A stretch of 53,099 nt of DNA from Chryseosolibacter histidinae (GTDB lineage: Bacteria > Bacteroidota > Bacteroidia > Cytophagales > Cyclobacteriaceae), in the NCBI RefSeq assembly GCF_018598225.1, contig NZ_JAHESF010000047.1:1-53099 (forward strand). The letters run 5' to 3'. Position numbers and translations under genes: made by a program. Shown here piece by piece: positions 1 through 53,099 of the stretch. Every line of letters begins with the position of its first letter. Position 1 is the first letter of the stretch. The notes beneath the pieces are model-generated. The model worked only from the letters and a program-made list of their open reading frames with translations, did not search any database and was not told the DNA's origin.

Positions 1-493
1 GCTCAAATTGCTGCCGGGTGACCGAGTTGGTTTTCGCCAATTCCTGGAAACGCTTGAAGTCACTCTCGGCACGTCTCAGCCGCACGCGTGCCAGCTCCAC
101 GTTCCCTTCTGCTGCCTGGGTATTGAACGACGAGCTCAACGCAGTTTGCTGTGCGGTTTCATAACCGGCGCCACTGGAAGCAACATTCGCCCGCGCGTTT
201 TCAAGCTCCGCTTCCGCCTGCAACACCTTTAGGCGCAGGTCCCGGTCATCCAGCACCACCAGTGTGTCGCCGGCTTTCACTTGTTGATTGTCGTTCACCA
301 GCACCCGGCTGACGTAACCGGAAACTTTCGGAATAATGGGGCTGATGTTTGCCTCCACCTGCGCATCATCGGTTTCTTCGTGATGCTGCGCATGGATGTA
401 CTTATACACGCCAAATACAGCGCCAACCGTGATGATCAATACCAAAACCGTGGCGAAGACCTTATTTTTCTTTTTTGCTTTTTCCTTTTCCAT
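1..493 (-). CDS. HlyD/EmrA-type membrane fusion protein of an efflux pump (partial)
   Basis: This is the N-terminal part of a periplasmic adaptor; the gene runs off the left edge. The reverse strand begins with a lysine-rich cytoplasmic stretch (MEKEKAKKKNK), then one membrane anchor (residues about 12-32), then the family signature around DDAQVEANISPIIPKVSGYV, a lipoyl-type half-domain (VNDNQQVKAGDTLVVLDD) and the start of an alpha-helical hairpin. Adaptors with this DDAQV pattern usually pair with MFS drug pumps (EmrA type) and link them to a TolC channel. It starts 18 nt after tolC stops, so it is the third gene of tetR-tolC-hlyD. The inner-membrane pump is expected just beyond the window. 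The family assignment is secure; the substrate is unknown. Confidence 0.88.
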   Translation of the reverse strand, partial: MEKEKAKKKNKVFATVLVLIITVGAVFGVYKYIHAQHHEETDDAQVEANISPIIPKVSGYVSRVLVNDNQQVKAGDTLVVLDDRDLRLKVLQAEAELENARANVASSGAGYETAQQTALSSSFNTQAAEGNVELARVRLRRAESDFKRFQELAKTNSVTRQQFE

Positions 494-511
494 AATGTAT
501 TTCGCTAAGGG

Positions 512-1834
512 CTATTTTAAATTCCCTGTTGATTCCTGTAATTCATAATAAGCGATCATGCTTTCAGCCTTTGCTGTGGCGTAATTGATGCGTGCCTGAA
601 GCAGGGTCACATCGGCCTCCAGGTAGTCGGACAAGATCATCAGGCCGGCATCGAACTTGTTTTTGGAGATGGTGAAGTTTTCGCCTGCCTGCTCGATCGC
701 GGTTTCGTTCAGCGCTATTTTTTCAAGGCTCTTCTGGTAGTTCAGAAATTTCTCGCGCACGTCAATTTTTACCTGGTCGTTCAGCATCTGCTCCGACAAC
801 GCTGCCTGGTGCTGTTTGGCTTTGGCTTCCTGTACAACATGTTTGTTGTGGAACAATCCCGTAAGGTTATATTGAAGGCCGAGCCCACCATTCAGGGCGT
901 TGGTGATCGTTACAACGTTTGGGATATAGGCATCCACATAACCACCTGTAACAGCAAGCGAAGGATAACGGGATGCCTTGGCGATCTTCACTGCAGCGTC
1001 GCCTGCCTCAGCACGCAACTGCGCTGCCTTTAATTCAGGGCGCTGCTCTAATCCCTGCTGCTGAAATTGTTCTTCGGAAGCAAGCGAAGGTTTTATGAAC
1101 ATCCCCGTTGTATCAAGCTCAAGCGTGGAGTCCTCCGGCAAGCCTAAAAGGATCTGCAGGTTATACTGGGCCAATGCCGCATTGTTCAACACTTCTGTAC
1201 GCGCCAGTTTGATATTGTTCACCTGTAACTCAGCTTTCAACCGGTCGTTGCGTGCCAGCAAGCCCTGCGCTTCCAGATTTTTGAATTCCGTTACCCGTTG
1301 CTCTGCCTGTTTCAGGTTCTGATCGAGCAGCTTGCTGGTTTCCTGTAACTGATAATATTGAAAAACAGCCCGGGCGGTGTTGGCCAGTACCTTCGACGTT
1401 GTGGTGTTGTGATCGTAGGTGGCTGCTTCCTTCAGATACTGCTGCATGATCCGGTTGTTACGGATCCTGAATCCTGCGAAGACAGGCTCACTGATGGTCA
1501 GCTGCGCGAGGCCAATGCTGTTCAGTTTTGCAAAAGCAGCGAAGGGACTTTCGCCACCGCTGCCGCCACTCGGTTCGCCGGAACCCGACATACTTACTTT
1601 GGGTGTGTTCACCCGCAGGTACGTTGCGCTTGCCTTCACTTCCGGCCACGCCTGGTCCTTGGCCTGTGCCAGTTTTGCCTGCGCGATCGCTACATTCTCT
1701 TTGGAAACTTTCAACTCTTTGCTGTTCTCGATGGCGAGGTGAAGTGCCTGCTGCAAGCTTAGTTTCGTGGGCTGGCCCGAGGCATGCAACACTGCCAGCG
1801 CCAGCAGGATACTGAATAGATGTTTTATATTCAT
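512..1834 (-). CDS. TolC family outer membrane efflux protein
   Basis: This 440-residue protein is the outer-membrane channel of a tripartite efflux or type I secretion system. It opens with a signal peptide (about residues 1-20, ending ASG-Q). Two outer-membrane-efflux-protein repeats follow, rich in long helices (for example LSLQQALHLAIENSKELKVS near the start, and a second copy in the C-terminal half). A glycine/serine-rich insert near residues 80-95 (SGSGEPSGGSGGES) lies in a predicted beta-barrel or loop region. Its length matches the family. The gap to the upstream tetR is only 4 nt and to the adaptor gene 18 nt, so the three are almost certainly co-transcribed and controlled by the TetR protein. 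Confidence 0.93.
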   Translation of the reverse strand: MNIKHLFSILLALAVLHASGQPTKLSLQQALHLAIENSKELKVSKENVAIAQAKLAQAKDQAWPEVKASATYLRVNTPKVSMSGSGEPSGGSGGESPFAAFAKLNSIGLAQLTISEPVFAGFRIRNNRIMQQYLKEAATYDHNTTTSKVLANTARAVFQYYQLQETSKLLDQNLKQAEQRVTEFKNLEAQGLLARNDRLKAELQVNNIKLARTEVLNNAALAQYNLQILLGLPEDSTLELDTTGMFIKPSLASEEQFQQQGLEQRPELKAAQLRAEAGDAAVKIAKASRYPSLAVTGGYVDAYIPNVVTITNALNGGLGLQYNLTGLFHNKHVVQEAKAKQHQAALSEQMLNDQVKIDVREKFLNYQKSLEKIALNETAIEQAGENFTISKNKFDAGLMILSDYLEADVTLLQARINYATAKAESMIAYYELQESTGNLK

Positions 1835-1838
1835 ACGA

Positions 1839-2423
1839 TTATTTCCGCTTTAAAAAAATATTGATCAGTTGACTACTATGTTCCCGCAGCCTGGTCTTCA
1901 GCTTGGCGTCGCTTTCTTTCACTACGAACTTGAAGCCGGCATTGGTGACCTGATGGAACAGCCCAAACAGCGTGCCCAGCGTAAGCTCGATGTCGATGTC
2001 GTCGCGAAAGACCTTTGTTCGCTGGCCTTCTTCAATGATCTGCCGGATCTCCTGACGGTTGCGTTTTAAGATCTTGATAACCTTTTCGCTTACTTCCGGG
2101 CGATGTACGGTCGATAATTCCTGGTGCAGCATCTGGTAGAATTTCCGGTTCGCAAAGATCTTGTCGATCATGGTCTCGAGGGCGGTTTGCATTTTTACCG
2201 CCGGATCTGCCTCCGATTTATTGATATCGGTTAACCGGATATAGGTCTCGTTCGCACGCTCTTCCACAATGGTGATCAGCAGTGCTTCCTTGGATCCGAA
2301 GTGATAATTGATGAGCGCGATATTAACATCGGCTTTCAATGCAATATCCCGAACGGTTGTGAAGTCGAACCCCTTTTCTTCAAATAATTCTTTGGCTGCC
2401 GCCAGAATCTTTTCGCGTGTCAT
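1839..2423 (-). CDS. TetR/AcrR family transcriptional repressor of the efflux operon
   Basis: This 194-residue regulator has an N-terminal TetR helix-turn-helix (residues about 5-50: REKILAAAKELF, FTTVRDIALKADVN, INYHFGSKEALL) and a divergent C-terminal ligand-binding helical domain. It is the first gene of the tetR-tolC-hlyD transcript, with 4 nt to tolC. Two 16-bp palindromes lie 20-54 nt upstream of its start codon and are good operator candidates, so the protein probably represses its own operon until a toxic ligand binds. The inducer cannot be read from the sequence. Confidence 0.93.
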   Translation of the reverse strand: MTREKILAAAKELFEEKGFDFTTVRDIALKADVNIALINYHFGSKEALLITIVEERANETYIRLTDINKSEADPAVKMQTALETMIDKIFANRKFYQMLHQELSTVHRPEVSEKVIKILKRNRQEIRQIIEEGQRTKVFRDDIDIELTLGTLFGLFHQVTNAGFKFVVKESDAKLKTRLREHSSQLINIFLKRK

Positions 2424-2442
2424 GACCTAATAACGCACAAAA

Positions 2443-2477
2443 TTAAACAATTGTTTAAAATTTAAACGATTGTTTAA
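2443..2477. promoter_or_regulatory. Tandem palindromic operator of the tetR-tolC-hlyD operon
   Basis: Two related 16-bp palindromes stand here: TTAAACAATTGTTTAA (2443-2458, perfect) and TTAAACGATTGTTTAA (2462-2477, one off-symmetry pair). Their centres are 19 bp apart, close to two helical turns, and they lie directly upstream of the tetR start codon. Two side-by-side dyads are a known arrangement for cooperative TetR-family dimers. That this TetR protein binds here is an inference from position and symmetry. Confidence 0.75.
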
Positions 2478-2529
2478 AATAAAGGTGTGGGGTTGCTAAC
2501 GCAATCGTTTGGTTGTGGTGTGAAAGGTT

Positions 2530-2786
2530 GAAGGGTCCACGGTCGAACGGTCCACGGTCCACGGCAAGGTTTAGGTTGTTGGTGAAGAACACCAACAACG
2601 GCGGGGGTGGGTTTGTTGCTGCTGGTAAAAAAGGATGTGTTACTTGTGGTGAAGAACACCAACAAGGGCGCGGGAGCATCAACAACGGCGTGATGGTAGG
2701 TACGAGGTATGTCCCGATAGCTATCCGGGATAAGAGGTACAAGTTGGCGGATCCGTCCGTGGTCTGTGGACTGTCGACCGTGGACT
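2530..2786. repeat. Heptad-arm inverted repeat, GTCCAC family, site 1
   Basis: The left arm (about 2530-2563) reads as degenerate 7-nt units GGTCCAC/GGTCGAAC/GGTCCAC/GGTCCAC. The right arm (about 2753-2786) reads CCGTGGT/CTGTGGA/CTGTCGA/CCGTGGA, the reverse complement of the same word. The arms are about 190 bp apart, the widest in the window, and enclose two AAGAA-loop hairpins. The right arm ends 3 nt from the rlmN stop codon, so the element is downstream of rlmN. Confidence 0.72.
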
Positions 2787-2788
2787 AA

Positions 2789-3838
2789 TTAACTCTTATT
2801 CGCAAGCTGTCCGCAGGCGGCGTCGATATCTTTGCCGCGGCTTTTGCGGATGCGGGTGGTAATGCCGTGCCGCTCCAGCAGGTCCATGTACATGTTCAGC
2901 GCCTTTTCGGAGGCTTGCTGAAACTGGCCATCATCGATGGGGTTGTATTCAATAAGGTTTACCTTGCACGGAATGACCTTGCAGAATTTCAGCAACGCTT
3001 GCGCGTGTTCTTCGGTGTCGTTGATGTCTTTCCACACCACGTACTCATAGGTCACTTTGCGCTTGGTCTTTTGGTACCAGTATTTCAATGCTTCGGCGAG
3101 CTCTTCAAGGGAGTTCGACTCGTTGATGGGCATGATGGACGAGCGTATATGGTTGAGGGCCGAGTGCAGGGAAACGGCCAGGTTGAACTTGACGCCGTCA
3201 TCGGCCATTTTGATGATCATTTTTGCGATGCCTACTGTAGACACAGTAAGTCTTTTGGAAGCCATGGCGAGGCCCTGGTGCGAGGTGATCTTCTCTATGG
3301 CCGCTATCACGTTGGCATAATTGAGCAGCGGTTCGCCCATGCCCATAAATACGATGTTGGTCAGCGGCCTTCCGAAATAAAGCTCGCTTTGCTGCTTGAT
3401 CGCCACCACCTGGTCATAGATCTCGTCAGGATTCAGATTTCGCATACGCTTCAGGCGCGCCGTTGCGCAGAATTTGCAGTCGAGGCTGCAGCCCACCTGT
3501 GAAGAAACGCAGGCGGTGATCCTCTTTTCGGTAGGGATCAGTACGGACTCCACGATGAGGCCGTCGTGCAGGGTCACGGCATTTTTAATGGTGCCGTCGG
3601 CGCTCCGCTGCATGTGGTCTACCTTGATGAAGTTGATGGTAAAATGGGTCTTCAGCAGCTCCCTGACGGCAAGCGACAGGTTGGTCATGTCGTCAAAGTC
3701 CTTGACAGATTTTTTCCAGAGCCATTCGTGTACCTGCTGGGCACGGAAGGGTTTTTCCTTATGCTGAACAAAGAAATCCTTTAATTCTTCGAGCTTTAAT
3801 TTGCGTATGTCCCGCTTTACTGTCGTTTCAACCATCAT
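2789..3838 (-). CDS. rlmN: Dual-specificity RNA methyltransferase RlmN
   Basis: This 349-residue radical SAM enzyme methylates C2 of A2503 in 23S rRNA (and A37 of some tRNAs) in the cytoplasm. The radical SAM cluster motif CSLDCKFC (C117, C121, C124) is present, as is the MGMGEPLLN stretch after it. The two mechanistic cysteines are also visible: C110 in TACVSSQVGC and C342 near the C-terminus in AACGQLANKS. Length matches the family. Two adjacent ATG codons (3838 and 3835) can start it. It is separated from neighbours by 57 nt upstream and a repeat element downstream, so it may be transcribed alone. Confidence 0.97.
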   Translation of the reverse strand: MMVETTVKRDIRKLKLEELKDFFVQHKEKPFRAQQVHEWLWKKSVKDFDDMTNLSLAVRELLKTHFTINFIKVDHMQRSADGTIKNAVTLHDGLIVESVLIPTEKRITACVSSQVGCSLDCKFCATARLKRMRNLNPDEIYDQVVAIKQQSELYFGRPLTNIVFMGMGEPLLNYANVIAAIEKITSHQGLAMASKRLTVSTVGIAKMIIKMADDGVKFNLAVSLHSALNHIRSSIMPINESNSLEELAEALKYWYQKTKRKVTYEYVVWKDINDTEEHAQALLKFCKVIPCKVNLIEYNPIDDGQFQQASEKALNMYMDLLERHGITTRIRKSRGKDIDAACGQLANKS

Positions 3839-3895
3839 GCAAAGGTAACAACAAAGAACGGTAATCTTTGATTCACAGCAGGATGCGGAAAACCT

Positions 3896-4345
3896 TTATT
3901 TTAACCGGAGGAATATGCGGGTTTCGCAGGGCCGTGAGGAATTGGAAATAATGAGGGAATCGGCCGAGAATTTATCCACCATATAGCTGTTGCTGATGGT
4001 TTGCGATTTTTTATCGAGGATCATCAGTGTTTCACCATCGAACCGGTACAGGAAATTCTTGTTGTTGGACGTTTTCTTTTTGGTGAGAATGCGGGTGGAC
4101 TCTTCGCCCGCCATTTTCTCCTTGAAGACCACCACCTGCGCTGAGGGAGAACCCATCTCTTTCATATCCTCGATCATCCGCTGCGCCGTATCGTTGGCCG
4201 CGGTCATGTTCTCTTCCATACAATTGCTTTGTTTTACCAATTGCCAGCTTCCGACAATGGATTGCGCCCTTACGCCGAATGAAAAACTGCCAAGTACGAT
4301 CATCCAACCTGTAAAAATTATTGATTTTCTTACGTTCGGGTTCAT
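3896..4345 (-). CDS. Secreted lipocalin-like small protein
   Basis: I start this 149-residue protein at the ATG at 4345, because it gives a clean signal peptide (MNPNVRKSIIFTGWMIVLGSFSFGVRAQS, cleaved after RA or AQ). A longer start at 4384 would nearly touch the divergent gene at 4391. After the signal comes SIVGSWQLVKQ, the typical opening strand of bacterial lipocalin-like domains, followed by alternating strands to a C-terminal ISNSSRPCETRIFLRLK. Two cysteines (SNCMEE and RPCETR) could form a disulfide. The ligand and role are unknown. It shares a 45-bp divergent gap with the beta-lactamase-like gene. Confidence 0.7.
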   Translation of the reverse strand: MNPNVRKSIIFTGWMIVLGSFSFGVRAQSIVGSWQLVKQSNCMEENMTAANDTAQRMIEDMKEMGSPSAQVVVFKEKMAGEESTRILTKKKTSNNKNFLYRFDGETLMILDKKSQTISNSYMVDKFSADSLIISNSSRPCETRIFLRLK

Positions 4346-4390
4346 AGCTTTTGTTTTCTTTACCCTAATGTACTCAAAATCCAAGCCAGC

Positions 4391-5656
4391 ATGAAAAAGA
4401 TTCTACTCTTCCTTTTAGTGTCATTGTCTGTTTTTTCCTGTGCCCGGAAAAGTGACAATCTCATTGAAGGGCTTATGGAAGCACATCCCGATCAGTTTAA
4501 TGATATCCTTCAGAACAAGGACCGGTACGAGGTGCAGGTCATTTATACGCAGATCGACCGCAACGAGAAGAACGAGCCGTCATTCAGGTCCTACTATTTT
4601 AATGTGGATAGCTCCCGGTATTTCTATCCTGCCTCCACGGTGAAATTTCCGCTGGTATTGCTTTCGCTGGAAAAACTTCACCGTTTAAATGTCGACAAGC
4701 TTGATAAGTTTACGCCCGTTTTTCACGATAGTTTATACGCAGGACAGCGCTCTGTGGCTCAGGATACCACTGCTGAGAACAGACTGCCATCCGTTGCACA
4801 CTATGCAAAGAAGATCCTCGTCGTGAGCGATAACGACGCCTATAACCGTTTATATGAATTCATGGGACAGTCGGAGGTCAATAAGATCCTCCATGAAAAA
4901 GGCTACACTGCCACGCGGATCCTCCACCGGTTGGAGCGGCCCCTCAGCCGGGAAGAGAATGCACACACGGAGGCAGTGCGTTTTATGAACGGAAACACCC
5001 TCGTCTACGGGCAGCCGATGCTGGTGAACAATCCGCTCATAGAAGTAAAAGAGAAGATCCTGAAAGGGAAAGGTTTCAAAAGGAGGGATTCACTGATCAA
5101 CGAACCATTCGATTTTACCTATAAGAATTTTTTTCCCCTGAACGAGCAACAGGAATTGCTGCGTGCCTTCCTGTTCCCGGCCAGCGTTGCCGAACAGAAA
5201 AGGTTCGACCTCACGGAAGATGACAGGGCGTTTGTGCTGAAGTACATGTCGCAGCTACCGACCGAAACTATTTTCCCGCCTTATTATGCCGACACCTCTT
5301 ACCACGACGCAAGCTGCAAGTTCCTGATGTTCGGGAACGGTCATGAAGCCATCCCCGAAAACATCCGCATCTTTAATAAAATAGGCGATGCTTACGGATT
5401 TCTTATCGACAATGCTTATGTGGTCGATTTTAAGAACGGTGTTGAATTTATGCTCAGCGCCGTGATCAATACCAACACCGACGAGATCTACAACGATGGA
5501 AAATATGCCTACCGGGAGTTAGGTTTTCCGTTCATGAAAAACCTGGGACAGGTGATCTACGAACATGAGCTCACACGTGTTCGGAAGCACAAACCAGATC
5601 TCTCGGCGTTCAAACTTGTTTACGACCGTTCAAAACAACAGGCAGTAGGCAATTGA
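4391..5656 (+). CDS. Class A beta-lactamase-like serine hydrolase, lipoprotein
   Basis: This 421-residue protein has a lipoprotein signal (SLSVFSC, Cys17) and a penicillin-recognising fold. The active-site triplets are visible: S82-T-V-K85 (S-x-x-K), S146-D-N148 (SDN) and K330-I-G332 in place of KTG. At about 420 residues it is longer than true class A beta-lactamases (about 290), with an insertion between SDN and the KIG strand, so a periplasmic hydrolase or peptidase of murein peptides is as likely as an antibiotic-resistance enzyme. The last codons (QAVGN-stop) are built from a GCAGTAGGCAATT repeat that continues past the stop. The following genes (DUF1611, dipeptide epimerase) fit a peptidoglycan-peptide context. 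Confidence 0.85.
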   Translation: MKKILLFLLVSLSVFSCARKSDNLIEGLMEAHPDQFNDILQNKDRYEVQVIYTQIDRNEKNEPSFRSYYFNVDSSRYFYPASTVKFPLVLLSLEKLHRLNVDKLDKFTPVFHDSLYAGQRSVAQDTTAENRLPSVAHYAKKILVVSDNDAYNRLYEFMGQSEVNKILHEKGYTATRILHRLERPLSREENAHTEAVRFMNGNTLVYGQPMLVNNPLIEVKEKILKGKGFKRRDSLINEPFDFTYKNFFPLNEQQELLRAFLFPASVAEQKRFDLTEDDRAFVLKYMSQLPTETIFPPYYADTSYHDASCKFLMFGNGHEAIPENIRIFNKIGDAYGFLIDNAYVVDFKNGVEFMLSAVINTNTDEIYNDGKYAYRELGFPFMKNLGQVIYEHELTRVRKHKPDLSAFKLVYDRSKQQAVGN

Positions 5657-5782
5657 GCAGTAGGCAAATTGTCCACAGTCGACGGTCCACAGTCCACAGA
5701 CGGGCGGAGCGAAATCTACTTTCGTACCTTGTAAATCATACTTTCTGGTACGGCCGTGGACCATGGACTGTGGTCCGTGGAC
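5641..5782. repeat. Heptad-arm inverted repeat, GTCCAC family, site 2
   Basis: The left arm (5671-5703) reads GTCCACA/GTCGACG/GTCCACA/GTCCACA, exactly 7 nt per unit. The right arm (5754-5782) reads CCGTGGA/CCATGGA/CTGTGGT/CCGTGGA. The spacer is about 50 bp. A second repeat, GCAGTAGGCAATT given twice (5643-5669), precedes the left arm and includes the stop codon of the serine hydrolase. The element lies between two plus-strand genes, 78 nt before the next start. Confidence 0.78.
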
Positions 5783-5859
5783 TCATACAATCACTGGAAT
5801 CAGTGGTTGATTAACTGGATTTCTTGCCCGATATTTCAGGCTTTTGTTCATCGACCAAT

Positions 5860-6933
5860 ATGAAAAGCAACGCTATTGTTATTACCGGGGGATTGCTGGA
5901 TACCATTGCAGCAAAAACCGCGCATGGCCTGATCAGGGGAACGGATCGTTTTAATATCATCGGGATCATCGATCATAAATATCCCGGCAAGGATGCGGGC
6001 GAAGTGCTGGACGGCAGAAAACGCAACCTCCAGATCTATGCTTCGATCGCAGATTTTGTTTCATCCTCCAAAGAAAAAGCCAAGTATTGCATTGTAGGTG
6101 TTGCTACGAAGGGCGGCGTGATCCCTGAGTCGCTTCGGGCCGTGCTGAAGGAAGCACTCGAGAACGGTTACAACCTGGTGAACGGCCTGCACGAATACGT
6201 TTCGGACATTCCGGAGCTGGCGGACCTTGCCAAACAAAAAGGACTGGAGATCATCGATGTGCGCAAGCCCAAGAAGGTGAAAGACCTTCATTTCTGGTCG
6301 GGCAAGATCAAAGAAGTAAAATGCCCCAAGATTGCCGTGCTGGGAACAGACTGCTCCATGGGCAAAAGGACCACCACCCGTTTCCTGGTGGAAGCGATGC
6401 GCAAGGCTGGTTACAAAGCTGAGATGATCTACACCGGACAAACCGGATGGATGCAGGGCGCGAAATACGGATTTGTTTTCGACTCAACACTTAACGATTT
6501 TATTTCAGGTGAAATGGAACACGCAGTTCACACGTGTTACATGGAAGCGAAGCCTGATATCATTTTTATCGAAGGACAGTCGTCATTGAGAAACCCGAGC
6601 GGGCCTGCGGGTGCGGAGTGGATCGTATCGGCGGATGCCGACGGCGTTGTACTGCAGCATAACCCCCCGCGCAAGCAATACAAGGACATGGAATTTTATC
6701 CGGCCTACATTCCCGATCCGAAAGACGAGATCGCCCTGATCAAAATTTATGGCGCCAATACAGTAGCCCTGACGGTGAACACTGCGAAGATGAAGGAGCA
6801 GGATGCGCGCGACTATGCCAGCAAGTATGAGAAGGACCTAGGGATTCCCGTGGTGCTGCCGCTGGAAGATGGTGTTCAAAGCCTTGTTCCTTTATTCGAG
6901 GCGATGATCAAAAAAGCAGCAGCCACGGTGTAA
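5860..6933 (+). CDS. DUF1611 protein, DgcN-like (candidate D-glutamate N-acetyltransferase)
   Basis: This 357-residue cytoplasmic protein has the DUF1611 architecture: an N-terminal Rossmann-like domain and a C-terminal P-loop domain with GTDCSMGKRT (residues about 162-171) and a conserved EGQSSLRNPSGPAG stretch. I use the ATG at 5860 (MKSNAIVITGG); a TTG 36 nt upstream is less likely. From memory of the literature, DUF1611 members called DgcN N-acetylate D-glutamate and work with DgcA, an enolase-superfamily racemase; the next gene here is of that superfamily. The pair is probably co-transcribed (78 nt apart). Assignment to the family is strong; the reaction in this organism is inferred. Confidence 0.85.
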   Translation: MKSNAIVITGGLLDTIAAKTAHGLIRGTDRFNIIGIIDHKYPGKDAGEVLDGRKRNLQIYASIADFVSSSKEKAKYCIVGVATKGGVIPESLRAVLKEALENGYNLVNGLHEYVSDIPELADLAKQKGLEIIDVRKPKKVKDLHFWSGKIKEVKCPKIAVLGTDCSMGKRTTTRFLVEAMRKAGYKAEMIYTGQTGWMQGAKYGFVFDSTLNDFISGEMEHAVHTCYMEAKPDIIFIEGQSSLRNPSGPAGAEWIVSADADGVVLQHNPPRKQYKDMEFYPAYIPDPKDEIALIKIYGANTVALTVNTAKMKEQDARDYASKYEKDLGIPVVLPLEDGVQSLVPLFEAMIKKAAATV

Positions 6934-6939
6934 TACAAG

Positions 6940-6970
6940 AATTTAGAATTTAGCATTTAGAATATAGAAT
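6940..6970. repeat. Single tandem heptad arm, AATTTAG type
   Basis: Four degenerate 7-nt units follow one another: AATTTAG, AATTTAG, CATTTAG, AATATAG. They begin 7 nt after the DUF1611 stop codon. No inverted partner arm is visible in the 78-nt gap, so this may be half of an element of the type seen elsewhere in the window. Confidence 0.55.
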
Positions 6971-7011
6971 GGGAAGCGCGGATAATGCAACCTGATTATT
7001 AAAGATCGCGG

Positions 7012-8082
7012 ATGAAAATCAAGAATATTAAAGTCTGGAACGCAGACCTCGGCAACACGAAGCCCTATACCATCGCTTTTAAAACAGTTGATGAGGTGCG
7101 GAATGCTTTTGTGGAGATCACACTCGATAATGGTGTTACGGGCATCGGTTCCGGAAACCCCAGCGAGTACGTTGTTGGCGAGAACCTCAGCCAGACGTTG
7201 GAAGCGTTGCAAGAGAAGAACCTGGATTTTCTTGTCGGCCGCGATATCCGCGACTTCTATCAGCTCACCTTCGAGGTGCAGCAGAAGTTCCCGAAGAACC
7301 CTGCCGCACGTGCCGCCCTCGACATTGCCCTTCACGATGTGTTCACCAAATTTCTCGGCGTGCCGCTGGTGAAGTTCCTCGGGCAGAAGATCAAGACCAT
7401 GCCTACGTCCAATACCATCGGCATCAAGAGCGTGGAGGATACTTTAAAAGAGGCTGCAGAATACATCAAGAACGGTTTCAAGGTACTGAAGGTAAAACTT
7501 GGCAGAGACATCTCAGAAGATATCGAGCGCCTGGTGAAGCTGCGTGAGAAATTCGGCAACAGCGTGGTGATCCGCATCGATGCCAACCAGGGTTATAGTG
7601 TTGATCAGACCATCGAATTTTATAAGAAGACCACACACCTCAACATCGAGCTGATCGAGCAGCCCCTTCCTGCAAAGGCTGTAAAAGAAATGAAGGCCCT
7701 GCCTGATGAGATCAAGCTGAAGATCGCTGCCGATGAGTCGCTGATCTCTCCTAAAGATGCGCTCGAATTGGTGAAGCCACCCCGGGCCTCGGCCATTTTC
7801 AACATCAAGCTGATGAAGTGCGGTGGCGTGAGCCAGGGATTGAAGATCGCCGACATCGCCTTACAAGAGGGCGTTGATCTTTTCTGGGGCTGCAATGACG
7901 AGAGCATTGTCAGCATCACCGCAGCGCTCCATGCGGCCTTCTCGTGCACCAACACAAAATACATCGACCTCGATGGCAGCCTTGACCTGGGCCGCGACGA
8001 AGTAACGGGCGGATTTATTCTGAAAGACGGCTACATGTACTGTTCGGATAAGCCAGGCCTTGGGTTAGACAGGCTGGTGTAA
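7012..8082 (+). CDS. Dipeptide epimerase (L-Ala-D/L-Glu epimerase-like), enolase superfamily
   Basis: This 356-residue enzyme abstracts and returns the alpha proton of a glutamyl residue. The catalytic and metal residues of the muconate-lactonising subgroup are all in place: K160-x-K162 (LKVKLG), D190 (RIDANQG), E216 (IEQP), D241 (AADES) and K266 (NIKLMKCGG). A D319-x-D321 motif (IDLDGSLDL) matches the position that binds the dipeptide alpha-amino group in L-Ala-D/L-Glu epimerases. That favours a murein dipeptide over a free or N-acetylated glutamate. It follows the DUF1611 gene, so an N-acetyl-glutamate racemase role (DgcA-like) remains the alternative. Its stop codon merges into a heptad repeat arm. 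Confidence 0.9.
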   Translation: MKIKNIKVWNADLGNTKPYTIAFKTVDEVRNAFVEITLDNGVTGIGSGNPSEYVVGENLSQTLEALQEKNLDFLVGRDIRDFYQLTFEVQQKFPKNPAARAALDIALHDVFTKFLGVPLVKFLGQKIKTMPTSNTIGIKSVEDTLKEAAEYIKNGFKVLKVKLGRDISEDIERLVKLREKFGNSVVIRIDANQGYSVDQTIEFYKKTTHLNIELIEQPLPAKAVKEMKALPDEIKLKIAADESLISPKDALELVKPPRASAIFNIKLMKCGGVSQGLKIADIALQEGVDLFWGCNDESIVSITAALHAAFSCTNTKYIDLDGSLDLGRDEVTGGFILKDGYMYCSDKPGLGLDRLV

Positions 8083-8188
8083 GTACGAAATACGAAATAC
8101 GAGGTACGAAGTAAAATACCCTTCTATGTAAGAAAGCACACTGTTGTAGGTGACAAGCGTACCTCGTACTTCGTACCTCGTACCTTTT
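8081..8188. repeat. Heptad-arm inverted repeat, TACGARR family, site 1
   Basis: The left arm (8081-8113) contains TACGAAA/TACGAAA/TACGAGG/TACGAAG with exact 7-nt spacing. The right arm (8158-8185) is CGTACCT/CGTACTT/CGTACCT/CGTACCT. The spacer is about 44 bp. The first bases of the left arm are the last two of the epimerase stop codon. Transcribed on the plus strand, it forms a long stem followed by TTTTCCCC, so it could act as a terminator or mRNA 3'-end structure. Confidence 0.8.
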
Positions 8189-8254
8189 CCCCTTCTTATA
8201 AGTAAAGCTCCCCCTCACCCACCTCCAGCGATAGGCAAACGATCGGCCGTAACA

Positions 8255-8274
8255 AATACCAAGTATTTGGTATT
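8255..8274. promoter_or_regulatory. Perfect 20-bp hairpin/palindrome before the ankyrin operon
   Basis: AATACCAA (8255-8262) and TTGGTATT (8267-8274) are perfect inverted copies around GTAT. The site lies 65 nt upstream of the ATG at 8339. It could be an operator for the four-gene operon; no regulator can be assigned. A purine-rich GAGG 5 nt before the ATG serves as ribosome binding site. Confidence 0.4.
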
Positions 8275-8338
8275 GCCGATGCTCTTGTCGTGCGATAAGT
8301 TTAAAAAAAATTTGGCTAACTAATCTTACCTGAGGTGT

Positions 8339-11300
8339 ATGAAGACTTTCCCCGGAGTTTTCTGTATGGTGCTGGTATTTTTCTTTTTTTCTGCTCATGC
8401 CCAGCAGACTACCTCCGCCAGCAAAAGCAATTATGACAGAAAAGGAGTGAACGCTGATGTTCGTGTGGCCTACCGTGTGCAGAAATGGGGGAAGCAGGAA
8501 GTGTATTTTGCCGTTGCAGCACGCGTTACCATCAACGCTATGGGCGGCTACAATTACAACGGACAGGTTTACAAGTCTGAGGTACCCGGTCTGATGGACG
8601 TGCTCAACAAAACGGGCGCTGAATTTCCAACGGTAGTATTTGATGTCTATTATAACGGCACCAAGCAGGGAACGAAGAAATTTTCCATTGCTGCGGATGA
8701 TGACCTCGGTACCTTAACAGGCGATGGGTTTGCTTTCAGCACCTCTGAAGCTGCAGCGAAGAATCCTGGTGGCTGGACTTTGCAGGCCGTAAGTCTTGAA
8801 TCATTCAATTACCACCCTGACCCTACTGCCTGGATGGGCGCTGAATATGCCATCAAAGATTATTTGAAAGCAAACGAGCAGCGAAAAAAATATGATGAGC
8901 TGCTCAGGCAAGCCGATGCGGCATTCAACGCCGCAAGAACCGTGGAAGACCTTGGCAAAGCAAGGGCCCTGTATCACCAGGCGCTGGCATTTCTGCCGGA
9001 AGAAAATTACCCGAAGCAACGAATTGAGCAGATCGACCAGAAGATAAAGGATCTGCGTGATAAGGAAGCGCAGGCGAAGGCCGCCGAAGAAAAAAGAAAA
9101 GCGGAGGAAGCCGAGCGCAAAAGACTAGACGACGAGCGGAAAAAGAAAGAGGAGGAAGACAAGAGAATCGCCGCGCAGAAAAAAGCTGACGATCAGAAAA
9201 AAACGGAAGAACTAGAGATAGCGGCCGCCGAACAGGCAAAACAGGACGCGATTCAGAAAGAGCAAGACGAAAAAGAAGCCGAGATCAAGGCGGCTGAAGA
9301 CAAAGCCGCTGCTGAAAAGGCTGAAGCTGATCGGATCCAAAAAGAGAAGGATGACGCTGATAAAAGGGAACGGGAGTATGCGGAGAAGCGCGACAGAGAA
9401 AAGAAAGAGGATGATCGCTCGTGGAAGATGAAAGAATCGATCGAAAGCTTGACTGAAAGCAGGCTGAGCCGTGAATGGGAGATGGCAAAAGCAGCATGGG
9501 ATGCCAATCCTCCTACCGGAGCGGAGAAAACAAAACGATATGACCAGGCAACGGCGATCATGGCCGATGCAAGGCTGGTGGGCATTGGCGCGGATGAAAA
9601 TTCAGTTATTGAGGCGATCCATTTATATCCATATCACCCCGAGGTCACGCGATGGATCGAAGATGGTGGCTCCAAGGCGGGATGGGATTACCTGGAAGCC
9701 GATTATTCGGTACGGTACAAGGGACTGCGTGAGTATTACCAACAATCGTTGAGCTATGCAGATCAGCAGAATATGGCACGGGGCCAGATCCAGTTCATGT
9801 CGCGGCAATTTTCAGAGATGGCAAGTCTCAAGCACAACTTCAGCAATCCGCAGGCCCTGATCGAGTCAGTGAACAGAAGGATGAGCCTCATCAGCCAGCA
9901 AAGGGACCAGGCCACGCAGTTTCACCTGGATAACCTGGATGCCAAGCTGAAGAAGAACGAGACGCTGAACAGTGCTACGGCAACCCAGGCCGACCGTACT
10001 GTTGCAGCCATTGGCGAAGGTCTTACTTCTGCCGTCGATATGATCAACAGCGCCAGCCAGGCCAAACGCGCCAAGGAGCAGCTGGAGTATGAGAAACGTA
10101 CGCAAATGGAGAACATCCGCGATGGCATTATTGACGATACCTCAAACGGTATCGCTGAGCTCAAAAGCTCTCTCTTCAATACAGACAACCAGGAAGCGGA
10201 GAATGCAGCGCTCAACAGCTATTACAACCTTACCTGTTATCAGGAACAGGTGCGGACCCAATTCAACTACAATTCTACCAGCTGGTATGACAACTATTGC
10301 CCTAATACCTCAGGAGATCAGCACTTCAGAAACCTCAGGCCGTTGAATTCTTCTTCTCAGGCTTTAAATGTAGCCAGCCGGAAAGCGCAACTATACGCTT
10401 CCACTAAAATTGAATCGTTCAAGGAGGCCGCTTTGTTCAGGCTGGGTGATGTGGTGAAGAACAGCAATGACAACGCCGAGAACCTGTTCTATTCCTATCA
10501 TATCTATCAGCAGCTGAGCTCCGATGAGATCGAAAAGATCCAGTACCAGTTTGCCAAACATGCTGTGTTTCCGGACCGCGAAGAGGCTCAGTATCTCAGC
10601 GCTGAAAAACGATTGAAAGAGATCATCCACAACTGCATTCAGAAAGAAGATGTAAAGACCTTCACGGCGATTGTGGATAAGAAGCTGCATCGCCAGATCG
10701 GTCAGCATTTCAGTGATGTGAGCATTCCTGCCATGATCAAAGGCGATAAGAGCGCGATTTTGTCGCTCCTGCTGAAGAATGACCAGGAATTCAACACGCA
10801 GCAGCTCAAGAATGGCTTGCTGATCGAGTCGCTGGTGGCAGATGCTGATGCCAACACAGCGGTGCTGGTGGCCAACGGTGCCGATATCAATCAAAAACTT
10901 GCTGACAAAAATCAGAAAGAGGTACCACTGGTGCTGCTGTTCTCGGAGAAAAAGGCCAAAACCATAACGCACCTGGTGGCCAGGAACACAGACTTCATCG
11001 CGATCAATGTTCTATTGACAGATGCTAAAAGCAAGGAAAGGTTCTATGGCAAAATGCTGCAGACGGCAGTGACCCAGGATAACATCTTTGCCATGAAAGC
11101 AGTTTCAGCGTATAGCCGTCCGCTGCTGGTAAAGAGCGCCAACAGCAATCATCAATTATTTGAGGAAGCCACGAATAGCAGCAGCGCCAAAGTGCTCGAC
11201 TCGCTCTTCAGCTACAGCACCAATGATCTTGACAAGAACTATCTCGTGTTCAATTCCGCTAACCTGGCGGTGTTCAACGTGTTGAAACGACGCGGCCTCG

Positions 11301-11692
11301 ACCTCAACTACAAGAACGCCGAAGGACTTACCGCGCTGCACAAAGCGGTTGAGAACAACGATATGGCTGCAGTCACCAATCTGGTGAGCGCGGGCGCAGA
11401 CGGTGCCGTTCACAGCACCAAAGGTTTTTCACCAGTGCACCTGGCGGCGTATAGTAAGAACAGCATGGCCCTGGAGGCAATGGTGAAAGCCGACAAACGA
11501 ACGGCCGCCGTGAAAGACAAAACATACGGATGGACACCGTTGCATTTTGCCGCGCGCGAAAACTACCTGGATGGTTGCAGAATATTGATCGAAAGTGGTG
11601 CCGATAAAAAAGCGAAAGACAACTGGGGACGAACGCCTTACAAAATTGCGAAAGAAAGATATTTTGTTTCTCTTAAAAATGTGCTGAAATGA
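8339..11692 (+). CDS. Secreted coiled-coil and ankyrin-repeat protein
   Basis: This 1117-residue protein begins with a signal peptide (VFFFFSAHAQQ, cleaved near residue 21), so it is exported. Order of parts: a beta-rich N-terminal domain (about 25-180), a highly charged K/E/A-rich coiled coil (about 230-350), a helical middle region (about 370-620), a further helical region with weak ankyrin-like units, and clear ankyrin repeats at the C-terminus (about 985-1110: GLTALHKAVENND, GWTPLHFAARENY, WGRTPYKIAKERY). No enzyme motif is visible. It overlaps the next gene by 4 nt and heads a four-gene operon of envelope proteins. It may be a periplasmic scaffold; the function is unknown. Confidence 0.85.
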   Translation: MKTFPGVFCMVLVFFFFSAHAQQTTSASKSNYDRKGVNADVRVAYRVQKWGKQEVYFAVAARVTINAMGGYNYNGQVYKSEVPGLMDVLNKTGAEFPTVVFDVYYNGTKQGTKKFSIAADDDLGTLTGDGFAFSTSEAAAKNPGGWTLQAVSLESFNYHPDPTAWMGAEYAIKDYLKANEQRKKYDELLRQADAAFNAARTVEDLGKARALYHQALAFLPEENYPKQRIEQIDQKIKDLRDKEAQAKAAEEKRKAEEAERKRLDDERKKKEEEDKRIAAQKKADDQKKTEELEIAAAEQAKQDAIQKEQDEKEAEIKAAEDKAAAEKAEADRIQKEKDDADKREREYAEKRDREKKEDDRSWKMKESIESLTESRLSREWEMAKAAWDANPPTGAEKTKRYDQATAIMADARLVGIGADENSVIEAIHLYPYHPEVTRWIEDGGSKAGWDYLEADYSVRYKGLREYYQQSLSYADQQNMARGQIQFMSRQFSEMASLKHNFSNPQALIESVNRRMSLISQQRDQATQFHLDNLDAKLKKNETLNSATATQADRTVAAIGEGLTSAVDMINSASQAKRAKEQLEYEKRTQMENIRDGIIDDTSNGIAELKSSLFNTDNQEAENAALNSYYNLTCYQEQVRTQFNYNSTSWYDNYCPNTSGDQHFRNLRPLNSSSQALNVASRKAQLYASTKIESFKEAALFRLGDVVKNSNDNAENLFYSYHIYQQLSSDEIEKIQYQFAKHAVFPDREEAQYLSAEKRLKEIIHNCIQKEDVKTFTAIVDKKLHRQIGQHFSDVSIPAMIKGDKSAILSLLLKNDQEFNTQQLKNGLLIESLVADADANTAVLVANGADINQKLADKNQKEVPLVLLFSEKKAKTITHLVARNTDFIAINVLLTDAKSKERFYGKMLQTAVTQDNIFAMKAVSAYSRPLLVKSANSNHQLFEEATNSSSAKVLDSLFSYSTNDLDKNYLVFNSANLAVFNVLKRRGLDLNYKNAEGLTALHKAVENNDMAAVTNLVSAGADGAVHSTKGFSPVHLAAYSKNSMALEAMVKADKRTAAVKDKTYGWTPLHFAARENYLDGCRILIESGADKKAKDNWGRTPYKIAKERYFVSLKNVLK

Positions 11693-12561
11693 TGCGGAGA
11701 TTACTAATTGTTGTCGTGGTTGTCACGGTTCTTTACAAGCACGGCTCAGCGCAAGATCTGAATCCTGAATATTATCAACCGTACGTGATCCCGGTTTCTT
11801 TTGCGGGCAACTATCTCAAAATAGAATACGGGGCATTGATGGGTTCGAAACAGCCAGCACCGGAAGCGTACACGTTCGGCATGCTGAACAATATGCTGCA
11901 GGGCACGTACAAACCCAAGTTCAAATCCATCGCCTCATTCGAGATGGGCTGGAGCTTTCCCAAGACAAAGATCCGTGATGTTGAGCAGCGTAACTTTGGG
12001 GTGACGGGTGACATTTCCCTGAAAGGACTGAAAGCGCCGTTCGATCTGAAAGGTCCTACCGACAAGAACATCAAAGCAACATATACAAAAGCAATTTCAG
12101 CTTATTCATTCGGTGCAGGGGTAAATCTCAACTACAGGTTTCTGCGGAAGCATTTTGTGCGGGTGGGTCTTAAATTATATCCTACGTTGCTGATGTGTCC
12201 TGATATGTTTGTGCAGATCACAACACCCAACGCTACAAATGAAGCCAACAGCAGCCGGTCCGTGATCACGGCGGGCAAGCAGAACCCAGTGAAGAACGGC
12301 GTGATCAGCAAATATGATTCGAAGGCAACGTCGGTGTTCACGCTGCAATATGCGTATGGGGCAGACGTGATCCTTTTCAAGACCTTTATGGCGGGCATCA
12401 GCTATAATCACGCCGTGATCAATGCCGATTACAAATATTATAACGACAGCCGGAATTCATTTGGCCAGCCAACGCTCACCACCAAGAGCTTTAAATCCAA
12501 CCTCAATTACTCGCATGTTGCGCTGCGGGCAGGTTTTTATTTTTCCAGGGGTTATCGGTAA
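11689..12561 (+). CDS. Predicted outer-membrane beta-barrel protein
   Basis: This 290-residue protein has a signal peptide (MMRRLLIVVVVVTVLYKHGSAQD) and then alternating strands rich in Y, F and G. It ends in RAGFYFSRGYR after strands such as HVALRAGFYF, as expected for a small barrel. Phrases like FGAGVNLNYRFLRKHFVRVGLKLYP are typical of Bacteroidota barrel strands. Its start overlaps the stop of the ankyrin gene (ATGA) and it is followed 19 nt later by the repeat lipoprotein, so it is translationally coupled within the operon. I do not recognise a named family. Confidence 0.7.
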   Translation: MMRRLLIVVVVVTVLYKHGSAQDLNPEYYQPYVIPVSFAGNYLKIEYGALMGSKQPAPEAYTFGMLNNMLQGTYKPKFKSIASFEMGWSFPKTKIRDVEQRNFGVTGDISLKGLKAPFDLKGPTDKNIKATYTKAISAYSFGAGVNLNYRFLRKHFVRVGLKLYPTLLMCPDMFVQITTPNATNEANSSRSVITAGKQNPVKNGVISKYDSKATSVFTLQYAYGADVILFKTFMAGISYNHAVINADYKYYNDSRNSFGQPTLTTKSFKSNLNYSHVALRAGFYFSRGYR

Positions 12562-12580
12562 TCAAACGGGTGATATAACC

Positions 12581-15028
12581 ATGAAGAAGACAGGTATTGC
12601 AATTTGGCTGATGCTGATAATTTCCCTGGTGTTTTTGCAGGGCTGTGATAACAATGAAGTTGGCCCAAAATCACAAGACGTGGTGAAGGTGTACCCGGCT
12701 GCGGAGATCGGTACTTTTTCGGCTTCCGTTTCTGTGACCATCACCACGAAAGGTATTTTTACGGTGATCGAAAAAGGCATCTGCTGGGACACCAATAGCA
12801 AGCCGGATGTCAACGATAAGAAGGTGATTGCCACCGCCACCACCGGCGACTTCAAATTCACGCTTACACTGCCCGAAGACAATAAGGATTATTATGTGCG
12901 ACCTTATTTCAAAGACGATTTCGGCAACGTTATTTATGGTAACGAGATCACATTTAAAACCTTGAAGGATCTTACGCTCTCCATTGTGAGTCAGGCGCCA
13001 ACAGATATTACCGAGATCACGGCTACGATCGCAACATCCATTTCATCCACCGGTGTAGGCACGATCGCTTCGCGTGGCCTGGTGTGGGGAGAGACGGAGA
13101 ACCCGGTAGTGGGAGGAAGTTTTCAGCAGGAGACCGGATCAGGCCCAGGCGATTTTTCGGTTGACCTGAAACAATTGTCTCCGAATAGAAAATATTATGC
13201 ACGCGCTTACGGCACTTCCAACACCGGAAAGACAAGTTATGGCAACACAGTGGCCTTCTCAACACTTCCCATTCAACCTTTCACAGTAACGCTTGTGACG
13301 AAAGATGTTCCGGGTGCATCGTCTACCACCGCCAATGTGAGTGCCTCAATCACGGGTACCGGTAACGTTGCGGATCGGGGTGTCTGCGTGAATAAAACAG
13401 GAAATCCTACCATTCTGGACAATAAGGCATCGGCAGGCAAAGGTACGGGGGAATTCACGGCCTCGCTCACGGGTCTTACGCAGGGGACTATTTATTACGC
13501 AAGGGCTTACGCTACTTCTAACCTGGGTCAGACTGTTTATGGCAACCAGGTAATGTTTGTCACGGCACTGGGTGGCGCTTCATTTAGCTTTTCAACAAAA
13601 GCCGTTACCAACATCACCAACACTACAGCGGTGGCGGGTGCTGACCTGCAAGGCAACGGTGTGGTTGCCATGAAAGGTATTTGCTGGGGCACTTCCACGC
13701 TGCCCACGGTTGCCAACAATAAGATCGAAGCAGGTGCTGGCTTTGGCTCTTATAACGTGACGCTTACGGGCCTGACCACGTCTACGAAATATTACGTGCG
13801 TCCTTACGCCGTCAGCAGTGGTGGAACAATTTATGGAACCGAGGTGTCGTTCAATACCCCTGATCAGTTAACTGTTATCACAAGCGCGGTCACCAGCATC
13901 AATCCTCCGGGCGCAGTAAGCGGAGGAAGCATTACAGGTACGGGTACGGTGACGTCACGCGGCGTCGTTTGGGGAGCAACATCCAATCCAACAATGGAAA
14001 ATAACAGCAGGACCATTGACGGCAGTGGTCAGGGTAGTTTCACAAGCAGTATTGGAGGGTTGACGTGGAACCGGACCTATTACGTGAGAGCCTACGCTGT
14101 TTCAGCAGGGGGAGTCACGTATGGAAACCAGGTGACCTTCACCACGCCGGTGTTTGTTGCCACATCGCTCACTACAACAGCGGCATCGAGCATTACAAAA
14201 ACATCTGCTACTGCTGGAGGCAGCGTAACGGGCTCTACTTTAATAACTTCCCGCGGCGTTTGCTGGAGCACTTCGTCGGCGCCAACAACGAGCAATAGCA
14301 AGACAATAGATGGCAGTGGTTCGGGTTCTTTCACAAGTGCCATAACAGGATTAACGCCGGGTACATTGTACTACTTTAGGGCCTATGCAATCGACGTTAA
14401 TGGTACTACCACTTATGGACCGCTCCTCACTTTTTCCACACAAGCTGATTTTACGTTGACCACCACAGCGGCCACTTTTATCACCGCTACTTCCGCCGTA
14501 GCTGGCGGTACTATTACCGGCACCGCAAATCTGCAGGAACGTGGCGTATGCTGGAGCACCAGCCCTAATCCTTCTACCGGTAATTCGCGGATCAATGCCA
14601 GTGCGCCAACAGTCACGTATACAGCACAGCTCAATGGCTTGCTTGGCGGCACAACGTACTATATACGGGCCTATGCGATCACTACCGGTGGCACCACCGT
14701 GTATGGTAACGAGCTTTCCTTTACAACAACGGCGGCCGCTGTAGTAACCACCACCACGCCAACCAGCATCACCATCAGCTCTGCGCTCACCGGCGGCACC
14801 ATCAGCAGCACACAAACCATCACACAACGTGGCGTGGTGTGGGGCACGGCGCCGAATCCTGTGAAAGGTGTTCAGGCAAGTCTGAACAGTGGTAGCGGCA
14901 CCGGAACTTTCACACTCAATGTAACAGGTTTGTCAGCTAACGTCACCTACTATATCCGGGCCTACGCTGTGACAAGCACCGGGCAAACGGTTTATGGCGA
15001 TCAGAAAGTATTTACAACGCTGCCTTAG
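12581..15028 (+). CDS. Surface lipoprotein with eight fibronectin-like repeats
   Basis: I place the start at the ATG at 12581, which gives a lipoprotein signal (SLVFLQGC) and a protein of 815 residues. After the Cys come eight tandem repeats of about 95 residues. Each has a [K/R]G[I/V/L][C/V]W-type strand near its middle (for example EKGICWDT, SRGVVWGA, ERGVCWST; repeat 3 has RGVCVN), a tract before GTF/GSF-like turns, and a closing YYxRxYAxSxxGxTxYGNxxxFTT strand. This is the immunoglobulin/fibronectin-like pattern common in Bacteroidota adhesins and stalk proteins. Repeats 5-8 resemble one another most, suggesting recent duplication. It probably sits on the cell surface and may bind polymer or partner proteins of the operon. 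Confidence 0.82.
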   Translation: MKKTGIAIWLMLIISLVFLQGCDNNEVGPKSQDVVKVYPAAEIGTFSASVSVTITTKGIFTVIEKGICWDTNSKPDVNDKKVIATATTGDFKFTLTLPEDNKDYYVRPYFKDDFGNVIYGNEITFKTLKDLTLSIVSQAPTDITEITATIATSISSTGVGTIASRGLVWGETENPVVGGSFQQETGSGPGDFSVDLKQLSPNRKYYARAYGTSNTGKTSYGNTVAFSTLPIQPFTVTLVTKDVPGASSTTANVSASITGTGNVADRGVCVNKTGNPTILDNKASAGKGTGEFTASLTGLTQGTIYYARAYATSNLGQTVYGNQVMFVTALGGASFSFSTKAVTNITNTTAVAGADLQGNGVVAMKGICWGTSTLPTVANNKIEAGAGFGSYNVTLTGLTTSTKYYVRPYAVSSGGTIYGTEVSFNTPDQLTVITSAVTSINPPGAVSGGSITGTGTVTSRGVVWGATSNPTMENNSRTIDGSGQGSFTSSIGGLTWNRTYYVRAYAVSAGGVTYGNQVTFTTPVFVATSLTTTAASSITKTSATAGGSVTGSTLITSRGVCWSTSSAPTTSNSKTIDGSGSGSFTSAITGLTPGTLYYFRAYAIDVNGTTTYGPLLTFSTQADFTLTTTAATFITATSAVAGGTITGTANLQERGVCWSTSPNPSTGNSRINASAPTVTYTAQLNGLLGGTTYYIRAYAITTGGTTVYGNELSFTTTAAAVVTTTTPTSITISSALTGGTISSTQTITQRGVVWGTAPNPVKGVQASLNSGSGTGTFTLNVTGLSANVTYYIRAYAVTSTGQTVYGDQKVFTTLP

Positions 15029-15040
15029 AACAGAAAACGC

Positions 15041-16273
15041 ATGATACATCGTAAGAATTACAATGCTACACTTCTGCTTTTCCTGATTGGAATGATGCAG
15101 GGTTTTGCTTCATCACCTCAGCTTACACAAGCCCTGGGCCAATACAATGTATCGGAATTTGAAGCGGCGCAGAAACTGTTCCGGCGTGCTGCCGCAAAAG
15201 ATCACGAAGCGTTTTATTTTCTCGGACGCCTGCATGCGCTGGGCCAGGGCGTGGAAACCGATCTTGATTCGGCTGCCTTTTATTATCGCAAGGGTATCGC
15301 TTTGGGAGACCGCAAGAATCATTACGGTATGTTCTTTCTGTATGCCAGTGGATGGAATGGATCTGAAAAGGATGAAGTGAAAGCGGCGGAGGTATTGGCA
15401 GAGGCTTATCCGGACATCGTTGCGAGCGCAAAGGCGAGTGCATTCTGGAAAAGTGTTCTGGGTGTCATGCACTACTGGGGTTATCATGTGCCTCAGGATT
15501 TCGACAAGGCTTTTGCTTTCTATTCCGAGGCTGCGCAGCAAGGTTGGAGCATGGGCCAGTATAACCTGGGTGTGATGTATGAACAGGGTGAGGGCACGAT
15601 ACCGAACCATGAGGAAGCGGCTAAGTGGTATAAGAAGGCAGCAGACAATGGATTTTCTGACGCATGTTACATCCTGGGGATGATGTATGAGTTGGGCGAA
15701 GATTTGCCGCGCGATGAAAGGAAGGCATTTCAGTTATATCAAAACGCGGCGTCAAAACGACAAATCGCTGCGCAGATCAGGCTCGCGGGCATGTATAAAT
15801 ACGGCGTGGGCACTGAACCCGATCTTGAAAAAGCGGAATACTGGTATCAGCAGGCTTCCGCTTCGGGCGATGAGAATGCCGATTCACAGCTTGCAGGATT
15901 GAAGGGATTTAAGAAACTGAAATATTTCAGGCTGCTGAAATGGGAGAAGGCACTTGAACAGGCGCGCCAGGAAAAGAAGCTGATCTTTGTCGATTTCTAC
16001 ACCACGTGGTGCGGCCCCTGCCGTTGGATGGAGAATAATGTTTTCAGCACTCCCGAGGTTGAACAATTCATGAGCGACAGGTTTGTATGCTTGCGGATCA
16101 ACATCGAACAAGAGGAAGAAGCGCTGGTGGAAAAAATGGCGATCGAATCCATTCCCACGCTTGTATTCTTCGATGCTGATGGCAATGTGTTGAATAGAGG
16201 GAGCGGAGCTTTGGAGTCCGCAGATCTTATTTCAGTGGCGAAGAAGGTGCTGGAAGAGTCGTCGGACCACTGA
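15041..16273 (+). CDS. Sel1-repeat protein fused to a thioredoxin domain
   Basis: This 410-residue exported protein has an N-terminal signal (LLLFLIGMMQGFASS), about five Sel1-like repeats (residues about 35-285: AFYFLGRLHALGQGVETD, AQYNLGVMYEQGEGTIPN-type units) and a C-terminal thioredoxin-like domain with W323-C-G-P-C327 and the cis-proline segment ESIPTLVFFD. The CGPC motif suggests a periplasmic thiol-disulfide role, perhaps acting on the cysteine-containing repeats of the preceding lipoprotein. It is the last gene of the four-gene operon (12 nt gap) and ends at a hairpin repeat that separates it from the convergent blaR1-like gene. Confidence 0.87.
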   Translation: MIHRKNYNATLLLFLIGMMQGFASSPQLTQALGQYNVSEFEAAQKLFRRAAAKDHEAFYFLGRLHALGQGVETDLDSAAFYYRKGIALGDRKNHYGMFFLYASGWNGSEKDEVKAAEVLAEAYPDIVASAKASAFWKSVLGVMHYWGYHVPQDFDKAFAFYSEAAQQGWSMGQYNLGVMYEQGEGTIPNHEEAAKWYKKAADNGFSDACYILGMMYELGEDLPRDERKAFQLYQNAASKRQIAAQIRLAGMYKYGVGTEPDLEKAEYWYQQASASGDENADSQLAGLKGFKKLKYFRLLKWEKALEQARQEKKLIFVDFYTTWCGPCRWMENNVFSTPEVEQFMSDRFVCLRINIEQEEEALVEKMAIESIPTLVFFDADGNVLNRGSGALESADLISVAKKVLEESSDH

Positions 16274-16281
16274 CAGGCGGG

Positions 16282-16331
16282 AGGAAATACGAAGTACGAT
16301 CCCACGTACCTCGTATTTCGTACCTCGTACC
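16282..16331. repeat. Heptad-arm inverted repeat, TACGARR family, site 2 (compact)
   Basis: The left arm (16282-16300) has GAAA/TACGAAG/TACGAT. The right arm (16304-16331) is CGTACCT/CGTATTT/CGTACCT/CGTACCT. Only about 3 nt separate the arms, so this is a hairpin between two convergent genes and a natural bidirectional transcription barrier. It uses the same heptad as the element at 8081. Confidence 0.78.
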
Positions 16332-16333
16332 TT

Positions 16334-18268
16334 CTATTCCACGTACCAATAGGTATTGCCTTTCAGATATTTCTTACGAAGCTCCGAATATTTTTTAAGG
16401 TCTGATTTCTTGATGGACTTACCGTTCACATTGAGGCCTTCATCACTCCAATTGATGGTTTCCAGGTGTTCGTCTTTGCCCAGGTAGCCATCTTTTCTCA
16501 GTGCTTCAGATAACTCGTCTTCGAAGACGTGCATATCGGCTTCCATTCTCTTCGCTTCCTGTTCCATTGCCTCGGCACGTTCGGCATGCCGGTGCGCTTC
16601 ACGTTCCATTCTTTCAGCCTGGTCACGCTGGCGTTCAACCCATACATCCGATTGCTCCCTGGCCCGCTCTTGTGCCCTGTGTGCCTGTTCTTCCATTTGC
16701 TGGATCGATTGCTCCATTTTTTTCATGACTTCCTCGTGACCCATGTCAGCTATCATCAGGTCGTGGTGAGCCTGCCAGTTGTCGCCGAAGTCATTTTTAA
16801 AATTCTCTTCCAGTTCTTTCATCATCTTTTCGAAATCCTTCTCGTTCGATTGATAAAAGTCACTGAACCGTTCACGGAACTTCTTCTCGAAGGCTTCGCT
16901 GAATTCTTTCCAGTCCTGGTCATGCCTGTAGTGGAATCCACCGGGTATCGTATCTATCCGGAGATCAAAACTGAGTGGCACGGGAGGTTCGAATCCTGAC
17001 ATATCAGGGAACATTGGTGGAATGGTGGGCTCTCCGGGCATCGGTGGAACGGCAAAGTCAAAACTCATCAGTGGCATCATGGCCTCTCTCATATCCTCAT
17101 CGCCATCGTACGATTCGACAACTTCTTCGTGCGGTTGTCCTTTTTCATCGTACGTGATGATGGACCTCCGGGAGTAGCTGGCTGACTTTTCATTCTTTTT
17201 GATCACGGTATCAGCGGCCTGGTTGGCTGCTTCACGGTTGTGTTGTTCGGGCTCTGATGTGATGGTAAGCCACGAAGCGCAGATCAATCCAACAACGAGC
17301 AATGCGGCAGGGATCAACCTGTCTCTGCCTGAATAATTCTTTGCAGACTTTTCCATAATACGTTTGATTCGGTTCAACAATTGGTTCTTGTTTTCAGCCA
17401 GGGAGAGCGCGAAGGCGGCTTTTGTCAACCTTGCTTCCTCGAGCTGGGTCAGCGCACGGGCATAGACCAGCGCGCTTCCGTGTTTGGCGATCACGGTATC
17501 GTCGCAGCAGAATTCCCTTTCCCTTCTGATGATGCCGGAGATGATCCATACAAAAGGATTGAAGAAGAAAATGGTTTCTACGAAAGACTGCACCAGGTTG
17601 ATGATGTAATCGTGGCGCCTGATGTGGGCCAGCTCGTGAATGAAGATGGTCTCGATCTGCTCAGCGGGTAGTCCTGCGAGCATGCCCATGGGAACGAGCA
17701 CGATGGGTTTCAGGCATCCGATCACCATGGGAGAATGGATGCGTGCCGATTGGGCCAGCGTGATCGCCCGGTTGATGCCCAATTGCCGGGCCAGCGTTTG
17801 CAATCGGTCATTCCACACATCGTCGATCACGAAAGACTCGGTTCTCAACTTCGACACATACCACCAAGCGCTGACCATACGCAACGCGAAAAAGAAGGCG
17901 CCGGCAGCCCAGCATAGAATGATCAGCGGCATGTTCGATGCCACAATGCCAATCACTGACATAACCCAATCTCCCGCAGAGCGGCCGGGGGATGTTGCGG
18001 CAGCAGATCCGGCAACGATATTATTAATGTTAATTGCAGCGGTTTCGGTTGGCGATTGACCGAACAGGTAAACAAACGTGGCGGCATTCATAACAACAAT
18101 GAAAGCCATGCCGGTGCAGGCAATGATGTAACGGACTTGCGACAGGCGCGAAGGCGTGAAGCGCAACCCAATGACTACCAGTAACAGCACGATCATGGCT
18201 TGCCAAAGCGAATTCAGCAACGTCCATCCGAGTGCCTGGGTCCACGATGGGAAAAATTCAGCGTTCAT
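16334..18268 (-). CDS. M56 family (BlaR1/MecR1-like) membrane metallopeptidase
   Basis: This 644-residue protein has membrane segments in the first 130 residues, a zinc peptidase domain with H211-E-L-A-H215 (FIHELAHIRRHDY) and a further membrane segment near 315-335. In place of the penicillin-binding sensor of staphylococcal BlaR1, the C-terminal half is a proline-rich stretch (about 390-430) followed by a long K/E/R-rich coiled coil (about 450-600). In the family, the peptidase is activated by a signal and leads to cleavage of the partner repressor. It overlaps the BlaI-like repressor gene by 4 nt, giving the usual two-gene unit. The signal sensed is unlikely to be a beta-lactam directly. 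Confidence 0.92.
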   Translation of the reverse strand: MNAEFFPSWTQALGWTLLNSLWQAMIVLLLVVIGLRFTPSRLSQVRYIIACTGMAFIVVMNAATFVYLFGQSPTETAAININNIVAGSAAATSPGRSAGDWVMSVIGIVASNMPLIILCWAAGAFFFALRMVSAWWYVSKLRTESFVIDDVWNDRLQTLARQLGINRAITLAQSARIHSPMVIGCLKPIVLVPMGMLAGLPAEQIETIFIHELAHIRRHDYIINLVQSFVETIFFFNPFVWIISGIIRREREFCCDDTVIAKHGSALVYARALTQLEEARLTKAAFALSLAENKNQLLNRIKRIMEKSAKNYSGRDRLIPAALLVVGLICASWLTITSEPEQHNREAANQAADTVIKKNEKSASYSRRSIITYDEKGQPHEEVVESYDGDEDMREAMMPLMSFDFAVPPMPGEPTIPPMFPDMSGFEPPVPLSFDLRIDTIPGGFHYRHDQDWKEFSEAFEKKFRERFSDFYQSNEKDFEKMMKELEENFKNDFGDNWQAHHDLMIADMGHEEVMKKMEQSIQQMEEQAHRAQERAREQSDVWVERQRDQAERMEREAHRHAERAEAMEQEAKRMEADMHVFEDELSEALRKDGYLGKDEHLETINWSDEGLNVNGKSIKKSDLKKYSELRKKYLKGNTYWYVE

Positions 18269-18651
18269 TGTTCACCTCCTTCGAGTTTTTCCAGATATTT
18301 TTTGATCTCGAGCAGCTCTTCTTTCGACGACTTTTTGTTGCCCAGCGCGCTCATCACCAGTTGCATGGCCGAGCCCTGGAAAACAGTGTCTATCATTTTA
18401 TCGATGATCTGCTGCCGGGTATTCTCCTGCGAAGGCACGGCTTTATAGAGATGCAGCTTGCCGCTTTTTTGGCGTGTCACCAGGCCTTTTTCGTGCATGA
18501 TCTGCAGCAGCTTGAGAATGGTGGTATAGCCATTCATATCCTCGCCACCCATGGCCTCATGCACGTCCTTCACGGCAACAGGCCCCCTGGCCCATAGGAT
18601 CTGAAGGATTTCAAGCTCTTTTTCTGTAGGTTTTACCTGCGAACGGTTCAT
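18265..18651 (-). CDS. BlaI/MecI/CopY family repressor
   Basis: This 128-residue winged-helix regulator shows the family start (LKPTEKELEILQILW-like: VKPTEKELEILQILWARGPVA), recognition helix (GYTTILKLLQIMHEKGLV) and C-terminal dimerisation helices where the cognate M56 peptidase would cut. It is the first gene of the pair and overlaps the peptidase gene. Two identical inverted repeats, TACGAA-N4-TTCGTA, lie upstream; the nearer one ends 2 nt before its start codon, consistent with autorepression. Confidence 0.94.
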   Translation of the reverse strand: MNRSQVKPTEKELEILQILWARGPVAVKDVHEAMGGEDMNGYTTILKLLQIMHEKGLVTRQKSGKLHLYKAVPSQENTRQQIIDKMIDTVFQGSAMQLVMSALGNKKSSKEELLEIKKYLEKLEGGEQ

Positions 18652-18652
18652 A

Positions 18653-18725
18653 TACGAATATTTTCGTAATACAATCTTACAAGACGAACGTTAAGAATAC
18701 AAGTTTTGTTACGAAAAAATTCGTA
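18653..18725. promoter_or_regulatory. Two BlaI-type operators, TACGAA-N4-TTCGTA
   Basis: Operator 1 is 18653-18668 (spacer TATT) and operator 2 is 18710-18725 (spacer AAAA). Both have identical 6-bp half-sites and their centres are 57 bp apart. Paired dyads flanking the promoter are typical of BlaI/MecI autoregulation. Binding by the adjacent repressor is inferred from position and symmetry. Confidence 0.75.
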
Positions 18726-18830
18726 TTTATTTAGAAGGCAGGGCGAATCACCATGATTGAGTGGTGCGTTATGTGCCAAAGCTTTCGAAGCTGGATATAG
18801 ATTGCCTGTGGCACATGAAACTACCAATGC

Positions 18831-18885
18831 TAAATAGCCCCGGGCTTGCACCCGGGGCTATTTACATTGAGCCCCTTCAGGGCTC
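18831..18885. repeat. REP-like double hairpin (CCCCGGG / GAGCCC)
   Basis: A perfect 14-bp stem (TAAATAGCCCCGGG at 18831-18844 and its complement at 18851-18864, loop CTTGCA) is followed by a second stem GAGCCC/GGGCTC (18869-18885). The pair ends 13 nt before the stop codon of the hybrid kinase, so it lies at its 3' end. Similar paired GC hairpins are known as dispersed REP-type repeats in many genomes; calling it such is an inference from form. Confidence 0.6.
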
Positions 18886-18898
18886 GTTGGTTGTCGGT

Positions 18899-21800
18899 TT
18901 AGAACGTTGTTTTGATGTCGTCCTGAAGCTCGCGGATCAGCTTTTCGGTAATGCCGGTAAATTCCTGTTTCTTTTTTTCGAACGATGCGGCACCGTTACC
19001 TGCAACAAGCTCTTTGATCTCTTCAACCAGCAGCAGGAATGTTTTGTCGAGCATGCTGATGGTAGGTTTGATCTTGTGCGCCGCCTTGCGGTAGATCTCC
19101 GGATCTTTTTGCCGAAGCGCATCTCCGAGCGCCTGCTGCAGCTCCTGAAGATTTTTGATCAGCAGGCCTGCCAGCTCACGTTTGAATTCTTTATCGCCTT
19201 CCGTGTAGAGATCGAGGTTGAACGTTTTTTTCGGAGTGGGCTCTGCGCCCTGCGGCTGCAAGGCATCGATGTATTGCGCGATCCTGCTTTGCAGCTCTTC
19301 CGGCAAAAAGGGCTTGCTGATGAAATCGTTCATACCTGATAGGATGGCCTTCTCCCTGATGTCGATCATGGCCGAGGCTGTGAGGGCAATGATAGGAATT
19401 TCTTTAAAGTAAGGATCATCATCAATTTCACGGATCTTCCGGGAGGCTTCGTAACCATCCATCTCGGGCATCTGCAGATCCATCAGGATAAGCTGATACG
19501 ATTTGTTCTTCACCATTTCGAGGGCTTCTTTTCCATGGTTGGCGAAGTCGACGTCCAGTCCCCACTTGCGCAAAAAATTGGAGGCAACGATCTGGTTCAC
19601 CCGGTTATCTTCCACCAGCAACACCTTCGCTTTTCTGCCGATGGTGCTGCTCACGGTTTCGAATTTCTTTTGTACCGCGGGCGCTTTGATATCGCCTTCT
19701 TCGAGCAGCAGGGTAAACTTGAATTCCGAGCCTACACCCGGCGTGCTGATAACTTCAATTTCTCCGCCCATCAGGGTCAGCAGTTTTTTGGTGATGGAGA
19801 GGCCCAATCCCGTACCGCCAAATTTGCGTGTAGTGTCTGAGTTGGCCTGTGCGAAGCTTTCGAAGATCCGCTTCACTTTTTCGGGCGCTATTCCAATACC
19901 TGTGTCTTTGATGGAGAAGTTCACAGCATGTTTATGCGCATCCACGGGTTCGGAGGTTACCGAGAGGATCACACTTCCGTTGCTCTCGGTAAACTTGATG
20001 GCGTTGCCAATCAGGTTGGTGATGATCTGCCCGATGCGTACCTGATCGCCCTTCACCACGGTGGGCGCGGTTTTGCTGTAGCTCAACGACAGGCTTACAC
20101 CTTTCTCACGTGCCCGCTGGTCCAGCACCTGTTGCATGTTCTCCAGGAATTCGGGCAGGTTGAAGTCGATGTGCTCCAGGCTGATCTTGCCCGCCTCGAT
20201 CTTGCTGAAATCGAGAATATCGTTGATGATCGTTAACAGGTTTTCGCCGGAGAATTTCAGCAACCTGAGGTTCTCCTGCTGGTCGGTGCGTGGATTTTCG
20301 ATCAGCAGCAGGTTGGTAATGCCCACAATGGCATTCATCGGTGTTCTGATCTCATGGCTCATCATGGAGAGGAACTGACTTTTGGCAAGGGTTGCTTCTT
20401 CCGCTCTCTCCTTGGCTTCGCGCAGCGCCAGCTCTGCGGCTTTTCTTTCGGTAATATCCCTGGCCGAGGTTTGAAACCCGATCATCACACCGTCTTCGTC
20501 GAAATAAGGATGGGAGTTGGACTCGAGCCAGATCAAATTTCCGTCTTTCTTCCGCATGCGGTATTCGGCCCGGGCCGGTATGCCGCTCATGGTTTTAGGA
20601 TGCACTTCTTCCAGCATCTTCTTCCGGTCTTCGGGCTCGATCAGGTCGAATGCAGATTTGCCGACAAGCTCCTCCGGTTCGTATCCGAGAATTTCTTTTA
20701 CAGAAGGGGAAATGAAGATCCGTTTGGCATCAGTGCCCGCGTTGTAGAGCGAGATCAGGTCTTTGGAGTTGGTGCTGATGAGCCTGTAAAGTTGCTCGCT
20801 CTCTTCCGCCTTTCGAACAGCTTCTTTCAACGGCGTGATATCGCTCACGGTGCCGATGAACCCGGTAACCTGGTTGTCTTTGTTCCTGATGGGATGAAGC
20901 TGGTTAGAGATCCAGGTGATACCCTTGGCAGGAGTAGAGAACCGGAATTCGAGCGATACACTTGATCCGGCGCGAATAGCATGGTTCCACAACTCGATCA
21001 CTTTTTCGCGGTCGTCTTTGTAAACAGCCTGTTGTCGTGCCTCAACCGAGGTATTTTCGGGGTCAAGCCCTACGATCTCGAACCATTTTCTATTGATGAA
21101 CGTGGCCTTGCCTTCCTTGTTGAGTTGGTAGATGCCTACCGATGCATTTTCAGTGAGCGACCTGAAGAGTGTTTCGCTGGCTTGCAGGGCTTCACGTGCC
21201 TGTACCAATGCCGTAATATCACGCGCCACTACATTTACTTTGAAGACCCATTCATCGCGGAAGAACATGCGTACATTCTGGCCTACCCACAGATCCGATC
21301 CATTGGCGGGAGTGATCGCGAATTCCAGATACGAAACTTCGGTTTTGCTGGCGAGCTGCTGTTTGTAAAACGACACAACCCGATGCCTATGGTCAGGATG
21401 GACCAGGTCCCAGTAATATTTATCCGCCAGCGCTTCTTTGCTATACCCGCAGATGCTTTCCATCACAGGGTTCACATAGCTGAACTTTCCATTTTCATCC
21501 AGCTCATAGATCATGTCGGTGGCCCGCTCCACCACTTCCCTGAACTGGCGTTCCCGTACTTCGATCTTCTCATGCAGCGCGTTGACATAATCCAGGTTAC
21601 TTCTCAGCTCTTCACCGGTGGCCTGCAGCTCTTCATTCATGGTTGAAAGCTCCTGGTTGGCATGGGCAAGCTCCATGTTGGTGCCTTTCAACCCCTTCAC
21701 CATGGGAGAAAAAATAAAAATGAACTCCAGGAGCAGCACAATCACGCAGGCTACTGCCAGCGCCAGCTCGATGTTCTTCATGTTATGCAGCTTTTCTTCA

Positions 21801-22300
21801 GCTTCGTGCTGGTAGGTAGCCACAGTACGCTCCATAGTGTAAAGGAAGTCAAGCTCATGTTGCGAGACTACCTCCACCGTTTGGGTGGCGGTAGCCAGGT
21901 CAGGATAGCCGGTCAGTTGGTTACACGCTTTTGCCATGGCCGATACATGCGGCGAGATGATGCGGAGCAGGGAGTCGATCGCTGCGCTGTTGCGGCCGGG
22001 ACCCCCAAGCTCTCCGTTGACCAGCTGCGAATGCACATGCTGCCATTCCTTAACCAGTTTTTTCAGCGTGTCAAGTCCCGCCTGATCTGTTTGCCCGTTC
22101 TTAATTGCATTGTAAGTGTAGAGAACACGTTTGGAGATGCGTTGGCTGAGCATGCGCTGCCGGCCGGCAATATTGATCAGGTTTGCGTCATCATTCTGCT
22201 GATTGAGGTCATACTGGATAATAACCTGCGAGATAACGATGGTGAGCACCACCGTTGTAATGAACAAAACATATTGAGCCTTGAGACTACGGGTATTCAT
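18899..22300 (-). CDS. Hybrid sensor histidine kinase (PilJ-like sensor, PAS x3, HisKA, REC, Hpt)
   Basis: I start this 1133-residue inner-membrane kinase at the ATG at 22300 (MNTRSLKAQ), followed at once by a membrane segment. Parts in order: periplasmic PilJ-type helical sensor (NLINIAGRQRMLSQRISKR, as in nitrate/type IV pili sensors), second membrane segment (about 178-198), coiled coil, three PAS domains (about 250-620), HisKA with the phospho-acceptor His in SMMSHEIRTPMNA (about 649), HATPase (NLIGNAIKF, DTGIGI, GGTGLGLSI), receiver (VEDNRVNQIV, LMDLQMPEMDG, SKPF) and a C-terminal Hpt domain (AAHKIKPTISML). It is divergent from the receiver-led glycosyltransferase operon, whose stand-alone receiver is a plausible phosphate acceptor. 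Confidence 0.93.
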   Translation of the reverse strand: MNTRSLKAQYVLFITTVVLTIVISQVIIQYDLNQQNDDANLINIAGRQRMLSQRISKRVLYTYNAIKNGQTDQAGLDTLKKLVKEWQHVHSQLVNGELGGPGRNSAAIDSLLRIISPHVSAMAKACNQLTGYPDLATATQTVEVVSQHELDFLYTMERTVATYQHEAEEKLHNMKNIELALAVACVIVLLLEFIFIFSPMVKGLKGTNMELAHANQELSTMNEELQATGEELRSNLDYVNALHEKIEVRERQFREVVERATDMIYELDENGKFSYVNPVMESICGYSKEALADKYYWDLVHPDHRHRVVSFYKQQLASKTEVSYLEFAITPANGSDLWVGQNVRMFFRDEWVFKVNVVARDITALVQAREALQASETLFRSLTENASVGIYQLNKEGKATFINRKWFEIVGLDPENTSVEARQQAVYKDDREKVIELWNHAIRAGSSVSLEFRFSTPAKGITWISNQLHPIRNKDNQVTGFIGTVSDITPLKEAVRKAEESEQLYRLISTNSKDLISLYNAGTDAKRIFISPSVKEILGYEPEELVGKSAFDLIEPEDRKKMLEEVHPKTMSGIPARAEYRMRKKDGNLIWLESNSHPYFDEDGVMIGFQTSARDITERKAAELALREAKERAEEATLAKSQFLSMMSHEIRTPMNAIVGITNLLLIENPRTDQQENLRLLKFSGENLLTIINDILDFSKIEAGKISLEHIDFNLPEFLENMQQVLDQRAREKGVSLSLSYSKTAPTVVKGDQVRIGQIITNLIGNAIKFTESNGSVILSVTSEPVDAHKHAVNFSIKDTGIGIAPEKVKRIFESFAQANSDTTRKFGGTGLGLSITKKLLTLMGGEIEVISTPGVGSEFKFTLLLEEGDIKAPAVQKKFETVSSTIGRKAKVLLVEDNRVNQIVASNFLRKWGLDVDFANHGKEALEMVKNKSYQLILMDLQMPEMDGYEASRKIREIDDDPYFKEIPIIALTASAMIDIREKAILSGMNDFISKPFLPEELQSRIAQYIDALQPQGAEPTPKKTFNLDLYTEGDKEFKRELAGLLIKNLQELQQALGDALRQKDPEIYRKAAHKIKPTISMLDKTFLLLVEEIKELVAGNGAASFEKKKQEFTGITEKLIRELQDDIKTTF

Positions 22301-22551
22301 GAAGGTAAATTCGGGCAATGGAATAGGTTTTCCGGATAGCAAGTTAAGGGGAAATCAGATGCGTTTCTTTGGTTTTCTTGTCCTGATCATATAAGTGGCT
22401 GTTCCGGTGTTTCATCGCAAGGGTCCGTTCAATGGCCGGGGTTCATATACGGTGCACCTAAATTGCAGCCGGGTATGTTTACATCAACAGTTTCTTATTA
22501 TTTTTAAGATACAATAAAGTTCTTTAACGTCGATATCCTAATCGAAAATTA

Positions 22552-22917
22552 ATGGCAAAAATACTTGTATGCGATGATGATGAAGCACTGGTCAGCATGG
22601 TGCGTTTCAAACTATCGCGTGAAAACCTTGGCGAGGTGATCAAAGCTGCGGACGGAAGGGAAGCCAAAGCCCTGTTGCAGGAGTCGGATTTTGACCTGGT
22701 GATCACCGATATCCATATGCCCTTTCATTCAGGCCTCGAAATTACCACCTTTATCAGGAACGATCTGGGGAAAAATACCCCCATTATTGTGCTGTCAGCG
22801 GAAGGGTTGGAAAACACGGTTTTACAAGCTTTTGAAATAGGCGCCAACGATTTTATCACCAAACCTTTCAGTCCCGCAGAGCTGGCAGTGCGGGTGAAAA
22901 GGATCCTAAAAAAATGA
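22552..22917 (+). CDS. Stand-alone response regulator receiver protein
   Basis: This 121-residue protein is a bare CheY-like receiver with no output domain. The acidic pocket (CDDDEA), phospho-acceptor Asp in VITDIHMP (D54), the switch residue region (IIVLSAEG) and the Lys in ITKPFSPAE are present. It leads the operon of HEAT, GT2, LTA-synthase-like and YaiO-like genes (12 nt to the next) and is divergent from the hybrid kinase, whose Hpt domain could phosphorylate it. A single receiver may act by protein binding, for example to the HEAT protein. Confidence 0.93.
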   Translation: MAKILVCDDDEALVSMVRFKLSRENLGEVIKAADGREAKALLQESDFDLVITDIHMPFHSGLEITTFIRNDLGKNTPIIVLSAEGLENTVLQAFEIGANDFITKPFSPAELAVRVKRILKK

Positions 22918-22929
22918 AGAAGACCCGTT

Positions 22930-24057
22930 ATGTGGTTGGAAAACGTGCTTAACTCTTATCATTTAACCCAGGCAGAGCGCGTTATCATTTATGGCTCCGG
23001 TCTTTTGCTGGTAGCAAGCTTCGGCGCCGTGCTGATCCTTTTCCTGAGCCGCATCATAAAATCGCGCGGGGCTGCACGCACACGACGGTTGCGTGAGCAA
23101 TTCCAGAAGATCCTCAACGCCATTGTGGTGAATGAGACCTTCTCGGAAAGATCAACCCCCGTATCGGCCTTCGAATACCGCATGGCCGAGCTGCGGCTCA
23201 TAGCAGGGTCATCTGCTTCTGCCCGGCAGATACTGATCACGCAGATCCTCGAGGTGAAGAAAAATCTTTATGGCAGCTCTGCAGAGGTGCTTACGTCTAC
23301 TTACTACGCGCTTGACCTCGACCGTGACAGCCGGCGTAAGCTCAGGAGCTACCAATGGAAAAAGAAAGCACAGGCCATCCGTGAGCTGGCAGAGTTCCAT
23401 CATCAGCAAAGCATCCCCCAGATCGTACGTTTCCTCACTTCGGCCAATGCTATTCTGCGGCAGGAGAGCTTCATGGCCCTCGTACGCCTCGAACCACAAC
23501 CGCTTACATTCCTCGATCATTATGACCTGGAGATCTCCGAATGGATGGGCATCAACATCTATAACTATCTCTCGAAGATCGAAGTGCGTAAACTTCCGGA
23601 TTTCAGCCGATGGTTCAATCACCCCAACGTGAGCGTAAGGTTGTTCAGCATCAGCATGGCGCGCCAGTTCAGGCAGACCGCTGCGCTTCCGGCCCTTGTC
23701 GATCAGCTTTACAGCGATAACCCGAACATCGTGGGGCTTGCCGTGTCAACGCTGGGCTCGCTGGAAGCTTACCAGTACAGGAAAGACATCGTGAGCCTGG
23801 CCACACACGTCTGGCCCTTCGAAAGACTTGCAGAACGCGCCGTCAAATGCCTGGGTGCTATCGGCGACATGGATGAAGACATCGGTCTGCTGAGCAAGTT
23901 CCTGTCTCACCCTGCCTATAGCGTACGCTTTGAAGCCGCCTGCGCCCTGCGGCAGCTGGGTGACAAGGGAGAAATAGCTTTACGGAACTTTAATGAACAG
24001 AACGACAACAACCTCCAAGGCATATTGCAACACCTGTCTGAACCATTACTGAAATGA
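22930..24057 (+). CDS. Membrane-anchored HEAT-repeat protein
   Basis: This 375-residue protein has one membrane segment near the N-terminus (VIIYGSGLLLVASFGAVLILFLSRII, about 18-43) and a basic stretch after it. A cytoplasmic or periplasmic domain of helical HEAT-like repeats follows (AIRELAEFHHQQSIPQIVRFLTSANAILRQESFMALVRLE, TAALPALVDQLYSDNPNIVGLAVSTLGSLE, and AERAVKCLGAIGD / YSVRFEAACALRQLGD). HEAT repeats bind proteins, so it may couple the receiver upstream to the glycosyltransferase, whose start codon overlaps its stop (ATGA). Confidence 0.83.
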   Translation: MWLENVLNSYHLTQAERVIIYGSGLLLVASFGAVLILFLSRIIKSRGAARTRRLREQFQKILNAIVVNETFSERSTPVSAFEYRMAELRLIAGSSASARQILITQILEVKKNLYGSSAEVLTSTYYALDLDRDSRRKLRSYQWKKKAQAIRELAEFHHQQSIPQIVRFLTSANAILRQESFMALVRLEPQPLTFLDHYDLEISEWMGINIYNYLSKIEVRKLPDFSRWFNHPNVSVRLFSISMARQFRQTAALPALVDQLYSDNPNIVGLAVSTLGSLEAYQYRKDIVSLATHVWPFERLAERAVKCLGAIGDMDEDIGLLSKFLSHPAYSVRFEAACALRQLGDKGEIALRNFNEQNDNNLQGILQHLSEPLLK

Positions 24058-25502
24058 TCGGCGTCATAGGCGATATCATTCTTTTTATTGTCAACACGCT
24101 GGTGCTGATCTATGCGGTCTCCATCGCGTTCTGTTACCTGTGCCTCGCTTTTATCTCCATGTGGGAGATGCGAACATACATGCACAAGAATTATTTTGTG
24201 GATTACCGGTTCATCCTCTCGTCACCTTTTGCACCCGGTATTTCGTTGATCGCGCCTGCCTACAACGAAGGTCTCACCATCATCGACAACGTCAAGTCGC
24301 TGCTCTCCATCATGTACAACAATTACGAAGTGATCATCGTCAACGATGGCAGCAAAGACGACACGCTGCCGAAGATGATCGCCGCCTTTGACCTGGTGAA
24401 GGTGCCGTATGACCTTCAGAACCAGCTTCACACCAAGCCTGTGCGCGGCATCTATAAATCGCGGAACCTGGCCTTTAAAAAATTGATGGTGGTAGACAAG
24501 GAAAACGGAGGCAAGGCCGATGCATTGAACGTGGGACTCAACATTTCGGCGAAAGACCTCGTGGCCTGCATCGATGTGGATTGCATCATCGAGCCGGACG
24601 CGCTGCTAAAGATGGTGAAGCCGTTCCTGGAAGAGCCCGTGGAGGTGATCGCTTCGGGTGGGGTGGTGCGCATAGCCAACTCGTGTGTGGTGGAAGAGGG
24701 AAGGCTGATCGAGGTACGTCTGCCGCAAAATATGGTGGCCCGGTTCCAGGTGCTGGAATACATGCGCGCTTTTCTGCTGGGCCGGATGGCGTGGGCCAAG
24801 CTGGATGGACTGCTGCTGATCTCGGGCGCCTTCGGCCTTTTCAAAAGAGACATCGCCATCAAAGCAGGAGGTTATAACCATAAGACCGTAGGTGAAGACA
24901 TGGAGCTTGTGGTGCGGATGCGCGCGTATATGCACGAGCAGAAGCGGAAATACAAGGTCTCCTATATCCCCGATCCACTGTGCTGGACAGAGGCGCCGGC
25001 CAATTATACCATTCTTGGGAGACAACGCAACCGCTGGGCACGCGGTACTTTCGAGACCCTCAAGATCCACCGCCGCATTTTTTTCAACCCGAATTATGGC
25101 GTGATCGGCATGCTCAGCTATCCCTTCTGGTTCTTTTTCGAATGGCTTGCGCCGTTTGTAGAGTTCTTCGGCCTGGCATTTTTTCTCATACTGGTGATCC
25201 TGGGAAAAGTGAACTGGATCTTCTTCCTGGTACTGTTGCTGGCCGTATACAGCTTTGCCATTTTTATTTCCATGTGCTCCCTGCTGGCGGAAGAGATGTC
25301 GTTTTTCAAATACACCGCTAAACGTGAAGTGGGCAAAATGATGCTTACCGCGCTCATCGAGCCGTTCTGGTTTCACCCACGGGTGGTCTGGTGGTCGATA
25401 AAGGGTAACTATGACCTCATCAAAGGCAAGAAGTCGTGGGGAGAAATGACGCGGCAGGGATTTGTTCAAAGCAAGAAAAAAGAAAAAACTGCAGCAGGCT
25501 AA
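24054..25502 (+). CDS. Processive family 2 glycosyltransferase (BcsA/PgaC-like), membrane
   Basis: This 482-residue enzyme has an N-terminal membrane segment (residues about 7-38), a cytoplasmic GT-A domain and membrane helices at about 370-425. All motifs of a processive synthase are seen: D98 in IIVNDGSKDD, D174-V-D176, the acceptor-binding E281-D282 in TVGEDMELV, and Q324-R-N-R-W328 (QxxRW). No PilZ domain is present, so it would not bind c-di-GMP as BcsA does. It resembles poly-N-acetylglucosamine and cellulose synthases, but the sugar cannot be determined here. Partners are the HEAT protein (overlapping start), the phosphatase-fold transferase (4 nt later) and the YaiO-like barrel. Confidence 0.9.
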   Translation: MIGVIGDIILFIVNTLVLIYAVSIAFCYLCLAFISMWEMRTYMHKNYFVDYRFILSSPFAPGISLIAPAYNEGLTIIDNVKSLLSIMYNNYEVIIVNDGSKDDTLPKMIAAFDLVKVPYDLQNQLHTKPVRGIYKSRNLAFKKLMVVDKENGGKADALNVGLNISAKDLVACIDVDCIIEPDALLKMVKPFLEEPVEVIASGGVVRIANSCVVEEGRLIEVRLPQNMVARFQVLEYMRAFLLGRMAWAKLDGLLLISGAFGLFKRDIAIKAGGYNHKTVGEDMELVVRMRAYMHEQKRKYKVSYIPDPLCWTEAPANYTILGRQRNRWARGTFETLKIHRRIFFNPNYGVIGMLSYPFWFFFEWLAPFVEFFGLAFFLILVILGKVNWIFFLVLLLAVYSFAIFISMCSLLAEEMSFFKYTAKREVGKMMLTALIEPFWFHPRVVWWSIKGNYDLIKGKKSWGEMTRQGFVQSKKKEKTAAG

Positions 25503-25506
25503 GACC

Positions 25507-27954
25507 ATGAAAGAAAGATTACGCAATGTCATTCTGTTTCTCGTGCCGTTATCACTGCTGTTTGCGGTAGTGTTTACGCTGCTACGGGTTTATGAGTATT
25601 TAGCGGGAGGCGCCGTTTTTTCAGCGCAGTACGAAGCGTTGGGTTTTCTGTACGACTGGCCCTTCGCCTTCAGCCTCATTCTTTTCGTGGTGGCATTTTG
25701 TATGGTACTTGCGCTGCTGCACACCGGCGTGGCAAAGCTCATGGGTGTGGTGCTGTATACATTATTGCTGATCATCGCATTTGCCCTCATCCAGTATTTT
25801 TCCGTGACCGGTGTACCTCTGAGCGCCGACTTCTTCGGTTACTCGTTCCAGGACATCGGCATCACTGTTGGCGCATCGGGAGTCAGTATCCTTACCGTTG
25901 TATCCCTTGTGTTGTATGTTGGACTTTTCATCGGCGGAGGCCTTTTGCTTCAAAAGTCGCGCATCACGGCAAACCTGTCGTTGCGTGGTGCCGTGATCAT
26001 GCTGGTGTTGATCGCCGTGACTGCGTTCCTTCCGCTGCGACCCGCGCATGAGCAATTTGAAAAAGAGATCGATTACAACCTGGTGCTGAACAAATCTCAG
26101 TACTTTTTCGGGCGCAGCGTGTCTTATTGGCGCGAAGGCTCTGCGCTCGACACGGAAGGGACAAAAGCATTTGTTCCGGGTACCTATCCTTTTTTAAAGA
26201 AGGCAGACTATAACAATGTGCTGGGCCCTTTCCTCGATCGGTCTGAAGAGCGACCCGATCTTGTATTTCTGATCATAGAAGGACTTGGCAGGGATTTCAC
26301 CGGGCCTGGTGCGCGCTACGGAGGCTTTACACCTTTCCTTGATTCGCTGGCCGGTAAAAGTCTGTACTGGAAAAACGGACTCAGCAATGCGGGGCGTACT
26401 TTCGGCGCGTTGCCCAGTATTTTAGGAAGCCTCCCTTACGGAAGGAACGGCTTCATGAGCTACGGTGCCGACATGCCCGACCACCAGACGCTCATCAGTC
26501 TGCTGAAGGCGCAAGGTTACGCCACGCACTTTTTCTATGGAGGAAACCCCAACTTTGACAACCAGGATCTTTTCCTCCAGTACCAGGGTATCGACTACAT
26601 GCTCAATGAAAGCAACTTCCCGGCTACCTACAAAAGAGCCACGGCAGATAGCGACGGATTTACCTGGGGATTCGCTGACCGGGATGTGTTCCGGCGCTCG
26701 CTGGAGGTGCTGGACACGATGAGCCGTTCGCCGCGCCTGGATATTTACCTGACGCTGTCTACCCATGAGCCGTTCCGTGCACCGGAAGCACGTTTCGCAG
26801 CCATGGCTGACAAGCGGTTGCAGGAGTCTGGTTGGGATGAGGAAACCAGGAGTCGTTATGCGGAATACAAAGACGTGTTTTCCTGCCTGTTGTATACTGA
26901 CGATGCCATCCGGGAATTTTTTGAACGATACAAACGCCGTCCTGAATTTAAGAAGACTATATTCATCATTACGGGCGATCACCGACTGATACCAGTGCCG
27001 CAGGATACACGGCTGTCGCGTTTTCATGTACCGATCATTATTTATTCACCTTTGCTTCGCCAGCCGGAAACTTTCGGATCGATGGCCGTTCATTCAGATA
27101 TTATGCCTGCGCTGCTGGGCCTTCTTCGCAGTGAGTATGGAATGAAGTTCCCGGAAAAGATGCCCTTCATCTCTAAAACGCTTGACGTGAAGCGCGAACT
27201 TTCCGCAACACTCGATCTTGCGCTCATCCGCAACAAAGGTGAGATAAATGATTACGTCGATGGACTGCACTTTTTATCGGAAGGAAGGTTGTTTCAGATC
27301 ACACCCGACCTGGGGCTGGAACCGGTGCGCAATGACGCCTTGCAGCATACGCTTCAGGAAAAATTACAGTTGTTCAAAAACAGGTCTGTGTATGCCGTGG
27401 AACATAACCGTGTAGACACTGTGGCCTCCGGGCATAAACTGCAACTGTTTACTTTTACCGAACACGAAGAGAAATTTATCCGCGGTCACGGGCTGAAGGA
27501 CCTCAAGCCGGACGAGCTGTTTGCAAAAGCACGTGCGCTTGCCTTTGAAAAGAAACGCGACGACAGCAGGATTGTGCTCAGGGTACTGCTGAACGAAAGC
27601 CCCAATTATCACGATGCGCGGATCCTGCTGGCCCGTACTTTCGCCTGGGACAATCGTTATGATACTGCACATTTTTTCCTGGCGCAGGTGATTGAGCGCG
27701 CGCCTGCGTATGGCGACGCCTACAACGCCCTGGCTGACATCGAATACTGGAAAGGCAACCACGGACAGTCACTCACGCTCGCCGAAAAAGGATTGTTATC
27801 AAATCCCGAAGATCCGGAGCTGATGGCCAGGAGGGCGAGAGGATTGTGGATGACGGGCAGGAAAGAAGAAGCAAAAAAAATCACCGAAGCTGTGTTGCAA
27901 AAGTGGCCGCAAAACGAAGTGGCCCTGGACCTGATCAAAAAACTGGCCCCATGA
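25507..27954 (+). CDS. LTA-synthase-like alkaline phosphatase superfamily transferase with TPR tail
   Basis: I start this 815-residue protein at the ATG at 25507. Five membrane segments occupy the first 190 residues. Then comes a periplasmic sulfatase-fold domain with a metal Glu (VFLIIEGLGRDF), a Thr nucleophile (NAGRTFGALPSI), a His in STHEPF, and the D-H metal pair in IITGDHR. These match LtaS and phosphoethanolamine transferases such as BcsG. The C-terminal 150 residues are tetratricopeptide repeats (FAKARALAFEKKRDD, ADIEYWKGNHGQSLTLAEKGL). In the cellulose system BcsG adds phosphoethanolamine to the polymer; here a phospho-group transfer to the GT2 product is a reasonable guess. It overlaps the next gene by 4 nt. 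Confidence 0.85.
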   Translation: MKERLRNVILFLVPLSLLFAVVFTLLRVYEYLAGGAVFSAQYEALGFLYDWPFAFSLILFVVAFCMVLALLHTGVAKLMGVVLYTLLLIIAFALIQYFSVTGVPLSADFFGYSFQDIGITVGASGVSILTVVSLVLYVGLFIGGGLLLQKSRITANLSLRGAVIMLVLIAVTAFLPLRPAHEQFEKEIDYNLVLNKSQYFFGRSVSYWREGSALDTEGTKAFVPGTYPFLKKADYNNVLGPFLDRSEERPDLVFLIIEGLGRDFTGPGARYGGFTPFLDSLAGKSLYWKNGLSNAGRTFGALPSILGSLPYGRNGFMSYGADMPDHQTLISLLKAQGYATHFFYGGNPNFDNQDLFLQYQGIDYMLNESNFPATYKRATADSDGFTWGFADRDVFRRSLEVLDTMSRSPRLDIYLTLSTHEPFRAPEARFAAMADKRLQESGWDEETRSRYAEYKDVFSCLLYTDDAIREFFERYKRRPEFKKTIFIITGDHRLIPVPQDTRLSRFHVPIIIYSPLLRQPETFGSMAVHSDIMPALLGLLRSEYGMKFPEKMPFISKTLDVKRELSATLDLALIRNKGEINDYVDGLHFLSEGRLFQITPDLGLEPVRNDALQHTLQEKLQLFKNRSVYAVEHNRVDTVASGHKLQLFTFTEHEEKFIRGHGLKDLKPDELFAKARALAFEKKRDDSRIVLRVLLNESPNYHDARILLARTFAWDNRYDTAHFFLAQVIERAPAYGDAYNALADIEYWKGNHGQSLTLAEKGLLSNPEDPELMARRARGLWMTGRKEEAKKITEAVLQKWPQNEVALDLIKKLAP

Positions 27955-29210
27955 GAAAACTGCATATTGTTTTAATCGCGTTGCTGTCAAGCACAGGTTG
28001 TTTTGCACAGGACTGGACCACGCTTGGCGCGGATGACCTGTTTCTGCTGGCAAGGGAGAAGGCATTCAACGGGAAACGTGAAGAGGCCCGTACCATGTTG
28101 CAGCACATTCTTCAGAAGAGTCCCGACTATCACGATGTAAGGATCCTGCTGGGCCGCACCTATGCCTGGGATGGCCAGCGCGAATCTGCCCGGAAGGAAT
28201 TTGAGGCTGTGCTGACGAAATCGCCTGATAACCTCGATGCATTCAATGCGCTCACCGACGTGGAGATGTGGGACGAGCGATATGCGCAGGCACTGATGGT
28301 GGCTGACCGGGGTCTTCGGGCCTATCCCAACGATGAAGACCTGTTGTACAAACGGGCCAGCATCCTGAACTTTCTCAAACGCCAGGAGGAAGCGTTGCTG
28401 ACGTTGAACAAACTTCTTCTCATCAACCCCGCGCATGAAAAAGGAAATACTTTATTAAAAGGCATCAACACCAGCCGAATGAAGTATGCGGCGGGCGTTT
28501 CTTACGGCGTTGATCTTTTCAATCGCACCTTTGACCCGGCGCACTATGCTTCGGCGCAGCTTTCCAGGATCAACAGCTGGGGCTCGGCCATCGCGCGTGT
28601 GAACTATGCGTATCGTTTTCAATCCCATGGTGTGCAACCTGAGATCGATCTTTATCCCCGCATTGCCAACGGCGTGTATGCTTACCTGAACTATGGGTAC
28701 TCCAGCACAGACCTTTTTCCCACACACCGCATCGGCGCGGAATTGTTCACGCGGCTGCCGGCAAATTTTGAAGCCTCCGCCGGACTCCGTCACCTGTATT
28801 TTGGCACCAACAGCAAGGTGACCATTTTTACCGGTGCCATCGGATGGTATGTGAAAGAATACTGGTTCTCCCTTCGTCCTTATATCACACCCGATGAAGA
28901 AACCGGAACTTCCGCGTCGGGATCACTCACGGTGCGGAGGTATCTTCGCGATGCCGAAACGTATGTGGGCCTCAGCGCGGGGCTGGGTTTCTCTCCGGAC
29001 CTGCGGCGCATCCAAAGCAGCAGTGGGCTCACGGGTGATGAGATCTACCTGCTTCACTCACAGCGCAGCGGTGTCACCTTCCAGAAACTGGTCAAAGATG
29101 ACCTGCTCGTCAACGCTTCTGTTGATGTTGTGCGGCAGGAGCTGATCTTCGATGCCGGAAATTATGTAGTCATCACCAGCCTCAGCGCCGGTGTGAAGAA
29201 AAAATTCTAA
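27951..29210 (+). CDS. YaiO family outer-membrane protein, TPR plus beta-barrel
   Basis: I use the ATG at 27951 because it overlaps the stop of the preceding gene and gives a signal peptide (MRKLHIVLIALLSSTGCFAQ). The 419-residue protein has N-terminal TPR-like helices (FNGKREEARTMLQHILQKSPDY, ILNFLKRQEEALLTLNKLLLINP) and a C-terminal barrel of about 12 short strands (ARVNYAYRFQSHG, YAYLNYGYSSTDLFP, ending VVITSLSAGVKKKF). TPR plus barrel is the plan of exopolysaccharide exporters such as PgaA and BcsC. The first helices are similar to the TPR tail of the upstream transferase, suggesting a shared origin. It is the last gene of the operon, convergent with the next. Confidence 0.85.
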   Translation: MRKLHIVLIALLSSTGCFAQDWTTLGADDLFLLAREKAFNGKREEARTMLQHILQKSPDYHDVRILLGRTYAWDGQRESARKEFEAVLTKSPDNLDAFNALTDVEMWDERYAQALMVADRGLRAYPNDEDLLYKRASILNFLKRQEEALLTLNKLLLINPAHEKGNTLLKGINTSRMKYAAGVSYGVDLFNRTFDPAHYASAQLSRINSWGSAIARVNYAYRFQSHGVQPEIDLYPRIANGVYAYLNYGYSSTDLFPTHRIGAELFTRLPANFEASAGLRHLYFGTNSKVTIFTGAIGWYVKEYWFSLRPYITPDEETGTSASGSLTVRRYLRDAETYVGLSAGLGFSPDLRRIQSSSGLTGDEIYLLHSQRSGVTFQKLVKDDLLVNASVDVVRQELIFDAGNYVVITSLSAGVKKKF

Positions 29211-29219
29211 ACCCGTTGA

Positions 29220-29849
29220 TCACAGGTTGTCAAGAATTCCTTTCACCAGGTTCTTCCACTGAATGTTTGAAAAGCCCAATACGGCCGTAGCAGCCACCAC
29301 GGTGTTCCTGACCTTGTCTGTAATGGCCGTGGTTTCAGTATTGGCAACTTCGTTTCTGCTGAAGACAGCGGCTGTAACTTCCCTTCCATCGCGCATTAAC
29401 ACAAAAGTACTTGTGGAGTGATCGTTCAGGAAATGCGCAACGTTTTCCCCTTGTTTTTTGGGATCGGAAGTTGGTCGTACGCGGAAGGCGACGTATTCAG
29501 CCGGTCCATCCGGAGCGCTCCTGTCTTCTATCGCTTCCACCCTTACCCAATCGTATCCGCCTCCTTCGGCATTTCCGGGACCGGGAAGATCGATCCTGAG
29601 ATGATCACCGGTTTCTACCGTACGGTCAACCTCATTTCCAAAACCGTCTGTCAGCCTGAAGACAGCTGTAACCGGTTTAGCGTATTCGTGCCAGTGATTG
29701 ATATTTACCAGCCGGTTGCGCGCAATCATGAAGAGCTTGCGTGCGTCGTTCTCATCTATAGCAACCACTGTGTGGTCGATATCCTTTTTAACCCCTTCTT
29801 TTTGATATGGGATTATTGCTTCATCTGCTGCTGTTATATGGCTCATCAT
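29220..29849 (-). CDS. Conserved-looking hypothetical protein, 209 residues
   Basis: I do not recognise this protein. It has no signal peptide. The middle has beta-strand-rich segments (AVFRLTDGFGNEV, GDHLRIDLPGPGNAEGGGYDWVRVEAIED, YVAFRVRPTSDP, TSTFVLMRDGREVTAAVFSRNEVANT). The C-terminal 30 residues are helical (NTVVAATAVLGFSNIQWKNLVKGILDNL). The opening MMSHITAADEA gives two possible starts, 29849 and 29846. It is 9 nt from the convergent yaiO-like stop and divergent from the DUF72 gene. Strong frame use and codons like its neighbours support it being real. Confidence 0.6.
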   Translation of the reverse strand: MMSHITAADEAIIPYQKEGVKKDIDHTVVAIDENDARKLFMIARNRLVNINHWHEYAKPVTAVFRLTDGFGNEVDRTVETGDHLRIDLPGPGNAEGGGYDWVRVEAIEDRSAPDGPAEYVAFRVRPTSDPKKQGENVAHFLNDHSTSTFVLMRDGREVTAAVFSRNEVANTETTAITDKVRNTVVAATAVLGFSNIQWKNLVKGILDNL

Positions 29850-29924
29850 ATTCTTTTGGAAAAAAATCCAAAACTTCGTGCCTGATTTTGGCGTTTAGGA
29901 ATAGATGTTGTGGCTGCTATAGTT

Positions 29925-30656
29925 ATGGTGCAGTGGAGAATAGGGTGTTCAGGATATCATTACGCGGAGTGGAAAGGACAATTTTATCCGCAGGATCTCG
30001 CTAAAAGCAAGTGGTTCGATTTCTATGGCCAGCATTTCAATACGGTTGAGCTCAATATGACCTTTTACCGGTTTCCAAGAGTTGAATTTCTAAAAAACTG
30101 GTATAACCGCAGCCCGGAGCATTTTCGTTTTTCAGTGAAGGCGCCGAGGGTGATCACCCATTTCAAGCGCATGCGTGAGGCGCAACGTTACCTGCTGGAT
30201 TTTTACGAGGTGGTACGGCAAGGTCTTCATGATAAGCTCGGCCCTATCCTTTTTCAGTTCCCGGCTTCTTTCAAGTTTGATGACGACAACCTCGACAGAA
30301 TCGTGAAGCTGCTCGATCCTGCTTTCAATAATGTGGTGGAATTTCGCGATGTCTCGTGGTGGCAACAAAAAGTCTACGATGCATTGAGTAGTCATGGCAT
30401 CACCTTCGCAGCCATGAGCCACCCAACATTATCAGACGGCGTGGTGAAGACCACCGATACGGTCTACTACCGGTTTCACGGTGTGCCTCATTTGTATACT
30501 TCACGATATGAGCTTCAAAAACTGGAGCAGGTAGCTCAGGAGGTTCAGCAGATGGAAGGTGTAACCCAGGCGTACATCTATTTTAACAACACTGCCGAAG
30601 GCGCGGCCATTGTGAATGCCCGCGAGTTTCAGGAGATCAGCGAACTGGTTCATTAA
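29925..30656 (+). CDS. DUF72 family protein (YecE-like TIM barrel)
   Basis: This 243-residue protein begins with the family opening WRIGCSGYHYAEWKGQFYPQDL and contains YGQHFNTVELNMTFYRFP, SVKAPRVITHFKRM, LGPILFQFPASF, VVEFRDVSWW and the closing YIYFNNTAEGAAIVNA. All are standard DUF72 strand ends. I choose the ATG at 29925; a GTG 15 nt upstream is possible. The family has no settled biochemical role. It stands alone between a divergent gene and a 337-bp gene-free region. Confidence 0.93.
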   Translation: MVQWRIGCSGYHYAEWKGQFYPQDLAKSKWFDFYGQHFNTVELNMTFYRFPRVEFLKNWYNRSPEHFRFSVKAPRVITHFKRMREAQRYLLDFYEVVRQGLHDKLGPILFQFPASFKFDDDNLDRIVKLLDPAFNNVVEFRDVSWWQQKVYDALSSHGITFAAMSHPTLSDGVVKTTDTVYYRFHGVPHLYTSRYELQKLEQVAQEVQQMEGVTQAYIYFNNTAEGAAIVNAREFQEISELVH

Positions 30657-30680
30657 CGATCGATACCCCATAAAAAAAAG

Positions 30681-30709
30681 GAACGTTCCGGACACTGCCC
30701 GGAACGTTC
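30681..30709 (-). terminator. Hairpin with T8 on the minus strand
   Basis: An 11-bp perfect stem (GAACGTTCCGG / CCGGAACGTTC) with a 7-nt loop is followed on the minus strand by CCTTTTTTTTA. This is the layout of an intrinsic terminator for transcription from the clpB side. It could also protect the DUF72 mRNA end. Confidence 0.55.
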
Positions 30710-30929
30710 AAACCAAACCCCTCAAACCAACACATCCCCCGAGGGATCGGGGGAATCACCAATCCTTAAACCTAGGTATATAACACAATGCCAACCTGGA
30801 AGGTTCTGGAAAAAATAACTTTTAATGGTATTAATTCCAGACTAATCAATGGTGATGTACTAACGCCGTTTCACTTATGGCTGCCGCAAGAAAAAAGCGA
30901 AACAGTTATTGCACAATTCCTCATAAAAG

Positions 30930-30954
30930 AAGAGGACATTCATCATGTCCTCTT
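30930..30954 (-). terminator. Probable clpB terminator hairpin
   Basis: A 10-bp stem (AAGAGGACAT / ATGTCCTCTT, loop of 5 nt) lies 40 nt after the clpB stop and is followed on the minus strand by CTTTTATG. The uridine run is short, so efficiency is uncertain. Confidence 0.5.
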
Positions 30955-30993
30955 ATCATCTATATATACAGATCCCTGAAAAGGAATCCGGAT

Positions 30994-33612
30994 TTAAGTC
31001 AGCACTTCCAGATCGTTCACATTCTCGAAGATGAACTCGTTTTCATTCCGCACGTCGACAAAGATCACGGAATCCTTATGCACTTTACCAGCAAGGATCT
31101 GCTTCGACAGCTCGTTGAGGATCTCGCGCTGCAACACCCGCTTCAGCGGCCGTGCGCCAAACTGTGGATCGTATCCCAGCACCGCGAGCCGTTCTTTGGC
31201 ACTGTCTGAAAGCTCCAGCTTCACACCGGCTTCTTCCAGCCGCTTCCGGATCAGGTCTACCTGTATGTCTACGATCTTCCGCGTGTCTTTGCGGCTCAGT
31301 GGACGGAACATGATGATCTCATCGATCCGGTTCACAAACTCGGGCCTCACCGTTTTCCGCAGCAGAGCAGTCACTTCTTCTTTCGTCTCATCCAGCACAT
31401 CGAAGTAATTCGCGTCAGTGATCTTTTCAAAGTTTTCCTGGATAATGGACGAGCCGATGTTGGTGGTCATGATCACAATGGTATTCTTGAAGTTGGCGAC
31501 ACGTCCTTTGTTGTCGGTCAATCGCCCGTCGTCAAGTACCTGCAGCAGAATGTTGAACACATCCGGGTGTGCTTTTTCGATCTCATCCAGCAACACAACT
31601 GAGTATGGTTTCCTGCGCACAGCTTCCGTCAGTTGACCGCCTTCGTCATATCCCACATAACCGGGCGGTGCACCGATAAGCCGGCTCACGCTGTGACGCT
31701 CCTGGTATTCGCTCATGTCGATGCGTACCATGGCATTCTCGTCGTTGAACAGGTATTCGGCCAACGCCTTCGACAACTCTGTCTTACCCACGCCGGTGGT
31801 TCCCATGAATATAAAAGAACCGATGGGACGTTTCGGGTCCTGAAGACCGGCGCGGCTTCGTCTCACCGCATCGCTGAGCAAACGGATCGCTTCTTCCTGT
31901 CCTGCAACGCGGCGGCTAAGCTCATCTTCAAGGTGAAGCAACTTTTCGCGTTCGCTTTGCAACATCCTGGATACGGGTATGCCTGTCCATTTTGCTACTA
32001 CTTCGGCGATGTCTTCGCTGTCCACTTCTTCTTTCAGCAACGAGTGCTCGCCCTGCATGGCTTTCATCTTGGTGTTGAATTCATTGAGGCGTTTCTCCGC
32101 TTCAACGATCTTACCATAACGGATCTCCGCTACCTTGCCAAAGTCGCCCGCTTTTTCGGCCTGTTCTGCTTCGAACTTCAGCTTGTCTATATTTTCTTTT
32201 TCGCGCTGGATGCCGTGCACCACTTCCTTCTCGCTTTCCCATTTCGCCTTCAGCGAGTTTCGTTGTTCTGAAAGCTCGGCGATCTCTTTGCTCAGATAAG
32301 CTTCCTGATCTTTGTCCTTCTCCCGGCGGATGGCTTCACGTTCGATCTCCAGCTGCATGATCCTGCGGTTGAGCTCGTCCAGCTCTTCCGGCAGCGAGTC
32401 CATCTCGAGCCTGAGCTTTGCCGCGGCTTCATCCATCAGGTCGATGGCCTTGTCTGGCAGAAACCGGTCAGAGATATAACGGCTCGACAGCTCTACAGCG
32501 GAGATCACGGCGTTGTCTTTGATCCTCACACCGTGGTGCAGCTCATATTTTTCCTTGATCCCGCGAAGGATGGAAATGGAGTCTTCAACGGAAGGCTCGT
32601 CCACCATCACTGACTGGAACCTGCGCTCTAATGCTTTATCTTTCTCAATGTATTTCTGATACTCCTTCAAAGTGGTTGCTCCGATCGCGTGAAGCTCACC
32701 ACGGGCCAGGGCTGGTTTCAGAAGGTTGGCAGCATCCATGGCACCTTCGCCACCGCCACCGGCGCCGATCAGCGTATGGATCTCGTCAATGAAGAGGATG
32801 ATCTGTCCGTTCGAGTCGGTCACTTCCTTGATCACCGCTTTCAGACGCTCTTCAAATTCTCCTTTATATTTCGCACCTGCCACCAGCAAACCCATGTCGA
32901 GCGACACGAGGACCTTGTCTTTCAGGTTCTCGGGAACGTCGCCGTCAACGATGCGCTGTGCCAACCCTTCAACGATGGCGGTTTTACCCACACCGGGTTC
33001 ACCCAGCAGGATGGGATTATTTTTGGTACGACGCGAAAGGATCTGCAGCACGCGCCTGATCTCTTCGTCGCGCCCGATCACCGGATCGATCTTTCCTTTT
33101 TTGGCCAGATCGTTCAGATTCTTCGAATACCGCTCCAGTGATTTGTACTTGGCTTCGGCATTCTGGTCGGTAACGGAAGATCCGCCCCGCAGCTCTTTGA
33201 TAGCTTTGATGAGACCAGCCCTTTCAAAGCCTGTATCTTTCATGATAGCGGATACTTTATCTTTGGTGTTGAGCAACGCCAACAGCAGATGCTCCACGGC
33301 GATATATTCGTCCTTGAATTCGCGTAATTCTTTTTCAGCCTGCTGCAGCACCGTATTGGTGGCAGAGGAGAGGTAGGGCTGCTGCCCTGAAACGCGCGGA
33401 TACCCGTGTAAAATTTCACCGAGCTTGGTATCAAGCACAGTTTTATTGACGTTCAGTTTTTTGATCAGGTATGTAGTAACGTTCTCGTCCGTTTCAAGGA
33501 TCGCCTTCAGCAAGTGTCCGGGCTCGATGGCCTGCTGCTGATTGCCCATGGCGATCTCAGCCGACTTTTGGAGAGCCTCCTGCGATTTGATCGTGAATTT
33601 TTCGAAGTTCAT
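30994..33612 (-). CDS. clpB: ATP-dependent chaperone ClpB
   Basis: This 872-residue AAA+ disaggregase matches full-length ClpB. It has an N-terminal Clp repeat domain, a first ATPase with [13 protein letters not shown] (about residue 205), the long M-domain coiled coil (about 410-530) that talks to DnaK, and a second ATPase with [17 protein letters not shown] (about 605) and [16 protein letters not shown]. It works in the cytoplasm, pulling proteins out of aggregates with the DnaK system. It is transcribed alone, divergent from the glycogen synthase. I see no CIRCE element upstream. Confidence 0.98.
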
Positions 33613-33737
33613 AGTTTCAATTCTCCGTTCCCTCTGATCAAAATGTAATCCATCAAATTTCCTCAGGCGTTTTTCAGAAACTTTGGCATTTAAATAATAG
33701 CTTTAGTAAGCATAAAGTGGCCAATTTGGCCTGGATC

Positions 33738-35609
33738 ATGTCAAAAAGAACTGCTTCGACCTCCGAATTTTTGCCGGAAGCACGCCTGCTCGAGGTCGCC
33801 TGGGAAGTATGCAACCAGGTAGGTGGCATTTATACCGTTATCAGAACCAAGGTGCCTGCAGCAATGCGGTATTGGGGTGCCGGACGTTACTGTCTTGTGG
33901 GGCCTTATTTACACAATAACATTGCTGCCGAGCTCGAGCCCATGGATGATGTGCAGGATATTTTCGGGCAAGCTGCCGCTGCTTTAAAAAAACGCGGATA
34001 TCACGTGCAATATGCCGAATGGCTGGTGACCGGTAAGCCAAGGGTTGTGCTGCTGAATCCCAGCTCCGTTGATGAGAAGGCGATCAATGTTGTAAAGTAC
34101 CTGCTGTGGAAAAACCATGGCATTCATATTCCACCTGATAACCCGCTGGTGAACCAGGCTGTGGCGTTCGGTTTCCTTACCAAGCTGTTCGTGGATGAGC
34201 TGGTAAGGCTGGGCGGCAGCGAAGGCAAGCTGCTGGCACATTTTCATGAGTGGATGGCCGGTTTGCCGATACTGGATATCAAGCGCGAAGGCCTGCCGGT
34301 AAAAACGATCTTCACCACACACGCCACACAGCTCGGAAGGCACCTGGCCATCAACTCACCGATGTTCTATGCGCATCTTCCTTTTTTTAACCGCGAAGAA
34401 GAAGCGAAGAAATTCGGGATCGAGGCGGAAGCCACCATCGAATATGCTTGTGCCCAATCATCGGATTTTTTTACAACCGTGAGCGAGGTTACGGCCAGGG
34501 AATGCAAGCATCTGCTGAAGCGGAAACCCGATGCGGTGTTGCCGAACGGCCTGAACATAGAACGTTTCGAAACGTTGTACGAATTTCAGAACCTGCACTC
34601 AAAATATAAAGAGCAGATCCACCGGTTTGTGATGGGACACTTCTTTCCGGCTTACGCCTTTGACCTCGACAAGACCATGTACTTTTTTACGTCGGGCCGC
34701 TTTGAGTTCAAGAACAAAGGTTTTGACCTTACGGTGGAAGCACTGGCGCACCTTAACGAACAACTGAAGAAAGAGCAGGCAGACCTCACCGTGGTAATGT
34801 TCTTTGTCAGCAAACGGAACTTCTACAGCATTCAGCCCGAAGTGTTGCATTCGCGCGCGGTGCTGGACGAGATCCGCCAGACCTGCGATGCCATTCAGCG
34901 GCAGATCGGCAAGCGCCTGTTCCATGAAAGCACCATGCGGGATGATCACCACCTGCCCAACCTCAACGACTTTGTTGACGAGTACTGGAAGCTGCGCTAC
35001 CGGCGAACAGTACAATCGTGGCAAACCAACAAGCTGCCATTGCTGGTAACGCACAGGCTTGTGGATGAGCAACAAGACGAGATCCTCAATATCCTGGCGG
35101 AAAAAAAACTGCGCAATGAAAAAGAAGACCGGGTGAAGATCGTGTACCATCCTGATTTCATCACGTCTTCCAACCCGCTGTTCGGCATGGATTATATCGA
35201 ATTTGTACGCGGCTGTAACCTGGGCATCTTTCCCAGCTACTATGAACCCTGGGGATATACGCCGCTGGAATGTATGGCCTGCGGAATACCTTCTGTTACC
35301 AGCGATCTTTCAGGCTTCGGCGATTACCTGCTTCATCATTTTCCTGACCATGAAAAGAACGGCATGTACGTGGTGGAGCGGGGCAAAAGAAGCGTTGACT
35401 GGAGCGCGAAACAGCTTGCCGGTTTTTTACACAAATTCCTGCAGCAGGGCCTCAAGGAGCGCATCATGCAACGCAACAACGTAGAGAACTATTCGGCTGC
35501 ATTCGACTGGGAGAACCTGATTCAGCCTTACAATGCCGTGTATGAAAAAGCGATCGCCATGTTTCCGGGAGACCAGGTGGTTGCTATGCAGGAACCGGTG
35601 GTGGGGTGA
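33738..35609 (+). CDS. Glycogen synthase, eukaryotic-type (GT3)
   Basis: This 623-residue enzyme makes alpha-1,4-glucan from UDP- or ADP-glucose. Family GT3 signatures are clear: LLEVAWEVCNQVGGIYTVIRTK at the N-terminus, AHFHEWMAGLPIL, TTHATQLGRHLA, YFFTSGRFEFKNKGFDL, and the catalytic SYYEPWGYTPLECMACGIPSVTSDLSGFG with its two glutamates near residue 510. This animal/fungal-like type is widespread in Bacteroidota, unlike the GlgA (GT5) of enterobacteria. I start at the ATG at 33738; a GTG 21 nt upstream is possible. It is monocistronic and ends 1 nt before a heptad repeat arm. Confidence 0.93.
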   Translation: MSKRTASTSEFLPEARLLEVAWEVCNQVGGIYTVIRTKVPAAMRYWGAGRYCLVGPYLHNNIAAELEPMDDVQDIFGQAAAALKKRGYHVQYAEWLVTGKPRVVLLNPSSVDEKAINVVKYLLWKNHGIHIPPDNPLVNQAVAFGFLTKLFVDELVRLGGSEGKLLAHFHEWMAGLPILDIKREGLPVKTIFTTHATQLGRHLAINSPMFYAHLPFFNREEEAKKFGIEAEATIEYACAQSSDFFTTVSEVTARECKHLLKRKPDAVLPNGLNIERFETLYEFQNLHSKYKEQIHRFVMGHFFPAYAFDLDKTMYFFTSGRFEFKNKGFDLTVEALAHLNEQLKKEQADLTVVMFFVSKRNFYSIQPEVLHSRAVLDEIRQTCDAIQRQIGKRLFHESTMRDDHHLPNLNDFVDEYWKLRYRRTVQSWQTNKLPLLVTHRLVDEQQDEILNILAEKKLRNEKEDRVKIVYHPDFITSSNPLFGMDYIEFVRGCNLGIFPSYYEPWGYTPLECMACGIPSVTSDLSGFGDYLLHHFPDHEKNGMYVVERGKRSVDWSAKQLAGFLHKFLQQGLKERIMQRNNVENYSAAFDWENLIQPYNAVYEKAIAMFPGDQVVAMQEPVVG

Positions 35610-35610
35610 T

Positions 35611-35757
35611 GGTTGCCGGTTGCCAGTTACCGGATAGCCGGTTCAGTGATGTGTTGTGATGAGATCATTTTTCTGAATAACAGAAAGTGAATTGAAACAC
35701 AGCAGTGAAAGCCGTGACCATCTCAACCGGCCAGCTGGCAACCGGCAACTGGCAACT
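35611..35757. repeat. Heptad-arm inverted repeat, RGTTRCC family, site 1
   Basis: The left arm (35611-35643) is GGTTGCC/GGTTGCC/AGTTACC/GGATAGC/CGGTT. The right arm (35725-35757) is AACCGGCCAG, then CTGGCAA/CCGGCAA/CTGGCAA/CT. The spacer is about 81 bp. It fills the gap between the convergent glycogen synthase and redoxin genes, with the left arm starting 2 nt past a stop codon. Confidence 0.8.
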
Positions 35758-35762
35758 AATCT

Positions 35763-36338
35763 TTACTTCTTTCGCAGGTTGCATCCAACAGGCCGCACTT
35801 CCGGCGTTTCAATCTTCTGATTCGTGAGCATGATGTCTATGGCGTCGCGCAGATAGTTGTGGCGGACGTCGGCTTCTACCTGGGCATTGTCGTCTATGGC
35901 GCCGCGGTATACTACCGTGAACTTGCCATTGTTATTTTTTAGCAAAAAGGCTTCAGGACTTTTACGCACATCGAGCGCAGTCACCAGGGTCTGGTCTTTG
36001 TCGGCGAGGTAGGGCATGCTGAGGTTGAGCTGCTTTGCTTTCTTCGCCATGTTCTCTTTTGATTCTTCCGGATCGGGATGCGCGTTCACCAGCAGCACCG
36101 GAACACGATCCTGGTAAGCTTGTGAAAGTTTGGCGACGCGGTTGCGGTAATATTCATCGTAAGGGCAGGCGTTGCTGGTGAAAATGATCACCATGCCTGC
36201 GCATGAAGGAAAGTTCTCCGGTGAAACAGGCTGATCGTTCAACACATTCACGAGGCTGAAATTGCTTACTTGTTGGGAGAAGGCATTGAAACCAATCAGA
36301 CAGGCAAGCAGCAGAAATACTTTTTTCATATCGATCAT
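35763..36338 (-). CDS. Exported thioredoxin-fold protein (AhpC/TSA-like)
   Basis: This 191-residue protein has a signal peptide (KKVFLLLACLIGFNAFSQQ) and a redoxin fold with TSNACPYDEYYRNRVAKLSQAY. Only one cysteine of the usual pair is present (NACPYD in place of CxxC). It keeps LLVNAHPDPEESKENM, DVRKSPEAFLL (cis-proline) and FTVVYRGAIDD, as in peroxiredoxin-like proteins. A second Cys occurs in the C-terminal PVGCNLRKK tail and could be the resolving thiol. The ATG at 36338 overlaps the PPTase stop (ATGA); the ATG at 36329 is also possible. Confidence 0.82.
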   Translation of the reverse strand: MIDMKKVFLLLACLIGFNAFSQQVSNFSLVNVLNDQPVSPENFPSCAGMVIIFTSNACPYDEYYRNRVAKLSQAYQDRVPVLLVNAHPDPEESKENMAKKAKQLNLSMPYLADKDQTLVTALDVRKSPEAFLLKNNNGKFTVVYRGAIDDNAQVEADVRHNYLRDAIDIMLTNQKIETPEVRPVGCNLRKK

Positions 36339-36949
36339 TTGTTTAGCACAACCACAAAATCATCATGCACGCGGTATTGTAAAGGTATTGCCGTTTCATA
36401 GTTATTGACAATTATTCTGCCAATTAATTCCCCCTGCTTTTCCCTTGAAAACGGGCTGATAATGAGGTTTTTGGCGAAAACAAGATCTTTTTTCCCATGG
36501 ATCTTCACCAGCGCTTCTTTGGCCGACCAGTAAATGCAGTGTTTCACCATATCATCGCCTGCATCTGCGAGCTCGGCCGGGGCCAGCACGCGAGGGGCGA
36601 CCTTGAACAGCTTCTCTTTGGGTTGTTCGAGGTCGATGCCTACCGATCTTTGACGATCGATGACGGCGGCCACGTAAGGATAGGAGTGGCTCAGCGAGAT
36701 CTGGAAGTTGTGACCTGCGGGATATGGTTTTCCGAATTCATCTTTCGTGAGCCCGAGAAAAGGTTCTCCCCAGTTGTTCAGCAGTGCTTTGATCAGCGCT
36801 CTTCCGGCGAGGAACTCCAACCGTTTGAGATTGCTGGTGATGTGGCCGGGAACTTGTTCATGGGGGGCAACGCGGGCGGCAAGTGTTGACTCGCTTTCAT
36901 TTATTTTCCAGATCGCCCAGGCTGCGTTTGATCCATTGTATAAATCCAT
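36335..36949 (-). CDS. 4'-phosphopantetheinyl transferase (Sfp type)
   Basis: This 204-residue enzyme moves phosphopantetheine from CoA to a serine of acyl- or peptidyl-carrier proteins. The magnesium and CoA motifs VGIDLEQP and IYWSAKEALVKIHGKKDL (WxxKEAxxK) are present, and ISLSHSYPYVAAVI carries the usual S-H-S. The ATG at 36949 is preferred because the longer start would be a TTG overlapping the divergent WD40 gene. It is co-transcribed with the redoxin downstream (4-nt overlap). Confidence 0.92.
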   Translation of the reverse strand: MDLYNGSNAAWAIWKINESESTLAARVAPHEQVPGHITSNLKRLEFLAGRALIKALLNNWGEPFLGLTKDEFGKPYPAGHNFQISLSHSYPYVAAVIDRQRSVGIDLEQPKEKLFKVAPRVLAPAELADAGDDMVKHCIYWSAKEALVKIHGKKDLVFAKNLIISPFSREKQGELIGRIIVNNYETAIPLQYRVHDDFVVVLNK

Positions 36950-36967
36950 AACTTTCGGAAAGTTATG
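36947..36967. promoter_or_regulatory. Palindrome joining two divergent start codons
   Basis: CATAACTTT-CGG-AAAGTTATG is a perfect 9-bp inverted repeat. Its outer triplets are exactly the two divergent start codons (PPTase at 36949 minus, WD40 protein at 36965 plus). Only 15 bp separate the genes, so promoters must lie inside the opposite coding regions and the two 5' untranslated regions overlap. Confidence 0.6.
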
Positions 36968-37873
36968 CAAAAACTACAAGTTGCAAGGCTGCACAGTCTC
37001 ACGGGCCACACCGATGCGGTTTACACCCTGCAGCCTTCGTCGCAGGCACATCACTTTTTTTCGGCGGCGGGAGATGGTATGGTGGTTCTGTGGGATCAGC
37101 AGCAGCCGGAGCAGGGACAGCTGATCGCACGGCTTCCGAACTCGATCTATGCGCTTCATTTTCATCCGGGCAGTGAAGTGCTGGTAGCGGGCCACAATTA
37201 CGACGGCATTCATGTGCTCGACTGGAAGAATAAAAACGAGATCGCATCGTTACAGTTATCGAAGGCTGCCATTTTTGATATACAGTCGCGCGGCGAGACT
37301 GTGATGGTTGCCTCCGGCGATGGTTCGCTGACGTCTGTGGACCTTACGCGGATGATGGTTACACAACGTGTGCAGGCTACCGACAAAAGCGCGCGCACCA
37401 TTGCGCTGAATGATACGACGGGCGATATCGCGGTGGGGTACAGCGATCATTTCATCAGGGTATTCGATGCAAAGCTCAGCCTGAAAAGGGAGTGGAAGGC
37501 ACACACCAACTCGGTATTCACCCTGCGTTATACATCAGATCAGAAATACCTGATGAGTGGTTCGCGTGATGCCAGGCTCAAGGTGTGGGATGTGCAGGGA
37601 AGCTATCACCAGGCAGCGGAAGTGGTGGCCCACATGTATGCAATTAATCACCTCGATTTTAGCCCTGATGGCAAACATTTTGTAACTTGTAGCATGGATA
37701 AGTCCATTAAAGTGTGGGATGCGGAGGAGTTGAAGTTATTAAAGGTCATCGACAGAGCCCGGCACGCAGGGCACGGAACTTCCGTCAACAAGCTTTTGTG
37801 GACAGGTTACAACAATCAATTGATCAGCGCCAGCGATGACCGGACAATCTCTCTATGGCAAATCATTTTTTAA
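36965..37873 (+). CDS. WD40-repeat beta-propeller protein
   Basis: This 302-residue cytoplasmic protein consists of about seven WD40 blades: GHTDAVYTLQP...GDGMVVLWDQ, NSIYALHFHP...GIHVLDWKN, KSARTIALND...HFIRVFDAK, AHTNSVFTLRYTSDQKYLMSGSRDARLKVWDVQ, MYAINHLDFSPDGKHFVTCSMDKSIKVWDAE, and a last blade SVNKLLWTGYNNQLISASDDRTISLWQ. No other domain is present. It forms an operon with the DivIVA gene 10 nt later, so it may be a scaffold in cell division or envelope organisation. No signal peptide is seen. Confidence 0.9.
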   Translation: MQKLQVARLHSLTGHTDAVYTLQPSSQAHHFFSAAGDGMVVLWDQQQPEQGQLIARLPNSIYALHFHPGSEVLVAGHNYDGIHVLDWKNKNEIASLQLSKAAIFDIQSRGETVMVASGDGSLTSVDLTRMMVTQRVQATDKSARTIALNDTTGDIAVGYSDHFIRVFDAKLSLKREWKAHTNSVFTLRYTSDQKYLMSGSRDARLKVWDVQGSYHQAAEVVAHMYAINHLDFSPDGKHFVTCSMDKSIKVWDAEELKLLKVIDRARHAGHGTSVNKLLWTGYNNQLISASDDRTISLWQIIF

Positions 37874-37883
37874 ACTTTGATAT

Positions 37884-38606
37884 ATGAAGATCACACCACT
37901 CGAAATACGGCAAAAGACCTTTGAAAAAAATTTCAGGGGTTACGAAAAGGACGAGGTACACGCTTTTCTGCTCACCCTTTCGCAGGAATGGGAGCGTCTC
38001 ATGGATGAGAACAAGGAGCTGCGGATCAAGCTGGAGACCACAGAACGTGAGGTAGGCAAGCTGCGCGAGGTGGAGAGCTCATTGTTCAAGACCCTGAAAA
38101 CCGCCGAAGACACAGGAGCGAACGTTATAGACCAGGCACGGAAGGCCGCAGAGCTTCACCTGCGCGAGTCGCAGATCAAGGCCGACGCCATCCTCAACGA
38201 GGCAAAGACAAAAGCCAAAGATACCATCGAAGAATCCGAGACCCGGTCGAAGGAAGTTGTTGCCGACATGGAAGAGCGCCTCAAAGGACTGGTGGATAAC
38301 TACAAGAAACTGGAATCGTCGCGTGAAGACCTGCTCAGTGAGCTGAAAAGGATGGCCACAGACATTATGGACAGGGTGGAACGTTTCCGTAATATCACCC
38401 GCGATTTTGACGCCGACAAGCACCTGAACGCCGTAAAACGCGAGGCCAAAAAGATCATTTTTCCCAACTACCAGGCAGAGACACCTGCTCCGCCTTCAAA
38501 GCCCGAACCTGAGCCGGTACAGGAACCCGCTCCCGTGCTGGAGCACACCGTAACAGAGGCCCCTGTCAAAAAAATGCACAGATCCTTCTTCGACGAGATC
38601 GGTTAA
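37884..38606 (+). CDS. DivIVA domain protein
   Basis: This 240-residue coiled-coil protein opens with the DivIVA lipid-binding motif (KITPLEIRQKTFEKNFRGYEKDEVHAFLLTLSQEWERLM) and continues as a long coiled coil to about residue 185. A proline/glutamate-rich tail follows and it ends in KKMHRSFFDEIG. DivIVA proteins bind curved membranes at poles and septa; the role in Bacteroidota is little studied. It is co-transcribed with the WD40 protein. Confidence 0.9.
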   Translation: MKITPLEIRQKTFEKNFRGYEKDEVHAFLLTLSQEWERLMDENKELRIKLETTEREVGKLREVESSLFKTLKTAEDTGANVIDQARKAAELHLRESQIKADAILNEAKTKAKDTIEESETRSKEVVADMEERLKGLVDNYKKLESSREDLLSELKRMATDIMDRVERFRNITRDFDADKHLNAVKREAKKIIFPNYQAETPAPPSKPEPEPVQEPAPVLEHTVTEAPVKKMHRSFFDEIG

Positions 38607-38645
38607 AAGGCAGCGGAAAGGCGTATGAATGATAAGCAGAACGTT

Positions 38646-38653
38646 TACATTTG
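38646..38653 (+). promoter_or_regulatory. Putative -7 box of the folB promoter
   Basis: TACATTTG matches the Bacteroidota sigma-factor -7 consensus TAnnTTTG exactly and lies 30 nt before the folB start codon. I see no good TTTG box at the usual -33 distance, so this is a half match. Confidence 0.4.
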
Positions 38654-38682
38654 CTACGCTTAATTTGTAACCTTTCATTCTC

Positions 38683-39042
38683 ATGACCGGAAAAGTAGCC
38701 CTCGAAGGACTCGAGTTTCATGCCTTTCACGGCGTCTATCCGCACGAGCGCAACTCAGGGAACTGGTTCGAGGTAGACATCGCCGTCGAGACCGATTTTT
38801 CGGAAGCCGCCGCCAAAGATGAGCTGACAGGCACGGTGAATTATGAGACCTTGTTCCAGATCGTGAAAGATGAAATGGAACGCCCCTCCAAGCTTCTCGA
38901 AACCGTAGCAGAAAAAATTGTAGGCAATGTGCTCCTCCAGCTCCCGGCCGTGATGCAGGTAGAGCTAAAGATCTCCAAGATCAACCCGCCGATAGGAGGG
39001 AAGGTGAGGAAGTCGTCGATCAGTATTGTGAAGAAGAGGTGA
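38683..39042 (+). CDS. folB: Dihydroneopterin aldolase FolB
   Basis: This 119-residue enzyme converts 7,8-dihydroneopterin to 6-hydroxymethyl-dihydropterin in folate synthesis. The family opening KVALEGLEFHAFHGVYPHERNSGNWFEVDIAVE contains the catalytic region (HAFHGVYPHE). TVNYETLFQIVKDEMERPSKLLETVAEKIV and the closing KINPPIGGKVRKSSI complete it. The length is typical. It is convergent with the Fe-S protein gene across a heptad element. Confidence 0.95.
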   Translation: MTGKVALEGLEFHAFHGVYPHERNSGNWFEVDIAVETDFSEAAAKDELTGTVNYETLFQIVKDEMERPSKLLETVAEKIVGNVLLQLPAVMQVELKISKINPPIGGKVRKSSISIVKKR

Positions 39043-39046
39043 ATTG

Positions 39047-39189
39047 GTTGCCGGTTACCGGTTGCCGGGTGGCCAGTTCAGCACAGGCTTCGGCTTTCAC
39101 TTTATGATTTCAAAATCAATTTGATAAATAGCAGATAGTAGTTTTTGGACACTACACGAACCGGTAACTGGCAACTGGCAACCAGTGAC
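39047..39189. repeat. Heptad-arm inverted repeat, RGTTRCC family, site 2
   Basis: The left arm (39047-39079) reads GGTTGCC/GGTTACC/GGTTGCC/GGGTGGCC/AGTT. The right arm (39158-39189) reads CCGGTAA/CTGGCAA/CTGGCAA/CCAGTGA. The spacer is about 78 bp. It fills the gap between convergent folB and the A-type Fe-S gene. Its core shares a GTGAAAGCCG stretch, in opposite orientation, with the core of the element at 35611. Confidence 0.8.
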
Positions 39190-39196
39190 AGGTACC

Positions 39197-39514
39197 TCAG
39201 CCCGAAACCTTCCCATCCTCTGGATTAGTAAAGAGAAACCCTCTCGCATCTTCGCCATCGTGGAAATCGACTTCTTTGCCGATCAGGTACATGGTGTGTT
39301 TTTTATCGATGTAAACGGGGATATCGGATATTTCGTAGGCCATGTCTGACGCTTTCCTTTTGTCGAAGCCGATGATGAGTGAAACGCCGCAGCCCCCGCC
39401 TTTAACGCCCACCCGAAGCCCGTAATCTTTAGGGATGTTCTTGGTCTCCATGATCTTCTTGATCTCGGCGGCAGCCTTTTGAGAAATTGTTACTGGCTGG
39501 ACGTTGTCAAACAT
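39197..39514 (-). CDS. A-type iron-sulfur cluster assembly protein (IscA/SufA/ErpA-like), cysteine-poor
   Basis: This 105-residue protein has the A-type fold (VTISQKAAAEIKKIM, YGLRVGVKGGGCGVSLIIGFD, HTMYLIGKEVDFHDGEDARGFLFTNPE). Family members carry three cysteines: one in the central GGC and two in a C-terminal CGCG. Here only the central Cys (C42) remains and the tail ends DGKVSG. It may still form clusters with help from a partner, or be a carrier or dimer partner. I start at the ATG at 39514; the longer TTG start is weaker. It is divergent from the next gene by 68 nt. Confidence 0.85.
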   Translation of the reverse strand: MFDNVQPVTISQKAAAEIKKIMETKNIPKDYGLRVGVKGGGCGVSLIIGFDKRKASDMAYEISDIPVYIDKKHTMYLIGKEVDFHDGEDARGFLFTNPEDGKVSG

Positions 39515-39582
39515 GTTCTTAGATTTGTGGCGCAAAATTATCTAAATTTCAAACACAAATCCCTTTCAATAAATTCTATTCT

Positions 39583-40104
39583 ATGGATGCTCTCATTGAA
39601 TTCGGCAAAATTCTGATCCCTGCTTCGGTTGTACTGTATGCGGCTTATCTGATGGTTCGCTCTTTTACGCAAAAGGAGATCGAGCTGAAGAAGCTGGAAG
39701 TACGCGGCCGCAGTATCGAGACCGTTTTGCCAAGCCGTCTTCACGCCTACGAACGGATGACCCTCTTCCTGGAGCGGATGGCACCCCAGAATTTGCTGGT
39801 CAGGCTCAACACCGCCACGGTGCCTGCGCGGGAATTTCATCACCTGCTTCTGGCCGAAGTGCGCAACGAATACAATCACAACGTATCGCAGCAGGTCTAC
39901 ATCGGCGAGGCCGTGTGGGAGCTTATTAAAAACGCCAAGGAAGACCTCATCGTCACCATCAACGATTCTGCCAGCGAGGTGGGCGAAAATGCAACCAGCC
40001 TTGATCTGGCCAAGAAGATCTTTGAAAAGAACATGCTCAAAACGGTTGATCCCCTCGCGCACGCCCTGTCGCAGCTCAAGCAGGAGATCCAGCGCACGTT
40101 TTAG
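39583..40104 (+). CDS. Hypothetical membrane-anchored protein
   Basis: This 173-residue protein has an N-terminal membrane helix (IEFGKILIPASVVLYAAYLMVRSF), a short charged region and a mostly helical cytoplasmic domain (ERMTLFLERMAPQNLLVRLNTATVPAREFHHLLLAEVRNEYNHNVSQQVYIGEAVWELIKNAKEDLI). I do not recognise a named family, though the neat frame and helix pattern look conserved. It is followed 31 nt later by the YkvA-like gene, so they may be co-transcribed. Confidence 0.65.
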   Translation: MDALIEFGKILIPASVVLYAAYLMVRSFTQKEIELKKLEVRGRSIETVLPSRLHAYERMTLFLERMAPQNLLVRLNTATVPAREFHHLLLAEVRNEYNHNVSQQVYIGEAVWELIKNAKEDLIVTINDSASEVGENATSLDLAKKIFEKNMLKTVDPLAHALSQLKQEIQRTF

Positions 40105-40135
40105 GCGGCACGATCGTTGTTCCCTTATACGCGCT

Positions 40136-40534
40136 ATGATCACCAACAACTTTTTTACAGCTGCCCTGCGAAAAGCTGCCAGTATGGCCGGTAAGCCGGG
40201 CCGTTTAATGTTGCTTTTATCACGCCTTGCCGCCAAGCTTCGTGAAGTGAACTGGCAGGGCGTTAATGCTGCCACGGCAAAAGACAGGATCTACGTGCTC
40301 GGACGCCTGATCAAGGCTTATGCGCTGGGCCATTATCGTGAGATCCCCTGGAAGTCGTTCCTGATCGTGGTGGCTGCCATCATTTATTTCGTCAATCCTT
40401 TCGACCTGCTTCCGGACCTGATCCCGCTGGCAGGCCTTACGGATGATTTCGCCGTGCTGGTGTGGGTGTATAATACCCTGAACGTAGAGATCGATAAGTT
40501 CCTCGCCTGGGAACAATCACGCATTGCTTCATGA
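40136..40534 (+). CDS. YkvA/DUF1232 family small membrane protein
   Basis: This 132-residue protein has the DUF1232 core: WKSFLIVVAAIIYFVNPFDLLPDLIPLAGLTDDFAVLVWVYNTLN, containing the hallmark NPFDLLPD motif and two membrane-associated helices. The ATG at 40136 is chosen because the frame upstream belongs to the preceding gene. It overlaps the next gene by 4 nt (ATGA). The family's function is unknown. Confidence 0.85.
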   Translation: MITNNFFTAALRKAASMAGKPGRLMLLLSRLAAKLREVNWQGVNAATAKDRIYVLGRLIKAYALGHYREIPWKSFLIVVAAIIYFVNPFDLLPDLIPLAGLTDDFAVLVWVYNTLNVEIDKFLAWEQSRIAS

Positions 40535-41172
40535 AAACTGCGCTTGTTGCCGGAAGCACCGGCCTCATCGGGAACCAGTTGGTGCAATTGCTGCTGGCCA
40601 GCGATCGCTACGACCAGGTAAAAGCCATTACGCGTACGGACCTGCCATTGAATCATGCCAAGCTTGTACAGATAAAGGTTGACTTCCACAGGCTTGACGA
40701 CTTCAAAGATGAGCTGAAAGCCGACGATGTTTTCTGTTGCCTCGGCACCACCATGGCCAAAGCCAGGTCAGAAAAGAAATTCCGGGAAGTGGACTATGAT
40801 TACCCGATGGCCCTTGCAAGTCTCAGCCTGGCGCAGGGAGCAAAACAATTTCTGCTGGTATCGGCGCTGGGTGCCAACAAACAATCTTCCATTTTTTACA
40901 ACCTGGTAAAAGGCGAGCTCGAAGATGCTGTTACCAAACTTCAATTCCGGGCTATCCATATCTTCAGGCCTTCGTTGCTGCTTGGACCAAGAGCAGAACA
41001 TCGCTCCGCCGAAGAAGCCGCCAAGTTTTTTTATAAGGTCTTCGGATTCCTGATCCCGGCGAAATACAAAGCCATCGGCGCCGACAAAGTGGCGAAAGCA
41101 ATGATCCACTTCGCCACCCAGGAAGAGCGTGGCATCTGGATCCACGAATCCCGTGACCTCCAACGTTTCTGA
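40531..41172 (+). CDS. NAD(P)-binding Rossmann-fold oxidoreductase (short epimerase-like)
   Basis: This 213-residue protein begins with a nucleotide-binding loop ALVAGSTGLIGNQLVQLLL (GxxGxxG) and has DVFCCLGTTMAKARSEKKFREVDYDYPMALASLSLAQGAKQFLLVSALGAN, the pattern of small NAD(P)H-binding atypical short-chain dehydrogenases (HTATIP2/YbjT type). IFRPSLLLGPRAEHR follows. No substrate can be named. It is coupled to the YkvA gene. Confidence 0.82.
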   Translation: MKTALVAGSTGLIGNQLVQLLLASDRYDQVKAITRTDLPLNHAKLVQIKVDFHRLDDFKDELKADDVFCCLGTTMAKARSEKKFREVDYDYPMALASLSLAQGAKQFLLVSALGANKQSSIFYNLVKGELEDAVTKLQFRAIHIFRPSLLLGPRAEHRSAEEAAKFFYKVFGFLIPAKYKAIGADKVAKAMIHFATQEERGIWIHESRDLQRF

Positions 41173-41208
41173 TATTCGTTTATACTCGTTATTTTTATCA
41201 GTGCATTC

Positions 41209-41242
41209 ATCCTGCAAATCCTATAATCCTAAATCCTGATCC
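41209..41242. repeat. Single tandem ATCCT-type heptad-like arm
   Basis: ATCCTGC, AAATCCT, ATAATCCT and AAATCCT follow each other with period 7-8. They sit in the 70-nt gap directly before the dtd start codon and after the oxidoreductase stop. No partner arm is seen. Confidence 0.45.
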
Positions 41243-41695
41243 GTGGTAGTAGTGGTCCAACGCGTTTCTTCAGCTTCAGTTGAAATTGAAAAACAGATCC
41301 ATGCCCAGATCGGCAAAGGCCTGCTGGTGCTCACCGGTATTGAAGAGGCCGACAACGATGAGGATATCGACTGGCTCGCCGCCAAGCTTGTAAATCTTCG
41401 TATCTTCAACGATGCTGAAGGTGTAATGAATGTAAGCGTGAAAGATGATGGAGGCGACATCATTGTGGTAAGCCAGTTCACGCTGCACGCCAGCACCAAA
41501 AAAGGGAACAGGCCTTCGTACATCAAAGCGGCCAGGCCTGACGTGGCAATACCGCTGTATGAAAAGTTTAAAAAAGCGGTGGAGGCTGCGTTAGGTAAAC
41601 CCGTTCAGTCGGGCGTGTTTGGCGCCGATATGAAAGTGAGCCTGCTGAACGATGGACCGGTGACCATTATCATCGATACGAAAAATAAGGTATGA
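41243..41695 (+). CDS. dtd: D-aminoacyl-tRNA deacylase
   Basis: This 150-residue enzyme removes D-amino acids (and glycine from tRNA-Ala) from mischarged tRNAs. The family opening [14 protein letters not shown], the catalytic [17 protein letters not shown] and the Gly-cis-Pro loop NDGPVTIII are present. The start is a GTG at 41243; no ATG fits the N-terminus. It overlaps the macro-domain gene by 4 nt, which in turn overlaps the D-Ala-D-Ala dipeptidase, so three genes are coupled. Confidence 0.95.
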
Positions 41696-42207
41696 GCCGC
41701 ATCGAACTCATTAAGGGAGACATCACAAAACTGGAAGTTGACGCCATTGTTAACGCAGCCAACTCCAGCCTGATGGGTGGCGGTGGTGTTGATGGTGCCA
41801 TTCACCGTGCGGGAGGTCCCGCGATACTTGAAGCATGCAGCGCCATCAGGAATGCACAAGGTGGCTGCCCCCCGGGTGAAGCGGTGATCACCACGGGTGG
41901 AAAGCTGGCAGCGAAGTTTGTGATTCATACCGTTGGGCCCGTCTGGAACGGTGGAGGTAAAGATGAGGAACGAATCCTGGGTAACGCTTACCGGAACAGC
42001 CTGAAGCTTGCTGTGGATAATCGCATCAGGACCATCGCTTTTCCGAACATCAGCACGGGCATCTATGGATTTCCTAAGGACAAGGCTGCTGTGATCGCTA
42101 TCAATACAGTGAAGGATTTTTTGGAAACAGATTTTTCGATAGAGAAAGTTGTTTTCTGCTGTTACGATCAGGAAAATTTTGATCTTTATTCAACGCTAAT
42201 ATTATGA
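41692..42207 (+). CDS. Macro domain O-acetyl-ADP-ribose deacetylase (YmdB-like)
   Basis: This 171-residue protein is a single macro domain. It has [23 protein letters not shown] (ADP-ribose-binding loop with the catalytic Asn/Asp region), [24 protein letters not shown], and the second loop [12 protein letters not shown]. Such enzymes remove ADP-ribose or O-acetyl groups. It is translationally coupled to dtd before it and to the dipeptidase after it. Confidence 0.93.
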
Positions 42208-42881
42208 CCAGGTTATTACTCATTATTTTTTTATTGGCTATCGAAGTCTCTGCTGTTGCGCAGAACAAATACGGATTGAAAGCCATGGCGTATCCGGAAT
42301 ACAAGGAAAGCATCAAGGCCGATCCTCAAAAAGAGCTGATCGACCTGGAGAAGTTTGTGCCGGGCCTGGTGATGGATATCCGTTATGCCACCACCAATAA
42401 CTTCACGCATGAGAAGATCTACAACATGGCGAAGGCGTATGCGCGCAGACCCGTGGCGGAAGCGTTGAAGAAGGTGCAGGAAGAGCTGAAACCACAGGGA
42501 CTGGGCATCAAGATGTTCGACGCCTACCGTCCGTATAAGGCAACCATCAAATTTTACGAGGTCTATCGCGATACCACCTACGTTGCGTCACCCTATCGTG
42601 GTTCAAGACATAACCGCGGTTGTGCCCTCGATCTCACGGTTATCGATCTGAAAACGGGAGAGGAGCTGAAGATGCCTACGGAATATGACTCGTTTAAAAA
42701 AGAAGCGTGGCCTTCTACGCCGGTAAGCGATCCGTTGATCCGCCGCAACCGCCAACTGCTCATCGACATCATGCAGAAATATGGCTTCCGTGTGAACGGC
42801 TCCGAATGGTGGCACTACGATTTCAAAGGCTGGAAGAATTTTGAGGTGATGGACATCGACTTCGAGGAACTGCAGAAATAG
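42204..42881 (+). CDS. D-Ala-D-Ala dipeptidase (VanX/DdpX-like, M15)
   Basis: This 225-residue secreted zinc peptidase has a signal peptide ([21 protein letters not shown]). Its active-site motifs are [15 protein letters not shown] (zinc His and Asp) and [10 protein letters not shown] (catalytic Glu and zinc His), the M15D pattern. D-Ala-D-Ala released from murein is its expected substrate. It is the last gene of the dtd-macro-dipeptidase unit. Its stop codon abuts a heptad arm. Confidence 0.93.
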
Positions 42882-43061
42882 ATATGAGACTTGAGATTTG
42901 AGACTGCGCCGTGTAGTCTATTGTATCAAATCTCACATCCGCGATACTTTTTCTGTGTAGCGAAATTGCCTCACCTCACCTACTGGTTGCCGAATATTCG
43001 AGATTTTTACGTCGACCGTCACCGGTATTATCTCATGTCTCAAATCTCATATCTCACATCT
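42881..43061. repeat. Heptad-arm inverted repeat, GAGAYTT family, site 1
   Basis: The left arm (42881-42907) contains GAGACTT/GAGATTT/GAGACTG. The right arm (43031-43061) is TCTCATG/TCTCAAA/TCTCATA/TCTCACA/TCT, exactly 7 nt per unit. The spacer is about 125 bp and contains an extra TCAAATCTCACATCC copy near 42926. The last G of the dipeptidase stop codon is also the first base of the arm. Confidence 0.75.
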
Positions 43062-43263
43062 ATTTCTTTCGATCAATGGTAATTTTCTGCCATCAAGTTG
43101 TTCTTTTTGACAATAAGCTGCTTGTATGTCATAACATTCATAGCTAGAACCGCAAGGCGCACTAAAGCCGCTTTCTTGCTGATGTAATGTATTGCTGAAG
43201 TCTTCATATTTTATTGGTTTAAAAGCTATCAACTTTCTACCATAAACCAATTGACCTATTGCG
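42882..43263. other. 382-bp gene-free region
   Basis: The left half is the heptad element described at 42881-43061. The right half (43062-43263) shows no repeat, no credible promoter box and no clear gene. A 67-codon minus-strand frame (43047-43250) begins inside it but has no recognisable features and overlaps the repeat arm. Confidence 0.55.
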
Positions 43264-44640
43264 ATGATGAAAACAGTGCTTCTGCTGCTCAGCTCAGATC
43301 GGTTTTCAATACCCTTGATCCGTTACCTGGTGCTCGAAGGTAAACGTTATGGGTGGAAAACATGCATCGGCAGCATGTTTGAAAAGTCATGCCTCGAGCG
43401 CATCAAGGAGGAGAAGGTCAGCAGCGATGTCATCCTCATCAACATTACAGATTTCAGGCAATGTGATCATGCCATCCGCAAGTCAGACCTCGTGATCGGT
43501 ATGATGCCTGACGTTATGTTGTTGCAGGTAGCCGATAGCTGCATCACGCATGGCAAACCACTCGTTGCTCCGTCAAGACTCAACCGTCAGCTGTTCGCCA
43601 AAAAATCGCAGGCTGAAGAGAACGGTGTGTTGTTGCTGGTGGAGTGCGGATTTACGCCGGGTCTTGACCATATCACGGCAAAAAAGATCATCGACAATAT
43701 TCAGCTGAAGGGTGGAAAGATCTCTTCTTTCAAAACCTATAGTGGAAGCCTGATCGCGGAAAGCTGCATCGACAACCCCTGGGAGTTCAAATTGACAGAA
43801 CCTACGGGCGACCTCATCAACATGGGTAAAGGTAATAACCGTCACCTGGTAGGCGGGCAGTTGCAGCACGTTCCCTATCCGCAGCTGTTCGGGAGAAGTG
43901 AGCCGCTTCACATTGCCGGACTTAAAAATACCGTAGCCATCCCGGAAGAGGATGCCCTGTATTGCCGCAAGGTCTATGAGCTCACGGAAGCAAACACCGT
44001 GGCGAAAGGACGGATCGTAAGGGAAGGTTTTGAAAGGATCTGGGATATTCTGATCAAGCTCGGCTTTACCAACACTACCTGCAAGATCGATCTCTTTGAC
44101 GATCGCTCGTTCAGGAATTTCCTGCGCTCGCTTTTGCCATACTCACCTGACGATTCACTGGAAGACCTTCTGAGAAAATATGCAGGCGCCAATAGTGATG
44201 ACGTTGAGAAGCTGAAATGGCTAGGACTGTTCGACGATGAGTGGCCCGAAGGTTATAAGGACATTACACCCGCGGTAATCCTTCAACATCTTTTGGAAAA
44301 GAAATTTGCCATGCAGCCGCAGGATAAGGATTGTATAGTTCTCCGCCATGAGCTGGAGTACACCAACAAGGATTGCCTGCACAAATTCACCGCCACCCTG
44401 ATCGCCCAGGGAGAAGACCAGCGTAATTCTGCGCTTGCCAAAGCCATCAGCCTCACCACAGGTGCCGCGGCCAAAGCCATCCTGATGGAGAACATCAAGA
44501 TCAAAGGACTTCATACACCGATCAAAAAAGAGATCTACGACCCGATCCTCAATGAGCTCGACGACCTGGGCGTTGCTTTCCATGTGGAAGAGAAGAAGAT
44601 ATATAAAGAGGACCCGATAGGTCATCCTGTAGAGAACTGA
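43264..44640 (+). CDS. Saccharopine dehydrogenase-like protein
   Basis: This 458-residue cytoplasmic protein matches the catalytic C-terminal part of saccharopine dehydrogenases (VLLLVECGFTPGLDHITAKKIIDNI, FKTYSGSLIAESCIDNPWEFKLTE, IAGLKNTVAIPEEDALYCRKVYELTEANTVAKGRIVREGFERIWDILIKLGF). These reversibly join lysine and 2-oxoglutarate. The N-terminal NAD motif is odd: where relatives have GAGxxx after the first strand, this protein has MKTVLLLLSSDRFSIPLIRYL, with no glycine triad. It may bind NAD weakly or have another role. An adjacent ATG at 43267 is an equal start. Confidence 0.83.
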   Translation: MMKTVLLLLSSDRFSIPLIRYLVLEGKRYGWKTCIGSMFEKSCLERIKEEKVSSDVILINITDFRQCDHAIRKSDLVIGMMPDVMLLQVADSCITHGKPLVAPSRLNRQLFAKKSQAEENGVLLLVECGFTPGLDHITAKKIIDNIQLKGGKISSFKTYSGSLIAESCIDNPWEFKLTEPTGDLINMGKGNNRHLVGGQLQHVPYPQLFGRSEPLHIAGLKNTVAIPEEDALYCRKVYELTEANTVAKGRIVREGFERIWDILIKLGFTNTTCKIDLFDDRSFRNFLRSLLPYSPDDSLEDLLRKYAGANSDDVEKLKWLGLFDDEWPEGYKDITPAVILQHLLEKKFAMQPQDKDCIVLRHELEYTNKDCLHKFTATLIAQGEDQRNSALAKAISLTTGAAAKAILMENIKIKGLHTPIKKEIYDPILNELDDLGVAFHVEEKKIYKEDPIGHPVEN

Positions 44641-44708
44641 AAGAAATTAAACTAAACCCGACTAGCCAAGAAAAACAGCAAACCAAAACCAACTAACCTT
44701 TTAATGCG

Positions 44709-45203
44709 ATGAAAAAGATCATTGATTTTCTGAAGTCTGAAACCCTTGTGTTTCTTACGCTGGTATTTGTACTGGTGGCTCAGATCATCCACACCATGTA
44801 CATCTTTGAACATATCCGTGCAGCCGACATGAGCTTCCAGATAGGGGAGTGGCGCATCACAGCTTTCAACTGGACGCACGCCCTGATTTTTGCTGTGGCC
44901 ATCGAGTCTGCTATCCTCATGTTCATCCTCAATGGCAAAAGATTGCCCTCCAAGATCTATGCCGTGGCTTCATTTGCTACCAATATCCTCTACTACGGCA
45001 CCTGGAAACTTCCCATTCCTGAATTGCTGGCAACGGTTATTGCAAGCTCCATGCTGGCAGGTTCCATCTGGTTCTTCTCCGACCTGTTTGCGGAAAAGAT
45101 CGAGCTGCTGCCTTATGGCCAGTCGCAGGAAGAGCTGAAAAAGTTTCTCGCCGCCCAGGAAATGGAAGAGCGAAACAAGATGACTTTCAAGAAAGCCCTC
45201 TAA
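44709..45203 (+). CDS. Hypothetical integral membrane protein
   Basis: This 164-residue protein has about four membrane helices (LVFLTLVFVLVAQIIHTMYIF, WTHALIFAVAIESAILMFIL, IYAVASFATNILYYGTW, LLATVIASSMLAGSIWFFSDLF) and a charged C-terminal helix (SQEELKKFLAAQEMEERNKM). I do not recognise a family. It stands between the saccharopine dehydrogenase-like gene and a heptad/palindrome repeat, 68 nt after the former. Confidence 0.65.
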   Translation: MKKIIDFLKSETLVFLTLVFVLVAQIIHTMYIFEHIRAADMSFQIGEWRITAFNWTHALIFAVAIESAILMFILNGKRLPSKIYAVASFATNILYYGTWKLPIPELLATVIASSMLAGSIWFFSDLFAEKIELLPYGQSQEELKKFLAAQEMEERNKMTFKKAL

Positions 45204-45209
45204 ATAGTC

Positions 45210-45339
45210 CGGATGGCTATCGGGATGAGATATTTGAGACCCGGTAGTTATCGGGGCGAGATTTGGGAATGTCGTATATTCGACCTGCATTTATCTCTCC
45301 CGATAGCTATCGGGAACTCATATATCAAATCTCATATCT
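45210..45339. repeat. Heptad-arm inverted repeat, GAGAYTT family, site 2, with GATAGCTATC palindrome
   Basis: The left side (45210-45267) carries GGCTATCGGGATGAGATAT, TTGAGACC and a second TATCGGGGCGAGATTTGG copy. The right side (45294-45339) has the perfect 18-bp palindrome TCCCGATAGCTATCGGGA (45298-45315), then AACTCATA/TATCAAA/TCTCATA/TCT. It combines a heptad arm with the GATAGCTATC palindrome, and lies directly before the MazG-like start. Confidence 0.72.
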
Positions 45340-45340
45340 A

Positions 45341-45667
45341 ATGACTATTCAGGAGGCGCAGCAACAGGTTGATCAGTGGATCAGGACCACGGGTGTCCGT
45401 TATTTCAATGAGCTCACTAATATGGCGATGCTTACCGAAGAGGTGGGCGAAGTAGCGCGCATCATCGCCAGAAGATATGGCGAACAATCGGAAAAAGAAT
45501 CAGACAAAGCCAAAGACCTGGCCGACGAAATGGCGGATGTGCTCTGGGTGCTGATCTGTCTTGCCAACCAGACCGGTGTTGATCTTACGAAAGCTTTTGA
45601 GAAGAACCTGGAAAAGAAAACGCAACGGGATAAGGACAGGCATAAGGATAACCCGAAGCTGAGGTGA
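45341..45667 (+). CDS. MazG-like nucleotide pyrophosphohydrolase
   Basis: I start this 108-residue protein at the ATG at 45341 (MTIQEAQQQVDQWIR), because the longer frame would run through the repeat. The catalytic MazG motifs are present: LTEEVGEVARIIARRYGEQ (EExxE) and DLADEMADVLWVLICLAN (ExxD). Such enzymes remove pyrophosphate from nucleoside triphosphates, usually dCTP or damaged nucleotides. It is followed 3 nt later by a composite repeat element. Confidence 0.92.
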   Translation: MTIQEAQQQVDQWIRTTGVRYFNELTNMAMLTEEVGEVARIIARRYGEQSEKESDKAKDLADEMADVLWVLICLANQTGVDLTKAFEKNLEKKTQRDKDRHKDNPKLR

Positions 45668-45670
45668 TGA

Positions 45671-45908
45671 AGAGTCCACAGACGACGGTCCACAGCAGCG
45701 CTATCCTGAGCGGTGCGGATGGTGCGTGGGAGCGAAGGACCCCGAGATCGTTACTGCGTACTTATTTCGTGCACCTGTTCTATGCGCGGGCGCTTCGTTA
45801 CAATGGGATCCTTTACTCGCGCAATGCCATCACACTTGCATCGTTCAGGATGACGGTCTTTCAGGGATTGGCCATGGACTATCGACCATGGACCATGGAC
45901 TATCGACT
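45671..45908. repeat. Composite element: GTCCAC heptad arms around an inner ATCCTGA inverted repeat
   Basis: The outer left arm (45671-45694) has GTCCACA/GACGACG/GTCCACA. The outer right arm (45871-45908) has CCATGGA/CTATCGA/CCATGGA/CCATGGA/CTATCGA/CTC. Inside is a second pair of inverted arms: ATCCTGAG...GCGAAGGACC (45703-45742) and GGATCCTTTAC...TTCAGGATGACGG (45805-45856), resembling the dispersed ATCCTGAGCGAAGGATC-type repeat. The outer right arm also encodes the last codons (SR-stop) of comB. It lies between convergent mazG-like and comB genes. Confidence 0.75.
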
Positions 45909-46607
45909 CACCGTTAGCACATTATCCACCAGCCTTGGCACCACGTCATACTGATCAGGTGTGAGGCAGAACTCGATGTCTTTGTGGATGCCGAGTTTTC
46001 CCAGTCGTTTTACGTGGCTCGAGGTGCTGAGAAATGCCACCATATCGTTCTTGGCCTGGTTGTAGAGGTGTTGGGCTGCCAGCGGTGCATCACAGGCGAG
46101 CTCCGTTTCATTTTTCAGTTTTTCAACAACAGCACCGGCAAACAGCGTGTCTTCGAGGTTTACTTTTCCTTTCCAGCCTGCACACACTACCAGTATGTCA
46201 TAAGGCAACTCACGCACATGCGTAGCAACAGCTGACAGGTTGAGGAACGAGCCGATGACGATCTCCTTCGCCCCCAGTGATTTTACAATGGCTTGTGTTC
46301 CGTTGGTGGTGGTAAAGGCAATATTTTTTCCTTTGAGCGCAGGGTTCTGGTATTCGAAGGGGGAGTTACCCAGGTCAAATCCATCCACTTTTTTTCCGTC
46401 ACGCTCGCCGGCTGTGAAATATCCTTTTTCTTTCATGGCCAGGCAGTCTTGGAGCTGCGCGAAAGGTGCGATGGTGGCGATGCCATGCGCGAAGGCCGTG
46501 GTCATGCACGAAGTAGCCCTGAGAATATCCACCACAACAACGGTGTGGTTTTGCACATTGTAAAGGTGCATGAGGTCAGGCGAGAGACAAACGTCGATGG
46601 TCTTCAT
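45900..46607 (-). CDS. comB: 2-phosphosulfolactate phosphatase (ComB-like)
   Basis: This 235-residue enzyme releases phosphate from 2-phosphosulfolactate. The ComB core is seen: MKTIDVCLSPDLMHLYN, VVVVDILRATSCMTTAFAHG, YFTAGERDGKKVDGFDLGNSPFEY, NIAFTTTNGTQAIVKSLGAKEIVIGSFLN and VVCAGWKGKVNLEDTLFAGAVVEKL. In methanogens it serves coenzyme M synthesis; in Bacteroidota it may serve sulfolactate or sulfonolipid-related routes. It is 19 nt behind gcvT, so likely co-transcribed. Its 3' end is made of a repeat arm. Confidence 0.9.
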   Translation of the reverse strand: MKTIDVCLSPDLMHLYNVQNHTVVVVDILRATSCMTTAFAHGIATIAPFAQLQDCLAMKEKGYFTAGERDGKKVDGFDLGNSPFEYQNPALKGKNIAFTTTNGTQAIVKSLGAKEIVIGSFLNLSAVATHVRELPYDILVVCAGWKGKVNLEDTLFAGAVVEKLKNETELACDAPLAAQHLYNQAKNDMVAFLSTSSHVKRLGKLGIHKDIEFCLTPDQYDVVPRLVDNVLTVSR

Positions 46608-46626
46608 GATCTTGTTCTGCGGGCGA

Positions 46627-47715
46627 TCATTGACCGATCAGGGGAAGTTTGCTCACTGCTGCTTTCAGATTTTTTCCACGAACATCAATGAAGATCTCGC
46701 TTCCGGGATTGGCGTGTTGTGTGGTAACATATCCTAACCCGATGCCTACACTCAGCATGGGCGACATGGTTCCGGAAGTAACTTTGCCGATCACATTTCC
46801 CTGGGCATCTTTGATCTGGTAGTCGTGACGGGGAATACCTTTGTCGATCATCTTAAAGCCTACGAGCTTGCGCTTTACACCTTCTTCTTTTTGCTTTTTG
46901 AGGCTGGCCGAATTGGTAAAGTCTTTCGTGAACTTTGTGATCCAGCCTAATCCTGCTTCGAGGGGAGAAGTGGTATCGTCGATGTCGTTGCCATAGAGGC
47001 AGAATCCCATTTCGAGTCGCAGCGTGTCGCGGGCACCTAATCCGATAGGTTTAATATCTTTATCTTTTCCAGCTTCGAAGATGGCGTTCCATACTTTTTC
47101 TGCATGCTGCTTCTGCACATAGATCTCGAAACCTCCTGCGCCGGTATATCCGGTGTTGGAGATGATCACGTTGGGAACGCCCGCGAAATCGCCAATGGCA
47201 AAGTGATAATATTTGATGGTTTTGAGATCGGTTTTGGTCAGCTTCTGCAGCACTTCCGCGGCCTTGGGACCTTGCACGGCAAAGAGGCAGATATCGTCAG
47301 AGATATTTTTCATCTCCGCGCCTTTCGTATTGAACTTGCTGATCCAGTTCCAGTCCTTGTCAATGTTCGAGGCGTTGACCACCACGAGGTAGTCATTGTC
47401 CTTGATCTTGTACACAATGAGGTCGTCTACAATGCCCCCGGTTTCATTGGGCAGCGATGAGTACTGGGCCTGGCCGTCAATCAGTTTTGATGCATCGTTG
47501 GAAGTTACCCGCTGGATGAGGTCCAGGGCATGGGGGCCTTTGATGGTGAATTCGCCCATGTGGGAGACGTCAAAAACGCCTACGCCATTCCTTACGGTCA
47601 TATGCTCCTCAATATCCGAAGCGTATCGCACAGGCATATTATAACCCGCAAAAGGCACCATTTTGCCGCCCAGTTTAACATGGAGATCGTTCAGGGGGAT
47701 TTGTTTTACTTCCAT
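46627..47715 (-). CDS. gcvT: Glycine cleavage system T protein (aminomethyltransferase)
   Basis: This 362-residue protein transfers the methylene group from the aminomethyl-lipoyl H protein to tetrahydrofolate. The opening [28 protein letters not shown], the folate-site segment [31 protein letters not shown] and [29 protein letters not shown], and the [21 protein letters not shown] closing match the family. The length is typical. Downstream is comB; upstream is a heptad element. Confidence 0.97.
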
Positions 47716-47768
47716 AAGCTACTTTTAAGTGGCACAAAGCTAATAGAAGCTGGTGAATAAAAAAGACG

Positions 47769-47883
47769 TCAGGAGCCAGGAGTCAGAAGCCAGAAGCGCC
47801 AGATCAACGGGCAATGCCTTGATTTCCACTTTAGTACACGGTTATTCAAAGTCTTGATGCTCCTCTCCTGACTCCTGGCTTCT
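47769..47883. repeat. Heptad-arm inverted repeat, CAGRAGY family
   Basis: The left arm (47769-47796) is CAGGAGC/CAGGAGT/CAGAAGC/CAGAAGC. The right arm (47860-47883) is CTCCTCT/CCTGACT/CCTGGCT/TCT. The spacer is about 63 bp. The right arm runs into the stop codon of the lipoprotein gene. It lies between two minus-strand genes, downstream of the lipoprotein. Confidence 0.75.
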
Positions 47884-48325
47884 ATTCCTTCTTCGCTTGC
47901 TCAAGCGCTTGCAGAATATCTTCCCGCACCTTCTTCACCTTCTCCATCTCATTTTCCAAATATTCGCGAGCTTTTTCTTCACCGAGGCTGTCGGGCAGGG
48001 GACGGAACTGGCGCATCCAGACCATCATTCCTTCGCCGGCGGAATCGAGGCGGGCAATGGTTGCTTCGATGGCGGGTTTTTCTGCGGCGGTTGCTTTTTC
48101 AAGCTTCTCTCTCAGCTGCTGCTTGGTTCTGTGAATATCATCCATTTTGGGCATTACCTCATCGTGAACTTTCATCACTTCATTATACAGTGCCTGGTTG
48201 CCACTGTTGTCTGTAACATCGCTCGCCGTGGCGTCGTGATCCGCATGCTCATGTGATTTTTCTTTGCAGCCGAACGCGATGAGGATCAGCGACAGGGAAA
48301 GGAGCTTCCAAAAAGATGTGTTCAT
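47882..48325 (-). CDS. Small lipoprotein with a His-rich linker
   Basis: I start this 147-residue protein at the ATG at 48325, which gives a lipoprotein signal (LSLILIAFGC) followed by KEKSHEHADHD. The rest is helical and charged (EVMKVHDEVMPKMDDIHRTKQQLREKLEKA, EKAREYLENEMEKVKKVREDILQALEQAKKE). The His-rich stretch might bind metal. I do not recognise a function. Its stop codon is part of a heptad arm; upstream is the leuA terminator. Confidence 0.7.
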   Translation of the reverse strand: MNTSFWKLLSLSLILIAFGCKEKSHEHADHDATASDVTDNSGNQALYNEVMKVHDEVMPKMDDIHRTKQQLREKLEKATAAEKPAIEATIARLDSAGEGMMVWMRQFRPLPDSLGEEKAREYLENEMEKVKKVREDILQALEQAKKE

Positions 48326-48370
48326 GTGCTTGAATTTTTCGCTAAGGTACGGGCCGGCCGGCACAGGCAC

Positions 48371-48410
48371 AAAAAAAATACGGACGCCCAATTTCTCAGG
48401 CATCCGCATT
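48371..48410 (-). terminator. leuA terminator hairpin
   Basis: On the minus strand, ATGCGGATGCC pairs with GGCGTCCGTAT (G-U pairs allowed, loop TGAGAAATTG) and is followed by TTTTTTTG. It begins 24 nt after the leuA stop codon. This is a good intrinsic terminator for the leu operon. Confidence 0.78.
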
Positions 48411-48433
48411 CTCATTAACCAAAGGTCTTCAGA

Positions 48434-49594
48434 CTATTTTACAAGGATGGGCATCTGCGCCGCCAGGGCTATCAGGTCTTCATCCTCCACTTTTTTCTTT
48501 TCGTCGGCAACTACCAGGAAGTTCTCGTATAAAACGTCGAGCTCGGCTTTGGTGGTCTGGTATCCCAGCAGCTCCATGCGGTGCTTCAACGCGGCGCGAC
48601 CGCTGCGGGCTGTCAGCACAATGGAAGAGCATGGCACCCCTACTTCGTCGGGGTTGATGATCTCGTAGTTCTCTGAATTTTTCAGGAAGCCGTCCTGGTG
48701 AATGCCCGAAGAGTGGGCAAACGCGTTGGCTCCAACGATCGCCTTATTGGGTTGCACCGGCATGCGCATCAGGTCAGAAACCAGCTGGCTCATGGCGTAG
48801 ATCCTTTCAGACTTGATGTTGGTATGCAGGCCAAGGTCTTTGTGTGTTTTGATGATCATGGCCACTTCTTCCAGTGAAGTGTTGCCGGCGCGCTCGCCAA
48901 TACCGTTGATGGTGACCTCTGCCTGGCGCGCGCCATTGGCCAATCCGGCGATGGTGTTGGCGGTGGCAAGGCCTAAATCGTTATGGCAGTGTACGGAGAT
49001 CACTGCTTTGTGAATGTTGCTCACATGCTCATAGAGATACTTGATACGTTTTCCGTAGAGCTCAGGCAGGCAATAGCCAGTGGTATCGGGAATGTTTACC
49101 ACGTCTGCTCCGGCGGCGATCACAGCTTCCACCATCTGGGCGAGGAAAGCCAGGTCTGCACGGCCAGAATCTTCTGCGAAGAACTCTACTTCAACACCTT
49201 TGCTCTTGGCATACTGTACGGCCCACACGCCCTGCTCCAGCACCTTTTCACGGGTGGTATTGAATTTGTGCTTGATGTGAATGTCGGACGAACCGATACC
49301 GGTGTGGATCCTTCCACGTTTGGCGTAGCGAAGGGCTTCGCCTGCAACGTCGATGTCGTCTTTTTTGGAGCGGGTCAGCGCACACACCACAGGCTCTTTC
49401 ACGGCCTTGGAGATCTCTATCACCGATAGAAAGTCGCCAGGGCTGGAAATGGGAAATCCCGCCTCGATAATATCTACCCCCAACAACTCCAGCTCACGTG
49501 CAACGATGATCTTTTCATCGGTTGACAGCTGGCACCCGGGCACTTGTTCGCCATCCCGTAAAGTGGTGTCGAAGATCTGGATTTTCTGACTCAT
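48434..49594 (-). CDS. leuA: 2-isopropylmalate synthase, short form
   Basis: This 386-residue enzyme condenses acetyl-CoA and 2-oxoisovalerate in leucine synthesis. [31 protein letters not shown], the metal site [14 protein letters not shown] and [19 protein letters not shown] are present. At 386 residues it lacks the C-terminal regulatory domain (about 130 residues) that makes most LeuA enzymes leucine-sensitive; it ends after [31 protein letters not shown]. It may not be feedback-inhibited, or a separate protein may supply regulation. Citramalate or homocitrate synthase is a less likely alternative. It is the last gene of leuCDBA. Confidence 0.88.
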
Positions 49595-49619
49595 AATTCT
49601 TTGTTTAATTCCCTGTGGT

Positions 49620-50720
49620 TTATTTTTCTACCGGTAATGAAACTATCATTCTGATCTGGTTGCTCACAACATTGCCCATCACCTCCGTGCCCAGGATCTT
49701 CTCATGAGCGGTTGACGGATCTGCAATGTCTCTTGTGCGATAACCTTCTTTCAAAGTTCTTTCTACTGCCTTGATCACTGTATCGGCTTCTTCCTGCAGG
49801 CCGAAAGAAATGTCGAGCAATAGGGCTGCAGACAGGATGGAGGCAAGCGGGTTGGCGATACCTTTTCCTGTAATGTCGTGCGCACTTCCGTGGATCGGTT
49901 CGTAAAGACCTACGGTGTCGCCTACGGATGCGGAAGCCAGCATACCCATGGAGCCCGCGATCTGCGATGCTTCATCGGTGAGAATGTCTCCGAAAAGATT
50001 TCCGGTAACCACCACATCGAAGCTCTTCGGATTCTGGATGAGCTTCATGGCGGCGGCATCCACAAACATGTGCTCTACGGTTACGTCAGGATATTGTTTC
50101 GCCACTTCCTGAACAACGGCTCTCCAGAGGCGTGAGCTTTCGAGCACGTTGGCCTTATCCACAGAAGTAACTTTCTTGCGCCGCGTCTGCGCTGCCTTGA
50201 AAGCCTTGTGTGCGATGCGCTCCACTTCGTAGGTGGAGTAGATCATGGTATCGTAGGCGGTCTTGTTGTCGTTCTTTCTTCCACGTTCGCCGAAGTACAC
50301 GTCTCCCGTCAGCTCGCGGAAGAACAGGATATCGGCTCCCTTCAGGATCTCGGGTTTAATGCTGGAGGCTGCGAGGAGCTCATCGAACAATTTAATGGGG
50401 CGAAGGTTGGCATAGAGACCCAGTTCCTTGCGCATCTTCAGCAATCCCTGTTCGGGCCTTACGGGCAATGTAGGATCGTTATCGTACTTGGGGTGTCCTA
50501 CGGCACCAAAGAGAATGGCGTCTGATTTTTTCAGCTTGGCCAGCGTTTCATCGGGAAGTGGAGTTCCCGTTGCTTCGATGGCCTCATGACCGATCTGGCC
50601 GTAATCAAAAACAAACTCATGGCCAAAGCACTCGGCGATCTGCTCCAATACTTTTTTACCACAGGCGGTAACTTCTTTGCCTATTCCATCGCCGGGCAGT
50701 ATGGTTATTTTTTTCTTCAT
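49620..50720 (-). CDS. leuB: 3-isopropylmalate dehydrogenase
   Basis: This 366-residue enzyme oxidises and decarboxylates 3-isopropylmalate with NAD. The start [138 protein letters not shown] and [26 protein letters not shown] are all family motifs. It sits 7 nt after leuD and 25 nt before leuA. Confidence 0.97.
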
Positions 50721-50727
50721 CAGTGGG

Positions 50728-51315
50728 TTAGTGGGTTAATTCAAATTGTTTTATCTCGTCGCGCAGGCTTATCAGGTAGTCGATATCATCGTAGCCGTTG
50801 GCGAGGCATGTCTTCTTGTAGGCGTTGATCTCGAAATTTTCGGAGGTGCCGTCTTCCAGCACTACCTTCTGATTCTGGAGGTCAACCGTGATGGCGGTGG
50901 AAGGGTTTTTACGGATGGCCTCGAAGACCTTTTTCAGGAAGGCATCCGATACCTGAACGGGGAGCAGCGCATTGTTCAGGGCATTGTTCTTGAAGATGTC
51001 GGCGAAGAAGCTGGAGATCACCACGCGGAAGCCATAGTCATAGATAGCCCATGCTGCGTGCTCGCGGCTGCTGCCACATCCGAAGTTCTTTCCAGCCACC
51101 AACACTTTGCCAGTATAGGTCTGATCGTTCAACACGAAGTCGGCCTTCGGTTTGCCTTCGCCATCGTAACGCCAGTCGCGGAAAAGATTTTCTCCGAAGC
51201 CTTCGCGTGTGGTGGCTTTCAGGAACCGCGCAGGAATGATCTGGTCGGTATCGATGTTCTCAATCGGCAACGGAACTGCCGCACTTTTCAGAGTTGTGAA
51301 TTTTTCTTTGCTCAT
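50728..51315 (-). CDS. leuD: 3-isopropylmalate dehydratase small subunit
   Basis: I start this 195-residue subunit at the ATG at 51315 ([33 protein letters not shown]). A TTG start 24 nt upstream is weaker. [43 protein letters not shown] is the family core. With LeuC it isomerises 2- to 3-isopropylmalate. It is 36 nt after leuC and 7 nt before leuB. Confidence 0.96.
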
Positions 51316-51351
51316 CTCAACAATCGGTCTATTCGTCAAAATCGCTGATCG

Positions 51352-52761
51352 TTATACCAGCTCGCGTACGTCTGTTACTTTTCCCGTAATGGCTGCAGCG
51401 GCAGCGCTGAGCGGGCTTGCCAGAAACGTTCTGGACTTAGGTCCCTGCCTTCCCTCGAAATTCCTATTGGAAGTGGAGATGCAGTACTTGCCTGCGGGGA
51501 TCTTGTCTTCGTTCATGCCGAGACATGCCGAGCAGCCGGGCTCACGAAGCTCGAAACCTGCTTCTTCGAAAATTTTATCGAGGCCTTCTTTGCGGGCCTG
51601 TTGCTCCACCTGCTTCGAACCGGGAACAACCCATACTTCAACGTTGGGTGCCTTTTTCTTGCCTTTCACCATCTGGGCTACGAGGCGCAGGTCTTCGATG
51701 CGGGCATTGGTGCAGCTTCCGATAAACACGTAGTCAACGGCTTTACCCAGCAGCTGGCTTCCAGGCTCTAGGCCCATATACTCCAGCGACCTCGAGAACG
51801 AGGTCTGCTCGCTGATGTCTTTTAGCTCTGCCACCGTAGGGATCCGGTCTGTTACCTTGATGCCCATGCCGGGGTTGGTGCCGTAGGTGATCATGGGAGC
51901 AATGTCTGCGGCATCGTATACCAGCACTTTATCGTACTCGGCGCCTTTGTCGGTTTTCAAATGTCTCCACTGCTCTACCAGTCTTTCAAAATGTTCGCCC
52001 TTCGGAGCAAACTGCCTTCCCTTGATGTATTCGAAGGTGGTTTCATCCGGAGCGATCAGCCCGCCGCGTGCACCCATTTCTATGCTCATGTTGCAGATGG
52101 TCATGCGCGCTTCCATGGAGAGATTGCGGATGGTGTCTCCGGCGTACTCAACGAAGTAACCAGTAGCACCGCTCGCAGAGATCTTGGAAATGATGTAGAG
52201 GATAATATCTTTTGCCAGCACACCTTTTGCCAGCTTGCCGTTGATCTCGATCTTCAGGCGCTTGGGTTTGTACTGAAGTATGCACTGTGTTGCCAGCACC
52301 TGCTCCACTTCGCTTGTGCCGATACCGAATGAGATATTGCCAAAGGCACCGTGGGTAGATGTGTGGCTATCGCCGCATACGATGGTCATTCCCGGCAGCG
52401 TAAGACCAAGCTCGGGACCGATGATGTGAACGATGCCCTGGAAGGGATGGCCCAGGTCGTAGAGATTTACCCCGAACTCAGCGCAGTTCTTGCGCAGGGT
52501 CTCTACCTGGTGTCTCGACAGCGCTTCTTTGATAGGGAGGTGCTGATCTTTGGTGGGAACGTTGTGGTCGGCCGTTGCTGTAGTGCGTGACGGATTGAAG
52601 ACCTTGATACCTCTTTTACGGAGCCCGTCGAATGCCTGGGGGCTTGTAACTTCGTGAATGAAATGACGGTCAATGAATACTACATCCGGGTATCCTTCGC
52701 TCTGCTTTACCACGTGTGCATCCCAGATCTTGTCGAACAGTGTTTTTGGTGAATTACTCAT
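51352..52761 (-). CDS. leuC: 3-isopropylmalate dehydratase large subunit
   Basis: This 469-residue aconitase-like protein carries the 4Fe-4S site: cysteines in [14 protein letters not shown] and [45 protein letters not shown] and [23 protein letters not shown] are further family motifs. Its opening [15 protein letters not shown] is typical. It is the first gene of leuCDBA and lies about 85 nt downstream of a hairpin that may be an attenuator. Confidence 0.97.
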
Positions 52762-52846
52762 TTTTTATGGTTTAACTCAGCGGCTTTCTTTTTCACGTTT
52801 TCTAATAATAACAACTGTTAGTTCGTTCAGGATTCCTTAAAACGAA

Positions 52847-52879
52847 ACCGTCCCGCCCTGGTACTCAGGACGGGACGGT
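52847..52879 (-). terminator. Putative leu operon attenuator hairpin
   Basis: On the minus strand, ACCGTCCCGTCCTG (52879-52866) pairs with CAGGGCGGGACGGT (52860-52847) across a 5-nt loop, with one G-U pair. TTTCGTTTTAAGG follows. A terminator this close before leuC (about 85 nt) suggests attenuation. The G-U pair exists only on the minus strand (a C-A mismatch on the plus strand), supporting this orientation. Confidence 0.6.
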
Positions 52880-52913
52880 GGCTCAGTGTCTGTATTACAA
52901 CGATTGCTGAATG

Positions 52914-52970
52914 TTAATTCAAAATTACGTTTTTGTGACTTACGAAGATGACAAAAAGTGAAGGCAGCAT
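52914..52970 (-). CDS. Candidate leucine-operon leader peptide
   Basis: An 18-codon frame starts at the ATG at 52970 and reads MLPSLFVIFVSHKNVILN. Eight of 18 residues are Leu, Val or Ile. It ends 34 nt before the terminator-like hairpin and about 150 nt before leuC. That is where a BCAA attenuation leader would be expected. No strong ribosome binding site is visible, and I found no clear antiterminator pairing, so this remains a candidate. Confidence 0.4.
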   Translation of the reverse strand: MLPSLFVIFVSHKNVILN

Positions 52971-53030
52971 CAATGAAAATCGCAAAAATTTTTCAATCGA
53001 AGAACAAGTGTTTGGTTGCCGGCAGGGCCG

Positions 53031-53099
53031 AAGTTTGAAGTTTAAAGTTTGAAGTTTAAAGTTGTTGCCGGTTGCCAGTTGCCTGTTGCCAGTTGCCTG
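53031..53099. repeat. Two tandem heptad arms at the right edge (AAGTTTR and RGTTGCC)
   Basis: First AAGTTTG/AAGTTTA/AAGTTTG/AAGTTTA/AAGTT (53031-53063), then GGTTGCC/AGTTGCC/TGTTGCC/AGTTGCC to the edge, all with a 7-nt period. The second is the same word as in the elements at 35611 and 39047. The matching opposite arms, if any, lie outside the window. Confidence 0.75.

Follow-up and report, generated by a model that had tools for sequence, protein, structure and literature searches.

Many hundreds of arms composed of tandem, degenerate heptanucleotides are spread over the genome of Chryseosolibacter histidinae, and most of them are paired with an inverted partner. The observation is genuine and genome-wide. 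The paired arms resemble known miniature mobile elements and fit no named family. In the reading favored here, which is held with rather more belief than doubt, they are miniature, non-coding, dispersed foldback elements with a REPIN-like plan that are copied as units and fall into several word families amplified in this lineage.

In an 853-kb sample of the 8.04-Mb genome, 198 arrays with a period of 7 nt were found, and the other periods between 2 and 13 gave 0–16 arrays each. According to gene calls made for this study (hexamer-scored open reading frames or, in one analysis, plain longest open reading frames), 187 of the 198 arrays are intergenic. The first 453 kb held 116 period-7 arrays against 0–9 for the other periods from 3 to 13. 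Thus, the excess of 7-nt periodicity that a preliminary description of one contig asked to be sought in other intergenic DNA is present. Arrays occur at 135 of the 666 gene junctions in the sample, so the elements shape much of the intergenic DNA of this genome. Since the contigs of the sample were drawn from the listing of a search for three TACGARR units, its densities lean towards the RRTACGA word. Counts over the whole genome are free of this lean: three units of TACGARR with at most two mismatches gave 501 matches, while three units of RGTCSAC and RGTTRCC with at most one mismatch gave 593 and 426, all counted as overlapping three-unit windows and not as arms. The control for each word (the reversed pattern in the case of TACGARR) gave 0. 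The word patterns were composed after inspection of the first 453 kb; a further 400 kb was added later.

An inverted partner (score of at least 12, within 300 nt) was identified for 125 of 197 arrays. With the flank of another array this number was 17 of 197 and with shuffled flanks 0 of 197, while direct partners were found for 22 of 197. The pairing of arms above the level of shuffled gaps, a second expectation of the preliminary description, is therefore borne out. The polarity is absolute, with 97 inward pairs and 0 outward pairs in 853 kb; the inward pairs rose from 63 to 97 upon adding 400 kb and widening the RGTRWTC pattern, and the outward count stayed at 0. Arms most often consist of 2–5 degenerate heptads, and the spacers of paired arms are 11–226 nt long. 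A single left arm has an MFE of -4.0 compared to -3.3 for shuffled sequence, and the whole element reaches -46.5.

The arms and arrays of the contig that was analyzed at its full length of 53,099 nt (the window) are presented in Table 1. The tandem 7-nt units reported there earlier are present. Partner arms were seen for the arrays given as 2530, 5671, 8081, 16282, 35611, 39047, 42881 and 47769; those given as 45210 and 45671 are partnered as well, the former with a weak left arm and the latter with a right arm of a related GTCCAT word. The arrays at 6940 and 53031 are unpaired, in agreement with the earlier account, and since the array at 53069 lies at the end of the contig, any partner would be out of sight. 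A scan of ten genes in the window, eight of which adjoin an array, returned mixed and partly housekeeping functions with no link between gene function and the arrays. Rfam gave no match at the gathering threshold in the window and a tRNA as the sole match in 66 kb of other DNA from this genome. Carriage by phages was rejected: three of the words were found in 0, 12 and 15 stretches of IMG/VR, mostly as single arms.

Table 1. Heptad arms and arrays located in the 53,099-nt window.
Feature	Word	Position	Strand	Remark
Left arm	RGTCSAC	2534..2564	+	
Right arm of 2534 element		2759..2786	-	spacer ~190 nt
Left arm	RGTCSAC	5671..5699	+	
Right arm of 5671 element		5754..5783	-	
Unpaired array	AGAATTT	6938..6970	+	gap 78 nt
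Left arm	RRTACGA	8082..8109	+	starts on final stop-codon base of gene 7012-8082
Right arm of 8082 element		8158..8185	-	
Left arm, 2 units	RRTACGA	16286..16299	+	
Right arm of 16286 element		16305..16332	-	
Left arm	RGTTRCC	35611..35631	+	1 base after glycogen synthase stop codon
Spacer of 35611 element		35632..35736		homologous to some other genomic RGTTRCC spacers
Right arm of 35611 element		35737..35757	-	
Left arm	RGTTRCC	39046..39066	+	after folB
Right arm of 39046 element		39163..39183	-	
Left arm	GAGAYWT	42880..42903	+	
Right arm of 42880 element		43029..43061	-	
Degenerate left arm	GAGAYWT	45224..45241	+	
Right arm of 45224 element	GAGAYWT	45318..45339	-	
Left arm	RGTCSAC	45673..45693	+	
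Right arm of 45673 element	RGTCSAT (related word)	45872..45908	-	
Left arm	AGYCAGR	47770..47797	+	
Right arm of 47770 element		47865..47883	-	
Array	AAGTTTR	53030..53063	+	
Array	RGTTGCC	53064..53099	+	runs into contig end

Copying as units is most apparent in the RGTTRCC family. Among 39 of its elements, 37 of 741 pairs have spacers that align with a score of at least 110, and the other 704 lie below this cut. In the 37 pairs with similar spacers, identity is 76.9% in the spacer, 88.5% in the arms and 28.8% in the outer 25 nt at each end; homology halts at the arm ends. That arms are better conserved than spacers is not a special feature, as the same is reported for perfect inverted repeats generally (PMC13155455). 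A BLAST search with a 401-nt stretch containing one element gave 52 other matches among the 40 of 204 candidates that were scored. Among these scored matches, 48 extend no more than 10 nt beyond the element; the four strongest reach to within 7 nt of both element ends with 72–76% identity.

Strict scoring had suggested that spacers within a family are unrelated, a result superseded by comparison with the 99% level of shuffled spacers. This level was exceeded in 25 of 272 comparisons within RGTTRCC (12 of 679 with other families) and in 11 of 12 within AGTAGGC (25 of 212). The excess is slight for RGTCSAC (14 of 272 vs. 20 of 680) and not clear for RRTACGA (6 of 12 vs. 98 of 212), RGTTTNA (4 of 42 vs. 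26 of 349) or RGTCSAT (1 of 42 vs. 17 of 350). Judged by the other-family controls, spacer homology is clear in two families only. The mobile palindromic element offered as one option in the preliminary description is thus supported for at least the RGTTRCC family, by its spacer homology and its borders at the arm ends, and is an extrapolation for the words beyond this one and AGTAGGC. Sharing of three-unit blocks between arms was within the shuffled range.

An element would accordingly be defined as two inward arms around a spacer of family-typical length, with a copy unit bounded by the outer arm ends as shown for RGTTRCC, suggested for AGTAGGC by its shared spacers and assumed by extension for the remaining words. 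Several families, each with its own word, would have been amplified in this lineage, with copies residing in intergenic DNA and most tightly just past stop codons. The spacers would later diverge, while the arms would retain their word, with free variation at set positions. As in MITEs, terminal inverted repeats enclose a short non-coding core in dispersed copies. The target-site duplication of a MITE is missing, since duplications of at least 4 nt were found at 3 of 97 elements (4.5 expected) and those of 2–5 nt were near chance. No clean empty site of an element was obtained. An autonomous copy with distant arms was sought among unpaired arms of the same family within 6 kb; these gave 0 inward pairs in 853 kb, about 11% of the genome, so that the sample shows no ends in common with an autonomous transposon. 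The absence of a target-site duplication, together with the foldback shape and REP-like placement, would point to a mechanism that acts in trans and makes use of a single strand or a hairpin. The foldback transposons FB of Drosophila and Galileo also have long inverted ends of short tandem subrepeats and a variable middle; unlike the present elements, they are eukaryotic, larger and associated with known transposase types. Within Bacteroidota, the BrickBuilt MITE of Porphyromonas gingivalis is described as a miniature intergenic element with tandem repeats, but its repeats are 23 nt, its inverted ends small and its copies, in the one strain for which a number is given, 19 (PMC4596501).

The plan and placement of the elements match those of REPINs and REPs, which are described as having inverted conserved ends around a less conserved spacer of typical length and many extragenic copies beside stop codons (PMC3116915, PMC3733652). 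The placement of REPs next to stop codons is comparable (PMC3733652). Here, the doublets are inverted (97:0) with a spacer identity of 0.77 against 0.89 for the arms, and they are extragenic near gene 3' ends. It is nevertheless improbable that the elements are true REPINs whose movement depends on RAYT transposases encoded in this genome. There are three RAYT matches above the cut-off in this genome, and at one locus (L061) an RRTACGA element lies approximately 200 nt beyond the 3' end. However, loci L062 and L063 of the same genome have no element, 30 other RAYT loci of 20 genomes include one real period-7 array (L359), and relatives with array-free 20-kb samples have no fewer RAYT matches (12 in G018, 8 in G009 and 5 in G012). 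A second locus flagged among the 30, L354, proved to be a stretch of N. Unlike the ends of REPINs, each of which is an imperfect palindrome, the arms are tandem heptads that barely fold by themselves, with no RAYT linkage and several words per genome. Membership of the REP/RAYT system fails. A GTAG tag was found at 11 of 97 left arms (3.8 expected), in part the AGTAGGC word itself, and a CGTC tag at 3 of 97 (4.1 expected).

A second origin to consider is replication slippage, which would yield heptad microsatellites with arms formed by inverted duplication. The STRR of filamentous cyanobacteria share the intergenic heptad unit with the present arrays and differ in being direct arrays. The period of exactly 7 nt would fit slippage, as would loci picked by the AGYCAGR word, which carry its signature of homogeneity (neighbors are identical at 194 of 228 positions compared in cyanobacteria and at 168 of 245 elsewhere, in other phyla). 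For seven words of this genome pooled, however, identical adjacent units number 58 where 81.1 are expected (sd 5.6), so the homogeneous direct repeats of STRR, with identical neighbors frequent in cyanobacteria, are not what is found here. The test was run on exact runs, and an earlier lag-3 excess was partly an end effect. Only RRTACGA (20 vs. 19.6 expected) and RGTRWTC (7 vs. 7.9) are undepleted when taken alone. Moreover, the arms of one element are no more alike than arms of different elements, and the polarity is absolute. Slippage, another option of the preliminary description, is contradicted for the pooled words, as is inverted duplication, and as a general account is very improbable.

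The position of the elements relative to genes raises the question of a role in RNA. In convergent gaps, the median distance from element to stop codon is 3 nt, with 51 of 56 within 20 nt, so that the stop codons are hugged on both sides; in tandem gaps, the medians are 6.5 nt past the stop and 70 nt ahead of the next start. Arrays are most frequent in convergent gaps of at least 60 nt (36 of 76), followed by tandem (74 of 261) and divergent gaps (20 of 89). A bidirectional 3'-end RNA element would account for this placement if the transcript of either gene read the word past its stop and folded into a long hairpin, by which the RNA would be terminated or protected. Canonical terminator-like hairpins are about half as frequent at heptad gene ends (odds ratio 0.45–0.58, p 0.007–0.025 at four thresholds); since a convergent gap already occupied by an element has scarcely any space for a canonical terminator, this depletion is weak support. 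The base pairs argue against such a stem. The preliminary description had noted that unit-to-unit transitions would keep G-U pairing, but when tandem gaps are read in the direction of transcription the discordances are 59 G-U against 77 A-C (p 0.14), and 23 of 57 tandem elements fold more stably in the sense orientation. Arms of the same element are less complementary than random arms of the same family (P 0.0003, 0.013 and 0.0014 at three register settings). A stem selected or tuned as RNA is therefore not supported. The elements also lack the short-loop GC hairpin and T run of an intrinsic terminator, and their presence in divergent gaps makes a pure gene-end role insufficient. Thus, the 3'-end RNA structure proposed earlier agrees with the placement past stop codons and not with the base pairs, and as an explanation it is unlikely. 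For the copied foldback elements favored here, copies kept at gene ends may act as bidirectional transcription boundaries.

The arms might instead be arrays of sites to which proteins bind, DNA-bending ones or others, with one word per protein, and serve as roadblocks, insulators or nucleoid anchors. IHF/HU binding was proposed for paired sites in Geobacter (PMC2700814). The strict inward polarity would suit such a role, as would a free unit order with variable set positions and, in homologous RGTTRCC pairs, arms better conserved than spacers. Words that differ between congeners and one word that recurs in many phyla fit poorly with a conserved protein, and copying as a unit is left unexplained, all of which would make binding sites a doubtful primary explanation.

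The preliminary description knew of no named family that combines paired heptad arms with several different words. This holds for names; however, Geobacter metallireducens was already described as having opposite-strand pairs of sites that consist of tandemly repeated units of 7 to 9 nt in several words (PMC2700814), a plan that the present elements share. In that description, classes 1 and 2 are stated to be opposite-strand pairs at variable distance, and class 3, MTYCTGA, corresponds to TCAGRAK in the complementary strand, which by our own comparison is a rotation of the CAGRAGY/AGYCAGR word. The Geobacter sites differ in that they come from one genome, are annotated as putative IHF/HU sites and, in class 1, have octanucleotide units; H4 heptanucleotide elements of the same species also sit inside genes (PMC2700814). 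The parts of PMC2700814 that deal with the sites state no rule for polarity, no unit of copying and no placement at stop codons. The TAACTGA repeats of Beggiatoaceae, Cyanobacteria and Bacteroidetes are likewise mostly intergenic heptad arrays, and their reverse complement can be rotated to AGTTATC, which by our own comparison differs at a single base from the AGTTACC unit here (PMC4679880). They are described as direct repeats, with one indirect set mentioned, and in their main genome lie mostly just upstream of starts (PMC4679880). These repeats and the paired Geobacter sites may unite with the present elements in one testable class.

The AGYCAGR word recurs in many phyla at loci picked by exact pattern, and its 11 inverted pairs are all inward. 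With 7 nt as their exclusive period, a polarity that does not vary and one word that returns in many phyla, the elements point to a specific machinery, unnamed in the literature searched. It is conceivable, and suggested only tentatively, that the elements belong to a cross-phylum class of miniature foldback elements, not yet recognized, whose degenerate-heptad ends have a partly common vocabulary and a single inward polarity and are spread by machinery reading the 7-nt period. Word families of such a class would arise and replace each other between sister species, and copies past stop codons would become gene-end boundaries.

Amplification of RGTCSAC and RGTTRCC is lineage-specific: three units of either word gave 0 matches in both congeners, G001 and G002, compared to 593 and 426 in this genome. 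Both congeners carry other heptad words, one of which, from G002, has 0 matches here. The impression from this genome that RGT is common to all words fails in G002, which has left arms such as CCAAATA. Orthologous gaps vary between the congeners both in the presence of an element and in its word, and since the same gene ends differ in this way, the elements could quickly alter transcription boundaries. The orthologue of the gap at 39046-39183, for instance, spans 371 nt in G002, where it holds different words, and measures -11 nt with no element in G001.

Heptad elements of the Chryseosolibacter histidinae genome (G000; 8,041,252 bases in 122 contigs) have paired arms of fixed polarity genome-wide, lie at gene ends, carry lineage-specific words and lack target-site duplications. 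Each consists of two inward-facing arms of degenerate tandem 7-nt units around a spacer, and its family is named by the word read inward along the left arm, starting at that arm's outer edge. The explanation somewhat favored here is that they are miniature foldback elements resembling REPINs, with which they have the overall plan in common as described in the available portion of PMC3116915.

A G000 sample composed of the window and 40 stretches of 20 kb (853,099 bases) was scanned with an array detector making 14 comparisons per window and requiring at least 12 matches; samples of relatives were also read. Lag 7 gave 198 arrays and its multiples 14 and 21 gave 176 and 83, compared to 0–16 arrays at any of the remaining lags between 2 and 13. 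The array period in G000 is thus 7 and no other, and the periodicity noticed in the window extends beyond it. Intergenic DNA holds 187 of the 198 arrays, though it accounts for only 98 kb of the 853 kb. Across all of G000, three-unit matches numbered 501 for TACGARR (two mismatches allowed), 593 for RGTCSAC and 426 for RGTTRCC (one mismatch each), counted in overlapping windows, and the reversed patterns gave none. The commonest words are RGTCSAC, RGTCSAT, RGTTRCC, RRTACGA, RGTTTNA and RGTRWTC; AGYCAGR, GAGAYWT, AGTAGGC and AGTARGG are less common.

The pairing of inverted arms held up too. Of 197 arrays, 125 had an inverted partner within 300 nt (score 12), as opposed to 17 when another array's flank was used and none with shuffled flanks. 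By pattern, 306 arms were detected in the sample (7 in reversed sequence), 112 of them unpaired. Neighboring arms of the same family within 400 nt were inward-facing in 97 cases, outward-facing in none, and in the two direct orders in 3 and 4. Each family has its own typical spacer length: 11–54 nt in 20 of 21 RRTACGA elements, 15–48 nt in 12 RGTRWTC elements, 70–150 nt in 17 RGTTRCC elements and 56–226 nt in 18 RGTCSAC elements. The pattern is broken in 18–31% of inner units, under a detector permitting at most one mismatch. Arm ends are defined; RGTCSAC arms tend to start with AAG, and AGC or GGC often comes right after the arm. Since several RGTCSAT arms share the AGC, the two words look related.

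In tandem gaps (n = 58), elements start a median of 6.5 nt past the stop codon and end a median of 70 nt ahead of the next start. The median distance to a stop in convergent gaps is 3 nt (20 nt or less in 51/56), and that to a start in divergent gaps is 91 nt (20 nt or less in 3/22). When only gaps 60 nt or longer are counted, 36/76 convergent, 74/261 tandem and 20/89 divergent ones hold arrays. The same gene-end placement has been published for REPs (PMC3733652, in the part available). Heptad-bearing ends have canonical terminator-like hairpins roughly half as often as other ends (odds ratio 0.45–0.58, p 0.007–0.025, over four thresholds). With a looser hairpin detector, tandem gaps differ (p 0.007) and convergent gaps show no significant difference (p 0.32). 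The elements may be kept at gene ends because they have some effect there.

Copying as a unit, which supports the mobile palindromic element among the options of the preliminary description, is established for the RGTTRCC family. The stretch holding window element 35611-35757 had 52 other G000 matches among the 40 scored of 204 candidates; 48 reach no more than 10 nt beyond the element, with a single arm covered in most cases, and the best four, 72–76% identical, run across it with both borders no more than 7 nt from its ends. Among 39 RGTTRCC elements, 37 of 741 pairs had a spacer score of at least 110, with identities of 76.9% in the spacer, 88.5% in the arms and 28.8% in the flanks; as these pairs were chosen for spacer likeness, typical spacer divergence is larger. 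Arm-over-spacer conservation alone is not special because it is reported for perfect inverted repeats generally (PMC13155455, available portion). Under permissive scoring, the spacer comparisons above the 99% shuffled level were 25/272 for RGTTRCC (other families 12/679), 11/12 for AGTAGGC (25/212) and 14/272 for RGTCSAC (20/680). No clear excess was seen in RGTTTNA (4/42, controls 26/349), RRTACGA (6/12, 98/212) or RGTCSAT (1/42, 17/350). Unit copying is therefore supported for AGTAGGC, and is extrapolated to the remaining families because the plan is common to all. Target-site duplication was not detected above chance.

Other repeats accompany the arms. Positions 45718-45901, inside the 45671 element, are 71–79% identical to seven other places among the G000 matches listed and look like another dispersed repeat enclosed by heptad arms. 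A TTGGTGAAGAACACCAA hairpin occurs twice in 2575-2668, within the spacer of the 2530 element. The 16-nt palindrome CCCGATAGCTATCGGG has four window copies with up to 2 mismatches (0.01 expected), three of them in gap 45204-45340, adjoining heptad arms.

Copies of the 16-nt palindrome in the window
Feature	Position	Location
CCCGATAGCTATCGGG palindrome	2713-2728	window
CCCGATAGCTATCGGG palindrome	45209-45224	window
CCCGATAGCTATCGGG palindrome	45240-45255	window
CCCGATAGCTATCGGG palindrome	45299-45314	window

Two other readings had been proposed for the arms. Slippage is contradicted, for the words taken together, by the neighbor-unit test on runs of exact units, in which expectation came from shuffling within runs: pooled over seven G000 words, identical adjacent units numbered 58 against 81.1 expected (sd 5.6). 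The depletion was strongest in RGTCSAC (4 vs 13.8), and RRTACGA alone showed none (20 vs 19.6). Identical units three apart were in excess (37 vs 21.8), and sharing of three-unit blocks stayed within the shuffled range. A tuned RNA stem is not supported either: the changes said to keep G-U pairing show no such preference in the transcribed sense of tandem gaps (59 G-U vs 77 A-C discordances, p 0.14), and the sense fold is the more stable one in only 23 of 57 tandem-gap elements. The arms of one element are also less alike (0.838) than arms taken from separate members of its family (0.857; 91 elements, six families), with P values of 0.0003 outer-anchored, 0.013 inner-anchored and 0.0014 in free register. 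This mismatch and the scarcity of identical neighbors suggest that perfect repeats may be selected against.

The words turn over among relatives. The congeners G001 and G002, 66–78% identical to G000 in aligned pieces, have other heptad words and no matches to RGTCSAC or RGTTRCC. One G002 word is absent from G000; its reversed control matched 35 times in G002, being near another heptad word there. Not every word differs, since the G002 sample has one AGTAGGC array (L078). RGTCSAC is present in all four searched members of another genus (8–45 matches each), and 17 of 390 genomes from the order, one of which is G000, have three TACGARR units. Orthologous gaps, proposed as a check for elements present or absent as units, do differ in presence and words: at gap 39043-39196 the length is 154 nt in G000, -11 nt in G001 and 371 nt in G002, where the words are other ones, and gap 38607-38682 lacks an array in G000 and bears differing words in G002 and G001. 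Between the related species G068 and G357 (85–92% identical across the longest blocks), 13 of 121 orthologous gaps were flagged for arrays or large length change, and the clearest common element differed in unit make-up and interior. In these two species a minus-strand gene call (G068 C6:242412-243719, L110; G357 C1:290451-291698, L138) contains a heptad chain whose word drifts unit by unit and differs between them. Octads occur too, as their genus also has a TCARTTCN array of 8-nt units (G357 C1:287087-287300, G068 C6:238373-238767).

Trans-acting machinery, possibly acting on single strands, might move the elements. RAYTs, the transposases of REPs and the natural candidate, were rejected: 30 RAYT loci of 20 genomes contain one real array, and RAYT matches are equally many in relatives without an array in 20-kb samples. 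That sole period-7 array (L359, G068 C8:453429-453890) has the GTAG-containing word GCAGTAGGC, also that of the G000 family whose spacers are best conserved. Separately, G000 C45:122201-128861 carries two RAYT-type transposase genes in the same orientation, about 6 kb apart.

A full-text literature search found no description of the heptad foldback architecture as a class. The TAACTGA repeats are direct and mostly upstream of start codons in the main genome (PMC4679880, available part). The nearest published description is that of Geobacter metallireducens paired sites, which in the available text of PMC2700814 are opposite-strand pairs built from several words of 7 to 9 nt in tandem, for which a role as IHF/HU sites was proposed. 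By our comparison, their class 3 consensus MTYCTGA (TCAGRAK on the other strand) is a rotation of AGYCAGR. A scan of 84,980 species genomes with one exact AGYCAGR pattern (three units plus two bases) gave at least 118 matching stretches, against a chance estimate of our own, assuming equal base frequencies, of about 0.5. The groups include Cyanobacteria, Acidobacteria, Nitrospirae, Deltaproteobacteria, Bacteroidota, Planctomycetes, Verrucomicrobia, Chloroflexi, Bacillota, Gammaproteobacteria and others. At the 118 loci listed, most arrays are unpaired and homogeneous, and neighboring arms within 400 nt are inward in 11 cases, outward in none and direct in 17 (2, 0 and 7 at 54 cyanobacterial loci; 9, 0 and 10 at the other 64). 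Thus, both slippage-like direct arrays and paired arms exist for this word. Adjacent units matched exactly in 194 of 228 instances at the cyanobacterial loci and in 168 of 245 at the others. In tandem gaps, 30 arms are sense and 15 antisense to genes (80 of the loci). A Geobacteraceae genome (L206) has an inward AGYCAGR pair.
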